Virus record (IMG/VR): IMGVR_UViG_3300017605_000353
Location: 1 to 45,615 of that record
From: a virus
DNA length: 45,615 nucleotides
Reading direction: 5' to 3' (one strand)
This document shows positions 1 through 45,615 of this stretch, piece after piece (positions within the stretch are counted from its first letter, which is position 1; each line of letters starts with the position of its first letter). The notes beneath the pieces were generated by a model, which worked only from the letters and a program-made list of their open reading frames with translations, searched no databases and was not told the origin of the DNA. A program made the translations under genes and the position numbers.

Positions 1-395
1 ATATGGTCCCAATCACGTTGGCCTTCGGGTTTGGCGACTTCGGTCTCGATAGTCTTCGTCGCACCCTTAAACGCGTCGGAGAAGAGTTTGCTGCATTGGT
101 ACACGTCGTGGAAGCAACGCGTGGAGTCTTTCTCGAAAATAGACTCCCAGTTTGCGGCTGAGTCATTGAAGAACGTGAGACACGTAGCGGGGCCACCAAC
201 CAAATTCTCCATACACTCGGTGCAACGAGGTGTGGGATGGTCGTAGCATTCGTCTGTGTCATCAATCTCGATACGTGGTTGTGCGGGTAGTTCTCGCACG
301 TTTTTGATATCCACACGGCGCGAGAGTTTGAACCCATAGTACTTCGGGTCTTCCTCGTGACACTTAGCACAGGACTGGCATAGGACTTTTATCAT
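1..395 (-). CDS. Cys-rich protein of unknown function, cut by left window edge
   Basis: An open frame starts at ATG 395-393 and runs off the left edge after 131 codons without a stop. The start follows the AAGCCTATG box shared by the genes of this block. Cysteines C6, C9 and C12 and a later C-x2-C pair (in RCTEC) suggest a zinc-binding fold; no family is recognised. The last complete residues read DWDH. The leftward fragment at the right edge of the window (45445-45615) begins HAAEKKLPALPYLY and could be the rest of this gene if one base is missing at the junction. The frame is well supported; the function is unknown. Confidence 0.7.
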   Translation of the reverse strand, partial: MIKVLCQSCAKCHEEDPKYYGFKLSRRVDIKNVRELPAQPRIEIDDTDECYDHPTPRCTECMENLVGGPATCLTFFNDSAANWESIFEKDSTRCFHDVYQCSKLFSDAFKGATKTIETEVAKPEGQRDWDH

Positions 396-423
396 AGGCT
401 TACTGGTATGGTTTGGTTGATGG

Positions 424-771
424 TTACTGTTTCTTTGGTTTCTTGGAGATCTCGTTACGTGCGGAGTCGAAGACGTTTTTTACACCTTGGTCGGTAAGTG
501 CCCCGTTGATGCTAAGGGTTTTGTCAGGCGCAGCACCAACCAAAAACGACACCTCACGCTCGGCTTCTTGCAATGCTGCGTGGATGGCGAGACGGATTTT
601 TGCGGTTAGATATTCCTCCAACTGCTTCCGTCGTGCCTCACGTCGTGCCTCATGCTCGGGTGTAAGGGGTGGTTCGTCTGGGTTGATGATATTCGGCGTG
701 GTTACGGGAGACTTGATGCCTAACATAATGCCGTGCAATCCCACCTCGATTTGGGTTGTGATTTCGGTCAT
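424..771 (-). CDS. hypothetical protein, 115 aa
   Basis: I do not recognise the family. The product starts MTEITTQIEVGLHGIMLGIK and has a charged helical middle rich in Arg and Glu (residues about 35-70: EHEARREARRKQLEEYL), likely a helical or coiled-coil segment. The start at 771 is supported by the AAAAGCCTATG box found at other early starts and lies 6 bp after the stop of the upstream gene, so it is probably part of a leftward operon. No membrane segment or known catalytic motif is visible. Confidence 0.65.
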   Translation of the reverse strand: MTEITTQIEVGLHGIMLGIKSPVTTPNIINPDEPPLTPEHEARREARRKQLEEYLTAKIRLAIHAALQEAEREVSFLVGAAPDKTLSINGALTDQGVKNVFDSARNEISKKPKKQ

Positions 772-777
772 AGGCTT

Positions 778-1065
778 TTATGCGTTGCAGTCCCTAACCA
801 TCATTACTCGTTCAACTGGAATTGTGGTTCCTTCCCCACCGTTCCAGTATTCAGACAAGACAATATACCAAACCTTGGGGTTAACCTTAGACTGCATCTG
901 AAGAATACCTGCGTAATGGTGAGTCCATTTGATGGTATCGTCTGGTTTATGCGAAAACGAAATACCCCATGTAAAAGCTTTGGATGTGTCAGAGATGTAT
1001 AGTGTAACACTCTCCCCCGTTTCTGAGAATGTATACGTGTGTTGGTATGTAATTTCTTCGGTCAT
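778..1065 (-). CDS. hypothetical protein, 95 aa
   Basis: The family is not recognised. The frame is open further upstream, but I place the start at 1065 because the conserved AGCCTATGACC box lies there and because ATGA overlaps the stop of the upstream gene (TGA at 1064-1062). The product, starting MTEEITYQHTYTF, is rich in Thr, Tyr and Trp (YTFSETGESVTLYISD, WNGGEGTTIPVERV), consistent with a small beta-sheet protein. The extra upstream 51 residues in the longer frame overlap another gene and look like non-coding translation (His/Pro/Arg-rich). Confidence 0.65.
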   Translation of the reverse strand: MTEEITYQHTYTFSETGESVTLYISDTSKAFTWGISFSHKPDDTIKWTHHYAGILQMQSKVNPKVWYIVLSEYWNGGEGTTIPVERVMMVRDCNA

Positions 1066-1520
1066 AGGCTGTGTGGTATGGTGATGTTGAATGCGGGTGT
1101 GGACAAACGGTAGCCGGCTTCGTTGTTCTCGATGAGTGTATGGTGGTGGGTGAGACGTTTGCGGAGTTTGAATATCGTGGTGAAGATCCATTGGGGACCG
1201 TGGGTTGGGACTGACCACGTGTCCAGAATGTCACAAATGACCTTCGCATTGAGGAAGGTGTCAGCCTCTACCACACGTGGTGCGGGTAAGGAACGTTTGC
1301 ACCGTGCGTGACATGCAAGCACCATGCTAACACAGAACTCGCTTTGGTTCAACGTTATAGGACGTAGACCGTTCACACGCAGCGTCCTCACATACATACC
1401 AGTCAACCTCCCACAAAACTCCACGAGGTCATTCGACTGAAACGCATTGAAATGATGCTCCGCACGTAGGAATGTAGTCCAGGTGTGGAGACTTTCAGGA
1501 GTCATATCGCACGTCATCAT
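1062..1520 (-). CDS. hypothetical protein, 152 aa
   Basis: No family is recognised. It has ATGA overlaps with both neighbours: its ATG at 1520 overlaps the upstream TGA and its TGA overlaps the ATG of the next gene, so it is probably translationally coupled. The start could also be Met2 or Met6; Met1 is chosen because it makes the ATGA junction. Residues about 60-80 contain three Cys and one His (SEFCVSMVLACHARCKR), and a basic helix follows near residues 115-130 (IFKLRKRLTHHHT). These may indicate a metal site or nucleic-acid contact, but this is a guess. Confidence 0.6.
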   Translation of the reverse strand: MMTCDMTPESLHTWTTFLRAEHHFNAFQSNDLVEFCGRLTGMYVRTLRVNGLRPITLNQSEFCVSMVLACHARCKRSLPAPRVVEADTFLNAKVICDILDTWSVPTHGPQWIFTTIFKLRKRLTHHHTLIENNEAGYRLSTPAFNITIPHSL

Positions 1521-1792
1521 ATGCTATAATCCTCCGTTTTCCGCATCTTCCTAGTCTTCGCACCACGCTTCCCAACCGCGGAGCGTTTAAGATACGCTAC
1601 GTAGTCGGACATATGGTCTGGGCAAACAAAGGCTTTGAGTTCGAGCAGGAACTCCTCACCTGGTATCCCGTCAAAGAATATGTGCAGTGCGATAGGTGTA
1701 AACTGTGCGTGTTTAACCCACATTGGTGGACACGGCTTCCCTGTTTCCTGTCCACATTGGCCTCCACCTGGTTTTATCCACGTGCATTTCAT
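1517..1792 (-). CDS. small putative zinc-binding protein, 91 aa
   Basis: The product begins MKCTWIKPGGGQCGQETGKPC and has Cys at residues 3, 13 and 21 with a later FVCPDH, a spacing that could bind one zinc ion. The C-terminus is strongly basic (KRSAVGKRGAKTRKMRKTED), which suits nucleic-acid binding. The gene overlaps its upstream and downstream neighbours by 4 bp (ATGA) each, so it is translated as part of the same leftward operon. The function is not recognised. A zinc-finger role is inferred only from the Cys spacing. Confidence 0.6.
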   Translation of the reverse strand: MKCTWIKPGGGQCGQETGKPCPPMWVKHAQFTPIALHIFFDGIPGEEFLLELKAFVCPDHMSDYVAYLKRSAVGKRGAKTRKMRKTEDYSI

Positions 1793-1995
1793 AACTCCTC
1801 CCCTTCATACCCTGGTTGCAGTGCTTCGTCTTGCGCGAGGGCAATCTCAACCTCAAGCTGCGTCCGTTCCTCGTGAAGCGCTGTGATTACATTGTGGCGT
1901 TGGGGACTTCGAGACAACTCCCGGAGTATATCTCGATTCACGTCGTCGAGCTGTCGTCTCAACGACTGTTTTTCTTCTAGCGTCATGTCTAACAT
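1789..1995 (-). CDS. small coiled-coil protein, 68 aa
   Basis: This 68-residue product is predicted by eye to be almost entirely helical and highly charged (MTLEEKQSLRRQLDDVNRDI, then LHEERTQLEVEIALAQDEAL), with heptad-like Leu/Val spacing. It could be a dimeric coiled coil. Start at 1995 carries the AGCCTATG box. It is the first gene after the hairpin at 2046-2064. No family is recognised. Confidence 0.6.
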   Translation of the reverse strand: MLDMTLEEKQSLRRQLDDVNRDILRELSRSPQRHNVITALHEERTQLEVEIALAQDEALQPGYEGEEL

Positions 1996-2045
1996 AGGCT
2001 GTTATCCTTTTTCGCGTTGCTGTGGTCGTTATTAACCGCAGAAAG

Positions 2046-2064
2046 GGCCACCACGAAGGTGGCC
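2046..2064 (-). terminator. hairpin, possible terminator
   Basis: A perfect 7-bp stem (GGCCACC / GGTGGCC) with a 5-nt loop lies in the 95-bp gap between two leftward genes. Read on the minus strand the loop is TTCGT and the stem is followed by CTTTCT, only a weak T tract. It may act as a leaky terminator or as an RNA-stabilising hairpin. A similar UUCG-type hairpin stands at 41145-41160. Confidence 0.45.
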
Positions 2065-2090
2065 GTGTTCTAAGGTTGGATACTCATAAC

Positions 2091-2405
2091 TCAATCCACA
2101 ATCCAACCAGCCTCGGCCATAGCCTCCGCGGTTAGATACTCAATCATTGTTGCATTAGGTCCCACCTCCCACATATTGCAGAGATACACTCTCCACGAAG
2201 GCGTGGTCCACCGTCCGTTGTCCAGGCTCGGTGTAACGAGCGTACCAAGCTGTAACTTCCTCTCCGCACCATAGCGTTTCAATGGCAGTACTGACCCAGC
2301 AGGCCACAAATGCGGTCGCTTGAACATCTCAACATCCACACGGCCAGCTAACACCTGGGCATCGGTGAGCTTTGCGGCGGTGGTTACGTTAGAGGTTGTT
2401 GACAT
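2091..2405 (-). CDS. hypothetical protein, 104 aa
   Basis: The frame extends upstream to 2492, but that extension overlaps the upstream gene and is Ser/Lys-rich, so I start at Met 2405 (MSTTSNVTTAAKLTDAQ), giving a 17-bp overlap with the upstream gene. The middle is aromatic and beta-like (WTTPSWRVYLCNMWEVG) and the end is acidic-helical (MIEYLTAEAMAEAGW). The fold suggests a small globular protein. It is the last gene before the 2046-2064 hairpin. No family is recognised. Confidence 0.6.
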   Translation of the reverse strand: MSTTSNVTTAAKLTDAQVLAGRVDVEMFKRPHLWPAGSVLPLKRYGAERKLQLGTLVTPSLDNGRWTTPSWRVYLCNMWEVGPNATMIEYLTAEAMAEAGWIVD

Positions 2406-2637
2406 ATTCGCTGAGTTCTGAGAGGTGTTCTTCACAGATTTCGAGGTCGGCGTGCAGACTATCGACTTCCTCGATTTTAGTCTCGAACTCACCGTCGTAC
2501 TCCTCTTGCTCAGAATCAGTCAACTTATCGAAGTCCGCTTGCATGTCATCACGCAACTTTGCGGTGGCTACTAACGTCGTGCGCAAGGCGTCGGTCAACG
2601 CCTTCACGTTGGTTTGATGTTTCTTCTTGTCAATCAT
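2389..2637 (-). CDS. acidic coiled-coil protein, 82 aa
   Basis: A strongly acidic helical protein (KLTDSEQEEYDGEFETKIEE, then LHADLEICEEHLSELSEY) with heptad-like spacing, probably a coiled coil. The start at 2637 carries the conserved AAGCCTATGA box and overlaps the end of the upstream gene by 8 bp. Acidic small early phage proteins often target host DNA-binding proteins, but nothing here identifies a target. Confidence 0.6.
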   Translation of the reverse strand: MIDKKKHQTNVKALTDALRTTLVATAKLRDDMQADFDKLTDSEQEEYDGEFETKIEEVDSLHADLEICEEHLSELSEYVNNL

Positions 2638-3169
2638 AGGCTTCCAGTGCTTTCCGCAGCCGACTTTGTGAGGGGCTCGGCCTTGTGGTTTTAATCCCCT
2701 GTGCGGCTAAGTCCGCACGGTATTCAGCCAGCGTCGAGTCATCGGCATTCGCCGGCTCGAACCAGCCAAAGTGAATGTCTGCCCAACCACCCTTGTTGGG
2801 TATCATAATCGCGGTGAGACCATTGCTGAGTACCAGCGTGCCGGTCAGCGTGGGTAGTCCCGTCACAGTCCCCTGTATCCCTGGGTCAAACGCTCTCCAC
2901 GGCCACTTGGACTTGGGCAGCGTGAGGTTATACCGTGCGCACACGGTCTCAACGGGGCTCAACGCAATCCGCTCGGCTGCACTCGCCTTCCGGTTAGCTT
3001 CACACTCTGAAGCTGACGCTTCGCCCTGCTTTGCAGTGGTCGTGGTGAGTCTCCGCACAATACCGGGGCGCACGTGGGTTAAGGTCCCCAGCTTAAACCC
3101 CAGCCTGCTCTCCGCTTCCTCGATGTTTGCGGCTTCAAGACTCAGTTCTACCGAGAATGAGAATTTCAT
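2630..3169 (-). CDS. hypothetical protein, 179 aa
   Basis: I do not recognise this 179-residue protein. It starts MKFSFSVELSLEAANIEEAE at 3169. It combines a beta-rich central part with repeated Gly/Thr/Leu (VTGLPTLTGTLVLSNGLTAI, MIPNKGGWADIHFGWF) and a basic C-terminus (TRPSPSQSRLRKALEAYD). It is preceded by the hairpin repeat at 3183-3211, which fills the gap to the upstream gene, so its expression may be controlled there. Unlike several neighbours, its start lacks the AGCCTATG box (GTGTTATG instead). Confidence 0.65.
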   Translation of the reverse strand: MKFSFSVELSLEAANIEEAESRLGFKLGTLTHVRPGIVRRLTTTTAKQGEASASECEANRKASAAERIALSPVETVCARYNLTLPKSKWPWRAFDPGIQGTVTGLPTLTGTLVLSNGLTAIMIPNKGGWADIHFGWFEPANADDSTLAEYRADLAAQGIKTTRPSPSQSRLRKALEAYD

Positions 3170-3182
3170 AACACTTGTGGGT

Positions 3183-3211
3183 TAACTTACGCGCCGAGCG
3201 CGTGGTCCTTA
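3183..3211 (-). promoter_or_regulatory. 29-bp hairpin repeat, copy 1
   Basis: The 29-bp element matches the one at 3446-3474 at 22 positions. It contains a perfect 6-bp stem, ACGCGC / GCGCGT around CGA, flanked by TAACT and GGTCCTTA. It lies 14 bp upstream of the start of the gene at 2630-3169 and overlaps the TAA stop of 3209-3427. One stem pair (C-G here) is T-A in the other copy, which is a compensatory change. This supports a structured leader RNA or a dyad operator. Confidence 0.6.
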
Positions 3212-3427
3212 TCCCCTCACCTTCATCAACGTCTCGCTGTCAAACTCCTGTCCCAACCCAACTCCGTACCTAACCCCCAAGCGTGAGGCACAATCCCCAC
3301 AAACCCAACCCCAACTCCCACCAAACGCCGGCAGGCTCGCATCACTAAACGTCTTATACGCGGTCAGCTTCCCCGTGCAAACATCACACACCTGCTTCTC
3401 CTTGTCAATCACTGCTACTTTCGTCAT
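3209..3427 (-). CDS. small zinc-ribbon-like protein, 72 aa
   Basis: I place the start at 3427 (MTKVAVIDKEKQ), where the ATAAGCCTATG box lies. The longer frame up to 3541 reads through the repeat and hairpins of the intergenic region and looks non-coding. Two CxxC pairs (C14/C17 in CDVC and C43/C46 in CGDC), 25 residues apart, form a classic four-Cys zinc-ribbon pattern. Such proteins are often transcription or nucleic-acid-binding factors, but no specific family is recognised. It is the first convincing gene of the leftward block next to the divergent regulatory region. Confidence 0.65.
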   Translation of the reverse strand: MTKVAVIDKEKQVCDVCTGKLTAYKTFSDASLPAFGGSWGWVCGDCASRLGVRYGVGLGQEFDSETLMKVRG

Positions 3428-3445
3428 AGGCTTATTCTTTCTCTC

Positions 3446-3474
3446 TAACTCACGTGCTACGCACGCGGTCCTTA
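3446..3474 (-). promoter_or_regulatory. 29-bp hairpin repeat, copy 2
   Basis: Second copy of the element at 3183-3211, with the same flanks (TAACT and GGTCCTTA). The stem reads ACGTGC / GCACGC around TAC, five of six pairs intact. It lies 19 bp upstream of the start at 3427, so both copies stand in the leader of a leftward gene. The T-A pair here replaces the C-G pair of copy 1. Confidence 0.6.
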
Positions 3475-3630
3475 GTTGGCGGCTCGTGGCCTGGGCGCAG
3501 CTTGCGCTCACCCCTTTCGACAGCGCAGGGCACCCCAGCATTCAATCTCCGGCCTTCCGTACTTATACTGATGGCTCGATGGCCCTGAATGGCACGCCGA
3601 TTGCTTAGGCCATCCTGGCATGAAAGCTGC

Positions 3631-3819
3631 TTACCCCCAATTCGGTCGTCTGTCGACTGTCGCCCTACCCCTAGGGGGTGCCGATCCCGGCTTTTGAAAA
3701 GTTCGCCTAGGTTTAGGACTACTCCTATAACATAAGGACACCCTTCCTATTAGACCTATAAAAAAAAAAAAAATAGAAGTCAGAGCATATCCGTGTGTTA
3801 TGGCCTTTCTCCTTGTCAT
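3631..3819 (-). CDS. doubtful small ORF, 62 aa
   Basis: An ORF with a plausible ribosome-binding site (AGAGGAG three bases before ATG at 3819) encodes a short hydrophobic stretch (TSIFFFFIGLIG, residues 14-25) followed by a basic Pro/Arg-rich tail. The Phe run is simply the translation of the A14 tract, and the tail is encoded by one arm of the inverted repeat. I therefore think it is more likely a regulatory DNA region than a gene, but a small membrane peptide cannot be ruled out. Confidence 0.2.
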   Translation of the reverse strand: MTRRKAITHGYALTSIFFFFIGLIGRVSLCYRSSPKPRRTFQKPGSAPPRGRATVDRRPNWG

Positions 3820-3891
3820 AGACTCCTCTAGACAAGGCCAAACTTTCTAAAAGCCGGGGCCAGGGGGTGTGCCCCTAGGCCGACAGTCGAC
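3652..3891. repeat. imperfect inverted repeat around A14 tract; candidate origin
   Basis: The left arm (3652-3701) and right arm (3843-3891) are imperfect inverted copies. They share TCGACTGTCG/CGACAGTCGA at the outside, CCCCTAGG in the middle and CCCGGCTTTT/AAAAGCCGGG (3686-3695, 3849-3858) at the inside. The 141 bp between them is AT-rich and holds a run of 14 A at 3760-3773. A further direct CGACAGTCGA lies at 3895-3904. Iteron-like decamers, an AT-rich spacer and an A tract are typical of origins or strong regulatory hubs; which one applies is inference. Confidence 0.5.
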
Positions 3892-3918
3892 GTACGACAG
3901 TCGATCGAACAGCCCTTT

Positions 3919-3945
3919 GGTCATCTTCAGAATCTGAAGCTAACG
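3919..3945. promoter_or_regulatory. 27-bp dyad, copy 1
   Basis: Half-sites GGTCATCTTCA and (reverse complement of TGAAGCTAACG) CGTTAGCTTCA flank a 5-bp spacer. It lies in the divergent intergenic region, just beyond the CGACAGTCGA repeats and 182 bp before the start at 4127. It is one of six copies in the window and the only one in the intergenic hub. Confidence 0.6.
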
Positions 3946-4126
3946 TATTGGCACAGACGCTCTCGTTAGGCACGTGCGTGAAAATTCCACGCACAATGCG
4001 TGGCCAACGCACACTATCCGTCCCGCACGGCGCAATACCAAGCACTTACGTCATGGCACGCCGTGTGCTTACATACTAGCAGTGCTGCGAATACTCCGCA
4101 CCAAGCGGCCAGCACTACAAAAGCCT

Positions 4127-4486
4127 ATGGCCAAAGAAACCAAACTACTCCCGTCCGTGCGCGATGCCCTGCTCCGTGTGCGAGCTCAGCAATCTGTATC
4201 CGCTGGCAAGCCGATGAAAATGGACCAAGCCGCCGTCTGCGCGGCCGTGCGCTACGTGCTGGGCGAGCTCATCACCGAAGCCATCACCGCACACGCGGAC
4301 ACCGGCTCTGACGAGCCGCTTGAATCCTACATCACCGGCGTGCTCAAGGACGGCTGGGCTGATCTCTGTGAATACGGGTTCATCGGCAACGCCTCGCAAT
4401 TCCGCCAAGCTTGCCATGCGCTCCCGGCCACCGATGAACTGTGGCAGCCCAAGGAAACCGCAAAGCCCGCATCGGCCTACGAATAG
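4127..4486 (+). CDS. hypothetical protein, 119 aa; first rightward gene
   Basis: The frame is open from 3974, but I choose ATG 4127 because it carries the AAAAGCCTATG box otherwise seen at leftward early genes; the upstream extension is Arg/Thr-rich and lies in palindromic DNA. The product (MAKETKLLPSVRDALLRVRA) is helical with repeated Ala, for example DQAAVCAAVRYVLGELITEA, and ends in a Lys/Pro/Ala tail. No family is recognised. It stands alone between the regulatory hub and a structured 308-bp gap, so it may be expressed early and separately from the late genes. Confidence 0.6.
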   Translation: MAKETKLLPSVRDALLRVRAQQSVSAGKPMKMDQAAVCAAVRYVLGELITEAITAHADTGSDEPLESYITGVLKDGWADLCEYGFIGNASQFRQACHALPATDELWQPKETAKPASAYE

Positions 4487-4794
4487 GACGGCCCGCTACA
4501 CGGCCCGCGAGCCCTGGGGTTGTAAAGCCCTGGGGCTCAATCGTTTAGACCCCCCGTCGCCTTTATCCAGCCTCGCTTTGCTCGGGGAGACCTCCCCAAG
4601 GCTTGTTTAGCTCCATATTTAGTTATCTGGCCAGTAATTTTCAACTTAAGGTTAATGCCGGCATAGAGGGATACCGGCAAAGAGCATTTGGGACGCTTGC
4701 GGCCCGAGGTGAGCTCCTGTATGGTTAGGGTGTAGCGCGGAATGCCGGGAAGGAGGCATCGCGCTTTTGTTGTTGGGGACTTGAGGATAACATT
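4487..4794 (+). other. structured intergenic region before the packaging genes
   Basis: 308 bp without a credible gene. It contains a repeated ACGGCCCGC, a GAGCCC/GGGCTC stem (4509-4538) built on two copies of AGCCCTGGGG, a compound hairpin AGCCT...GGGGA/TCCCC...AGGCT (4569-4603), an AT-rich stretch (about 4604-4655) that may hold the late promoter, a TGCCGG/CCGGCA stem (4656-4679) and a terminator-like hairpin at 4735-4768. The region may encode a small structured RNA; no tRNA cloverleaf is visible. Confidence 0.5.
4735..4768 (+). terminator. terminator-like hairpin with T tract
   Basis: Stem GCGCG-(GA bulge)-ATGCC pairs with GGCAT-CGCGC around an 8-nt loop and is followed by TTTTGTTGTT. 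This is the best rho-independent terminator shape in the window. It ends 26 bp before the start at 4795, so it would either stop transcripts from upstream or act as an attenuator in the leader of the packaging genes. Confidence 0.5.
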
Positions 4795-4983
4795 ATGAGT
4801 GACCTAGCGAAAGACGGGAAAGAGCAACATAGCGGGATGGCGAAAGGTGGGTTTCCCGAGGGGACACCGCAGTATCCGCCACGGGTCGAGAAGATTTTGC
4901 GGTCTCAGCCGCTGAGTCCCTTGAGCACCGGGGAGCTGAAGGTGGTGAAGGTGAGGAATGAGGTGTCGGTGCAGAATGATTGA
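4795..4983 (+). CDS. hypothetical protein, 62 aa
   Basis: Small hydrophilic product (MSDLAKDGKEQHSGMAKGGF) with a Shine-Dalgarno-like GAGGA 8 bp before ATG. Its stop overlaps the possible TTG start of the small terminase (TTGA at 4980-4983). No domain is recognised. It is the first gene of the late operon. It lacks hydrophobic segments and is probably partly disordered (many Gly/Pro/Lys/Ser). Confidence 0.55.
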   Translation: MSDLAKDGKEQHSGMAKGGFPEGTPQYPPRVEKILRSQPLSPLSTGELKVVKVRNEVSVQND

Positions 4984-4988
4984 GTGAC

Positions 4989-5549
4989 ATGAACACGCAG
5001 CTTTACGAGAATAGCCCGTTGGCCGGCGCGAGTATTGAGGAGGTGGAGAAGTCGAACCCCGATGGGTTTTACAACGCCAAAGACCCCAATCTCGCGATTC
5101 TGCATGAGCGACCGGAGCACCGGATTTGCATCATGTTGAAGGCGAGCGGGAAGTCGAATAACGAGATTGCGGCCATTATCAACTATACGCCGAGCTGGGT
5201 CAGCCAGATTCTCCGGCAGCCGTGGGCGAAGGAGGCGTTGTTACGCGAGCTCAAGAAACTCGGGGGTGACTCCGTGGCTGAGTTGCTGGCCGGGACCGCG
5301 ACCGATAGTGTGTTCAAGCTGATCCAGTTGCGGGACACAGCCGACGACGAAGGCGTGCAGTTACGCGCTAGTCAGGACCTCCTCGATCGTTACCTAGGCA
5401 AAGCAACCCAAAAGGTCGAATCCAACACCAAGGTCACCCATCTCTCAGGTGACGTGGAGAAGGTCGACAAAGAACTCGCCGAGATTGAGTCTCAGCTCCT
5501 CCGCGCGTTACCAACCGCCAGACCCCAGACTATTATAGCGAACAATTAG
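4989..5549 (+). CDS. terminase small subunit (putative)
   Basis: About 186 residues, directly upstream of the large terminase. Residues about 35-80 form a helix-turn-helix of the terminase small-subunit type (LKASGKSNNEIAAIINYTP followed by SWVSQILRQPWAKEAL), expected to bind the pac/cos DNA. A helical C-terminal part (about 85-165, LRASQDLLDRYLG, DKELAEIESQLL) would serve oligomerisation. A TTG at 4980, coupled to the preceding stop, is an alternative start and would add three residues. Assignment rests on position and HTH, not on a signature motif. Confidence 0.75.
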   Translation: MNTQLYENSPLAGASIEEVEKSNPDGFYNAKDPNLAILHERPEHRICIMLKASGKSNNEIAAIINYTPSWVSQILRQPWAKEALLRELKKLGGDSVAELLAGTATDSVFKLIQLRDTADDEGVQLRASQDLLDRYLGKATQKVESNTKVTHLSGDVEKVDKELAEIESQLLRALPTARPQTIIANN

Positions 5550-5555
5550 TCTTTG

Positions 5556-7061
5556 ATGCCTACTGACTGCGACAGTGAGGCTGACGTAGACGTACTTCTA
5601 CTCAAGCGCCGCCAGGCCGAGTTGCTTTCCCGCAAGCTAGAGCTTGTCAAGGCAAACGGTCTGGCATACTATCGTCCACATCCGGGGCAGGATGCCTTCC
5701 ACCGGGCGGGCGCGCGAGTGCGTAAACGGTATGTGCGAACCGGCAATCGTTGGGGGAAATCGACCGCGGGGTGCGCGGAGGATTTGTCCTGGTTGCTGAA
5801 CGAGCGGCCGTTTTATCCTGAGTCGGACCCAGCGAGACGTGGAGGTATCCCCCAACGGCCGAATAAGCTTCTTACCGTTACTACCGACTGGGAAAAGGTC
5901 GCGGAGATTTGGACGGACCCATCGGAGGGCAAGGTTTGGAAGATGATGCCGAGCGGGTTTGTTAAGAAGTGCCATCGGAACTCGATGGGGGTGATTGACA
6001 AGATCGACTGCGTGAACGGGTCGATGTGGCGGTTCGAGTCGGTAAAGGGGTTTAAGTACGACGCGCAAGGGGCTGAATCGTCGGACTGGGATGGGATTCA
6101 TTACGATGAACCACTCCCCGAAAAGATGCGGAAAGCGTTGGCGCGTGGGTTGATTGACAGGGGTGGATCCGAGTGGTTTACACTCACCCCGCTCACTGAG
6201 TTCTGGATCAATGACTATTTCTTCCCGGATGACACTGGTGGTAAGCCCCGGCTAGATGTCTGGACGACCACAGGCACGACGTATGATAACGTCTACATCT
6301 CGGAAGCGAACATCGCGAGTTATGAGTCCGACCTGACGGATGATGAACGTCAGTGCCGGATTAACGGGATTCCGTTGGAGCTCGCGGGGCTGGTTTACAA
6401 GGAGTTCAAATGGGACCAGCATGTTCTGAAAGACCCTCCCCCCGGTTGGGCTAGTTGGAACGATCCACCCGACGACTGGACTGTATACTTCGCTATCGAC
6501 CCGCACCCGCGAACACCTCACGCGGTCCTCTTCTGCGCGGTCGGACCAACCGGCTCCCACTATTACTTCGCGGATATCTTTGAACACTGCACGATTAGCG
6601 CGCTGTCGACTAGGATTAAACAACACACCTTGGCGAAACGGCCGGGTGGGTTGAAGCTGCGGAATGTCGGCTGGGCGAAGGTCGACCCCATTGCGGATAT
6701 TCACGATCCGATAACGGACACGAATATGATATTCGAGTTCGAGCGGAATGGGATATTTGTCGAGAAGGCGACGAAGGCGTTGGACCATGGGATTCTGCGT
6801 GTCAAGGAGCAGCTCAAAACCCCCGGCGCGATATACTTCTCTCCGTCATGTGCTCGGACGTTGTGGGAGATTCAACGTTACTGTTGGGACCCTGAAAAGG
6901 AACGTCCGATCGATGCTAACGACCATATGATGGAGAACCTATACCGTCTCGAACTCAGTGATATGGTATGGCTCGATCCGTCCTGGAAAAATGTCCGAAT
7001 CGACGAACTCTCAATCACTAGACCCGAGTTGGATCTTGGGCCTATTCAACTCGATACTTAG
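5556..7061 (+). CDS. terL: terminase large subunit
   Basis: ATPase-nuclease motor that packages DNA through the portal. The Walker A-like motif RTGNRWGKST lies near residues 57-66 and Walker B-like WDGIHYDEP near 180-190. The C-terminal RNase H-like nuclease begins near VYFAIDPHPRTPHAV (about residue 310) with a first acidic residue in AIDPH, and further acidic residues follow (AKVDPIADIHDP). The length of 501 residues is normal for the family. I start at ATG 5556 rather than TTG 5553. It is followed two bases after its stop by the next gene. Confidence 0.9.
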   Translation: MPTDCDSEADVDVLLLKRRQAELLSRKLELVKANGLAYYRPHPGQDAFHRAGARVRKRYVRTGNRWGKSTAGCAEDLSWLLNERPFYPESDPARRGGIPQRPNKLLTVTTDWEKVAEIWTDPSEGKVWKMMPSGFVKKCHRNSMGVIDKIDCVNGSMWRFESVKGFKYDAQGAESSDWDGIHYDEPLPEKMRKALARGLIDRGGSEWFTLTPLTEFWINDYFFPDDTGGKPRLDVWTTTGTTYDNVYISEANIASYESDLTDDERQCRINGIPLELAGLVYKEFKWDQHVLKDPPPGWASWNDPPDDWTVYFAIDPHPRTPHAVLFCAVGPTGSHYYFADIFEHCTISALSTRIKQHTLAKRPGGLKLRNVGWAKVDPIADIHDPITDTNMIFEFERNGIFVEKATKALDHGILRVKEQLKTPGAIYFSPSCARTLWEIQRYCWDPEKERPIDANDHMMENLYRLELSDMVWLDPSWKNVRIDELSITRPELDLGPIQLDT

Positions 7062-7062
7062 T

Positions 7063-7380
7063 ATGTATTTCAACGAACAACGGTCTTTCTCGTCGGCGCT
7101 GGAGGCTAGTAGAACGGCGAAGTCAGCGCCCGGTAAGTTGCTGTCGGCCATGGGACACAATGCCACGGCCGGCGATGTGTTTTTCCAAATCTGGGACGGG
7201 GTGCCGGGTGTAGGGACGTTGATACAGACCGTTACCGTGCCGGGGGGAGCCACGGGGTCGTTTGATTTTGGGTCGAGGGGGATTCCTTTTGTTACGGGGA
7301 TTTCGGCGGCGCTGTCGTCGACCCGGACCACGTTCACGACGCTCGGTGCCAATGGTTGGTATACGATTGTTTACATCTAA
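7063..7380 (+). CDS. small virion-type protein, 105 aa
   Basis: The start at 7063 lies one base after the terminase stop; the longer frame from 6958 overlaps the terminase and is rejected. The product is Gly/Thr/Ala-rich and beta-like (VFFQIWDGVPGVGTLIQTVT, then FDFGSRGIPFVTGISAALSS), reminiscent of small phage beta-sandwich proteins. No family is named. It ends four bases before the 27-bp dyad that precedes the fibre gene. Confidence 0.6.
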   Translation: MYFNEQRSFSSALEASRTAKSAPGKLLSAMGHNATAGDVFFQIWDGVPGVGTLIQTVTVPGGATGSFDFGSRGIPFVTGISAALSSTRTTFTTLGANGWYTIVYI

Positions 7381-7384
7381 GCCC

Positions 7385-7411
7385 TGTCGCCTTCAATACC
7401 TGAAGATGTCA
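7385..7411. promoter_or_regulatory. 27-bp dyad, copy 2
   Basis: Arms TGTCGCCTTCA and TGAAGATGTCA around ATACC. The final A is the A of the ATG of the next gene, and the element starts four bases after the previous stop (TAA-GCCC). The arms are identical, in inverted orientation, to those at 15896-15922. The 3' arm carries the only SD-like stretch (GAAG) before this start, so an RNA hairpin could hide it. Confidence 0.65.
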
Positions 7412-10236
7412 TGAAAAAGCTGCTTTCTTTATTGTTTACTCTTGCGCCATTACTGCTGAACGCAGCTGTGACCGTAGCACCGTCGTCAGGTGGGGTGAGA
7501 CCCACGAATAGCCCGTTCGAGACCGCGATTATTCAGATCGTGTCGGGTGTGCCGATTTGGACCTCGCCGAGTGGGCTTACGGCGTCGGCGACCAATGCGG
7601 TGCAGTCGATTAATGGTTTGAGTAGCAACGCGCAGTTCATGGTGTTGCTAACCACTGGCTCGTCCTCGAATAATCCGGGAATTACTCCGTTGAACGGTGC
7701 GGGTGGTTCGACGAACTTTTTACACCTTCCGTTTGTTAACGGGACGATTAACGGCTTATTCGCCTCGAACGATTACACGCGGTTTTTACAGTCTCAGACC
7801 GGCGGCCAGGTGTTGTCGAATCTACTTCAAACCAGCATCGTGCAAGGTGCTACGAACGCGTCGTTCTTCCATCAGACGTCGGCGGGTAGGTCTACCAATG
7901 CTACGTTCCTAGGTGAGTTCTTTGCAACGAACGGGAATGTGTATTTCGGGGTTGGGTTTGGTGGGCCGGTTGGGACGTTTACGAATTTCTATACGTCGGC
8001 GTTCAGGGGTACGGTTTATATGATCGACTCTGGGTTGAGTATGAATTTGCAGAACGGGGTGGCGCTGAGGGTAGACAATGGTAGTTCCATTGCCCTTGGT
8101 GTTAACGGTTCCGTAGGTGTGACGCCTAACTGGTTCAACGTAGGCACGAACTCGTTTCTTGTGTCGGGTAATGGCGACGCGGGTGAGTTCTGGCGGTATC
8201 GTTTCATTGGTGATCTTACGCCGAATTATACCAACCTAGTGATGCGTTGGCGGGAGATGTCGAACTACGTGGCTCTCGTGGCGTCGAATGCAGTGAGGGT
8301 AACCGCGGGTGCGAACGTGTCCGTGACGCCGAGCGGCTCTGGCGGAGTGATGTCATTTGCCGTGGCGTCATCCGGGGGTGGGGGCGGGACGCCGACGGGT
8401 ACAATCGATGGTCAAATCCAGTATTACAGCAACGCCCTTTTCCAATCCTCTACTAAGTTGCTTTGGGATGAAACTTCGCAGGCGTTGACGGTTAAGTCTG
8501 TTAACCAGGATAGAGCGGGTTTTATAGCTACGGACCCAGGCTCGGGTGAGACGGCTTACCTAGCTCCTTTGGGTGTCTACAGTAGCAATTCCCTTGGCAC
8601 CGCTATGCGGCTTGTTGCTGGTGGTTATTCATGGGCAACTGGTGTATTACTACACACGAACGGCGATCTTACACCACTTAACGGTGCAGTAGTTTCAGCT
8701 TTAGGTCAGGAAAGCATACCCTGGCGTGGGGCGTGGATTACGAGTGGGACGTTTTATTATCCTACGAACTATGCTACAACTACACCCTCATTTGGTGGTG
8801 TGTCTTTAGGTTTGGGCAGACTGTATCTTGGTGGTGTTAACGACCGCTACTACGTTGATGCGAAGACGAATGTATTGTTGGTGTGGACTAACATGCTTGT
8901 GGATGTCGACTACCAGCTTTTGTTGAATGTTACGAACAATTCAGTGGTTACATGGTCTAACAGCGCTGCGTTGATTTGGCCGGATAACATTCCCGAGACT
9001 ACATTCACTAACGAGGCACTTTACATAGTCCGTAAGCATTCTATTACTGGACGTACGAATGTTTGGCGTGTTGGACAGTTACCACAATCTCTTGGTGCGT
9101 CGGTGCTAGTGCGATCAAACGCTACACCAGGTGGTTATACGCATGTGTATTTTTCAGTCGATGGACAGTCCTTGGTCCGTAACGGCGGTGTGGTAGCGCC
9201 GGGTGCGGTGAACCTAGCGAACGCCAACGCAGTCAGTGGTCAGTTGCCGAAGGCGAACTTGCTTAGCACGGTATCCTACGACGATGAGGTAAATACCTTT
9301 ACGTTGGAGCAGATTCATCAAGGTCCGGTGAACTACGCGTACTCGGATATTTCGGGTACGTCGATTGATTGGGCGTTGTCGTCACGGAGGTCGAAGACGT
9401 TGACTGGGAACGTCACGTTCACGTTTGCGAACCTAGCCGATGGCCGCGAACACTTCGTGCGTATCCTGCAAGACGCCACTGGCACACGGACGGTCACATG
9501 GCCTGGGTCGATTGTATGGGTATCGTCGACGAACCAAGCCGATATCCCGGTGGTTAATACGAACGCTAACCAATACACGTATTACAAGTTCATCCGTGAC
9601 GGTGGCACGATCTTTGGTTGGGTCAGCAGCTCGGATTCTATCGTGCTGGTTGACCTCGCGAATATAACGGGCCTGACGAAGGGGGATGTGTTTGTCTGGG
9701 ACGGCACGCATATCATTCGACTCGCAGCCGGAACGACTGGGCAGGCGTTGTTGGCTAGCTCGAGCGCCGCGTCAGGCCTTGCTTACGTAACGGTGATTAC
9801 AAATGCGCTGAAGGGTTGGAACGCGAACGCGACGGCTAGTGGGGGACAGTTGACGGTGAATGTGACGAACGCCTCGACACTGGTGGCATCGAACGCTACG
9901 ACATCGCAGGCGGACTTTACGCTGACCGAGGATTACATCAGCACGGATGTCATGCGGGCGAACCTCACGATTCAGTTGACGAATCTTGTACCAGGCCGGT
10001 CGATTACGTATTACTTGACGGGTGATACGAACGTGAACGATCGAACGGTTACGGTGGTGACGAACGGAATACCGTCTATCGCGTGTCGGATTCGGTGGAA
10101 TATCTTTAGTCCCACGAACGGGTCCACGAGCTTTACGGTGACGAATAATACGAAAACCGAGCTGTCGCTCAAGTGCGTGCCCGGTGAAGGTGTGAACGAA
10201 ATCTGGGCCGTGTGGTCGCCCTTCCGACGCCAATGA
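7411..10236 (+). CDS. large secreted or tail fibre-like protein with signal peptide
   Basis: A 941-residue protein, Asn/Thr/Ser/Gly-rich throughout, of the kind seen in phage fibres and bacterial surface proteins (repeated TNA/SNA/TNG words and beta-strands). Residues 1-19 form a textbook Sec signal: basic MKK, hydrophobic LLSLLFTLAPLLL, then NAA before VTVAPSS. Virion proteins normally lack such a signal, so it may be exported, or the N-terminus may be a membrane or assembly anchor. A central Gly-rich linker (SSGGGGGTPTG, about residues 318-328) splits the protein. The start abuts the dyad at 7385. The protein overlaps the next gene by ATGA. Confidence 0.7.
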   Translation: MKKLLSLLFTLAPLLLNAAVTVAPSSGGVRPTNSPFETAIIQIVSGVPIWTSPSGLTASATNAVQSINGLSSNAQFMVLLTTGSSSNNPGITPLNGAGGSTNFLHLPFVNGTINGLFASNDYTRFLQSQTGGQVLSNLLQTSIVQGATNASFFHQTSAGRSTNATFLGEFFATNGNVYFGVGFGGPVGTFTNFYTSAFRGTVYMIDSGLSMNLQNGVALRVDNGSSIALGVNGSVGVTPNWFNVGTNSFLVSGNGDAGEFWRYRFIGDLTPNYTNLVMRWREMSNYVALVASNAVRVTAGANVSVTPSGSGGVMSFAVASSGGGGGTPTGTIDGQIQYYSNALFQSSTKLLWDETSQALTVKSVNQDRAGFIATDPGSGETAYLAPLGVYSSNSLGTAMRLVAGGYSWATGVLLHTNGDLTPLNGAVVSALGQESIPWRGAWITSGTFYYPTNYATTTPSFGGVSLGLGRLYLGGVNDRYYVDAKTNVLLVWTNMLVDVDYQLLLNVTNNSVVTWSNSAALIWPDNIPETTFTNEALYIVRKHSITGRTNVWRVGQLPQSLGASVLVRSNATPGGYTHVYFSVDGQSLVRNGGVVAPGAVNLANANAVSGQLPKANLLSTVSYDDEVNTFTLEQIHQGPVNYAYSDISGTSIDWALSSRRSKTLTGNVTFTFANLADGREHFVRILQDATGTRTVTWPGSIVWVSSTNQADIPVVNTNANQYTYYKFIRDGGTIFGWVSSSDSIVLVDLANITGLTKGDVFVWDGTHIIRLAAGTTGQALLASSSAASGLAYVTVITNALKGWNANATASGGQLTVNVTNASTLVASNATTSQADFTLTEDYISTDVMRANLTIQLTNLVPGRSITYYLTGDTNVNDRTVTVVTNGIPSIACRIRWNIFSPTNGSTSFTVTNNTKTELSLKCVPGEGVNEIWAVWSPFRRQ

Positions 10237-10943
10237 AAAACGTAATGCTTAGATTAGTGGTTCTGGTTGCGTTGGTGCTGACCGCATTGCCGGTCCAGCC
10301 ACAGAGACGCGCTGTGTTGGAAGCAGCACAGAAGAAAGGGTTTGGTGGTGGTTCTGCTGGTGTTACGGAGTCGGAGCTGTTTAACGATACGCTTACCAGG
10401 ACCGAAACGCCGGCTGCAAGCCCGTGGATTTGTTTGTTTTCGTCGACCGCGAATCGAGAGTTCAATCTCGACGGTGCAGATGCAGTGCCGGAGCTGGTTT
10501 CCACGGATTGTGGAATGTATTACACCGGCATTGCGATTGCGACGAATCAGTATATCAAGATCACTGCGTCTACGTCGGGTGGTTCAGCTGGGTCAGGGAT
10601 TGGAGTTGGGGTAAGGGTTAAGACAGTTTCTCCTGACACTACTGGCTACCGTGTCGTGGCATGTAAGGCGGGGTCGAATAACTGGGAGATATCGAAGTAC
10701 GTTGCGGGTGTGCAGTCAGGTGCGGTACAGTTTACCCAAGCCTGGAATGACACGGATGAGATTAAGGTTTACTGCACGGGGACAACTACGGTTACGATTC
10801 AGGTTTTCTTGAATGGTTCCCAGATCGGGTCGAACTGGACGGATTCGTCTAGTACGTTGCAGGCTGGAGCGGTTGCGATATGGTATTCGTCGACTACGAC
10901 CACGCCGAAGATTCATACCGCTCGCGGTGGTAGTTTGCTTTGA
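10233..10943 (+). CDS. secreted lectin-like beta-sandwich protein with signal peptide
   Basis: I take ATG 10233 (ATGA overlap with the preceding stop), which gives 236 residues starting MKNVMLRLVVLVALVLTALP, a Sec-type signal with a long hydrophobic core. The mature part begins with a Gly-rich stretch and a domain opening with ESELFNDTLTRTETPAASPW. This phrase resembles the first strand of LamG/concanavalin-like domains in phage and bacterial surface proteins. Alternating strands follow (YRVVACKAGSNNWEISKYVA, VTIQVFLNG). It probably binds carbohydrate. Exact family is an inference. Confidence 0.6.
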   Translation: MKNVMLRLVVLVALVLTALPVQPQRRAVLEAAQKKGFGGGSAGVTESELFNDTLTRTETPAASPWICLFSSTANREFNLDGADAVPELVSTDCGMYYTGIAIATNQYIKITASTSGGSAGSGIGVGVRVKTVSPDTTGYRVVACKAGSNNWEISKYVAGVQSGAVQFTQAWNDTDEIKVYCTGTTTVTIQVFLNGSQIGSNWTDSSSTLQAGAVAIWYSSTTTTPKIHTARGGSLL

Positions 10944-10947
10944 TCCC

Positions 10948-13900
10948 ATGAGAGTTTTACTTACTACGCTGGTGTTGCTGCTCGGGTTTGGCGTGCGAGG
11001 GGCTACGTTGAACTCAGATGGCACGTCCGCAGACACGCAGGCGAAGATTAACGCGGCGGTTACTGGGGATGAGGTTGTGATCGCGAACGGCACACGGTCG
11101 TGGTCGACTGGTGTGACTATTCCGAACACGAAGGCGATTACGTTGCGGGGGAATGGTACCAACGCGTGTTTTATCAACAGCACGATGGCGGGGAGTCAGG
11201 TTTTCTTGATTACCGTTACCGCCGGCACGGTGGGGACTACTACGGTGAAGGATTTGACGTTGACGGGGTTGACCTACGATAAGCGCGGTGTGAGGTTTAA
11301 TTCCCAGGTTGGTGATTCGTGTCCCCAACTCATCGAGTGCGCGTTGTTTAGCATAGTTAATACACTTTCCGTCAACGTGGAGCACTTTGGTAGCGGTATG
11401 TTTCGGATGAAGCATTGTATGGTGACGGGTGGCCATGCGTCCGAGATGGTGCATATTCGTGGTTACTCGAATGGGGACACGGCCGGCTGGGCGTATGATG
11501 TCGTGCCTGGGAGCTTTGACGCCGCATACATCGAGTACAATACGTTCTTTTTGAACGAGACGAACTTGACGACTGGTGTAATGTACGACCAGGGCACATG
11601 TGCAATTCAGTCGTATAATGGGGCACGTACGGTGTTTCGGTATAATCTCATGTTCCATTGCCAGATTGACCAGCACGGTACGGCGGGGATGATTGGGGCA
11701 AGGTGGTGGGAGATTTATGGTAACACGAATTACACGCCCCAGTTTGGTGCGACGGATAAGTATATGGGGATTCGTGCTGGGTCGGGTGTGATTTTTAACA
11801 ACAAGAAGACGGGATTCGCGAATCAGTCCGGTGGTGGAATAGCGTTGTATGAGGAAGATTCGGGTTATCCCGCGTTGTATCAGGTGGGTCGGGGTAAGAA
11901 TCAGACGTCGTTCCCTGCGTATTTGTGGAATAATACGTCGCCGGATCTGACTGCGGGTGGCACGTCGCAGGTGTTATTAGGTCGGGACTTTTTCAACACG
12001 ACCCCACCATATCAATACACTGCCGCGGGAGCTCACTTTTTGGACACGGGTGATACAACACCACCAGCACCATCTACTGCGGTTATTCCTTCGGGTGGTG
12101 TCACGGTTGAGATTAACTGGACGGAGGCTTGCACAATCGGTGCAGGAGGCGCTGGTGGGTTGGTTGTAAATGCCAGTGGTGGTGCGGTTACGGCGAATTT
12201 AGCGTCGGGACAAGGGACTGGGAAGTTTATTTATTCGTTGTCTCGTGGTATTCAATCGGGTGAGACGGTTACGTTGGACTACACCCAGCCTGGATCGGGT
12301 ATTGAAGACATAGCTGGCAATGCTTGTTCGTCGTTTACTGGTCAGACTGTGCAGAATAACAGCACGTTGGGCGATTCGACACCGCCTACGGTAGTGTCGG
12401 CGATTATTGGCACCAACGGTAATACGATTACTTTCACGTGGTCGGAGGCTTGTGTGGCTGGTCCTGGGGGTGTGGGTGGGTTGACATTCGGTGCGTCGGG
12501 TGCGCCCGGTGGGTCGGCTGCGTTGACCGGCACATACGTAAGCGGAAGCGGGAGCACGATGTGGACTTGGGCGTTTAATCGTTACGTGGATTATCGTGAG
12601 ACGGTGACGAGGACGTATGTGCAGCCGGGTCATGGGATTGAGGACACGTCCGCAGCGGGGAATGACCTCGCGAATTTCACCACGCAGCCTACGGTGAATG
12701 CGTCCGAGGCGAATATCATTGACATTTTACCGCCGGATCGGTTTAGTCCATACTGGGCCCAGACCGGAATTGAGGGTGGAATACCGACGACGTTCACGGT
12801 GATGTTCGCGAATGTGACCCAGGCTCCTTACAACGTGGACAACACGGGCGTAAGCGATGCGTCGGTAGGTGTGCAGGCCGCGATTGACGCTTGTACGTCG
12901 GGACAGTATGTTTTCATGCCGATTGGCACATATCGGTTTAATTCGAGGGTTAATCTAAAGAACAACTGCGTGCTGAGGGGCGCAGGTCGGTATCTTACGG
13001 TGATTAACTCATACGCAAACTGGCACGCGTTGAATATCGGAGATTTCCCGTCGGCACCAGTTGATACCCGTGTGGCGAATCATCTCACGGTTGGGACGTC
13101 GAACGTGAGTGTGTTCTCGGTATCAACGCCGGCGATTGCGTTGGGCGATTTCATCGTGATCGACCAGGTGAATGATGGGGTTACGGTTACGAACTGCCCG
13201 GATGACCTAGGTGGGTTGGGCACACAACCACAGCCTTCAAGGGATTCTAACACGAGGAATTTAGCCCAAGTGCGACAGGTCGTGGCTATCAGCGGAACGA
13301 ATTTGACGGTGTTCCCTCCGGTTACCCATGCATTCAATACAAACTATGCGACCGAGGTGTGGGAGTTGAATCAAGGTGTGGCAATGGTGACGAACGCGGG
13401 ATTTGAGTCCTTTACGGTTGAACGGGTATCTCCGGTCGACCAGTTCGCGGGGTATAATATGTTCAAGTTCGTGTGCGCGTCACGGTGCTGGATTCAAGAC
13501 GTGAGGGCTACAAACACGATCTGGTGGCATGTCGATCTCGATCGCTCGTTCCGGTGCCAGGTATTCAACTCGGAGTTCAATTCGGCCATGTTCCGTGGTG
13601 GTGGCGCTGCGTATGGGGTTGTGCCGTTTAACGTCAGTTCGATGCATCGGATTGAACACAATCGGTTTTATCGCCTGCGTCACGCAATGCCTCCGATTCT
13701 GTGTAGCGATATTGTGTTTGGGTATAATTTCTCGGTCGACTCGGATCAAGGTGATGGGTGGTTGGCCGGTGATATGTTCCCACACGGAGCGCACGCTACG
13801 ATGGTGTTGTTTGAGGGGAATTATGGGGTTAAGATCTTCAACGACTGGACGCATGGATCGTGTGATTACATTTGTTACTTTCGGAACTTCGTGGTTGGAA

Positions 13901-14409
13901 AGAGCACGTACAACACGTCGGCAGCAGGGCGTCGCCTCGTGGATAATAACATCCACGCAACGTACCTGACGTTCGTCGGTAATGTCTTTGGCACGAACGA
14001 TGGCTGGACCTACACCTCCTACGAAGCCCGGTTCTCCCGTACGACCGCTGGTATCTACATCTTTAACTGGGACTTCGTAAACGACGCTGATGGCATCTCC
14101 GATGTGTTGGTCCCCTCGGCCTACGATACCGCATTCCGTCATGCTAACTATGACGATGCAGACAAAAATATCAAATATGCTCTGCACTATGAGAATCACA
14201 CCTTGTCCAACTCGCTCTACTTGGTATCGAAGCCGACCTGGTTCGGTGATCGCGGTTGGCCGACGCCATTCAACAATCCGAAGTATATCGACTTACCAGC
14301 CGGGTATTCATACGTTTTTGGCACCAACCCGCCGCCGGATAATAATCCGTTTCCTGGTGTCAATGTTCGGAAGGCGGGCAAGATCGGTAGGGCATCAGGG
14401 TTACCGTGA
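10948..14409 (+). CDS. pectate-lyase-like tailspike/depolymerase with signal peptide
   Basis: I start at ATG 10948 (MRVLLTTLVLLLGFGVRGAT), a third consecutive Sec-type signal; the longer frame from 10813 overlaps the previous gene. The 1,153-residue product has a first right-handed beta-helix (about residues 20-360; DEVVIANGTRSW, ITLRGNGT, IEYNTFFLN). Two tandem Ig-like domains follow, each opening with D(T/S)TPP (about 370-485 and 485-590), of the type joining secreted enzymes. A second beta-helix (about 620-1000) has the tailspike-like phrase TYRFNSRVNLKNNCVLRGAG. Expected role: degradation or binding of surface polysaccharide. No catalytic residues can be fixed by eye. Confidence 0.7.
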   Translation: MRVLLTTLVLLLGFGVRGATLNSDGTSADTQAKINAAVTGDEVVIANGTRSWSTGVTIPNTKAITLRGNGTNACFINSTMAGSQVFLITVTAGTVGTTTVKDLTLTGLTYDKRGVRFNSQVGDSCPQLIECALFSIVNTLSVNVEHFGSGMFRMKHCMVTGGHASEMVHIRGYSNGDTAGWAYDVVPGSFDAAYIEYNTFFLNETNLTTGVMYDQGTCAIQSYNGARTVFRYNLMFHCQIDQHGTAGMIGARWWEIYGNTNYTPQFGATDKYMGIRAGSGVIFNNKKTGFANQSGGGIALYEEDSGYPALYQVGRGKNQTSFPAYLWNNTSPDLTAGGTSQVLLGRDFFNTTPPYQYTAAGAHFLDTGDTTPPAPSTAVIPSGGVTVEINWTEACTIGAGGAGGLVVNASGGAVTANLASGQGTGKFIYSLSRGIQSGETVTLDYTQPGSGIEDIAGNACSSFTGQTVQNNSTLGDSTPPTVVSAIIGTNGNTITFTWSEACVAGPGGVGGLTFGASGAPGGSAALTGTYVSGSGSTMWTWAFNRYVDYRETVTRTYVQPGHGIEDTSAAGNDLANFTTQPTVNASEANIIDILPPDRFSPYWAQTGIEGGIPTTFTVMFANVTQAPYNVDNTGVSDASVGVQAAIDACTSGQYVFMPIGTYRFNSRVNLKNNCVLRGAGRYLTVINSYANWHALNIGDFPSAPVDTRVANHLTVGTSNVSVFSVSTPAIALGDFIVIDQVNDGVTVTNCPDDLGGLGTQPQPSRDSNTRNLAQVRQVVAISGTNLTVFPPVTHAFNTNYATEVWELNQGVAMVTNAGFESFTVERVSPVDQFAGYNMFKFVCASRCWIQDVRATNTIWWHVDLDRSFRCQVFNSEFNSAMFRGGGAAYGVVPFNVSSMHRIEHNRFYRLRHAMPPILCSDIVFGYNFSVDSDQGDGWLAGDMFPHGAHATMVLFEGNYGVKIFNDWTHGSCDYICYFRNFVVGKSTYNTSAAGRRLVDNNIHATYLTFVGNVFGTNDGWTYTSYEARFSRTTAGIYIFNWDFVNDADGISDVLVPSAYDTAFRHANYDDADKNIKYALHYENHTLSNSLYLVSKPTWFGDRGWPTPFNNPKYIDLPAGYSYVFGTNPPPDNNPFPGVNVRKAGKIGRASGLP

Positions 14410-14410
14410 A

Positions 14411-14752
14411 ATGAACATAGGTAAACGGAATATTCGTATCACAAGTGAGTGGGCGTTTAGGTTCGTTCTTCTGACGGTCAACATCATAGGGCCGGTGATT
14501 GTGGCCTGGATGTGGGTTCGGATGGAAGAAAAGTTCGTGAAACGTGCAGAACATGAGGCGTTGCGGGCTGAGATTCACCGCATAGTCGCCGAGAGCGAGA
14601 CACGGCAGTTCAAGACACTGGATGAGTATGCGAAAACGCATGACCACTGGAACCGGACTGTGAATGATAACTACAATCGTGAACTCGCCTCAATCAATAC
14701 CGAGTTGAAACGCATGAGCGACAGACTCGATAGGGTGCTGGAGAAACGGTGA
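14411..14752 (+). CDS. inner-membrane coiled-coil protein, i-spanin-like
   Basis: 113 residues, one transmembrane helix near the N-terminus (FRFVLLTVNIIGPVIVAWMW, residues 17-36) followed by a long charged helix (MEEKFVKRAEHEALRAEIHR to the end). This topology fits Rz-like inner-membrane spanins or phage holin/anti-holin accessories. It starts two bases after the spike gene and its TGA overlaps the next ATG by one base. Together with the next two genes (small membrane protein, lipoprotein) it makes a probable lysis block. Family not certain. Confidence 0.55.
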   Translation: MNIGKRNIRITSEWAFRFVLLTVNIIGPVIVAWMWVRMEEKFVKRAEHEALRAEIHRIVAESETRQFKTLDEYAKTHDHWNRTVNDNYNRELASINTELKRMSDRLDRVLEKR

Positions 14753-14940
14753 TGGAAAAGACAACGTTCTTTGCGATGGTAGCTGCGGCGGGTCAGGTGT
14801 TGGAGCGGAGTACGACACTGCCTCCGTGGGCGTGGACGATTGGGGAGCTTTTGTCCACTATTGGAACAGTTGGTTTGGGCTATTCGGCGGCTGACCGCCG
14901 GCCCAGGACGGAAAACCCGGGACCGCCAAAGGTCCCATAA
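14752..14940 (+). CDS. small membrane protein, holin candidate
   Basis: 62 residues with a hydrophobic N-terminal helix (FFAMVAAAGQVL) and a second hydrophobic stretch (AWTIGELLSTIGTVGLGYSA, residues about 27-46), ending in a short charged and Pro-rich tail. Size and location between a coiled-coil membrane protein and a lipoprotein fit a holin. No signature motif exists for this class, so the call rests on topology and context. The start overlaps the previous stop. Confidence 0.5.
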   Translation: MEKTTFFAMVAAAGQVLERSTTLPPWAWTIGELLSTIGTVGLGYSAADRRPRTENPGPPKVP

Positions 14941-14952
14941 CAGAAAGGACAG

Positions 14953-15315
14953 ATGCGACACGTTATAGCATTGTTAACGCTGGTGTTTTTGGTGGCCGGC
15001 TGTGGGTCCGTGAGCCCGCAGAAAGCCACTTTCCGTGCTACCGGCACGACGGTGATTGCCGTCGAGACCGCGATGAAAGGTTGGTTCGTTTATGTCAAGG
15101 CCGGCAAGGCCACACCGTCGGACGAAGCCCACGTGCGCGACGCGTATTCTAAATACCAAACGTCGATGCACGCGGTGATTGACCTGGCGAAGACTGCGAC
15201 CACAATCACAAACCAAACGAGTTTGGACTTGGTCATTACGTCTGCGGCTGCTGCCCAGGCTCACTTGATTGAAGCCATTACTCAGTTTATTCCACCGAAG
15301 GAGCTAACGAAATGA
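14953..15315 (+). CDS. lipoprotein, possible o-spanin or lysis accessory
   Basis: MRHVIALLTLVFLVAGCGSV shows a signal peptide with a lipobox (LVAGC, lipidated C17), so the mature protein should be anchored in the envelope of a Gram-negative host. The mature 104 residues are helical and low in charge (ATGTTVIAVETAMKGWFVYV, then AQAHLIEAITQF). It has a good SD (AAAGGA, 7 bp before ATG). O-spanins are lipoproteins next to an i-spanin, but are usually shorter and Pro-rich; this one is not, so the role is tentative. It is followed by an ATGA overlap. Confidence 0.65.
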   Translation: MRHVIALLTLVFLVAGCGSVSPQKATFRATGTTVIAVETAMKGWFVYVKAGKATPSDEAHVRDAYSKYQTSMHAVIDLAKTATTITNQTSLDLVITSAAAAQAHLIEAITQFIPPKELTK

Positions 15316-15503
15316 GCGCTCAAGAAGTGTTGTTAGCGATTCAAGCGTTGTTGACCTTGGCTCCACAGGTTCGGTCTGAGTTGGCGGTGCTGTTCTCGAA
15401 AGGGGAACCTACGCCGGCGGACTGGGAAGCGTTGCGGGCTAAGTTCACCAAATCGTACGACCAGCTTCGTGCGGAAGCGGGAATTCCACCGCAGAACGGA
15501 TAA
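15312..15503 (+). CDS. hypothetical helical protein, 63 aa
   Basis: Small helical protein (MSAQEVLLAIQALLTLAPQV, then DWEALRAKFTKSYDQLRAEA). It overlaps the lipoprotein gene by ATGA and is probably translated with it. The hydrophobic N-terminus is amphipathic rather than a clear membrane span. No family is recognised; the position in the presumed lysis block is the only hint. Confidence 0.55.
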   Translation: MSAQEVLLAIQALLTLAPQVRSELAVLFSKGEPTPADWEALRAKFTKSYDQLRAEAGIPPQNG

Positions 15504-15504
15504 G

Positions 15505-15891
15505 ATGTTAACCTGGTTCTTAACCGCGTTATCGAAAGGACAACAAAAACTGGTTCTGAAGCTTCTTCAGGACCTCAAGAAAGGACAGTTACGTATTATG
15601 GCTACTCAAGACGAAGCAGCGGCACAGGCGAATGAGGTTGGTGCACAGTTGGAAGCGGCAACGCTCCGGCTGGGCCAGCTGACCACGAAGCAGGAAAAGA
15701 TCGGGACCGAGGTCGACAAGCAGAACGACCGCATCCGGCAGTTGGAGGAAGCGATCAACAACGGTGCCGTGAAGGAAGAACTGTTGACGGCGTTGCAGCG
15801 GGTGAAGCAAGGGCAGGAGAGCGTTATTGCCGAGCTCGCCCGGACCGAAACGGCCGCCCAGGTCGTCGACGACAAGAACGTCGATGCCTAA
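15505..15891 (+). CDS. coiled-coil protein, 128 aa
   Basis: Residues 35-120 are a nearly unbroken coiled coil (AQLEAATLRLGQLTTKQEKI, IRQLEEAINNG, LLTALQRVKQ). An alternative start at Met33 (ATG 15598, MATQDEAAAQ) has an AAGGA upstream and would give a pure coiled-coil protein of 96 residues; the first 32 residues (MLTWFLTALSKGQQ) may be a separate leader. It ends four bases before the 27-bp dyad at 15896. The function is unknown. Confidence 0.55.
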   Translation: MLTWFLTALSKGQQKLVLKLLQDLKKGQLRIMATQDEAAAQANEVGAQLEAATLRLGQLTTKQEKIGTEVDKQNDRIRQLEEAINNGAVKEELLTALQRVKQGQESVIAELARTETAAQVVDDKNVDA

Positions 15892-15895
15892 TCCC

Positions 15896-15922
15896 TGACA
15901 TCTTCATATTCTGAAGGCGACA
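15896..15922. promoter_or_regulatory. 27-bp dyad, copy 3
   Basis: TGACATCTTCA and TGAAGGCGACA around TATTC. It is the exact reverse complement of copy 2 in both arms; only the spacer differs. It starts four bases after the TAA of the preceding gene (TAA-TCCC) and ends one base before the portal ATG at 15924. GAAGG in its 3' arm is also the SD of the portal gene. Confidence 0.65.
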
Positions 15923-15923
15923 T

Positions 15924-17879
15924 ATGGCTTACGAAGCAGATAGAGTTCAAAAAGACTTGAGTCAGGAGGATGTTTCTCCTTTTCACAAGCAGATTCTGAC
16001 TGACTCCAAGGCCCTGGTGGATATGTCGCGTCAGAAGATGGGGCAGTATTACGACAAGTGGGATAAGAACATCGAGGTTTTCGAGGGTTTCTTGCAAAAG
16101 AACACCGAAGACCAAAAGGCGAGGGAACGGTCGGAGCCGCAACGCCTGATCGTTCCCATCGCTTACTCCCAGATCATGACGTTCGTGTCGTTTTGCTATA
16201 CGTTGTATACGCAAAGGGAACGGGTTTTTGAATTGGTGGGTATGTCGGAGGAGGATCACAAACCAGCCAAGATCGGCGAGGCGTTTTTGGCCCGAGATTT
16301 GTCGTATAATGTCTTTGAACAGAAGCTTTTCCAATTCCTGTTGGATATCGCCCGGTGTTCGTTGGGGGTTTTTAAGACCTCCTGGATACACGAGACGCAG
16401 ATGACCAGGAAAATGGTGGAGAAACCGATATTTTCGCTTTTTGGCGTCGGGCTGGGTAAGACGTCGGAGGAGCAGATGTCGGAGACGACGAAGTATCTCG
16501 GGAACCGGATCGAGAATGTGAGTCCGTATCGGTTTTTTCCTGACACGAGACTGCCACTGCACCGATTTCAAGAAGGTGAGTTCGTGGCGAGCGAGGACGA
16601 GTACTCGGTCGTGCAGTTGAAGCAGATGGAACATGATGGGTTTGTGAAGGGTGTGGACCTGATTAAGCCGATTACCCAGAATCAGTGGCGGGATAGGGGT
16701 CCGACGAGGTCGGCTGAGGATTTGGTTGGGATTGGGCGGTCGACGGGCCTGGGCCAGAGCGGGGGTCAGAGCAAAGGGACGGTTTTGGTGACTGAGGTGC
16801 AAAGGGTGTTGATCCCGAAGAAGTATATGGTCGACGGGAAGCCGTTGGGACCGGAGGACTACCCGATTAAGTACCTTTTGTGGTATGCGAATGACAACCG
16901 GATTATTCGATGTGAGCCGTTGAACTATTTGCACAACGAATTCACGTATTCGGTCGCGCAGTTTACCCCGGACCAGCATAATTTGGTGAACATGTCGCTG
17001 TCGGACAGCATCGACGCGTTGCAGAGCATCATTTCGTGGTTTATCAATTCGCACATCACGTCGGTGCGGAAGGTGATTGATAATCGGTTGGTCGTGGATC
17101 CCAACGGTATCATGATGGAGGATCTGGTCGACCGTAAGCCCGTGATCCGGTTGAAGCAATCAGCCGCTGGTGGGATTGATCGGTATGTGAAACAGTTGGA
17201 TGTGAGTGATGTGACCTCGAATCACCTTACCGACGTCGAAATCCTACAAAAGCTGGTCCAAACCGTAACCGGCATCACGGACAACATGCTCGGCCAGTTC
17301 CATCAAGGTCGGCGGTCGGCGACTGAGGCTGGTCAGGTGCAGAACGGGGCTTTTAACCGTCTCAAAATGGTCGCGGCCACGGTGTATCGCACCGCGTTGG
17401 AGCCGATGGCACGGCAGATGTTGTCCAACCTGCGAGATGGCCTGGACGAGAAGACCATGGTTCGCCTGGTCGGCATCGAGGAAACAGCCGAATCCGGTAG
17501 GTTGTTCGCAAAGGCCGATAAATCAGACCTGGTCGGTAATTTTGACTTTGAGATTTTCGACGGCACGTTGCCGAGCGAAAAACACTTCAACGCGCAAGCC
17601 TTACAAGAGGTTTTAGCGGGTCTAATGTCCAACCCCGAGGCGGCCATTGCCCTGCAACTGGATCCCAAAGCTATCTTGTTGGAAATGCTCGAACTGCGTG
17701 GTGTTCGAGATCCCAAACGGTTTACGCTCAAACCCCCACCACCCGGAATGATGCAACCAAATGGATTACCACAAACTAACGCTCCAGGAGCGGTTGACCC
17801 ATCTGCGCCACCTGGCGGCGAACCCTTGTTATCAATTCTTGGTGGGGCAGGTCAAGCGGCGGGCGGCGGAGGCGCTTAG
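15924..17879 (+). CDS. portal protein
   Basis: 651 residues, located between the packaging/fibre genes and the scaffold and capsid genes. It forms the dodecameric ring through which DNA is packaged and released. It is rich in helices with the mixed pattern of podovirus portals (KMGQYYDKWDKNIEVFEGFL near the start, SDSIDALQSIISWFINSHIT in the core, MLGQFHQGRRSATEAGQVQN before the C-terminal region). The tail is Gly/Pro/Ala-rich (about 605-651). The last 119 bp also code for the next gene in another frame. The call rests on position, size and these phrases. Confidence 0.8.
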   Translation: MAYEADRVQKDLSQEDVSPFHKQILTDSKALVDMSRQKMGQYYDKWDKNIEVFEGFLQKNTEDQKARERSEPQRLIVPIAYSQIMTFVSFCYTLYTQRERVFELVGMSEEDHKPAKIGEAFLARDLSYNVFEQKLFQFLLDIARCSLGVFKTSWIHETQMTRKMVEKPIFSLFGVGLGKTSEEQMSETTKYLGNRIENVSPYRFFPDTRLPLHRFQEGEFVASEDEYSVVQLKQMEHDGFVKGVDLIKPITQNQWRDRGPTRSAEDLVGIGRSTGLGQSGGQSKGTVLVTEVQRVLIPKKYMVDGKPLGPEDYPIKYLLWYANDNRIIRCEPLNYLHNEFTYSVAQFTPDQHNLVNMSLSDSIDALQSIISWFINSHITSVRKVIDNRLVVDPNGIMMEDLVDRKPVIRLKQSAAGGIDRYVKQLDVSDVTSNHLTDVEILQKLVQTVTGITDNMLGQFHQGRRSATEAGQVQNGAFNRLKMVAATVYRTALEPMARQMLSNLRDGLDEKTMVRLVGIEETAESGRLFAKADKSDLVGNFDFEIFDGTLPSEKHFNAQALQEVLAGLMSNPEAAIALQLDPKAILLEMLELRGVRDPKRFTLKPPPPGMMQPNGLPQTNAPGAVDPSAPPGGEPLLSILGGAGQAAGGGGA

Positions 17880-18033
17880 TGAGGCCGTGGAAACCGTGCC
17901 GGAAGGCGATGGATTGTCATATGCACTTACCCAACAGCGGCTACTAGGTGAGGCTCGGTTGGGCAGAATGGTCGAGCGGATGCTGGACCAAGAACTCGAA
18001 AATGTCACCAACGAAATAAAACAACATGAGTGA
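17761..18033 (+). CDS. small head protein overlapping the portal 3' end
   Basis: 90 residues beginning MDYHKLTLQERLTHLRHLAA. Its first 119 bp lie inside the portal gene in a different frame, where the portal encodes only a low-complexity Gly/Pro tail. The product itself looks well folded and helical in the overlap (ANPCYQFLVGQVKRRAAEAL) and after it (LLGEARLGRMVERMLDQELE). Its stop overlaps the scaffold start. A small protein at this spot is common in podovirus head modules, though I cannot name a family. Confidence 0.6.
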   Translation: MDYHKLTLQERLTHLRHLAANPCYQFLVGQVKRRAAEALSEAVETVPEGDGLSYALTQQRLLGEARLGRMVERMLDQELENVTNEIKQHE

Positions 18034-18862
18034 TGAAAATCAGGGCCAAGCCCCAGATGCAAGTCATGGAGCGTTCGACGCTGGTCCGCAGGGTGGGCAA
18101 CCACAACAAGGCGGTCAACCACAAGGCGGTGCAGGTGGCACGCCCGATAGTGGTGGTCAACCCGATACGGGTGGTGGCGGACAACCACAAGCTGCTGCGC
18201 AACCTCAGCTGACCCCGGAGTCTATTGCCCAAGCGATTAGAGACGCCGGGATTGGTCAGCCGGCGCAACAGCCGCAGCAACAACAGCAGTTCACCCAAGC
18301 GGAGTTCGATAAAGCGTTTAATGTCTGGAATCCCGACCAGCAGTTCGCTCAATTGTTGTTCCCGGCCGCGACCCCGGAGCAGCTCCCGGCGGTTATGAAA
18401 GGCTTGGTCTCGCTGCGTGATGCCGTTGTGCGGCAAGCGGTGACAATGGCTGCTCACATCGTCAAGCAGCAACGTGAGGCTATCGACCAGGACTTCGCGC
18501 CCGTGCGGACGTATATGCAGGACCAACAAGTAAAGGCCCTGTATACCGAGTTCTACGATATCAACAAAGACCTCAAACCGTTTGATTCTGTCGTCCGTGC
18601 GGTGGTGGAACAGATGAAAACGGAAGGAGGCCAAAAACCCACCGACAAAAACGGTGCTTTCAAAGCGTTGGCGGAACGTGTCCGCAACGTAATCAAATCT
18701 CTCCCCGGTGTGCAGCTCGATGACGGTGCTGCCGCTGGTGGTGGAAACGGTTCTCCAGGCACGACTCGTATGCCCCCTCTATCGCGTGGAGGGCAAGGCG
18801 GCTTGGGTCAGACACAGGGTGGCGGGGGAAAGAAAGACCCCAGTCACGCGGTGTTTGGCTGA
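18026..18862 (+). CDS. scaffolding protein (putative)
   Basis: 278 residues, very rich in Gln and Gly in the first 90 (repeats of GGQPQ/GQPQQ), helical in the middle (QAVTMAAHIVKQQREAIDQD, YMQDQQVKALYTEFYD) and Gly-rich at the end (about 225-278). A low-complexity, acidic-helical protein directly before the major capsid gene is the usual shape of a scaffold that fills the procapsid and is later lost. It overlaps the upstream gene by 8 bp. A GA/GQ-rich scaffold cannot be proven by motif. Confidence 0.7.
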   Translation: MSDENQGQAPDASHGAFDAGPQGGQPQQGGQPQGGAGGTPDSGGQPDTGGGGQPQAAAQPQLTPESIAQAIRDAGIGQPAQQPQQQQQFTQAEFDKAFNVWNPDQQFAQLLFPAATPEQLPAVMKGLVSLRDAVVRQAVTMAAHIVKQQREAIDQDFAPVRTYMQDQQVKALYTEFYDINKDLKPFDSVVRAVVEQMKTEGGQKPTDKNGAFKALAERVRNVIKSLPGVQLDDGAAAGGGNGSPGTTRMPPLSRGGQGGLGQTQGGGGKKDPSHAVFG

Positions 18863-18891
18863 CAAAAACAAACGAAGAACAAAGGTGAACA

Positions 18892-20286
18892 ATGCCAATT
18901 CTTGGTTTGCTTAATACGGAGTCGGACGCTAACTGGCGGTATAAAAACGTACGCCGCCAAGTGTTCTACTTCTATCCTAACGGCGCGTCGCCGTTGACGG
19001 GTCTGCTTTCGTTGCTGAACGATGAGCAGACGGATGACCCCGAGTACTCATGGTGGGAAAAGCGCATGGACCCACAGCGGACGACAACCGCTGCTGCGAA
19101 TGCCGCTGGTCCTTTCACTGCGAACCCGGCGACGGAAACAACTGACGGTGCCACGACTGATGCCTCGGCGCAAGCTTGGGCGATTGGTGACCTGCGTGCG
19201 ATTAAACTCGCATCGGTGGGTTCGTTACGTGTCGGTCACGTGATTCGTATCCGTGACGTGGTTCGGGCGTCTGGTGCGAATATGGATCTGTTCGGCGTCA
19301 TCACGTATATTGATACGGTTGACGTGAAGGTGAACATCCGTGCCACGGTGGCGTCGGGCGGTGTGAACGTGACGAACTTGTCTACCAACGTGGGCAAGGA
19401 AGTCCTCGTGGTGGGTTCGTCGTTCAGTCAAGGCGCAACGGCCCTGACCTCGGACAACGCGTCACCGTATAACCTCCCGGTGAACTTCACCAACTTCTGT
19501 CAAATCTTCCGCACCCCGTTTGAGTTGACGGGCACTGCGATGAAGACTGGGCTGAAGTATGATGACACGGGTCCTTACAAGGACCAGGCGAAGGAAGCGT
19601 CGGTCAACCACATGATCGAAATGGAGAAGGCGTTCCTGTTCGGTCAGAAGGCGCAGTTGACCTCGGTAACCGGCGGTGCGTTGATTACGCCCGGTGGCTC
19701 GGTGTCGACGATTCGCAACATGACCGGCGGCGTGCTCTACTTCCTGCAACGGTGGGAAGCGGGCGACTACGGCACGGTCACGGCGAGTGCGGATACGGAT
19801 GATGACAAGCGCATCATCACCAATTCGGGTGGTGTGATCAACGAGAAGACGTACAACACCTACCTGGAACGTGTGTTCCGCGTGACAAACAATACGGCGA
19901 ATGAGAAGCTGGTCCTGTGCGGTTCGGGCTTCCTTTCGGTTATGAACCAACTCTACAAGGACAAGAGTGTGCTGAACGCTGACCTGCCGATGGGTGACAC
20001 CTACGGCATGAACGTGGTCAAGCACGTGTGCCCGTTCGGGACGCTGTATTACAAGACCCATCCGTTGTTCTCTCAGAATCCTGTTCTGCGTTACAACGCG
20101 TTGATTCTTGACGTGCAGAATCTGAAGTATCGGAATGTGAGTGGCCGCGATACTCAGTTGCTGAAGAATCGCCAGAACAACGGCGATGACTTCCGTCGGG
20201 ACGAATGGCTGAGCGAATGCGGAATGGAGTTCAGGTTCCCTGAGTCCTCCATGTATCTGCAAAACATCCAAGGTTACACCCCATAA
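18892..20286 (+). CDS. major capsid protein, SU10/DUF5309-like
   Basis: 464 residues, with a strong SD-like AAAGGTG before ATG. The N-terminal phrase SPLTGLLSLLNDEQTDDPEY followed by SWWEKR resembles the DUF5309 (SU10-type) major capsid family, an HK97-fold group. The middle and end show mixed strands and helices (VNHMIEMEKAFLFGQKAQLT; EWLSECGMEFRFPESSMYLQ). It is the structural shell subunit. It follows the scaffold and precedes two small paralogous proteins that could be decoration proteins. Confidence 0.85.
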   Translation: MPILGLLNTESDANWRYKNVRRQVFYFYPNGASPLTGLLSLLNDEQTDDPEYSWWEKRMDPQRTTTAAANAAGPFTANPATETTDGATTDASAQAWAIGDLRAIKLASVGSLRVGHVIRIRDVVRASGANMDLFGVITYIDTVDVKVNIRATVASGGVNVTNLSTNVGKEVLVVGSSFSQGATALTSDNASPYNLPVNFTNFCQIFRTPFELTGTAMKTGLKYDDTGPYKDQAKEASVNHMIEMEKAFLFGQKAQLTSVTGGALITPGGSVSTIRNMTGGVLYFLQRWEAGDYGTVTASADTDDDKRIITNSGGVINEKTYNTYLERVFRVTNNTANEKLVLCGSGFLSVMNQLYKDKSVLNADLPMGDTYGMNVVKHVCPFGTLYYKTHPLFSQNPVLRYNALILDVQNLKYRNVSGRDTQLLKNRQNNGDDFRRDEWLSECGMEFRFPESSMYLQNIQGYTP

Positions 20287-20289
20287 GTT

Positions 20290-20625
20290 ATGGCTGACCT
20301 GGCTTCAACCGCCGTGTCGGTGGACAAACTTTCGTATGTCACACTGACCAACGGCTTAGTGCTCTACCGGAAAGAGTGCACGGTTACTCTGACCGGCCAG
20401 GGCGGAACGACGAACAAGATCCCAGCGACGGCGTTTGGTCTATCCAGCGTGTCGAAGACTTCAAACTGGGTATCTAACGATGCGACGCCAAAAGTCGTGC
20501 CGGCCTCGTTTTCGTACGACAGGGCTACAATCCTGTTGGCGGACGCGGCTAATGCGACTGCGGCGAACCATCAAACACCAGCGGACGCTACGGGAACGTA
20601 TCGTTGCACTGTGGAGGGTTACTAA
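20290..20625 (+). CDS. small head decoration-like protein, paralog A
   Basis: 111 residues, beta-rich (KLSYVTLTNGLVLYRKECTV, then TNKIPATAFGLSS). It shares an order of blocks with the next gene: T-N-x-IPA(T/A)A near the middle, KxVPAS, (I/Y)LL, NATxAN, PAD and a closing V(E/K)GY. The two are divergent tandem duplicates. Position after the capsid gene suggests a decoration or head-tail junction protein. The stop TAA shares one base with the next ATG (TAATG). Confidence 0.6.
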   Translation: MADLASTAVSVDKLSYVTLTNGLVLYRKECTVTLTGQGGTTNKIPATAFGLSSVSKTSNWVSNDATPKVVPASFSYDRATILLADAANATAANHQTPADATGTYRCTVEGY

Positions 20626-20975
20626 TGGCTGTATTAACCGCTACGTCAGTCACGATTATTCGTGCGTGGTCCGAAGGAGGCACACACGGCAAGGATTTAT
20701 CCTGCCGGTTGGTTTCCATCGCCACGAACAACGACGGCTCGGGCAATGGTTCAGTAACGAACGCTATCCCGGCGGCAGCAGTGTCGCTGGGGACTATCGA
20801 ACAAGCTGGACCGTTTGTCATCTCATCCAGCAACAAGCTGGTTCCTGCGTCTCCGGACTCAACGGGAGCCTACTTGCTGTTGTACAACATCACCAACGCT
20901 ACCGATGCCAACCGCAATGATCCTGCGGACTACATCAACACCACCATCCGTGGTGTGGTGAAGGGGTATCTGTAA
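20625..20975 (+). CDS. small head decoration-like protein, paralog B
   Basis: 116 residues starting MAVLTATSVTIIRAWSEGG at 20625; the frame open from 20604 lies inside paralog A. It shares with paralog A the TNAIPAAA, KLVPAS, LLLYN, NATDAN, DPAD and VKGYL blocks. Both contain a Gly/Ser/Thr-rich surface and strands typical of small virion proteins. It is likely assembled on the capsid or at a vertex. Confidence 0.6.
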   Translation: MAVLTATSVTIIRAWSEGGTHGKDLSCRLVSIATNNDGSGNGSVTNAIPAAAVSLGTIEQAGPFVISSSNKLVPASPDSTGAYLLLYNITNATDANRNDPADYINTTIRGVVKGYL

Positions 20976-20990
20976 AGGGAAAGGAAACAT

Positions 20991-21182
20991 ATGGCCTACA
21001 AAGGCAAAAACCTGCGGACGATGGAGGTCACACCGGAAACCGGCAGTGACTTTCGAGACACCAAAGTTCTGTCTGGGACGGCTCCCAAGGCCCCACAGAT
21101 GAACGCCACGAATGAGACGAACCAGTATACCACTGGCACGACCTCGAAGGGCGAGCTTGGTGGCAAGAACACCAACAGTTAG
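20991..21182 (+). CDS. hypothetical protein, 63 aa
   Basis: Hydrophilic Thr/Gly/Asn/Lys-rich product (MAYKGKNLRTMEVTPETGSD) with a clear SD (AAAGGA) before ATG. It probably lacks a stable fold. It sits between capsid-associated genes and the tail adaptor gene, so it may be a minor virion or assembly protein. The 43-bp gap after it carries a weak GTGCG/CGCAC stem (21197-21218). Confidence 0.5.
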   Translation: MAYKGKNLRTMEVTPETGSDFRDTKVLSGTAPKAPQMNATNETNQYTTGTTSKGELGGKNTNS

Positions 21183-21225
21183 TTGACGGACCTGGGGTGC
21201 GCATAGGTTATCACGCACACTTATT

Positions 21226-22149
21226 ATGTCAAACTACTCTGAGCTTCGCGATGCGGTGTCGGGTTATATGCACCGGTCGCCTGAGGTGTTTTACTTCAAC
21301 AACCAGGATTTGTTGCTCCGAGCGGTTAACAACGCGAAGAACTTCACGCAGAGGGCGTTGAACCTGGAAGAGGCTAAGTTCTTTGGGGAGTTGAACGATG
21401 TGGCGTATACCGATGGAGTGGACACGTCGGTGTTGAAGGTTTTTGGTGAGAATACGTTGAAGCGGACAAAGCTGGTACGACGGGTGTTTTTGCCCACCGT
21501 CGATAGAGTGTCCCAGTATCCGATTGATTTTGTGAGTCGGGATGCGTATGTGTCCCGGGTTAAGAGGAGATACGAGTATGTTGCATTACAGGAGAATGCT
21601 AAGTCGAATGCGGACCAAGGCACGTTCCCGACTACGGCTACGATTGTGGGTCGGAAGGTGTTTGTGGTCAACACTGGTACTAGCCGGGGCAGTCTTTATT
21701 TCGACGCCCTTGAGTGGTTGCCGGACTTTGCCCCTGTCCCCGTTACGGGTGTGTCGACCTCGACGAGCAGTAGCCAGCTCGTAGCGTCGGCGGGTGGGTT
21801 TGTGACCGCCGGGGTGAGGATCGGGGATGTTGTGTATAATACGACGGATGGGACTTCGGCCGTAGTGACCGCGGTGGTGTCCGCTAGTGTGTTGGCGTTG
21901 AATGCTGATATCTTTGTCACGGGTGAGACTTACCGTATTGATGTTACCCCAGACTCCCAAACCAATTTCCTTCTCGATACCTGTTTTGATTACATGCTTT
22001 TTCGGTCTGTATACGAGCTGAACTTCTACTTGAAAGAAGACACTCGGGTGCAGTTGTCCGATAAGTTGCTGGAAAACCTCTGGAACAATGTGATTCGTTG
22101 GAACGAGACTCTCATCATGAACAGTGTGGATGATTCAACGTTGAGTTAA
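21226..22149 (+). CDS. head-tail adaptor protein
   Basis: 307 residues starting MSNYSELRDAVSGYMHRSPE, with a helical first part (LLLRAVNNAKNFTQRALNLE) like T7 gp11/P22 gp4-type adaptors that bind the portal. A beta-type insertion follows (about residues 177-243: VSTSTSSSQLVASAGGFVTA, IGDVVYNTTDGTSAVVTAVV), and the protein ends in helices. The order adaptor, fibre, nozzle matches podovirus tail modules. The identification is by context and shape. Confidence 0.65.
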   Translation: MSNYSELRDAVSGYMHRSPEVFYFNNQDLLLRAVNNAKNFTQRALNLEEAKFFGELNDVAYTDGVDTSVLKVFGENTLKRTKLVRRVFLPTVDRVSQYPIDFVSRDAYVSRVKRRYEYVALQENAKSNADQGTFPTTATIVGRKVFVVNTGTSRGSLYFDALEWLPDFAPVPVTGVSTSTSSSQLVASAGGFVTAGVRIGDVVYNTTDGTSAVVTAVVSASVLALNADIFVTGETYRIDVTPDSQTNFLLDTCFDYMLFRSVYELNFYLKEDTRVQLSDKLLENLWNNVIRWNETLIMNSVDDSTLS

Positions 22150-22150
22150 T

Positions 22151-23386
22151 ATGGCTGACTACCCAATACTACCACCGACGTTGGCTGCTTTGCAGCCGGT
22201 TAAGGACTTTCCGCAAGGTGCGGAGGATTCAGCGAAGTTGGACGATTCCATTCGTCAAACCCGGAACTGGATGTATGATTTTCTTAGTCTCTATGTTGAT
22301 GTGTCGACCGGGAAGCTCCGACCCGATGCGTTCCTCGCCGCTGGTCCCGTGCCGCCTGGAAGTATTCGAGGGACAAATGGTGTTAGTGGCGTCCAACAGG
22401 AGATTGCACAGGGGTCGATTCGGACACCTGACCTCGCGGATAAGGCCGTTACCGCACAGAAGATTGCTGACGGTACGATCACGAATTCCAACATCGCGGA
22501 CAACACTATTCAAGGAGTTAAGCTGGCGAATGTCTCCGTCACTGCGGACAAGATTGCAGCGGATGTGTTGACCACGGCTAATATCGCGAATGGGGCGATT
22601 ACGGGTGACAAGATTGCCAATGCGACGATACCGGGGAATAAGATTGGGAACGGAGCGATTGGTAACGCGAACATGGGGAGTCATTCCGTGTTGGGGCCGA
22701 ATCTTCCGGTCGCGGATGCCGGACAGATTTTGGTGGGAGGAAACGGGACGGATAGTAAGGAATTCGCGGTTAAGACCATGTCCGGTGCGTTCGCTATTGA
22801 TGCGAATGGTGTGGTGACGGTGAATGGGATTGGTGGCTCGTTGGTAAGCTTCGCGCGTGTGGTGGAGCGGACGAATGCGGGGACACATGGTGGGAGTTCG
22901 ACGACTGGATGGAATCTGCGTGGTTCGTCGCCGGCTCCGCCTTGGTCGATTTTGGACGCCACACGGGATTTTCTTGAAATCAACCAACAAAAGATCCTTT
23001 TCAAAGAAGGTGGGAAGTATCTGATTCGGATTGAGTCGCCGATGCGGGGAAACCAACTGAATCGGGTAGCAATGGTCTTTTTCCCTGACCCCAGCAACGT
23101 TTCCTCGAACACGGTGTTGGCTTACTACGGCTCGTCCGTGGATTCGGCCTCGGCGATGACGATGTTGAGCACCTTGGAGTGTGTGATTGACGTGCCCGAC
23201 GTGCCGGATACCGCGGTGGCGAGACCATGGATTGAGGTTTACCACTATACGAGTGCGGGTGTGGCGACGAATGGATTGGGCCTGGCGGTTAGTGCTACTG
23301 CGGGGCCGACCTCTTACGTCACCACCGCACCACCGGAAATGTATGCTCAAGTACACGTTCTTCGTATCCAACAGTCTATCTCCTAA
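22151..23386 (+). CDS. tail fibre with short solenoid repeats
   Basis: 411 residues. Residues about 84-180 contain tandem repeats of 9-10 residues with the pattern (A/G)xIxxxKIAN (DGTITNSNIAD, NGAITGDKIAN, ATIPGNKIGN, NGAIGNANMG), the shape of a trimeric fibre shaft. The N-terminus (AKLDDSIRQTRNWMYDFLSL) is probably the virion attachment part. The C-terminus is a beta-rich head (ILDATRDFLEINQQKILFKE onwards) that may bind the receptor. It has no signal peptide, unlike the fibres at 7411-14409. It shares one base with the next start (TAATG). Confidence 0.7.
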   Translation: MADYPILPPTLAALQPVKDFPQGAEDSAKLDDSIRQTRNWMYDFLSLYVDVSTGKLRPDAFLAAGPVPPGSIRGTNGVSGVQQEIAQGSIRTPDLADKAVTAQKIADGTITNSNIADNTIQGVKLANVSVTADKIAADVLTTANIANGAITGDKIANATIPGNKIGNGAIGNANMGSHSVLGPNLPVADAGQILVGGNGTDSKEFAVKTMSGAFAIDANGVVTVNGIGGSLVSFARVVERTNAGTHGGSSTTGWNLRGSSPAPPWSILDATRDFLEINQQKILFKEGGKYLIRIESPMRGNQLNRVAMVFFPDPSNVSSNTVLAYYGSSVDSASAMTMLSTLECVIDVPDVPDTAVARPWIEVYHYTSAGVATNGLGLAVSATAGPTSYVTTAPPEMYAQVHVLRIQQSIS

Positions 23387-25050
23387 TGCCTACTACGCGT
23401 CTGCTACAACCCCAGGTCCGTACTGTTCAAGGTATGGATTCGACCACACCTCCACACTTGGTGGCGGATACAAAGTGGGTCATGTCCCGTGGACTACGGT
23501 CGTATTATGGGAAGATAATTCAGTTTCCCAATTTCGTCAATACTGGCGTGATTAATGTGTCAGCGCCGGTGGTTGATGGTTTGTGGACGTTGCCCACAGG
23601 CACGAGGGCGGATTCTTTGCAGGTGACGTTGGCTACGGCTGGTGGGAACCAGGGAGTGTATCAACTACGGAACACGCCGTCCGCATCGGTCCGGCTGCCG
23701 AAGAAGGATGGGACGTTTACGGTCTTACGGGGTGACCCCGGGGATTTGCAAGCGTATAATTTGTTTGCCGGCACGGTCTACAATAATCAGCTTTGGTTCC
23801 TGGACCCGACTACCAAACTGCGTTACACCGATGGAACCTGCGTCAACGAATACACCACGCCGGTGCCGTCTGCTCGTTACATAACCACATTCTTCGACCA
23901 TTTGTTCGTACTTAATGGGACTTATAAGGGCATGTATGAACCTTGGACTTTGCGATGGTCAGATTTGTACAATCCTGGTCTATGGGAACCCTCGCCGGAA
24001 AACGAAGCTGACCTGTTTGATCTGTCAGCCTGGCAAAGGACCAGTGGTATTGTGGCCGGTGGGACCGGATTGGGTCGTATCAACGACAGGCTTTACGCTT
24101 ACACCGAAGGTTGTATCTTCAGAGTGACTTACACGGGACTGCCTAAGGTGGTCTATGTTGAACCAGCATGGGAAGACTATGGTAATTTCTTTCTTTACGG
24201 ATTGGTGGCTACAAGGGATGTCCATTTCTTTTTCGACGTCTCGCACCAGAATTTCTATATGTTCGATGGCCAGAGCCGTCCCGAAGCCATTGGGGATGAC
24301 ATACTTGGGTTTTTCCTGGCAAATGTCAATCTGTCCTTCTCCTCGACGGATCGTACGCAGGAACTTGTGGGCTTTGCGTTACCGGAAAGGAACGAAGCTT
24401 GGTGGTCGTTTTATGCTACTACGTTGAGTGCGTGGGTGGCGATTGTTTATAATTGGAAGGCCCAAGCGTGGACGATACTGAGGACCCCAGGTCGGATTAA
24501 GACGGTTGGGGGAGGAGGGACTAGGGCAAAGACGGTTGATGAGTTGACGGGGACGGCGGACGGGTTGACCGGCACAGCGGATAGCCTTAGCCTGACCGAT
24601 GTGAAGATGCCTCGGCAGTTTATCACCGAGATTGTGTCTGGCACGGCCGGCACGTTCTATCGTGAACAACTCCCGGCTGATGGCGCTACGACGTTACAAG
24701 AAGCCCCGTTCTTGGAGTCGAAGGATTTTACCACGCCGGACCTTCAGCGCGAGGCCGAGGTCGACCGTATTGCTATACACTCGGACTATAATCTGGGCAC
24801 TGGTGCGACGGATGGGATTAACGTGTACGTGTCGGCACGTCAGGCTCTCCACGAAGCGGTGGTTTTTAAGAAGGTTGGGCTATGGACAAAAACCACTCCG
24901 CAGGGAATCATCAGTTTCCCACCCATCCGCGGTCGTATTTTCCGTTACAAGTTCGAACTTACGGGTGCTACTGTACTCTTGGGTTCCCCACGGGACTGGA
25001 CCTTCTTTTCCTACACCGACAACGTCTTCAACATCCAAGCCGAGCAATGA
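23386..25050 (+). CDS. tail nozzle/tubular protein, beta-propeller-like
   Basis: 554 residues of repeated strand-turn units with aromatic and Asp motifs (YNLFAGTVYNNQLWFLDPTT, FFDHLFVLNGTYKGMYEPWT, LRWSDLYNPGLWEP, GRINDRLYAYTEGCIFRVTY). These phrases resemble the propeller repeats of P22 gp10/T7 gp12-type tail nozzle proteins. The protein would extend the tail tube after the adaptor. A short internal repeat (DELTGTADGLTGTADSLSL, about 385-403) is unusual and may be a linker. ATGA overlap with the next gene. Confidence 0.7.
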   Translation: MPTTRLLQPQVRTVQGMDSTTPPHLVADTKWVMSRGLRSYYGKIIQFPNFVNTGVINVSAPVVDGLWTLPTGTRADSLQVTLATAGGNQGVYQLRNTPSASVRLPKKDGTFTVLRGDPGDLQAYNLFAGTVYNNQLWFLDPTTKLRYTDGTCVNEYTTPVPSARYITTFFDHLFVLNGTYKGMYEPWTLRWSDLYNPGLWEPSPENEADLFDLSAWQRTSGIVAGGTGLGRINDRLYAYTEGCIFRVTYTGLPKVVYVEPAWEDYGNFFLYGLVATRDVHFFFDVSHQNFYMFDGQSRPEAIGDDILGFFLANVNLSFSSTDRTQELVGFALPERNEAWWSFYATTLSAWVAIVYNWKAQAWTILRTPGRIKTVGGGGTRAKTVDELTGTADGLTGTADSLSLTDVKMPRQFITEIVSGTAGTFYREQLPADGATTLQEAPFLESKDFTTPDLQREAEVDRIAIHSDYNLGTGATDGINVYVSARQALHEAVVFKKVGLWTKTTPQGIISFPPIRGRIFRYKFELTGATVLLGSPRDWTFFSYTDNVFNIQAEQ

Positions 25051-25517
25051 CCTCGCTTTATAACATTACCCAGGTTACGGACCATGCCCAAATGCTGGAA
25101 CACTGGCCGTTCATTTTGAGCAGTCTGGCGTCGTTGAACGCTACGTTGAAGGATGGGGATGAGGTGACTGCGAATAACTTCTTTCGTTGTCACTTCGATG
25201 TGGCTACAGGACAGGCGTCGGGGTTGTTGTTGGTCGCGAAGGGACCGAATGGGTCGTATATCGGCTTCATAACCGCGATCGAGGCGTTTCAGAAGTATAG
25301 GGATGGACGGATTTTGGCGGTTTATGCCATCTTTGCGGCCAAAAACGACGCTATGCTCACCAAGGCGTTGTTCGCGCATCTGGAAAACTGGGCAAAGCTC
25401 AACGGTTTTACCGAAATACAGGCTTTTTCAGGTCGTACGTCTGGTGCTTCAATACGGTGGTGTAAGCAGAAATTTGGTTTGGGACTCAGCAAGCTCATGT
25501 TTTCAAAAAAGCTATGA
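25047..25517 (+). CDS. GNAT-like acetyltransferase in the tail module
   Basis: 156 residues; start at 25047 in an ATGA overlap. The order of elements matches the GNAT fold: ASGLLLVAKGPNGSYIGFIT (strands 2-4), DGRILAVYAIFAAKND (strand 4/helix 3 area), LTKALFAHLENWAKLNGFTE (helix 3) and IQAFSGRTSGASIRWCKQKF (strand 5/helix 4). GNAT-like genes are often seen beside tail genes in podoviruses. The R/QxxGxG acetyl-CoA loop is not clearly conserved, so enzymatic activity is uncertain. It overlaps the next gene by ATGA. Confidence 0.6.
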   Translation: MTSLYNITQVTDHAQMLEHWPFILSSLASLNATLKDGDEVTANNFFRCHFDVATGQASGLLLVAKGPNGSYIGFITAIEAFQKYRDGRILAVYAIFAAKNDAMLTKALFAHLENWAKLNGFTEIQAFSGRTSGASIRWCKQKFGLGLSKLMFSKKL

Positions 25518-26725
25518 ACGAACGGTTTTTACAATGCCTGGTTGTGGCCAAGGCCCTTGTCGACTCGTATAAAGAACCCATGATGGAAGGGGTCGTGGGG
25601 TTTGACGTCGGTGGGTCGGATAGTAGTGGGAATACGAGGTTCACGCGTGAAGGCACGAGCCAGACGCAGAAGGACTACACGCTACCGAATGATTTGTCGT
25701 CGATTTTGCAGTTGCTGTATCAATCGGGACAGATCTCGCCCACTACCTCGTCGAATGAGCTGAATTTGTTGAATCAGATGCTGACCAGGTCGACCACGAG
25801 TCTACCCGGACTGGCGTCTTTGCAGTCGATACAGGGGATTGACCCGACGAGCTTTACTGGCCAGAGCTCGTTGAACAACATGGCGGAACGTAATCCGTAT
25901 TCGTCCGATTATGAGTCGGCTGTGGGTGCGTTGTATGATCGGTCGTTTGCCAAGGGTCGGGCAATGGCACAGAGCGGGCCGACGAATGTAAGGGGAGGGA
26001 CAGCGCGACAAGGGTTTGAGATGGCGGAGTTGTCTGGAGATCAGGCACGGAATAAGTTTCGTGAGGTTCGTGGACAGCAGGATAAGGAAGCCGGCGTGGT
26101 GCAGGGTGCCGTGCAGTTGATGAATACGATTGAGTCCATGCGGAGAGGGAGTCAGATGCAGGCGCAGCAACAGAATATGGCTGGAGAGACCGCGAGGTCC
26201 GGCCAGTCGTTGCAGGCTGCTGGGGGTGTGAACGATTTGCGGCGGGCCAATGCGTCGACCGTGGGGCTGGCTGGCGAGATGTTGGGAAAACCACGACAGG
26301 TCACAACGGACAATCTCCGTGGCCGTGGGTCACAAAGCGCGTCCTCCTCGAACTGGGGTGCTGGCCTCACCTGTTGCTTTATCTTTGCCGAGGGACTCAA
26401 TGGACGGCTCCCTTGGTACGTTAGGCGGGGTCGAGATGACTTCAACACCCCGCTCAGACGCCTTGGGTATCTGCTCATGGCGTCGTGGCTGGTGCCTTTG
26501 ATGGCTAGGTCGCCTTCAGTTTCTGAAGCTGTCAATCGGCTCATGATTCGGCCGTTTTTGATAGTCGGTCGTTGGTGGTATGAGAATCGGAAAGGTTGGA
26601 AAGGACCAGTGCTAAAACCTTGGTGCTGGGCGTGGTTCTGGACGTGGTCATTAATTGGTTTCACATATGGCAAACTTCTTCGAAAGACTGTCGTACCCAC
26701 AGTACGAACAAAATGGGAGATTTAA
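25514..26725 (+). CDS. virion-associated protein with C-terminal CCF-type module of unknown function
   Basis: 403 residues. Residues 1-270 are Gln/Ser/Asn/Arg-rich and helical (SSDYESAVGALYDRSFAKGR, DKEAGVVQGAVQLMNTIESM), like internal or injected virion proteins. Residues about 285-395 form a different module: Cys287-Cys288-F-I-F, RLPWYVRRGRD, LLMASWLVPLMAR, and four Trp in the last helix (CWAWFWTW). I recall similar Cys-Cys/Trp modules at the C-terminus of uncultured phage proteins but know no assigned function. A 27-bp dyad lies inside the coding sequence (26508-26534). The next gene starts 59 bp before its stop. Confidence 0.65.
   Translation: MNERFLQCLVVAKALVDSYKEPMMEGVVGFDVGGSDSSGNTRFTREGTSQTQKDYTLPNDLSSILQLLYQSGQISPTTSSNELNLLNQMLTRSTTSLPGLASLQSIQGIDPTSFTGQSSLNNMAERNPYSSDYESAVGALYDRSFAKGRAMAQSGPTNVRGGTARQGFEMAELSGDQARNKFREVRGQQDKEAGVVQGAVQLMNTIESMRRGSQMQAQQQNMAGETARSGQSLQAAGGVNDLRRANASTVGLAGEMLGKPRQVTTDNLRGRGSQSASSSNWGAGLTCCFIFAEGLNGRLPWYVRRGRDDFNTPLRRLGYLLMASWLVPLMARSPSVSEAVNRLMIRPFLIVGRWWYENRKGWKGPVLKPWCWAWFWTWSLIGFTYGKLLRKTVVPTVRTKWEI
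26508..26534. promoter_or_regulatory. 27-bp dyad, copy 4 (inside a gene)
   Basis: GGTCGCCTTCA and TGAAGCTGTCA around GTTTC. It is the only copy within a coding sequence (codons 332-340 of the gene at 25514) and lies 133 bp upstream of the start at 26667. In copies 2 and 3 the same arms appear with minor differences, so this copy is probably real and not a chance palindrome. Confidence 0.55.
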
Positions 26726-27788
26726 CCTCCTTAGTCTGTTGCAAATACCGCAAGCTCTCACCTCGCCACGCATCGGGAATGAGATCGACACGGCGCGGCG
26801 GACTAGGGAGAATCAGTTAAAAACCGGGGAGTTGCTCTCCGGTGCGCAACGGCAAGGGGCTCAGTATTACGCGGCGCAAGATCCGAGGTTACAAGCCTCG
26901 GAGTTGCTCCAGCCGAATGCCCAGTTGGGTCAGACCCGGGCCGTTACGGACGACATACGTGCACAGACCGGCGGGAGGGTAGCCCAGACCGAAGGTCAGA
27001 ATGTGCTCAATAATATGTCGAGGTTACAATTCAACGAGGCCCAGGGTGCAGCGCAACGTGCGGCATCAGCCAGAGCCGTGTTACCGTCTGTTATGTCAGA
27101 TCGGGTAACCGTGCCTGAAACGCTGCATCCTGAGGCTCTTGGAGAGTTTTTGCAGGGCAGGACGATGGCGAATAATGCTCTGAACCAAGAAGAACAGGGC
27201 ATGATGGAGTTGATGCAGAACCGGAACCTGACAGAGAAGGGCGTGCCGTTGACTCAGCCGGGTCAGTTTGCACGGCAGGAGAATGTCCAGGGGCAGAGGT
27301 ATGACGCGACGAGACAGCAGGCTATTGACGAGGCGGCATCAAGGCTTATTTCGTCTGCGTATCAATCGTCCATTTATAATCCGGGTATCATGCCACATGC
27401 GATTGCGACCGCACGACAGATGGGGGCCAAGGTAGCGGAGTTCCCGATGGCACAGCCACAGAATAACGCCGCGATGGACGTGCATCAGAGGTTGTTGCAG
27501 GAGCAGTCGAAAGGGAAACCGGCCACAACGCAGCCGGCTGCCACAGGCCATCACACGGCTCCGGTCCAAGCTCCACAACGGAAGCCGATGACCGGGTATG
27601 AATCGTTGTTCGATCAGCAAACCCCGGATTGGGTGAAGCAGCAGGTTGGGGATTGGGTCAAGCAGAATCCGACGGCGGATTTGGAACGTGTCCGGTCGAT
27701 TATTGACTTCCTGCAACGAGAGCAGACCGAACGTCAGAATTTCCACGGCTTCAACCCCAGTGGTGGTTTCGCACCTTACGCTAAATAA
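26667..27788 (+). CDS. internal virion/ejection protein (putative), 373 aa
   Basis: Start at 26667 (MANFFERLSYPQYEQNGRFN), 59 bp inside the previous gene. The product is Gln/Ala/Asn-rich and mostly helical (QLGQTRAVTDDIRAQTGGRV, GAAQRAASARAVLPSVMSD, MANNALNQEEQGMMELMQNR), with a Thr/Pro/Gln linker near residues 278-310 and an ending that resembles a helical hook (WVKQQVGDWVKQNPTADLER). Such composition and position before the giant virion protein fit DNA-ejection proteins. No motif proves it. Confidence 0.55.
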   Translation: MANFFERLSYPQYEQNGRFNLLSLLQIPQALTSPRIGNEIDTARRTRENQLKTGELLSGAQRQGAQYYAAQDPRLQASELLQPNAQLGQTRAVTDDIRAQTGGRVAQTEGQNVLNNMSRLQFNEAQGAAQRAASARAVLPSVMSDRVTVPETLHPEALGEFLQGRTMANNALNQEEQGMMELMQNRNLTEKGVPLTQPGQFARQENVQGQRYDATRQQAIDEAASRLISSAYQSSIYNPGIMPHAIATARQMGAKVAEFPMAQPQNNAAMDVHQRLLQEQSKGKPATTQPAATGHHTAPVQAPQRKPMTGYESLFDQQTPDWVKQQVGDWVKQNPTADLERVRSIIDFLQREQTERQNFHGFNPSGGFAPYAK

Positions 27789-27790
27789 TT

Positions 27791-28018
27791 ATGGACTGGA
27801 TACTTGGCCTTTTAGGTGGGGGTGGTGGTAATAACCAACCCGGTGCTGCGTCTCAACAAGCTACGATGCAGATGTCGAATGGCTTGTTGGGGCTGACACA
27901 GTCGCTTGGCGGTGGTGGTGGGTCAATGGCGGGTGTGGGTCAGCAGCAGACCCAGCAGCACGGACAGCTGTCACCTCAGCAATTGACTACGATCGCACAA
28001 CTTTTTGGTTTAAGATAA
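27791..28018 (+). CDS. Gly/Gln-rich small protein, 75 aa
   Basis: Low-complexity product with two Gly runs (GLLGGGGGNN, LGGGGGSMAGVG) and Gln-rich stretches (QQQTQQHGQLSPQQ). It lies between two ejection-type genes, two bases after one and two bases before the next. It could be a small virion component. Nothing else can be inferred; no domain or membrane segment is clear apart from a short hydrophobic start (MDWILGLLG). Confidence 0.5.
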   Translation: MDWILGLLGGGGGNNQPGAASQQATMQMSNGLLGLTQSLGGGGGSMAGVGQQQTQQHGQLSPQQLTTIAQLFGLR

Positions 28019-28019
28019 T

Positions 28020-31000
28020 ATGCCAGACCCAGCATTGAGCTACCAGAACATTCTCGATGCCTACCGTATCGGGAAGGTGCATCACCCGGAGACTTTCGAC
28101 GGGATGGATGTGCAGCAGTTTTCACAGTATATGAATCGGTCGTTGGGGACTGATGCGTATAGGACTGGAGATGTGGGTAAACTCGGGACATCGTTGTTGT
28201 ATGCGGATTTGGGGTTGGAGGATGTTTTGGGGCCGACGAAGGAGAAGACCAAGGCTTTTGGCGGGGACGTTGGGGCGATGTTTGGAGATACGGGACGAAG
28301 GATCGGTGAGTCGGTGGGGGAGAGTCTGCCCCGAGCCGGTGTTGACGTGGGTCTTTTGCTAGGTGGTGCGGCTGCTGGTGGCGTCCCGGGACTGGTATTA
28401 GGAGGCGCTGGGGTTGGTAGTGCGGCAACACGAACCTACTCCGAAACCGGGAGTGGACCAGCCGCAGCAGTTACAGCCGCGACTACCGCAGCCGCACCTT
28501 TCGTCGGACGGTGGGCGGGTGGCCAAGCGGTTAAGTACCTCACGCCCCAACTCGAGAAATACATCGGCACCTCGTTGCCGCGTATAACCGAAGGTCTTAC
28601 ACGAGAAGCAGGTGAGCAGACGGGCCTGTTTGGACTGACGCAAGCTTCGCGTCAGGCAGGCAGCCTGGTCCAAGGACAGGGGCTAACTCCACTAACACCA
28701 GAATCCCTTGGCTCCGACATTGCGTTTAACCTACCCTTTTTGCCGTTGTCGGTCCCCCGACTGGCGAGAGGGACTCGTGTAGACTACCCGGCTGAAGGGC
28801 GTCCGAATGTCCAGCCTGCTGGGTTTGGCGATTTGTTTCGTTCCAAACCGGGTAGTCAGTATTTTAATAGAGAGTCGGAGGCGATGGCTGCTGCGTCGGG
28901 AACGCCGGCGGTGAACGCAGTGCAGGATTTCATCGCACAGGGTCCGAAGCAACAGCCACAACCCACCGCTGACCCATTCGCCGGGCCGAGGGTCGAACTC
29001 CCAGCTCCAGTTGCACCAGCAGCTCAACGGGGCGTGCCACCCGGTCCGATTAAATTACAGGAGTCGGTAAAGGTGCCTACAGACCCAGCGGCTACGCTCC
29101 GTGCACAGGTCGAGGCGCAGTTGAATGCGTTCGACGAGAGTGTGTATGACACTAGCGCACCAGGAGCGTCGAATGTCGACAGTGTGAAGGCTGCGCAGGA
29201 GTTGGTTGGGAAGGCTCGTTTCAACGCAGGAGTGCGTGCTTTTAACAAGGCCGTGGACCCCAAGAATGAGTTTGCTACTGAGCACGTGGTTAATATGTTC
29301 GCGCGGCTCGTTAATGGCGAGTCCGACATCCCGAATCAGTTTCTACCCAACAAGAACACTCCCAAACGTGTCAACGCCGGGAGTCGTGAAATGGCCGACT
29401 CTCTAGCGGAAGGCATCAAAACACAAGGTCTCGAACCCCAGGTCAAACTCAATGAAAAAACCGGTCAATACGAAGTTACGTGGGACGAACCTAGCGGATT
29501 CAGCCCTAAAAAGGTTGAAGGAGTCGGACCCGCTTCTGACAAGGTCGTTAAGGAAGAGGTTACGAAGCTTAGCCAACAAGGTGCTGGCACTGCGCAGGTC
29601 GCTAGAGCGGCTAAGCAACTCGAAGCCACCCCGATGTTGCCGGGAGAAACGTTACCGGACGCAGTGGCACGGGAGACGGGATTGACCGAGGCGTTGAAAC
29701 CGGAGGCTGATCCGGTGCAACATTTCCTTGGCGTGTATAAGTTTTTTGACACCTTGTTTACGAAGCGGGGTTTAGAGGGTCCACATAAGGAGTATCTCAC
29801 CCGTGTCGCTATGGACATGGCTTCACGGTTTTCCAAGGTGTCGGGGAATACCAAGCTGGCGATGGTTATGCAGGGGCCTTCGTTCCACGCGCCGGCGGCC
29901 GACCCGAAGTGGGCGAGCATCATCGGTCTGGCGAAGAAAGGTATCCCTAACCAAGCCGCAGACAATCTTCGGGTGTTGTGGGACTTTGGACATGAGATGG
30001 CTCACGAGTTGCAGATGCAGACCAGTGCAGGAGTGGCAAAGGCCAGCCCGTCGCACGGCGCGTATCTGAACGCGATGCAAACTGCGGCCACGATGTCGAC
30101 CGCTGATAAAGCCCTAGTCCTCAACACCTTGATTAAGCACGCGTTGCCGCATGTGGCGGGGGATTTTGACTATAAAGCACAGGTCTATGAAAAGAACCCA
30201 ACACCCGAAGCCGAATCAGCCGAGTTTCTGGCCGATTATCTTGGTCTGGTTACGCTTGGAGCATCTAGTAAGTCGTCGTGGAATGACTTCAAGGATTACT
30301 TCAAGTTCTCGTCGCCGGAAACGATAGATTTTATCGATTCTTATGTCAAGGATATCTCGTCCAGTTTCGACGCCTACAAGGAGCTGCTTAGTCAGGAATC
30401 GAAGACAAAGGTCGATGTCAACCACGATACCTTACTCAAGAATGTCGACGAGATTCAAGGTCATCTCAAGACGGTCTTGGACCACGCTGGTGAGGTGAAG
30501 TTGGCGGAGACCACGATGCGGGCAGTTATCGACCGAATTGCGTCGAGCCCGTTGGACGAACCCCCGGTAGCGTCGTATGCGCAGGTTAAGAAGCTGTTTA
30601 AGGCCCTTGGGATACCGGAACAACAGATTCAGAAGGCGGACTTGCCGGATGAACGGGTCGTGATGGACGAAGCGGAGCGGTCCGCGTTGCCGACGAATAA
30701 GGACGAGGTTGGTGGGTTCCGTGGTAAGTGGTGGAACCGCTGGCTGCCGATGACACAGTTTGCACGGCTGGTTGGGAAGGAGTGGTACAAACAAGGGGTG
30801 AAGTCGGTGCAAGACGCACCGGGGATTGCCTCGAAGTTGTCGTATCAGATGTGGCAACCCTGGACGGATAAGAACGGTAAGTGGGATGCGAAGAGGGTTG
30901 AACGTTTGGGTGACACCAAGAAACCGATTGGCAAAGCGTTTACGGAGTTGAGGCTTTTCCAACAGGCCGAGCGTAAGAGCTGGTCGAATGAGGACGTGAA

Positions 31001-33797
31001 GTCGTTCCTCAAGCAGAAACATCCGAATCTCACCGACGAGGAAGTGCAGACGATCCAGACCAGTATCCAACAAATGGACGCGATCTCGAAAGAGGCGTCG
31101 TTGGTTATTGAACGCGGCATGATCGGAACGATGGGGCATACGATTGCACGGATTGTCCAACAGCGGGTGCCTAGTGTCGACCCGATTAAGGCCAGGGAGT
31201 TGGGGATTGAGATGGCGACTGTGGCTATGGGGCAGTTGGATGGGACACTGGACCCAGCCGCGATGCAGCAGAAGGTGGAGGAGTTGTCGCAAAGGGTTGG
31301 GAATCCTTTAGCGTTTCAGCGAGCGATGGAGCATGCGACACAGGTGGCTCCGGTGGTCAAGAAGCATCTTGATAACCTCAAGGCCAATGCTACTTTCACG
31401 TCCGAGGTCCGACCTGGGCAATGGTTGCTGGTGTCGAGGAAGGCTAGTGGCGAGCGGGCGTTGGTGGGGTTGGACACACAGCGTGAGGCCCAGGAGCGTT
31501 ATGATGCCTTGACGGAACAACGGAAAAAGGCTACTGCCCAAGGGTTACCGGACCCGTATGAGTATGTAAGGGTGTATAACAAGGCGGACCAAAAGGAACG
31601 TTGGCGGAATCTACCAAAGGATATTGTTGAGACCTACGCGGCCGCGGATAAGTTGCTGTTTGACCAGACCAAGGAGAAGCTCATTGAGGATGGTGCAGAT
31701 GCGGATAGCATTGAGCAGTTTGCGAAGGAGTTCAAACCTGGGGATGGAGCGTTCCGCGTGTTTACGCCGCCCTATATGCAGGAGCGGAAGCTGGTGGCTG
31801 GTCGTGAGGAGTTGAACTCGATGGAACAGACGTTGAATTACATCGCGGCGGTTGCGTATGGGACCGCCCGACGTGAGGCACGTCAGCAGGTCGAGTTAAT
31901 CTCGAATCACCCCGAGTTGAAGACTCAGAATCCGTGGTTGCAGAACTCACTGAAGCAGTACGCGAACGAGCTGTTGGATTCTGGTTCGTCGGAATGGACC
32001 CGGACCAAGAACTTCATCTTCTTGAACACGCTGGCGTTTAATGTCTCCTCCGCGTTGATTAACACCGCGCAGAATTTCATGGTGGCGGCACCGTTGCTGA
32101 TTAATCAGGGTGCTAAGTTTGGGGAAGCGTACAAACTGATTACCGGGGCGAGTAAGGACCTGGGGAAGGCTTACATGGAGACGGGGTCGATTAAGGGTCC
32201 GAAGTTTAAGGACCCGGAGTTGCAGAAGTTGGTTACCCGGCTTGAGGAAGACCGTGTGGTGGACAAAGGTTTCATCGCGGATTTGTTCGCGTTGGATGAT
32301 ACGCTCGCGGTTACACGTCACAGAATGACCTCGGGCGTCGGTGGCAAGGCCCAGCAAATCTCGGACCTGATGGCCCAGCCTGGTTACTACATCATGAAAG
32401 CGGCCCGTGATTTCTACGGGGTGTCGGAGCAATTCAACCAACGTGCGGCGGGTATAGCCGGATATCGTTATGCAAAAAGCAAAGGCATGTCGGAGGACGC
32501 GGCGTATAACTTCGCTGTGGACTTGGTTAAAGAGGGCAATTTTGGTGGTGGGAAGTATAATCGACCGGAGTTCTTCAACGGACTCGGTAAGGCTTTTGGG
32601 ACCGCTGGGCTCGCCTATTCACTGTCCGGCTACACTTTTAACCTCCTTGGAGTCTACTCGCGACTTATCAAAGGGGTCGCGGAACGAGCGAAAGGGGAGC
32701 GGCTCACGTCGAAGGAGTCGAAGGCACTGGCAACAGCGCTTGGCGCACAGGTCTTGATGGGGGGACTGATGGGGTTGCCGTTGGTGTCGGGACTTGTGGC
32801 GGTGCTGGATCAGTTGTTTCCGGACGCGGAGGTTAAGAAGAACATCCGGGGTGCGTTTGCGTCCTTGGCCGGGTCCGACACGGAGATGGGACATGTTATG
32901 TCGGACGTGGGTATGTCCGGAATTCTTAACGCCGGCCCGTATGATGTCGGATCACGATTTCAGTTAGGAACCTTTCTTGGTGTGGACCCATATAAGGGGT
33001 TTGAGTTCTCGAACTTCCTCGGTCCGGTTGGGAGCCTCGTGGATAACTTCAAGCAGGCCACGGCAAAGGCGACTACTGGGGATCCGATCTCTGCGTTCGA
33101 GAAAATCCTTCCCCCTGGTGTGAGGGGCATAGCTAAGCAGTTGACGGAAGAAGGGGGGTTGCGGAACGATGAGGACAAACTTATTCTTGAGCCTACAACG
33201 GCGGAACGAATCGGCTACGGGGTTGGGTTCCGGCCTAAGAGACTCTCGCAGTATTACGAACAGCAGGCGCTTAAGCTCAGGTCGGAGCAGATTGAACAGC
33301 GGGCGCGTCAGAGTCTTTATAACAACCTGGCAAGAAGTCTTCTTCAGGGTCGAACTGAAGAGGTCCGTGTAGCGTTGCTGCAAGAGGCTGTCGACGCACA
33401 GAAGGAAGGTGGGTTTTTTGACCCGCAAGAGGCATTGGGCCAGGTCGTGCAGACCGCACAGGAAATGACGTTGCCGGCGGACCCGTTACGTACAGGGATG
33501 ACGTCGAATATCAAGCAACGAGCGGATATTCAACGCTTGTTCCCACAGCCAGCACGACCCACCGAGATGCAGTTGCTTGCACAACGGATGGGCATGGAGC
33601 AGTCTGTTGGAATACCCGGTGCGGGTCGGGTCCAGCCGGCACGTCTCGCCGAAGCTCAGTTCGTGGATCAACTCATGGAGATGAATCCTACGATGACTGT
33701 GGCGGAGGCGAAGTTGATGTTCCGGAAGGCGATGACGCCGAGGGGTCGACGGGTTTCGGCGCAGTCAGGGATGGAACAGCCGATTTTAGGGCGATGA
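28020..33797 (+). CDS. giant virion/ejection protein with HExxH metallopeptidase motif
   Basis: 1,925 residues, the largest gene of the window and the last late gene, as with T7 gp16-type ejection proteins. Residues about 97-160 are Gly/Ala-rich and could insert into membranes. At residues 658-663 lies HEMAHE, an HExxH zinc motif, preceded by WDFG and followed by EFLAD with E735, a spacing like gluzincin-type peptidases. Long helical segments fill the rest; a hydrophobic run near 1580-1600 (ALGAQVLMGGLMGLPLVSGL) may be another membrane segment. I see no lysozyme or transglycosylase motif. The 3' end overlaps the opposing gene by 110 bp. Peptidase activity is inferred. Confidence 0.75.
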   Translation: MPDPALSYQNILDAYRIGKVHHPETFDGMDVQQFSQYMNRSLGTDAYRTGDVGKLGTSLLYADLGLEDVLGPTKEKTKAFGGDVGAMFGDTGRRIGESVGESLPRAGVDVGLLLGGAAAGGVPGLVLGGAGVGSAATRTYSETGSGPAAAVTAATTAAAPFVGRWAGGQAVKYLTPQLEKYIGTSLPRITEGLTREAGEQTGLFGLTQASRQAGSLVQGQGLTPLTPESLGSDIAFNLPFLPLSVPRLARGTRVDYPAEGRPNVQPAGFGDLFRSKPGSQYFNRESEAMAAASGTPAVNAVQDFIAQGPKQQPQPTADPFAGPRVELPAPVAPAAQRGVPPGPIKLQESVKVPTDPAATLRAQVEAQLNAFDESVYDTSAPGASNVDSVKAAQELVGKARFNAGVRAFNKAVDPKNEFATEHVVNMFARLVNGESDIPNQFLPNKNTPKRVNAGSREMADSLAEGIKTQGLEPQVKLNEKTGQYEVTWDEPSGFSPKKVEGVGPASDKVVKEEVTKLSQQGAGTAQVARAAKQLEATPMLPGETLPDAVARETGLTEALKPEADPVQHFLGVYKFFDTLFTKRGLEGPHKEYLTRVAMDMASRFSKVSGNTKLAMVMQGPSFHAPAADPKWASIIGLAKKGIPNQAADNLRVLWDFGHEMAHELQMQTSAGVAKASPSHGAYLNAMQTAATMSTADKALVLNTLIKHALPHVAGDFDYKAQVYEKNPTPEAESAEFLADYLGLVTLGASSKSSWNDFKDYFKFSSPETIDFIDSYVKDISSSFDAYKELLSQESKTKVDVNHDTLLKNVDEIQGHLKTVLDHAGEVKLAETTMRAVIDRIASSPLDEPPVASYAQVKKLFKALGIPEQQIQKADLPDERVVMDEAERSALPTNKDEVGGFRGKWWNRWLPMTQFARLVGKEWYKQGVKSVQDAPGIASKLSYQMWQPWTDKNGKWDAKRVERLGDTKKPIGKAFTELRLFQQAERKSWSNEDVKSFLKQKHPNLTDEEVQTIQTSIQQMDAISKEASLVIERGMIGTMGHTIARIVQQRVPSVDPIKARELGIEMATVAMGQLDGTLDPAAMQQKVEELSQRVGNPLAFQRAMEHATQVAPVVKKHLDNLKANATFTSEVRPGQWLLVSRKASGERALVGLDTQREAQERYDALTEQRKKATAQGLPDPYEYVRVYNKADQKERWRNLPKDIVETYAAADKLLFDQTKEKLIEDGADADSIEQFAKEFKPGDGAFRVFTPPYMQERKLVAGREELNSMEQTLNYIAAVAYGTARREARQQVELISNHPELKTQNPWLQNSLKQYANELLDSGSSEWTRTKNFIFLNTLAFNVSSALINTAQNFMVAAPLLINQGAKFGEAYKLITGASKDLGKAYMETGSIKGPKFKDPELQKLVTRLEEDRVVDKGFIADLFALDDTLAVTRHRMTSGVGGKAQQISDLMAQPGYYIMKAARDFYGVSEQFNQRAAGIAGYRYAKSKGMSEDAAYNFAVDLVKEGNFGGGKYNRPEFFNGLGKAFGTAGLAYSLSGYTFNLLGVYSRLIKGVAERAKGERLTSKESKALATALGAQVLMGGLMGLPLVSGLVAVLDQLFPDAEVKKNIRGAFASLAGSDTEMGHVMSDVGMSGILNAGPYDVGSRFQLGTFLGVDPYKGFEFSNFLGPVGSLVDNFKQATAKATTGDPISAFEKILPPGVRGIAKQLTEEGGLRNDEDKLILEPTTAERIGYGVGFRPKRLSQYYEQQALKLRSEQIEQRARQSLYNNLARSLLQGRTEEVRVALLQEAVDAQKEGGFFDPQEALGQVVQTAQEMTLPADPLRTGMTSNIKQRADIQRLFPQPARPTEMQLLAQRMGMEQSVGIPGAGRVQPARLAEAQFVDQLMEMNPTMTVAEAKLMFRKAMTPRGRRVSAQSGMEQPILGR

Positions 33798-34947
33798 CGA
33801 GGCGTTTGACACCGTTTACCATTTGTTCGAGTTTGACGATTTGGTCGGTGCTTTCGAGGTGTCGCATTACGCCCATTACTTCGTCAGGACGCATGTCGCG
33901 CGACGCTACCAAACGGAATTCTTTGTCCGGCACCCAGCCACCCCTGGACTCTACCCAGGCTAGGAGTCGTTGGGTTGGTTCAGCGAGAACATTGCGGCCG
34001 ATGCCTCGATAGAGTTTCATCATCCCCGGTTCGATACGTTGAAGGAGGGCTAACGCCATTTGCATGGAGTCCAGGTGGAGTATCATGTCCGCGTAGTCAC
34101 ACATGGAGAGTAACATGGCGATTTTGACCATGATTACGTGTTTGGACGAGAAGTACGCCTCCATGAAACGGTCTTCGATGTTTGGGTTGTGCGCCATATA
34201 CCACGAATCGTAGAACTCCGCGGCTGAGTCCTCCCATCGCATGGGTCCTACTAGGTCGGCGACCTGCTTGAGGCGGGCTACTACGCGTTGCTTAGCCTTC
34301 GCACCTTCGGGAGTGAGGAAGGGACGAGGGATGTTGCAGCGCTTACGTTCTTCGTAAATCATGATGTTCCGTCGGGCGAAACCACCAGAGATGATGTCGC
34401 CGCGGAGTTTATTCATGACCCACTCGCCGGTGGCGCAACCCAGGATCGTGATGTAGGGATTGGGGATTAGGTCTTGGCCGGTGTTTTTGTAGTCCGCGTC
34501 GATGAATTTCGAGTCATAGATATCGGTAAGGAAGTCGATCATGGCGATTTGGTTAACGCCAAGGAAGTGAGCCAGCTCGTTGATGAAGAAGGTAAGCGGG
34601 CGGACTTCGACACCGATTTTGTTCTCGTCTTGGAACGCTCGCAGACACTCGTCACTAGCGAGCCGTTTCATGAGTTGCTGAGGGGAGGTTACAGACGGGC
34701 CGATAGGTGCAGCTGGGAAGAATTCGACGAAGATGTCACGGAAGATGTCTTTGGTTGTGGTTTTGCGGTTCCCGGATGGACCGATAAGACTGGTGTAGAG
34801 GTTCGTGTAGATACGTTGCTGATTCCAGTCGGTATATACCTTACGCTCTACAACAGCCCCAGCGGTTGCTAACGCAGCGAATATGAGGAAGTTCTCTGGA
34901 CATTCGTTCCCCCGGTTAAATTCCAAAACGTCCGCGAGATAGGGCAT
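33688..34947 (-). CDS. P-loop ATPase, DUF3987-like replication helicase/primase-associated protein
   Basis: 419 residues starting MPYLADVLEFNRGNECPENF. A Walker A-like loop GPSGNRKT lies at residues 56-63, followed by TTKDIFRDIF. The pattern (N-terminal ATPase core, region with TILGCATGEWVMNKL and GGFARRNIMIYEERKRC) resembles DUF3987-type phage proteins, which act in replication. The last 36 residues are a Ser/Pro/Thr-rich tail that overlaps the opposing giant virion gene. The start is preceded by a 27-bp dyad (34949-34975). No separate primase or DnaB-like gene is visible, so this may be the replicative helicase. Confidence 0.65.
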   Translation of the reverse strand: MPYLADVLEFNRGNECPENFLIFAALATAGAVVERKVYTDWNQQRIYTNLYTSLIGPSGNRKTTTKDIFRDIFVEFFPAAPIGPSVTSPQQLMKRLASDECLRAFQDENKIGVEVRPLTFFINELAHFLGVNQIAMIDFLTDIYDSKFIDADYKNTGQDLIPNPYITILGCATGEWVMNKLRGDIISGGFARRNIMIYEERKRCNIPRPFLTPEGAKAKQRVVARLKQVADLVGPMRWEDSAAEFYDSWYMAHNPNIEDRFMEAYFSSKHVIMVKIAMLLSMCDYADMILHLDSMQMALALLQRIEPGMMKLYRGIGRNVLAEPTQRLLAWVESRGGWVPDKEFRLVASRDMRPDEVMGVMRHLESTDQIVKLEQMVNGVKRLVIALKSAVPSLTAPKPVDPSASSPSGTSTSPPPQSS

Positions 34948-34948
34948 A

Positions 34949-34975
34949 GGTTAGCTTAAGTTTCTGAAGATGTCG
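34949..34975. promoter_or_regulatory. 27-bp dyad, copy 5
   Basis: GGTTAGCTTAA and TGAAGATGTCG around GTTTC. On the minus strand it ends one base before the ATG of the DUF3987-like gene (34947-34945) and overlaps the 3' end of the DUF1937 gene (stop at 34956-34958). One arm (GTTAGCTT) matches the outer arm of copy 1 at 3919. Confidence 0.6.
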
Positions 34976-35315
34976 GGATAAGGAGGGTGGTGGGGTCGAC
35001 GTAGGTAATGTCGATGCCGGCTTTGACGGCGAATTCTAGTTCGGCTTTGACACCGACGGATTGTTGGTAACCCTCAAGACACAGGATGTGGAACTCCGAG
35101 GCGTGACGGAGCATGGCTAGGTCGGCTTTTAGCCAGTAAGACCATTCACGTGGAAGCTCGTGTCGGATAGCGATGGGATGGTTATGGACAATCGGGCTGT
35201 AGACGATCTTGCCTTTGTTAATGTAGTGGGCACACGCAGCGACCACGGCTTCAAACCGTTGTTCCATGATAGCCGAATCCAGATGCGTGTATGGTGATGC
35301 GAGGTAGATAATCAT
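34956..35315 (-). CDS. DUF1937-like nucleotide-processing protein
   Basis: 119 residues starting MIIYLASPYTHLDSAIMEQR. The core YLASPY..H, a PIVHNHPIA motif, REWSYWLKADLAML and GVKAELEFAVKAG match the DUF1937 group, which has a nucleoside 2-deoxyribosyltransferase-like fold and is common in phages. It may act on modified nucleotides or nucleotide pools. It overlaps the polymerase gene (ATGA). The 3' end lies within a dyad. Substrate is unknown. Confidence 0.7.
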   Translation of the reverse strand: MIIYLASPYTHLDSAIMEQRFEAVVAACAHYINKGKIVYSPIVHNHPIAIRHELPREWSYWLKADLAMLRHASEFHILCLEGYQQSVGVKAELEFAVKAGIDITYVDPTTLLIPTSSET

Positions 35316-37930
35316 ATGTTGTGTATCTGTTCACCCCACGAAGGGCCGTAGTGACCCTCGAAGGGGATGACTATACGTTGACCTGCGATTACAAGCGGGT
35401 TATTAAACCAGGATTTAATCTTACCAACTGACCAATCGGTGTGAGTCTTGGGAAACTGACCGCAGAGCGCGTCGTGGACTTGGTGTAGTGGCTCAGCGCG
35501 GAGCAGGACGCGACCGCGAGAATCTGTGTAACGATTATCGGGATCAGTCCACAAGCGCCAAGCTGCGAGATTAGTGGCGTAGGTGGTGTTTGCCTGTGGT
35601 TCATACGCGAGCGCAGCTCCAAGTATCTCGTCACGTCTGCCGAAGAAGACGCGTCGGTGACCGGAGGCGGCGGTGAGGGTTGGGGATGATGCGAGTCTTC
35701 GTGCGGTTGCTTCATGCCAGCGTTTGTATTTGTATCGTAGACCAAAGAGGTTTTGTAGTTCCTCGGTCTGCGAGGGTTTGAGGTCGACTGCTCCGTCAGA
35801 TTCTTCGAAGATTTGTTTAGCGAGGAGGATTTTCCCCATTAGGTAGCAGGTGCCGTGTTGACCTATTTTGCACGCGAAGTAGTCCCAGTCTTCTTTGCGG
35901 ACCTCCTTGCAGGCTTCTGCGACCTCTTCGCGGGGGCAGTTCGGGTTGAGATACTTGGTTTTACCCCTAAGTCCAAGGCAGAGTACTTTAGCAGGTTTGA
36001 TTCCCGCGTAAAGATCTTCCAACATAGTTGTATCTCCAAGTAACGCCATATGAGCTGCAACTGTCCACCCGTCAGCTCCAGCCAGGTCACACTGGAAGAA
36101 CTCGAAACCCTCATCGGCGCGGAATAGGCGGCGAAACTCGGCCGGTATAGTTTGCAGGTTATATCCAGATCCTGTGGGTGAGGTATAACATGAGAGCCGT
36201 CCAGTGTCGGTCCCAACGATATTGTAACCGCACCGCACTCGCCCGTCTGGATCTTCACGGATTTCAAGCATCCCGATCTGAGTGCCGAGACGACGAATTT
36301 GAATACATAGGTGGACTGCGGTGTGGCCAAGAGAGGATGGGTTAGCCTTTTTGCGCAGTCTAAGAAGTGCACCCTCGTCAGTGGTAACGGCACCTTCTTT
36401 TCCGGTTTGGATTGGCATTTTGAGCGTGTCATAGAGGTAGGAGGCTAGTTGTTTGGGTGATTCGACATTGAGGTGTTTTTCGAGCTTGGTTGAGAGTTCG
36501 CCTATGGTATGGACGGTTAGGGTTTCTTTGAGGATTTCGATGACGCGAGCGTGGTCAGACTCGTAGGGTTTTTTGATTAGGTTGGGGTTACGTTTGTAAC
36601 ACATCACCTCACGGCGCGCTTCGTGGATGGCGTCGACGGAGAGGCCGTTTACGCCAAAGCCGGTGGCGGAGTCAAGGTCGTGCTGGTGACTATACATTTC
36701 TTGACGCAGCTTGGTCTGGATTTCCTTGGCTCCCCGCATGTCGTAGCGGATGCCGCGCAGTTCCATGTAGAGGAGCGGGTTGAGGAGGGCCACGTTGAGC
36801 CGGTAGTGGTCCATTGAAGGTTTGCAGGCACGGAGTTTTGGCTCCAGCTTGTCATTGATCTCGTGCGTAACCGCGCTGTCCTTTCCACAATAGATGAGAT
36901 GCGTCTCGTGGTTATCCGACTTCCGCTCGAACTTGTAATACGGCTCGTCGGTGTAGATGCTGGCCTGGACGTCCAATGCCTTCTCCAACTCACAATACAA
37001 CTCCCAGTGTTTCAGCATCGTGTCATCCACCACGTTCCGTACGACAATCCTATGTCCGTACTGCAATACGAATCGGTCATACAGGCTATTCTGTAGACAC
37101 TTCGGGACGTTCGGGTCGGACAGCAACCTAGCGGTTGCGGACCAGACGTCGATCTCGTCTTGCTCGTTCTCGAAGTAATTCCCTCCACCTTTGGAGAAGG
37201 GGATAACATACGCGTAGCTTGGTGAATTTGCGACGGAGTAACATGACATGTTATGGACGTAGCCTTCTATGTCCATGGTTATTAATTTACGGTCGGCCCG
37301 TGTTTGATCCAACAAGGCTACCATTTCAGCCGCGGTCTTGGGCAAGTAGATCTCGCGTTGGGGTAGCCTTAGTTCCGGGTAGTCCGCCTCGCGTCTGGCC
37401 TTCTTTAGGTCAAACTGTAACATCGGGGCAAACTCGTACATACGCAGCACGGCTGCGGGGTGATAGGAACCCATGCACTTACGGCCGAATAGTGGGGACT
37501 CCATTGCGGACGGAGTCAGGACGGTCCCACGCCAGGTCGAGACGGAATGGCGGAACCCGGTCTTGCCGGGTTTGAGAGGATGGACGGTGACTGGGTCCTT
37601 GGCGACTTTGAAGGCCGTGTTGCCTAGAAGGAGCGTGAGGTTTGGGTTGAAGAACGCTATGTCGTTTTTGAGGCGTTCGAGACTTTCCACAATCTCAGGT
37701 CCGTCCCAGGCGAACTCCACGATTTCGTTACTCGGAGGTCGGTAGTTGCATACGTTACCGAAGAACACGCCGGCAGGGTCGATACCGGCCCGGGACATAA
37801 GGGCTTTGAGAAACCGTCCGCTGGCACCCATGAATGGTTGACCGACTTGTTCCTCGTCTCGACCGGGGGCTTCCCCAATCACCGCGAGTTTGTATGGGAC
37901 TTGAACGGAGGGGAATTTATTGGGGGTCAT
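35312..37930 (-). CDS. uracil-DNA glycosylase - DNA polymerase I fusion
   Basis: 872 residues. I start at ATG 37930 because GGAGG stands just before it, not at 37942. N-terminal domain (1-190): family 4/5-like UDG with GEAPGRDEE at 19-27 and SYHPAA near 160; I see no clear Fe-S Cys set. The 3'-5' exonuclease follows (D220-x-E222; NSLYDRF; YCGKDSAV). Polymerase motifs: A around D615 (CDLAGADGW), B with K688 (KIGQHGTCYLMG), C with H819-D820-A821 (VHDA, where VHDE is usual). It is the replicative polymerase, linked to uracil sensing or removal. Confidence 0.85.
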   Translation of the reverse strand: MTPNKFPSVQVPYKLAVIGEAPGRDEEQVGQPFMGASGRFLKALMSRAGIDPAGVFFGNVCNYRPPSNEIVEFAWDGPEIVESLERLKNDIAFFNPNLTLLLGNTAFKVAKDPVTVHPLKPGKTGFRHSVSTWRGTVLTPSAMESPLFGRKCMGSYHPAAVLRMYEFAPMLQFDLKKARREADYPELRLPQREIYLPKTAAEMVALLDQTRADRKLITMDIEGYVHNMSCYSVANSPSYAYVIPFSKGGGNYFENEQDEIDVWSATARLLSDPNVPKCLQNSLYDRFVLQYGHRIVVRNVVDDTMLKHWELYCELEKALDVQASIYTDEPYYKFERKSDNHETHLIYCGKDSAVTHEINDKLEPKLRACKPSMDHYRLNVALLNPLLYMELRGIRYDMRGAKEIQTKLRQEMYSHQHDLDSATGFGVNGLSVDAIHEARREVMCYKRNPNLIKKPYESDHARVIEILKETLTVHTIGELSTKLEKHLNVESPKQLASYLYDTLKMPIQTGKEGAVTTDEGALLRLRKKANPSSLGHTAVHLCIQIRRLGTQIGMLEIREDPDGRVRCGYNIVGTDTGRLSCYTSPTGSGYNLQTIPAEFRRLFRADEGFEFFQCDLAGADGWTVAAHMALLGDTTMLEDLYAGIKPAKVLCLGLRGKTKYLNPNCPREEVAEACKEVRKEDWDYFACKIGQHGTCYLMGKILLAKQIFEESDGAVDLKPSQTEELQNLFGLRYKYKRWHEATARRLASSPTLTAASGHRRVFFGRRDEILGAALAYEPQANTTYATNLAAWRLWTDPDNRYTDSRGRVLLRAEPLHQVHDALCGQFPKTHTDWSVGKIKSWFNNPLVIAGQRIVIPFEGHYGPSWGEQIHNI

Positions 37931-38276
37931 ACACCTCCGCAATTTCTCCGAAGTGTTGGACTACGATAGGTAAGTGTCTGCGCAGAACGACCTTCAACGA
38001 TGCGTCCTCACATTGTTCAGTTCGCTTTGCCAGTCTTGCGAGGATAAGTAACAAGTGTGTCGCTATATAGAGTTGATCGCGTAGGAGGTCTTGTGACGAT
38101 GCGGTTGTTATGGGCGTGGATACCGTGGGCGACGGCTCCCCGATCCCTATTAACGAATCTACCAATCTCTCGTGTTGAGAAACCGGCGTGGTAGAGACTG
38201 GCGTAGAGGGCTTGTCTTGCGGTGGCGATTGACTCGGTCCGGGACGGAGATAGGATTTCGGTTGCGGGGATTCCAT
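37917..38276 (-). CDS. overlapping ORF before the polymerase, 119 aa
   Basis: An ORF (start MESPQPKSYLRPGPSQSP) whose first 260 bp lie inside the DnaA-like gene in another frame. The unique 3' part encodes a well-behaved helical segment (LYIATHLLLILARLAKRTEQ, VVLRRHLPIVVQHFGEIAEV) that ends 14 bp inside the polymerase start. The N-terminal half is Pro/Ser/Thr-rich and could be out-of-frame translation. Either the true start is further downstream or the two genes truly overlap. The function is unknown. Confidence 0.4.
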   Translation of the reverse strand: MESPQPKSYLRPGPSQSPPQDKPSTPVSTTPVSQHERLVDSLIGIGEPSPTVSTPITTASSQDLLRDQLYIATHLLLILARLAKRTEQCEDASLKVVLRRHLPIVVQHFGEIAEVYDPQ

Positions 38277-38394
38277 ATTCGTTAACGATTGCGGTTAGGT
38301 GTTTGTCAAAAACAGAGGGTTCGATAGGTTGGTCCAGGTGTTCAATGGTGATACGGTAGTTGCCACAGTGGTAGACTTGGGTTTGGTTTTTCAC
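38017..38394 (-). CDS. DnaA domain IV-like DNA-binding protein
   Basis: 125 residues. Residues 38-99 match the DnaA C-terminal domain: EYGIPATEILSPSRTESIAT, ARQALYASLYHAGFSTREIG, and the signature NRDRGAVAHGI (compare GGRDHTTVLHA in DnaA). There is no AAA+ ATPase domain, so it is a stand-alone domain IV, which binds DnaA boxes. It could hijack or block host initiation or serve as origin-binding protein of the phage. It overlaps the preceding gene by ATGA and lies next to the polymerase. Confidence 0.75.
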   Translation of the reverse strand: MKNQTQVYHCGNYRITIEHLDQPIEPSVFDKHLTAIVNEYGIPATEILSPSRTESIATARQALYASLYHAGFSTREIGRFVNRDRGAVAHGIHAHNNRIVTRPPTRSTLYSDTLVTYPRKTGKAN

Positions 38395-38567
38395 GTTAGC
38401 TTTCTAGCTAGTCCAGTAATAACCTCCGGTGGAACGTCTTCGATTTCAACACGGTGAGGGAAATTACGACCGTTTTCGTAGAAGTTTATGAACAGAACAG
38501 TACGGTCGTCCGTTACCGCAAACTCATATACGGATTCATTGTGTTGGACTAGAATGTAGGTAGTCAT
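38391..38567 (-). CDS. small protein, 58 aa
   Basis: Start at 38567 (MTTYILVQHNESVYEFAVTD) near an AGCCTCTATG leader, in the overlap with the glycosyltransferase-like gene. Beta-like composition (VLFINFYENGRNFPHRVEIE). It ends with an ATGA overlap on the DnaA-like gene. No family is recognised. Confidence 0.55.
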   Translation of the reverse strand: MTTYILVQHNESVYEFAVTDDRTVLFINFYENGRNFPHRVEIEDVPPEVITGLARKLT

Positions 38568-39345
38568 AGAGGCTGATTCGGTTGTCTTCATAGAACCCTT
38601 TTGCGGTCTGCCCGATGCCTTTTAACTTATGGAGTTGGTTGATGTTGTCGAGAACGGTTTTGTGTAGTTCGAGGAAAGGGATTTTTTTGCCAGGGGGAAG
38701 GAGTTTGGTCATGATGCGAGCGAACGAAACGGAGTTCACGTGGTCAAAACAGTCCAATTCGTATGCACCGAATTCGGTCCCGCCGATACGATGGTAGGCG
38801 AGACTCATGGTTTCGTGGTAGAGCGGTTTGCCTTTGTAGTAGGTCAGACAGGGGAAGATTGGGCAGGTGTTGAAGTAATCCTTGGTCCATTTCTCGTAAG
38901 CGGCACGGGGTCCGCCGTAGCTCAATTCCTCGACTAGCTCTGATCCCGACCGCACGTAAAGCAAGCTCGTGTGGAGCCGCTCGAAGGTGAATGAGTCGGA
39001 CCAAGGGGATTTGAACGATGGGATGAGGTCGCCGGTTAGGATCGAATGCAGGTTGAAGTCCTCCATTTGTTTATGAAAGATCACATCGCCGTCGACAAGG
39101 ACAAGGGGCTCGTCGTTACGCGTGTTTTCAACCAGGATGTTTTGCAAGACCTGGGGATGGGAACCGTTATCACGTGAGACCATAGCTTCCAGCGCGTCGA
39201 TTTCACGACGGTGGGGCATGTAGCCTTGGTTACCGACGATCATGAGCGTAGCGTTGGGGAAACCGATACGAATGGTTTTTAACGTTAGCTCACACAGCTC
39301 TCGTTCGTGTTGGACGGGGGCAGTGATGATGACGTAGACTTTCAT
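38536..39345 (-). CDS. glycosyltransferase-like protein (GT-A type)
   Basis: 269 residues; I start at ATG 39345 (MKVYVIITAPVQHERELCEL), which gives an ATGA overlap with the methyltransferase gene. The first 90 residues have the GT-A look: a short strand VYVIITAP, LMIVGNQG, and LVLVDGDVIF with the DGD acidic motif (D85-G86-D87) for metal and sugar nucleotide. The rest is an acceptor domain with aromatic residues (YHETMSLAYHRIGGTEFGAY). Next to a ParB-methyltransferase it might add sugars to modified bases; it may instead act on a surface glycan. Family not certain. Confidence 0.6.
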   Translation of the reverse strand: MKVYVIITAPVQHERELCELTLKTIRIGFPNATLMIVGNQGYMPHRREIDALEAMVSRDNGSHPQVLQNILVENTRNDEPLVLVDGDVIFHKQMEDFNLHSILTGDLIPSFKSPWSDSFTFERLHTSLLYVRSGSELVEELSYGGPRAAYEKWTKDYFNTCPIFPCLTYYKGKPLYHETMSLAYHRIGGTEFGAYELDCFDHVNSVSFARIMTKLLPPGKKIPFLELHKTVLDNINQLHKLKGIGQTAKGFYEDNRISLYDYLHSSPTQ

Positions 39346-40760
39346 ATATACGTAGGTTTTCTGAACATGATATCGCACTTTCGTTTGAGCTCCGAAAGCA
39401 TGGTGTTGTAGTGGATTTCCTCTAACTCAATACCGATGGGACGTCGGCTAGTGGAGAGTACGGACATAGGGCATGAGCCCTCACCTGCAAAGGGGTCGAG
39501 GATAGACTGGCCGGTGATGGACACGGCTCGGATAATGAAGTCCCAGGCTTCCATTGGTTTCGCGAAGGGGTTCGAGATGTAACCGGCGGAAGGACAAGCC
39601 ACGATACTGGAGCGTTGGGGGGTTACGAGGGTGGCACCTTTCTTTCGACATACCATAGCCATCTCGTAGTCTTTGGTGAAATTGTAGGCCGCGGTTTGGT
39701 TGATGCATTTGCCGACCTTTTCGGCATCGTGCTTCGCGACCTTTTTCCAGATAAGTGGCCAGCGTTGGACGGCGAAACCGGTTTGGACCGCGAGGTCATG
39801 GAGCCAACCCCAGTTCATTACGTCGCACCAGAAGACTACGAAGGAGCGGTCTTTGGTTACGCGGAAGGCTTCGGGTAGGAACATGCGGAGGAGTTTGCGG
39901 TTGCCTTCTTCGTCGTGCGTGTCACGGATACGTTCGAGGTCGACCATGCCGGCGTTGGGGTTTTGTTGGTTCAGCATCTCGACGTTGATAGCGTAGGGAG
40001 GGTCGGTGATGATGTGGTCAACATGACCGTCGGGGAAGGAGGACATGATTTCGAGACAGTTCCCGTGGATGGCCATGTCACTAAGACGGATCTCGATACC
40101 ACCTCGGGTGTCGGGAACGGGTTCTACGTCGATGGAGTCAGTGGGTTTCGTCTCGATGATTTGAACTCCCGGGACCACGAGTGTGGCCTTGGCGGTTGAC
40201 CTCGGTTCGGAGGCCATCTTTGCGTCTAGCGCGAGGGACTTCCTGACCTCGTCTTCTTTGCGGATTGCTAACCACCGTAAGGCATCCGAGAACGACGTAC
40301 AGGCCCACATGGCCGAGCCTTGGTTTGCTAACTCGCGGGCTACCTTCAACGTGTAACTGATATTCGCCGCCGACACACCCAGCCACTGACCCGTTTGTTC
40401 TCGCGTCCAGTTCCGGCCTTCAGCAGCCTCTTCGTTAGCGCGAAGCCGATGGACTTTTGCAATGCCGAGGACCTGCTCTTGCCAGGTCATCTCCTTTCTC
40501 CGCAAGTTCTCCTCCATTTCGAGCATAGTTAGCTGCTGCTCGGTCATGGACTCGCGGAAATAGACAGGGACTTCGGTAAGTCCCAGGGCTTTGCAAGCCG
40601 TTAAACGCCGGCCTCCCGCGATCAGACGGTTGTGGGCATCGACAACGAGCGGCTGGATAATGCCGAAACGTTTAATCGATTCCTTGAGCTCGTCTATGTC
40701 GCCGAGGTCTTTACGTTGACGGTCTTCGACAAGTATTAGGTCAATGGCTAGGGTGTGCAT
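39342..40760 (-). CDS. ParB-like nuclease/DNA-binding domain fused to DNA methyltransferase
   Basis: 472 residues. Residues 1-115 are ParB/Srx-like (DIDELKESIKRFGIIQPLVV, LIAGGRRLTACKALGLTEVP) and a helical HTH-like part follows (REQTGQWLGVSAANISYTLK). The C-terminal half is a beta-class methyltransferase: DPPY at 253-256 (motif IV) before DPFAGEGS at 422-429 (motif I). DPPY points to adenine N6 or cytosine N4 methylation. ParB-methyltransferase fusions occur in phages. It probably protects phage DNA from restriction; the target site is unknown. Confidence 0.85.
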   Translation of the reverse strand: MHTLAIDLILVEDRQRKDLGDIDELKESIKRFGIIQPLVVDAHNRLIAGGRRLTACKALGLTEVPVYFRESMTEQQLTMLEMEENLRRKEMTWQEQVLGIAKVHRLRANEEAAEGRNWTREQTGQWLGVSAANISYTLKVARELANQGSAMWACTSFSDALRWLAIRKEDEVRKSLALDAKMASEPRSTAKATLVVPGVQIIETKPTDSIDVEPVPDTRGGIEIRLSDMAIHGNCLEIMSSFPDGHVDHIITDPPYAINVEMLNQQNPNAGMVDLERIRDTHDEEGNRKLLRMFLPEAFRVTKDRSFVVFWCDVMNWGWLHDLAVQTGFAVQRWPLIWKKVAKHDAEKVGKCINQTAAYNFTKDYEMAMVCRKKGATLVTPQRSSIVACPSAGYISNPFAKPMEAWDFIIRAVSITGQSILDPFAGEGSCPMSVLSTSRRPIGIELEEIHYNTMLSELKRKCDIMFRKPTYI

Positions 40761-40764
40761 GGTG

Positions 40765-41115
40765 CTAACTAAGGGGCCAGCGGTTCGTACGGAGTTGGAT
40801 GGCGATGCAGGCGTAGTTGGCTATATCCTGCAAGGTATCGTGGATGGATTCGTTTTTGGGTTTGGCGGCGCGTTTACCCTGTGTCGAGACGGCACGCATG
40901 AGCGTCTTAAGCCGTTCGAACTTATCATTCATACGAACCACCACACCGAACTCACCAAACCCGGCGATGTTGTGCGGCCCGTAGTCTTGTTGCTTCTTGT
41001 CCATCAGGATGGCGTTCTCGATGCAGACTTCAAGGAACAGCCGTGCGTGGTCGGTTTTCAGCTCCAGCAACTCGGCCGTGTCCTTGGCTATGTTGCTAAT
41101 CATACTTTGATCCAT
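40765..41115 (-). CDS. DUF1599-like (nucleotide-modification-associated) protein
   Basis: 116 residues. The core (ILMDKKQQDYGPHNIAGFGE, VVVRMNDKFERLKTL, NESIHDTLQDIANYACIAIQ) matches the DUF1599/MazG-like group found in phages beside nucleotide-modification genes. MazG-type proteins hydrolyse nucleoside triphosphates, so a role in nucleotide pools or base modification is possible. On the minus strand its ATG follows the 27-bp dyad by one base; the gene upstream ends in a UUCG hairpin, so it may begin a new transcription unit. Confidence 0.7.
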   Translation of the reverse strand: MDQSMISNIAKDTAELLELKTDHARLFLEVCIENAILMDKKQQDYGPHNIAGFGEFGVVVRMNDKFERLKTLMRAVSTQGKRAAKPKNESIHDTLQDIANYACIAIQLRTNRWPLS

Positions 41116-41116
41116 A

Positions 41117-41143
41117 TGTCATCTTGAGAGTCTGAAGATGACC
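41117..41143. promoter_or_regulatory. 27-bp dyad, copy 6
   Basis: TGTCATCTTGA and TGAAGATGACC around GAGTC (one arm has G for C). On the minus strand it ends one base before the ATG of the DUF1599-like gene. A UUCG hairpin (41145-41160) is directly on its upstream side, so the order is terminator, dyad, start codon. Confidence 0.65.
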
Positions 41144-41144
41144 A

Positions 41145-41160
41145 GGGGGCCGAAGCCCCC
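41145..41160 (-). terminator. UUCG hairpin, probable terminator
   Basis: GGGGGC-CGAA-GCCCCC on the plus strand reads GGGGGC-TTCG-GCCCCC on the minus strand: six G-C pairs capped by a C(UUCG)G tetraloop, among the most stable RNA hairpins. It lies 17 bp after the stop of the leftward gene at 41178-41669. There is no T tract after it, so it may be a 3'-end stabiliser or need other factors. Confidence 0.5.
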
Positions 41161-41177
41161 CAGTCGATCTCGGTTTG

Positions 41178-41669
41178 TTACTTCTTGGTTCCAGCGGGCA
41201 CGAACGTAATCGAGTTCGATTCGTTCGGGAACTGGTCGTTAGCGGGCACGACGGTGACCTTCATCAACCCGTGCTTGCCGGCGAAGCGTTCGAGGGGCTT
41301 GATTGCAGACGGGACACCCTTCTGACGACCCTCGACGGATTCAACGAACTGCGCCAGCATACGCTTGATGCTGTCCGCATCGTAGTCTTGTTTCCCAGCA
41401 CGACCCAGGGCCTGCACAAGGCTCACCGTCCGGCGCATCGGGAATCCAGGGTTGATGGTCTCACCCTTGGTTGACACGGTCGGATTCACGGTCTTGATTT
41501 TGATAATCAAGTTAGTGCCGGTTTGGTCCTTGTTGGTTTCCTCAGTGACGCCGGCGACTTCGTACTCAAGGATCTGTCCACCCTTGATAACCGGCATTGA
41601 GGTGTCGACTGATGACAAGTCTTCATCGAGGAATGACGGGGCGCTGAATGTTCCAGTGTTATTTTCCAT
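41178..41669 (-). CDS. possible ssDNA-binding protein (DUF669-like)
   Basis: 163 residues starting MENNTGTFSAPSFLDEDLSS. The middle is OB-like with alternating strands (GQILEYEVAGVTEETNKDQT, LIIKIKTVNP) and the end has VTVVPANDQF. The architecture and its place beside a Sak4-like ATPase and a Cas4-like nuclease resemble phage DUF669/ssDNA-binding proteins. No signature motif allows certainty. Confidence 0.5.
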   Translation of the reverse strand: MENNTGTFSAPSFLDEDLSSVDTSMPVIKGGQILEYEVAGVTEETNKDQTGTNLIIKIKTVNPTVSTKGETINPGFPMRRTVSLVQALGRAGKQDYDADSIKRMLAQFVESVEGRQKGVPSAIKPLERFAGKHGLMKVTVVPANDQFPNESNSITFVPAGTKK

Positions 41670-41991
41670 ACTGTCTTTTTGGTTTTTTGGTTTTGGTTTG
41701 TGTTTTGTTTTTCGCCGACACGCGTCGGGAAAGTGTTAGGTACAAGCACCAGAGACCGAAGAAACAGATGACCCATACGAGCCAGAGCTGAGTGCATTCG
41801 AGGGAGTGTTTGGTTTCGAGGTGCTTGTTGTAGAGGTAGTTTACGTCGATGGGGCGAATGTCCCAGTTGGTTTTGTTGTCATACCAACGGTTGGTTTTTT
41901 CGACCTTCCAGAAGTCCTCGGATGGTTGGGTGTATTCGTAGGTGCCGGTATAGGGAATGCCTCGACCGATATCGTTGGTTTTATCGCTCAT
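41659..41991 (-). CDS. single-pass membrane protein, 110 aa
   Basis: A hydrophilic, Tyr/Thr/Asn-rich N-terminal part (about residues 1-65; MSDKTNDIGRGIPYTGTYEY), one membrane helix (LWLVWVICFFGLWCLYLTL, about 69-87) and a very basic tail (SRRVSAKNKTQTKTKKPKRQ). The positive tail should stay in the cytoplasm. No family is recognised. It overlaps the next gene by 11 bp and the upstream one by ATGA. Confidence 0.6.
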   Translation of the reverse strand: MSDKTNDIGRGIPYTGTYEYTQPSEDFWKVEKTNRWYDNKTNWDIRPIDVNYLYNKHLETKHSLECTQLWLVWVICFFGLWCLYLTLSRRVSAKNKTQTKTKKPKRQYGK

Positions 41992-42188
41992 AGCTTTTCC
42001 TTTTCAACGAACCAATCAGGAAGGGTTAGGATGTGCATGTCACCGGTCTTGGATGTGTGCTCGACGATTGACTTCGGCACCCATAGGAAGTCCTCGACGG
42101 TTGGATTTCGGTGTTTGGGCAGACGAGAGTAACGTCGTGCTTCGGCGGTCTCTGCACCTATGAAGTAGAGGGTTACTTTCGAGCTCAT
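41988..42188 (-). CDS. hypothetical protein, 66 aa
   Basis: Start at 42188 (MSSKVTLYFIGAETAEARRY), which makes ATGA with the upstream stop; the longer frame to 42221 is rejected. Mixed strand and charged composition (KHRNPTVEDFLWVPKSIVEH). It lies between the Sak4-like ATPase and a membrane protein. Unknown function. Confidence 0.55.
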   Translation of the reverse strand: MSSKVTLYFIGAETAEARRYSRLPKHRNPTVEDFLWVPKSIVEHTSKTGDMHILTLPDWFVEKEKL

Positions 42189-42943
42189 GTGAGTTTGAGA
42201 TACTTGTTCACCTCCGACCACACCGCCGGAATCTGCGGTGGCATACCGAAGGAGTTCTTCAGGTCGGAGCGATACTGCATCGGTTGGCAGTAGAGCTGTG
42301 GTGGTTGGAACTTACCGCCGAGCACACGAGGACCTTCGAGATACCACACATCGGAAAAGACCCAGCCGAAGTAATCCGACAGGCGGCTGCTTAGCGTAAT
42401 GTCGTACTTGATAAGATTCCCGGCGTTGTCTTTGACGACTTCCTCGTGGCAACACACGATGTTGATCTTACCAGTTTGCTTCATGCGTAGGGCGAGCTCG
42501 TTCAGCTTGTTCCGAAACGGTATCCAGTCCTGAATCCGCATGACCTCGGCCTCACGGCCTTGTTCGGACAATACGCGGCGGAGCAGGATTTGGTCCAGGC
42601 CGGTGAGACTGTCCGTGACGATCGTGCTTACGGTCGTGTAGGGTTGCGCCACGGCCTCGTTGAAGTGGCGGACGTAGTTCGGCCAGAGTTCTTTGAGGTC
42701 GGTGATGGCTGCGTCTTTGTCATCGAAGCGGACGCGGGCGTATTTGTACGATAGGTCGGTCATCTTCAAACCCCAGGAGGCGCGGCAGAACGCGTCGGCG
42801 GCTGCGAGGTTCTCGTCACAGTCCAGGTGATAGACCCGGGGGAACTGGAGTGAGAAGACGGTCTTACCGCAACCCGGCGCACCGCGGATTAGGATGCTGG
42901 TCCCGGAACGAGGGGTTGGATTTTGTGGTGTAGATTCTTTCAT
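42185..42943 (-). CDS. RecA-like ATPase, Sak4/AAA_24 type
   Basis: 252 residues. Walker A GAPGCGKT at residues 21-28, a Walker B-like STIVTDSLTG near 108-117, and a core with HEEVVKDNAGNLIKYDITLS like phage Sak4 (AAA_24) recombinases. These proteins act in phage recombination with an ssDNA-binding protein and a nuclease, both of which are candidates in the adjacent genes. Overlaps the nuclease gene by ATGA. The family call is by motifs. Confidence 0.75.
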   Translation of the reverse strand: MKESTPQNPTPRSGTSILIRGAPGCGKTVFSLQFPRVYHLDCDENLAAADAFCRASWGLKMTDLSYKYARVRFDDKDAAITDLKELWPNYVRHFNEAVAQPYTTVSTIVTDSLTGLDQILLRRVLSEQGREAEVMRIQDWIPFRNKLNELALRMKQTGKINIVCCHEEVVKDNAGNLIKYDITLSSRLSDYFGWVFSDVWYLEGPRVLGGKFQPPQLYCQPMQYRSDLKNSFGMPPQIPAVWSEVNKYLKLT

Positions 42944-43938
42944 GGTTTGACGGTTGGTTTGTTCAATAGTTCATGAGGGAAATCGTTCAGCGGCGACCAT
43001 TCGTTGTCGACGAACATGCCGGAGTCCAGGAGCAGTTTCCGGTTCTCGCGTGGGACGGCACAGACCTCGAAGTATTCGCACAGACCGAACTTGTGCACAC
43101 ACCAGGACTTCTTCTGGGCCATGAAGCCGCGGTTGTAACGCCAGGCGAATTCCTCGACCAGGTCCATGGTATTGTCCCGCCATTCGAGGGTTTGGGAGTC
43201 GTGGACGTAGGTTTTGAGACGTTGGAAGTCATCGTCTTTGATAACCATACCCTCGCGCTTACGTGGGGACGGAACTCGTAATGAGTTCACGATGAAGCCG
43301 GCGGGACGTTGGCCGGCCAGGGACTCCAACCCACAAATGTAACCCATCATTTGGGGTGACACGGAGAGGCCCTTAAAAAACTGGTCCCCCATGATGGATG
43401 ACGTTTTATGGTCAACCACAAACACCTGATTGTCGTCCTGCACCACGAGGTCGATACGGCCGCAGTACATAACCTGCACGAGCCGCATCCCGTCCTCGAA
43501 CTTGATTTCGACCTCGCCTAGGTGGAACGTGAACGGAAGCTCAACCGCCGGCGCACCTTGCCAGTGGAGGACGTTGAAGGTCTCGGAGAAGTAGCATTTG
43601 TTGTAAGCACGGATGTGGGAACACGCGAGTTCCAGTGTGCGGTGGTCATCCACCGGATTCGGTTTCTCCTCGAACCATTTCGTAAGCAACTCGCACTGCT
43701 CGTTCTCGACCGTCGGCGTGATGTAGTCCCCCGACGTGGTATAACGATGCGCCAAGGCTGCGTGTATGGCACCACCGTAATTCAAAGCTGCTGCTGCGTT
43801 GGCTAGCACACGTCGATGTAGTAGAGTGTATTCGGCTGCGCGTGGACAGGAGTTAAACTTGTCTAGGAAGGAGTTGTCGATGAACAGATGGCCGTCGACG
43901 AGCGGCAAGGGCGGCAACGGGTAGGGAGTGAGTTTCAT
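42940..43938 (-). CDS. Cas4/RecB-like PD-(D/E)XK nuclease with Fe-S Cys set
   Basis: 332 residues. Key parts: SCPRAAEYTL with C31, GAIHAALAHRY (conserved His), an active-site phrase VFVVDHKTSS (D-x-K, about residue 175), and a C-terminal cluster C280, C287 and C293 (CVHKFGLCEYFEVC). Four Cys split between the N- and C-terminus match the 4Fe-4S set of Cas4/AddB-type nucleases. In phages this family produces ssDNA for recombination with Sak4-like proteins. Starts at 43938, inside the HTH gene. Confidence 0.8.
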   Translation of the reverse strand: MKLTPYPLPPLPLVDGHLFIDNSFLDKFNSCPRAAEYTLLHRRVLANAAAALNYGGAIHAALAHRYTTSGDYITPTVENEQCELLTKWFEEKPNPVDDHRTLELACSHIRAYNKCYFSETFNVLHWQGAPAVELPFTFHLGEVEIKFEDGMRLVQVMYCGRIDLVVQDDNQVFVVDHKTSSIMGDQFFKGLSVSPQMMGYICGLESLAGQRPAGFIVNSLRVPSPRKREGMVIKDDDFQRLKTYVHDSQTLEWRDNTMDLVEEFAWRYNRGFMAQKKSWCVHKFGLCEYFEVCAVPRENRKLLLDSGMFVDNEWSPLNDFPHELLNKPTVKP

Positions 43939-44140
43939 ATTTTAGCTTACGGATCAGTTTGTATATGGCATGGAATGAGGTTTGGGATACACAGGCGGAC
44001 GAGACACCGAGGATTCGGGCAACTTCGTAGGTAGAACGGATAGGTGTGAGGATTTTTAACACGTAACGGGTATCGGGATCGTTGTACGCGACGTCGTAGC
44101 AGCTACGGGTTTTACGGCTTTGTTTGACGTTGTAGCGCAT
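43853..44140 (-). CDS. HTH protein, sigma-region-4-like
   Basis: I start at Met 44140 (MRYNVKQSRKTRSCYDVAYN) because the sequence further upstream is encoded by a zinc-ribbon gene in another frame. Residues about 30-68 read TPIRSTYEVARILGVSSACV, SQTSFHAIYKLIRKLK, a helix-turn-helix similar to sigma region 4. The C-terminus (about 26 residues, basic) overlaps the nuclease start by 86 bp. It may be a small transcription regulator of the phage. Confidence 0.55.
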   Translation of the reverse strand: MRYNVKQSRKTRSCYDVAYNDPDTRYVLKILTPIRSTYEVARILGVSSACVSQTSFHAIYKLIRKLKYETHSLPVAALAARRRPSVHRQLLPRQV

Positions 44141-44252
44141 TGTAACAACCGGCGCACAGGCCGCCGGGTTTGATTTCGTGGTCAGGAACGGGCCAACCGC
44201 ATTTGCGGCAACGTTTCGGTATGCCAAGGAGTTTGAGAAACCATTTAATCAT
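44112..44252 (-). CDS. 46-residue zinc-ribbon protein
   Basis: A short gene: MIKWFLKLLGIPKRCRKCGW onwards, with two CxxC pairs (CRKC and CAGC) 15 residues apart, a compact zinc ribbon. It starts 8 bp before the end of the upstream gene and overlaps the HTH gene start by 29 bp. The tight zinc pattern and gene packing support a real gene. Probably DNA- or RNA-binding. Confidence 0.6.
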   Translation of the reverse strand: MIKWFLKLLGIPKRCRKCGWPVPDHEIKPGGLCAGCYNALQRQTKP

Positions 44253-44526
44253 ACGCGCTTAGGTCAACCTTTGGCTGGGTTGGCTTCTTTGGTTTTCTTG
44301 CCTTTGGCTCGTCCGTCGCCTCCCTTGTGACCTCGGCTCGCATCGTCTGTACCGACGTGCGAAACTCCCTGAGCCGGCGCACAAAGGTCTGTTTTTCCAG
44401 CTCCGACATTTCCTCCAACGGCGGGTGGTCCTCCAGCAAAGCTATCAACGGTGCCTCGTTGTAATACGAGTCGTTCAAAGCTTGCTCGGTTACTGTGGTC
44501 GGTGATTCCGTGTTTTCTGCACTCAT
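44245..44526 (-). CDS. charged helical protein, 93 aa
   Basis: MSAENTESPTTVTEQALNDS, then LEEMSELEKQTFVRRLREFR and a Lys/Pro-rich end (KARKPKKPTQPKVDLSAYD). The central helix has the look of phage proteins with an LEEMSE-type phrase. It overlaps the gene at 44264-44680 by 263 bp in another frame and the zinc-ribbon gene by 8 bp. The function is unknown. Confidence 0.6.
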   Translation of the reverse strand: MSAENTESPTTVTEQALNDSYYNEAPLIALLEDHPPLEEMSELEKQTFVRRLREFRTSVQTMRAEVTREATDEPKARKPKKPTQPKVDLSAYD

Positions 44527-44680
44527 TGATTAGTCCTTTGAGGAGGATGGCGGTCGTGACGGTTAGCGTGCCGTGGTTAGGACGTATGGCCATGATGAAA
44601 TCACGGTCTTCTTCGTCGATAAGCACGCTGAGTTTGTACTGCGATTTTGTGGAGTCTGCATATGGATTTTTGAAACTCAT
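44264..44680 (-). CDS. hypothetical protein with long out-of-frame overlap, 138 aa
   Basis: Start at 44680 (MSFKNPYADSTKSQYKLSVL); an ATCCTATG leader precedes it. Residues 1-75 look well folded (DEEDRDFIMAIRPNHGTLTV, ILLKGLINECRKHGI) and would be a small DNA-binding or regulatory protein. Residues from about 76 on (TVDSFAGGPPAVGGNVGAG, DASRGHKGGDGRAKGKKTK) are low-complexity and run through the region also coding for 44245-44526. The C-terminus could be real or a read-through extension. The overlap is an open question. Confidence 0.5.
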   Translation of the reverse strand: MSFKNPYADSTKSQYKLSVLIDEEDRDFIMAIRPNHGTLTVTTAILLKGLINECRKHGITDHSNRASFERLVLQRGTVDSFAGGPPAVGGNVGAGKTDLCAPAQGVSHVGTDDASRGHKGGDGRAKGKKTKEANPAKG

Positions 44681-45213
44681 AGGATTTTTAGCATCTTGTC
44701 GGTAGTGATTTCGATGGCTACGTCGTAGCGTGATTCCCAATAACCTTTGTAGCCCTGGAGGTCAGCTTCGGGGTAGTCGTAACGGACGTAAGTAGGAGTT
44801 TGTTTTTGGCGGGTGTGGTGGAGGACCATGATGGCTTCCAACGCTTCGGGGGACGGGTTGGCTATGGCCTCAACGGTTTGCTGTGTGAGGTTGGTCATGG
44901 TTGTGGTGGTAACCGATGGGGCTTTGCCCCTAGGACCGACGCATACAGAGCCATCGACGCGGATCGAAACGGCAATGTCCGCGCGGTATTGACGCAGGCG
45001 TTCGAGGTCGATTTTGGTCAGCCAAGCGTGTTCCAACAACGAGGTCATCGCGTCGCGGAGACGGCAGGCGAAGGTCTCACAGTTGGCAGGACGGAAGAAC
45101 ACGTGCTCGGGATAGGCTTTGACGACGGCGTCTATTTCGTTTTCGTAGTTTCGGAATGAGGTTTCGCGGAAACGGTATGGGAGGGATTTTTTCTCTGGCG
45201 GTGTTTCTGCCAT
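44677..45213 (-). CDS. hypothetical protein, 178 aa
   Basis: MAETPPEKKSLPYRFRETSF, with a core (NCETFACRLRDAMTSLLEHA, DLERLRQYRADIAVSIRVDG) and an end of mixed strands (YDVAIEITTDKMLKIL). Start at 45213 with a GACCTATG leader, a variant of the AGCCTATG box. The ATGA junction with the next gene suggests coupling. No family is recognised. Confidence 0.6.
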   Translation of the reverse strand: MAETPPEKKSLPYRFRETSFRNYENEIDAVVKAYPEHVFFRPANCETFACRLRDAMTSLLEHAWLTKIDLERLRQYRADIAVSIRVDGSVCVGPRGKAPSVTTTTMTNLTQQTVEAIANPSPEALEAIMVLHHTRQKQTPTYVRYDYPEADLQGYKGYWESRYDVAIEITTDKMLKIL

Positions 45214-45305
45214 AGGTCGTAGATGTAGGCGAGGGTTATGGTTGGAACGGCAAAGACGAGGAGTAGCTTACACATCGTCCACAGGAAGGATAACAGGTCG
45301 GTCAT
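45132..45305 (-). CDS. small membrane protein, 57 aa
   Basis: Start at Met 45305 (MTDLLSFLWTMCKLLLVFAV), with one membrane helix (LLLVFAVPTITLAYIYDLW, about 14-32) and a basic hydrophilic tail (KHRQRKNPSHTVSAKPHSE). It overlaps the downstream gene by 82 bp and lies next to another small membrane gene. The pair might form a membrane complex or be superinfection-exclusion proteins; the function is not known. Confidence 0.55.
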   Translation of the reverse strand: MTDLLSFLWTMCKLLLVFAVPTITLAYIYDLWQKHRQRKNPSHTVSAKPHSETTKTK

Positions 45306-45402
45306 GGGTGAGTAGGAGTCGACATAGCCAGCCGAGGAAGACTGCGAGGAGCATGAAACCACAGAGCGTGGTGTAGATGGTTATGGCGACTAGGGTTTTC
45401 AT
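45268..45402 (-). CDS. 44-residue membrane protein
   Basis: Short gene: MKTLVAITIYTTLCGFMLLA, with a long hydrophobic helix (about residues 4-31) and a polar end (HDRPVILPVDDV). It overlaps the next gene (start 45305) by 38 bp. It looks like a small single-pass membrane peptide. Confidence 0.5.
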   Translation of the reverse strand: MKTLVAITIYTTLCGFMLLAVFLGWLCRLLLTHDRPVILPVDDV

Positions 45403-45444
45403 GTCTGTGTGTCATAGTTGCTCGGTTATTGCGGCTAACATGCA

Positions 45445-45615
45445 TTATGGTTCTTCTGTCCATTTCCCAATCGTCCGCAGGAACGCTTCGGCGCGTTGTG
45501 CGGCGGTGGCTTTGATGATTAAAGCCAATTCGCCACTGGTGTTCATTTCACCCTTGCAGACTTCTTGCAGGCGATAAAGGTAAGGCAACGCGGGCAACTT
45601 CTTCTCAGCCGCATG
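45445..45615 (-). CDS. C-terminal part of a phage protein, cut by right window edge
   Basis: An open frame enters at the right edge and ends at TAA 45447-45445: 56 residues beginning HAAEKKLPALPYLYRLQEVC and continuing KGEMNTSGELALIIKATAAQ, RAEAFLRTIGKWTEEP. The compact helical phrases look like the end of a conserved phage protein. The frame would follow directly on DWDH at the left window edge (1-395) if one base is missing in between. The function is unknown. Confidence 0.6.
   Translation of the reverse strand, partial: HAAEKKLPALPYLYRLQEVCKGEMNTSGELALIIKATAAQRAEAFLRTIGKWTEEP

Follow-up and report, generated by a model that had tools for sequence, protein, structure and literature searches.

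The virus record IMGVR_UViG_3300017605_000353, an uncultured phage whose 45,615 nucleotides were analysed whole and are called the window here, carries repeated copies of a 27-bp dyad, and the question that they raise is what reads them. A sequence-only reading had listed six copies (3919, 7385, 15896, 26508, 34949 and 41117) and offered them as operators controlling a regulon of start codons, as promoters for near-leaderless transcripts, or as hairpins acting in translation. All six are present at these positions, and a seventh, at 2992, had been overlooked.

Dyad copies in the window

2992..3018, dyad 1, GGTTAGCTTCACACTCTGAAGCTGACG, within ORF 2630-3169(-), whose N-terminal part, where the dyad lies, is poorly conserved
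3919..3945, dyad 2, GGTCATCTTCAGAATCTGAAGCTAACG, in non-coding DNA
7385..7411, dyad 3, TGTCGCCTTCAATACCTGAAGATGTCA, its final base being the A of the ATG of ORF 7411-10236
15896..15922, dyad 4, TGACATCTTCATATTCTGAAGGCGACA, with the portal ATG (15924) 1 nt further on
26508..26534, dyad 5, GGTCGCCTTCAGTTTCTGAAGCTGTCA, within ORF 25514-26725
34949..34975, dyad 6, GGTTAGCTTAAGTTTCTGAAGATGTCG, 1 nt off the start of the primase-like gene 33688-34947(-)
41117..41143, dyad 7, TGTCATCTTGAGAGTCTGAAGATGACC, 1 nt off the ATG of the DUF1599-like gene 40765-41115(-)
41145..41160, minus strand, GGGGGC-UUCG-GCCCCC hairpin read from the sequence, just upstream of dyad 7 on that strand

Five of the seven dyads (2992, 3919, 7385, 15896 and 26508) contain an exact CTTCA-N5-TGAAG core, and those at 34949 and 41117 depart from it by one mismatch. 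Thirty dinucleotide-preserving shuffles produced no exact core and a mean of 0.83 cores with at most one mismatch; by chance, no exact core is expected. A matrix trained on the window scored the true dyads at 29-38 bits, compared with about 8 for the next best place.

Several details of the earlier description hold. Four dyads adjoin an ATG, sharing their last A with it at 7411 and separated from it by a 1-nt gap at 15924, 34947(-) and 41115(-); the gene starting at 15924 is identified as portal by a Pfam SU10_portal match. TAA-nCCC stands ahead of two of these four dyads, an SD-like AAGG lies inside the 3' arm of the 15896 copy, and a UUCG hairpin, with no T-run, does stand upstream of the dyad at 41117. 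A TATG straight after the dyad recurs in the window. What had escaped notice is that the copies at 2992 and 26508 lie inside ORFs, that the one at 3919 is non-coding, and that the pattern is genome-wide.

Most relatives carry a dyad family of their own

Searching relatives for the exact core of the window returned no matches. Unbiased searches revealed that most relatives, including every member of one examined set and most of those found by polymerase profile, own a separate family of 27-bp dyads with 3-11 copies each. The pattern is usually NGT....ACN, in which a phage-specific core sits between an invariant outer GT...AC. The sequence-only reading would have been undermined by absence of the dyad at the same junctions in close relatives: the exact sequence is indeed absent, but a 27-bp dyad of different sequence often occupies the same junction, so that the architecture is retained.

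Copies occur about every 5-7 kb along the genome and are spaced more evenly than expected by chance (CV 0.43 versus 0.81 under random placement). They are found at gene junctions of any kind, including starts, stops, convergent ends and domain linkers. Of 185 family sites, 19% are no more than 3 nt from a start codon and 41% no more than 3 nt from either a start or a stop; 10 fall between convergent genes and 53 inside ORFs.

Desulfofustis phage LS06 has nine near-perfect dyads together with ParB (EM 339, shuffle maximum 83) and Microcystis phage Mel-JY34 has five with ParB (EM 153, shuffle maximum 82), although the raw EM score alone is no proof because over many spacings the ParB-less Tiera, vir526 and Kuura also exceed their shuffles, through coding repeats. 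In the more distant ParB phages Gordonia DirtyBoi, Variovorax VarioGold, ctMlz233, Sazerac and Yong-DA the dyad search gave codon-periodic noise or nothing; ctLwi270 possibly has an A-tract dyad set with an even centre.

A ParB-methyltransferase is the probable reader of the dyads

Only three proteins are universal in the 19 near-complete dyad genomes: UDG-PolA, an exonuclease and a ParB-methyltransferase fusion. The fusion alone has a recognised sequence-specific DNA-binding domain.

39342..40760, minus strand, candidate binder with a ParB_N CTPase-type domain, a ParB-type HTH and an N6/N4 DNA methyltransferase

The ParB_N domain (aa 14-86; Pfam PF02195, 3.7e-11) is followed by HTH helices at about aa 93-184, a disordered linker (185-219) and the methyltransferase (about aa 225-470). 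PDB sequence matches are to ParB/Noc/Spo0J (4e-11 to 1e-4), and the Box I/II residues G49, R52 and E81 are invariant, with R88 nearly so. In the AF2 model (pLDDT 82) helices 93-184 form a ParB-type HTH, and Foldseek matched the N-terminal side to Noc (7nfu, over 190 columns) and to the Noc-NBS complex (7ol9). The ParB C-terminal dimerisation domain is absent; in its place is a CcrM/HpyAVI-like methyltransferase (Pfam, and Foldseek to CcrM). In the window it retains the catalytic DPPY and the SAM motif PFAGEG (FxGxG). About one member in four has lost the catalytic motif, so methylation cannot account for everything that the fusion does. The ParA ATPase (PF13614) was found in none of 16 dyad genomes, compared with 14 of 14 control rings, and the dyads are spread genome-wide instead of clustering, as parS sites do, at a single place close to parAB or the origin.

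Dyads and the ParB gene co-occur. The named relatives without ParB (Kuura, Tiera and vir526) have no such dyads, and the four contigs with dyads but no ParB gene (G002, G006, G013 and G019) look incomplete. No convincing dyads were found in the ParB-bearing G028/G035, G033 and VS-ABTNL-3. The HTH also diverges faster than the ParB domain (mean identity 26% versus 41/37%). A shared HTH rightly predicted dyads of the G045 type in G039, G041, G043, G034 and G032, genomes that are also close overall; prediction failed for G016 from G015, where a different set of four dyads is possible, and for G033 from G038.

The dyads co-diversify across the lineage. In pairs of matched relatedness, similarity of the cores can be predicted from that of the ParB-methyltransferase (partial -0.45, p 0.02), a co-divergence that is not ParB-specific, as the exonuclease (-0.64) and F10 (-0.58), a family that the window lacks, score just as well. 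Mantel and broader partial tests did not single out the HTH as binder; since all proteins share phylogenetic signal, the Mantel and partial Mantel tests are uninformative on this point.

Taking these observations together, we propose, at a probability of roughly two in three, that the dyads are parS/OB-like loading sites of a solitary phage ParB-methyltransferase clamp. The match between protein and DNA is the part that we infer.

Alternative readings of the dyads

The dyads could instead be operators of an immunity- or timing-type regulator, at which the same or another phage protein, once bound, blocks or modulates RNA polymerase at operon boundaries in the manner of stoperator- or KorB-like silencing. 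This is rather unlikely, and would merge partly with the clamp proposal if ParB is the binder. The strong preference for gene junctions, with some for starts, fits it, as does specificity that diverges rapidly between relatives, as in immunity systems; moreover, silencing from 12 dispersed sites is known for the ParB relative KorB (PMC11790492). Against it stand the location of 10 sites between convergent gene pairs and of 53 within ORFs, the even spacing, and the lack of a promoter element at fixed distance. No integrated relative was found in 84,980 bacterial genomes, and the related LS06 phage set is predicted to be strictly lytic (PMC10370329). The earlier operator suggestion survives in part: a DNA-binding protein encoded by the phage most likely recognises the dyads as DNA, but with only 19% of family sites at start codons they do not define a start-codon regulon.

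That another phage protein reads the dyads is improbable. Candidates are the small-terminase-like HTH protein 4989-5549, which would imply packaging or processing, and the exonuclease 42940-43938, for which the dyads would be Chi-like sites. They occur in 17/18 and 18/18 dyad genomes, respectively, and the exonuclease co-diverges with the core. However, in the exonuclease no sequence-specific DNA-binding domain is recognisable, and the small-terminase family, not found in all dyad genomes, does not co-diverge with the core (partial +0.16). The HTH protein at 43853, named earlier as a possible binder, has no homologue in any relative.

Phage promoters for near-leaderless transcripts, of the N4-like hairpin or another phage-polymerase type, are very unlikely. 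Some dyads do lie just ahead of operons, and the recurrent TATG would suit such a role, but sites also occur between convergent genes and deep inside genes, and 94 intergenic sites yielded no flanking consensus beyond the 27 bp and no -10/-35 at fixed distance. The 1,925-aa virion-like protein was considered as a virion RNA polymerase and rejected, since it matched no RNA polymerase in Pfam or the PDB.

That the dyads work as RNA, folding into junction hairpins with a role in translation or RNA processing, is scarcely credible: the 2992 and 41117 copies fold (-13.6 and -9.4 kcal/mol) and several adjoin start codons, but the primase copy (34949) gave no fold, sites also lie between convergent genes, and the arms pair less than permuted arms do (0.456 versus 0.527 at variable positions; 500/500 permutations higher), so a hairpin is not the conserved feature. 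Non-complementary arms and the absence of a flanking promoter together favour a protein-binding DNA site.

A proposed clamp-loading model and its implications

If the ParB-methyltransferase is that protein, its dimer would use the HTH to read both half-sites. If it behaves like ParB and KorB, it might then close into a nucleotide-dependent clamp and slide off the dyad along the DNA, and with one dyad per 5-7 kb such clamps could spread over the entire genome. Where the methylase motif is intact, as in most members, they would carry the methyltransferase over phage DNA; where it has decayed, they would still coat, organise or silence that DNA. A fuller picture, which we offer tentatively as the less likely case, is that this lineage, whose one named example with a predicted lifestyle was called strictly lytic, loads the clamp at private, evenly spaced parS-like sites so that early in infection every part of the genome becomes methylated or shielded. 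As the HTH changes, the code would be rewritten in concert at 5-11 places, and each species would mark its own DNA only.

The dyads are candidate DNA substrates for phage ParB-methyltransferase fusions, which a 2025 catalogue lists without a known role (PMC12704722). With dozens of phage-specific candidate sites, including those of the named phages LS06 and Mel-JY34, the function of the fusion becomes approachable by simple binding, sliding and methylation experiments. The dyad families would also provide naturally matched ParB-type HTHs and sites in which to follow the evolution of DNA specificity, and a case of many scattered sites switching code together.

Comparison with known systems

The stoperators of Cluster A mycobacteriophages are many dispersed, 13-bp asymmetric repressor sites in short intergenic gaps of temperate phages, and their specificity varies between these phages. 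The dyads are likewise dispersed and differ in specificity between phages, but they are palindromic and 27 bp long, and no repressor or integrase was identified in the dyad phage. The SAS/ESAS repeats of Cluster K mycobacteriophages also stand at the starts of a gene subset, with inverted repeats in ESAS and unknown function; SAS, however, is 13 bp, asymmetric and tied to translation starts, whereas the dyads occur at any junction or inside genes and have a phage-specific core (PMC3203893).

ParABS systems (chromosomal and plasmid ParB-parS; Noc-NBS) share the CTPase-type domain with Box I/II, the ParB-type HTH and several palindromic sites per genome. The phage system differs in lacking ParA, in having a methyltransferase in place of the C-terminal dimerisation domain, and in its 27-bp sites with an odd centre and outer GT/AC, distributed evenly over the whole genome. 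To the knowledge of the authors of a 2023 paper, ParB alone had not been seen in any characterised phage (PMC10286716). In KorB-OB of plasmid RK2, a ParB relative acting as a CTPase sliding clamp likewise has about a dozen promoter-near and distal sites on one replicon, OB being a 16-bp silencer element (PMC11790492). The phage differs in that its protein is fused to a methylase, its sites are evenly spaced and some of them lie between convergent genes; no KorA-like partner was identified in it.

A further comparison is with the phage-enriched ParB-N6/N4 methyltransferase fusions of the PNAS 2025 survey, which gives their function as unknown and found that some ParB folds bind ATP or GTP rather than CTP (PMC12704722). 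These have the same domain pairing as gene 39342-40760; the available text describes no DNA sites for them, whereas here the fusion is accompanied by a genome-wide, cognate-like set.

Dyads in the window and its relatives

The window spans an entire IMG/VR virus record. Its products include an SU10-type portal and capsid, a polymerase in which UDG is fused to PolA, a primase of the DUF3987 type, an exonuclease and an annealing protein resembling Sak4. The features discussed here are as follows.

2992-3018, 3919, 7385, 15896, 26508, 34949, 41117: 27-bp dyads
28020-33797 (+): 1,925-aa virion-like protein; sole match is to the C-terminal portion of phrog_11358 (function unknown, 3,431 aa), with no Pfam and no significant PDB matches
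35312-37942 (-): N-terminal uracil-DNA glycosylase domain fused to DNA polymerase A
39342-40760 (-): ParB-MTase, candidate dyad binder

The sequence-only reading had described six dyads, four of them touching a start codon; all six positions and all four contacts were correct, and the dyad at 2992-3018 is a seventh. The core CTTCA-N5-TGAAG is exact in five of the seven and has one mismatch in two, while the shuffled window gave 0 exact cores and 0.83 matches at ≤1 mismatch. A matrix trained on these dyads scored them at 29–38 bits, and the rest of the window at no more than about 8.

The window polymerase is encoded at 37–55% identity on 12 virus contigs, and on 60 by profile search. The exact window core was absent from all 12 first relatives. 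An unbiased scan for gapped palindromes that recur within a genome then returned, in each of 11 of the 12, another 27-bp dyad family with 3–11 copies, and no family in shuffled sequence. Adding whole records brought the dyad-bearing genomes to 30, including the window, followed by G031, five further G045-type records, G027, Microcystis phage Mel-JY34 and, weakly, G016 (G numbers denote related genomes or contigs). Nearly all families share the 27-bp length, and outer bases G2-T3 and A25-C26 are conserved at 87–94% per position (94 intergenic sites), with G015, G030 (partly), the G045 type and G027 deviating. Most sets separate sharply from background; separation is weaker in G022, G038 and the G045 type. 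Across three orthologous dyads of G024 and G026, 42/42 core bases are identical versus 788/900 in the flanks. A central A/T swap is the sole difference over 27 bp in the pairs 34128/10732 and 38525/15220.

Examples of dyads in relatives
G001: AGTATTGTCCA-N5-TGGACAATACT
G005: NGTTAGATTCACANTGTGAATCTAACN
G023-G026: NGTNNNNGTCATTWAATGACNNNNACN

Dyads in named phages (27 bp)
Desulfofustis phage LS06-2018-MD01 (L176, OP947158): 243, 2245, 7682, 15468, 23053, 29964, 37107, 41275, 42971; near-perfect
Microcystis phage Mel-JY34 (L046, PP438425): 1679, 9142, 16385, 25812, 35381; weaker

The nine LS06 dyads, of type TGCTATGTCCCAAATTGGGACATAGCA, form the cleanest set found, and LS06 is the best named genome for experiments. 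In Mel-JY34, dyad 9142-9168 fills the interval separating two annotated genes; dyad 16385-16411 begins directly after the polymerase stop and extends into the primase start. Phage ctLwi270 (L182, MW202554), whose ParB is more divergent, has a possible even-centred A-tract set, CAAAAnGCAAAATTTTGCnTTTTG, at 9837, 17579, 29547, 36094 and 44123. Palindromic units of the form ATTAAT...GTTAAT make up a short array at 23231-23404 in G031; they are spaced at 42 bp in part and are distinct from the dyads of that phage.

One replication module, with dyads, is joined to two morphogenesis modules, SU10-like F6/F7/F14 versus F21-F25/F64 (F numbers denote protein families). G001, G003, G004, G005, G008, G013, G014, G018, G020 and G040 fall on one side of this split, and the window, G007, G024 and others on the other. 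In several relatives, G008/L012, G005 and G040 among them, two ORFs were called across the polymerase region.

Placement and nature of the site

Among 185 non-redundant sites, a start or stop codon lies within 3 nt in 41% (random 5.8%) and within 30 nt in 61% (random 14%). Abutment to a start codon is not the rule: a start lies within 3 nt in only 19%, single start codons being uncertain because the ORF caller was home-made. Ten sites are flanked by convergent genes, and 53 fall within ORFs. Despite differing dyad sequence, the same junctions recur, namely the portal start, the giant virion gene start, the PolA/primase junction, the position before DUF1599 and the start of a small-terminase-like gene. 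In nine genomes a dyad lies within the ParB-MTase gene itself, about 570–693 nt from its start, roughly at the disordered HTH-methylase linker (residues 185–219, AF2 model). Sites are spaced more evenly than under random placement (mean CV 0.43 vs 0.81). We infer that dyads are placed where they disturb least, and that spacing matters rather than gene identity.

An RNA or cruciform hairpin would require the two arms of a site to agree with each other at variable positions. The hairpin proposal fails here: arms matched at 0.456 within sites versus 0.527 across sites of the same genome, with 500/500 permutations higher, and the primase dyad copy gave no RNA fold. A near-leaderless promoter is disfavoured by the lack of any other conserved element within 30 bp on either side. 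The pattern is consistent with a protein dimer that recognises two half-sites, each near consensus yet non-identical.

A ParB-type candidate binder

Three families are universal in 19 near-complete dyad genomes: the polymerase, the exonuclease and the product of gene 39342-40760. The latter is a ParB-type protein. It contains PF02195 and PF01555, and matches solved ParB, Noc and Spo0J in sequence. In its AF2 model (pLDDT 82), Foldseek aligned the N-terminal half with Noc and ParB, the Noc-NBS DNA complex among them, and the C-terminal half with CcrM-like methylases. In the pocket, G49, R52 and E81 do not vary, and R88 is nearly invariant.

ParB-MTase and dyads are both present in LS06 and Mel-JY34, and both absent from Kuura, Tiera and vir526, which share the polymerase/primase layout. 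Overall, 32 genomes had both, 5 ParB only, none dyads only and 3 neither (Fisher p about 0.006, only indicative because the genomes are non-independent and truncated contigs were excluded; the table was filled by hand).

Mean pairwise identity is 26% for the HTH versus 41% and 37% for the ParB domain halves. In relatedness-matched pairs, ParB-MTase similarity predicted core similarity (partial -0.45, p 0.02), as did the exonuclease and F10; the polymerase, primase, F4 and small terminase did not. Global Mantel tests did not discriminate among proteins. HTH similarity and core similarity go together for G005/G008, G003/G018, G004/G040 and the G045 group, with G015/G042 an exception. Domain logic and co-occurrence therefore argue strongly for the proposed link between ParB-MTase and the dyads, and co-divergence argues for it moderately.

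Proposed function and relation to known systems

By analogy with ParB and KorB (PMC11790492, PMC12704722), ParB-MTase would load at dyads and then slide; with one site per 5–7 kb, such clamps could span 45 kb. Where the methylase is intact, they could deliver methylation. G005, G008, G009, G015, G038 and G042 lack the methylase catalytic motif and keep dyads; if the binder assignment is right, a methylation-free clamp function must therefore also exist. Prophage partition is less likely as a role, since no integrated relative was found in 84,980 genomes and the LS06 phage set is predicted to be strictly lytic (PMC10370329).

ParA was absent from all 16 genomes searched. As the partner and site layout that define ParABS were both looked for in the dyad phages and neither was found, we do not assign the dyads to a ParABS system. 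No earlier report of such a site set was found in the open-licence literature, and phage ParB-N6/N4 fusions are an already known class without assigned function (PMC12704722); we therefore file the dyad set and ParB-MTase as a variant of the ParB/parS kind.
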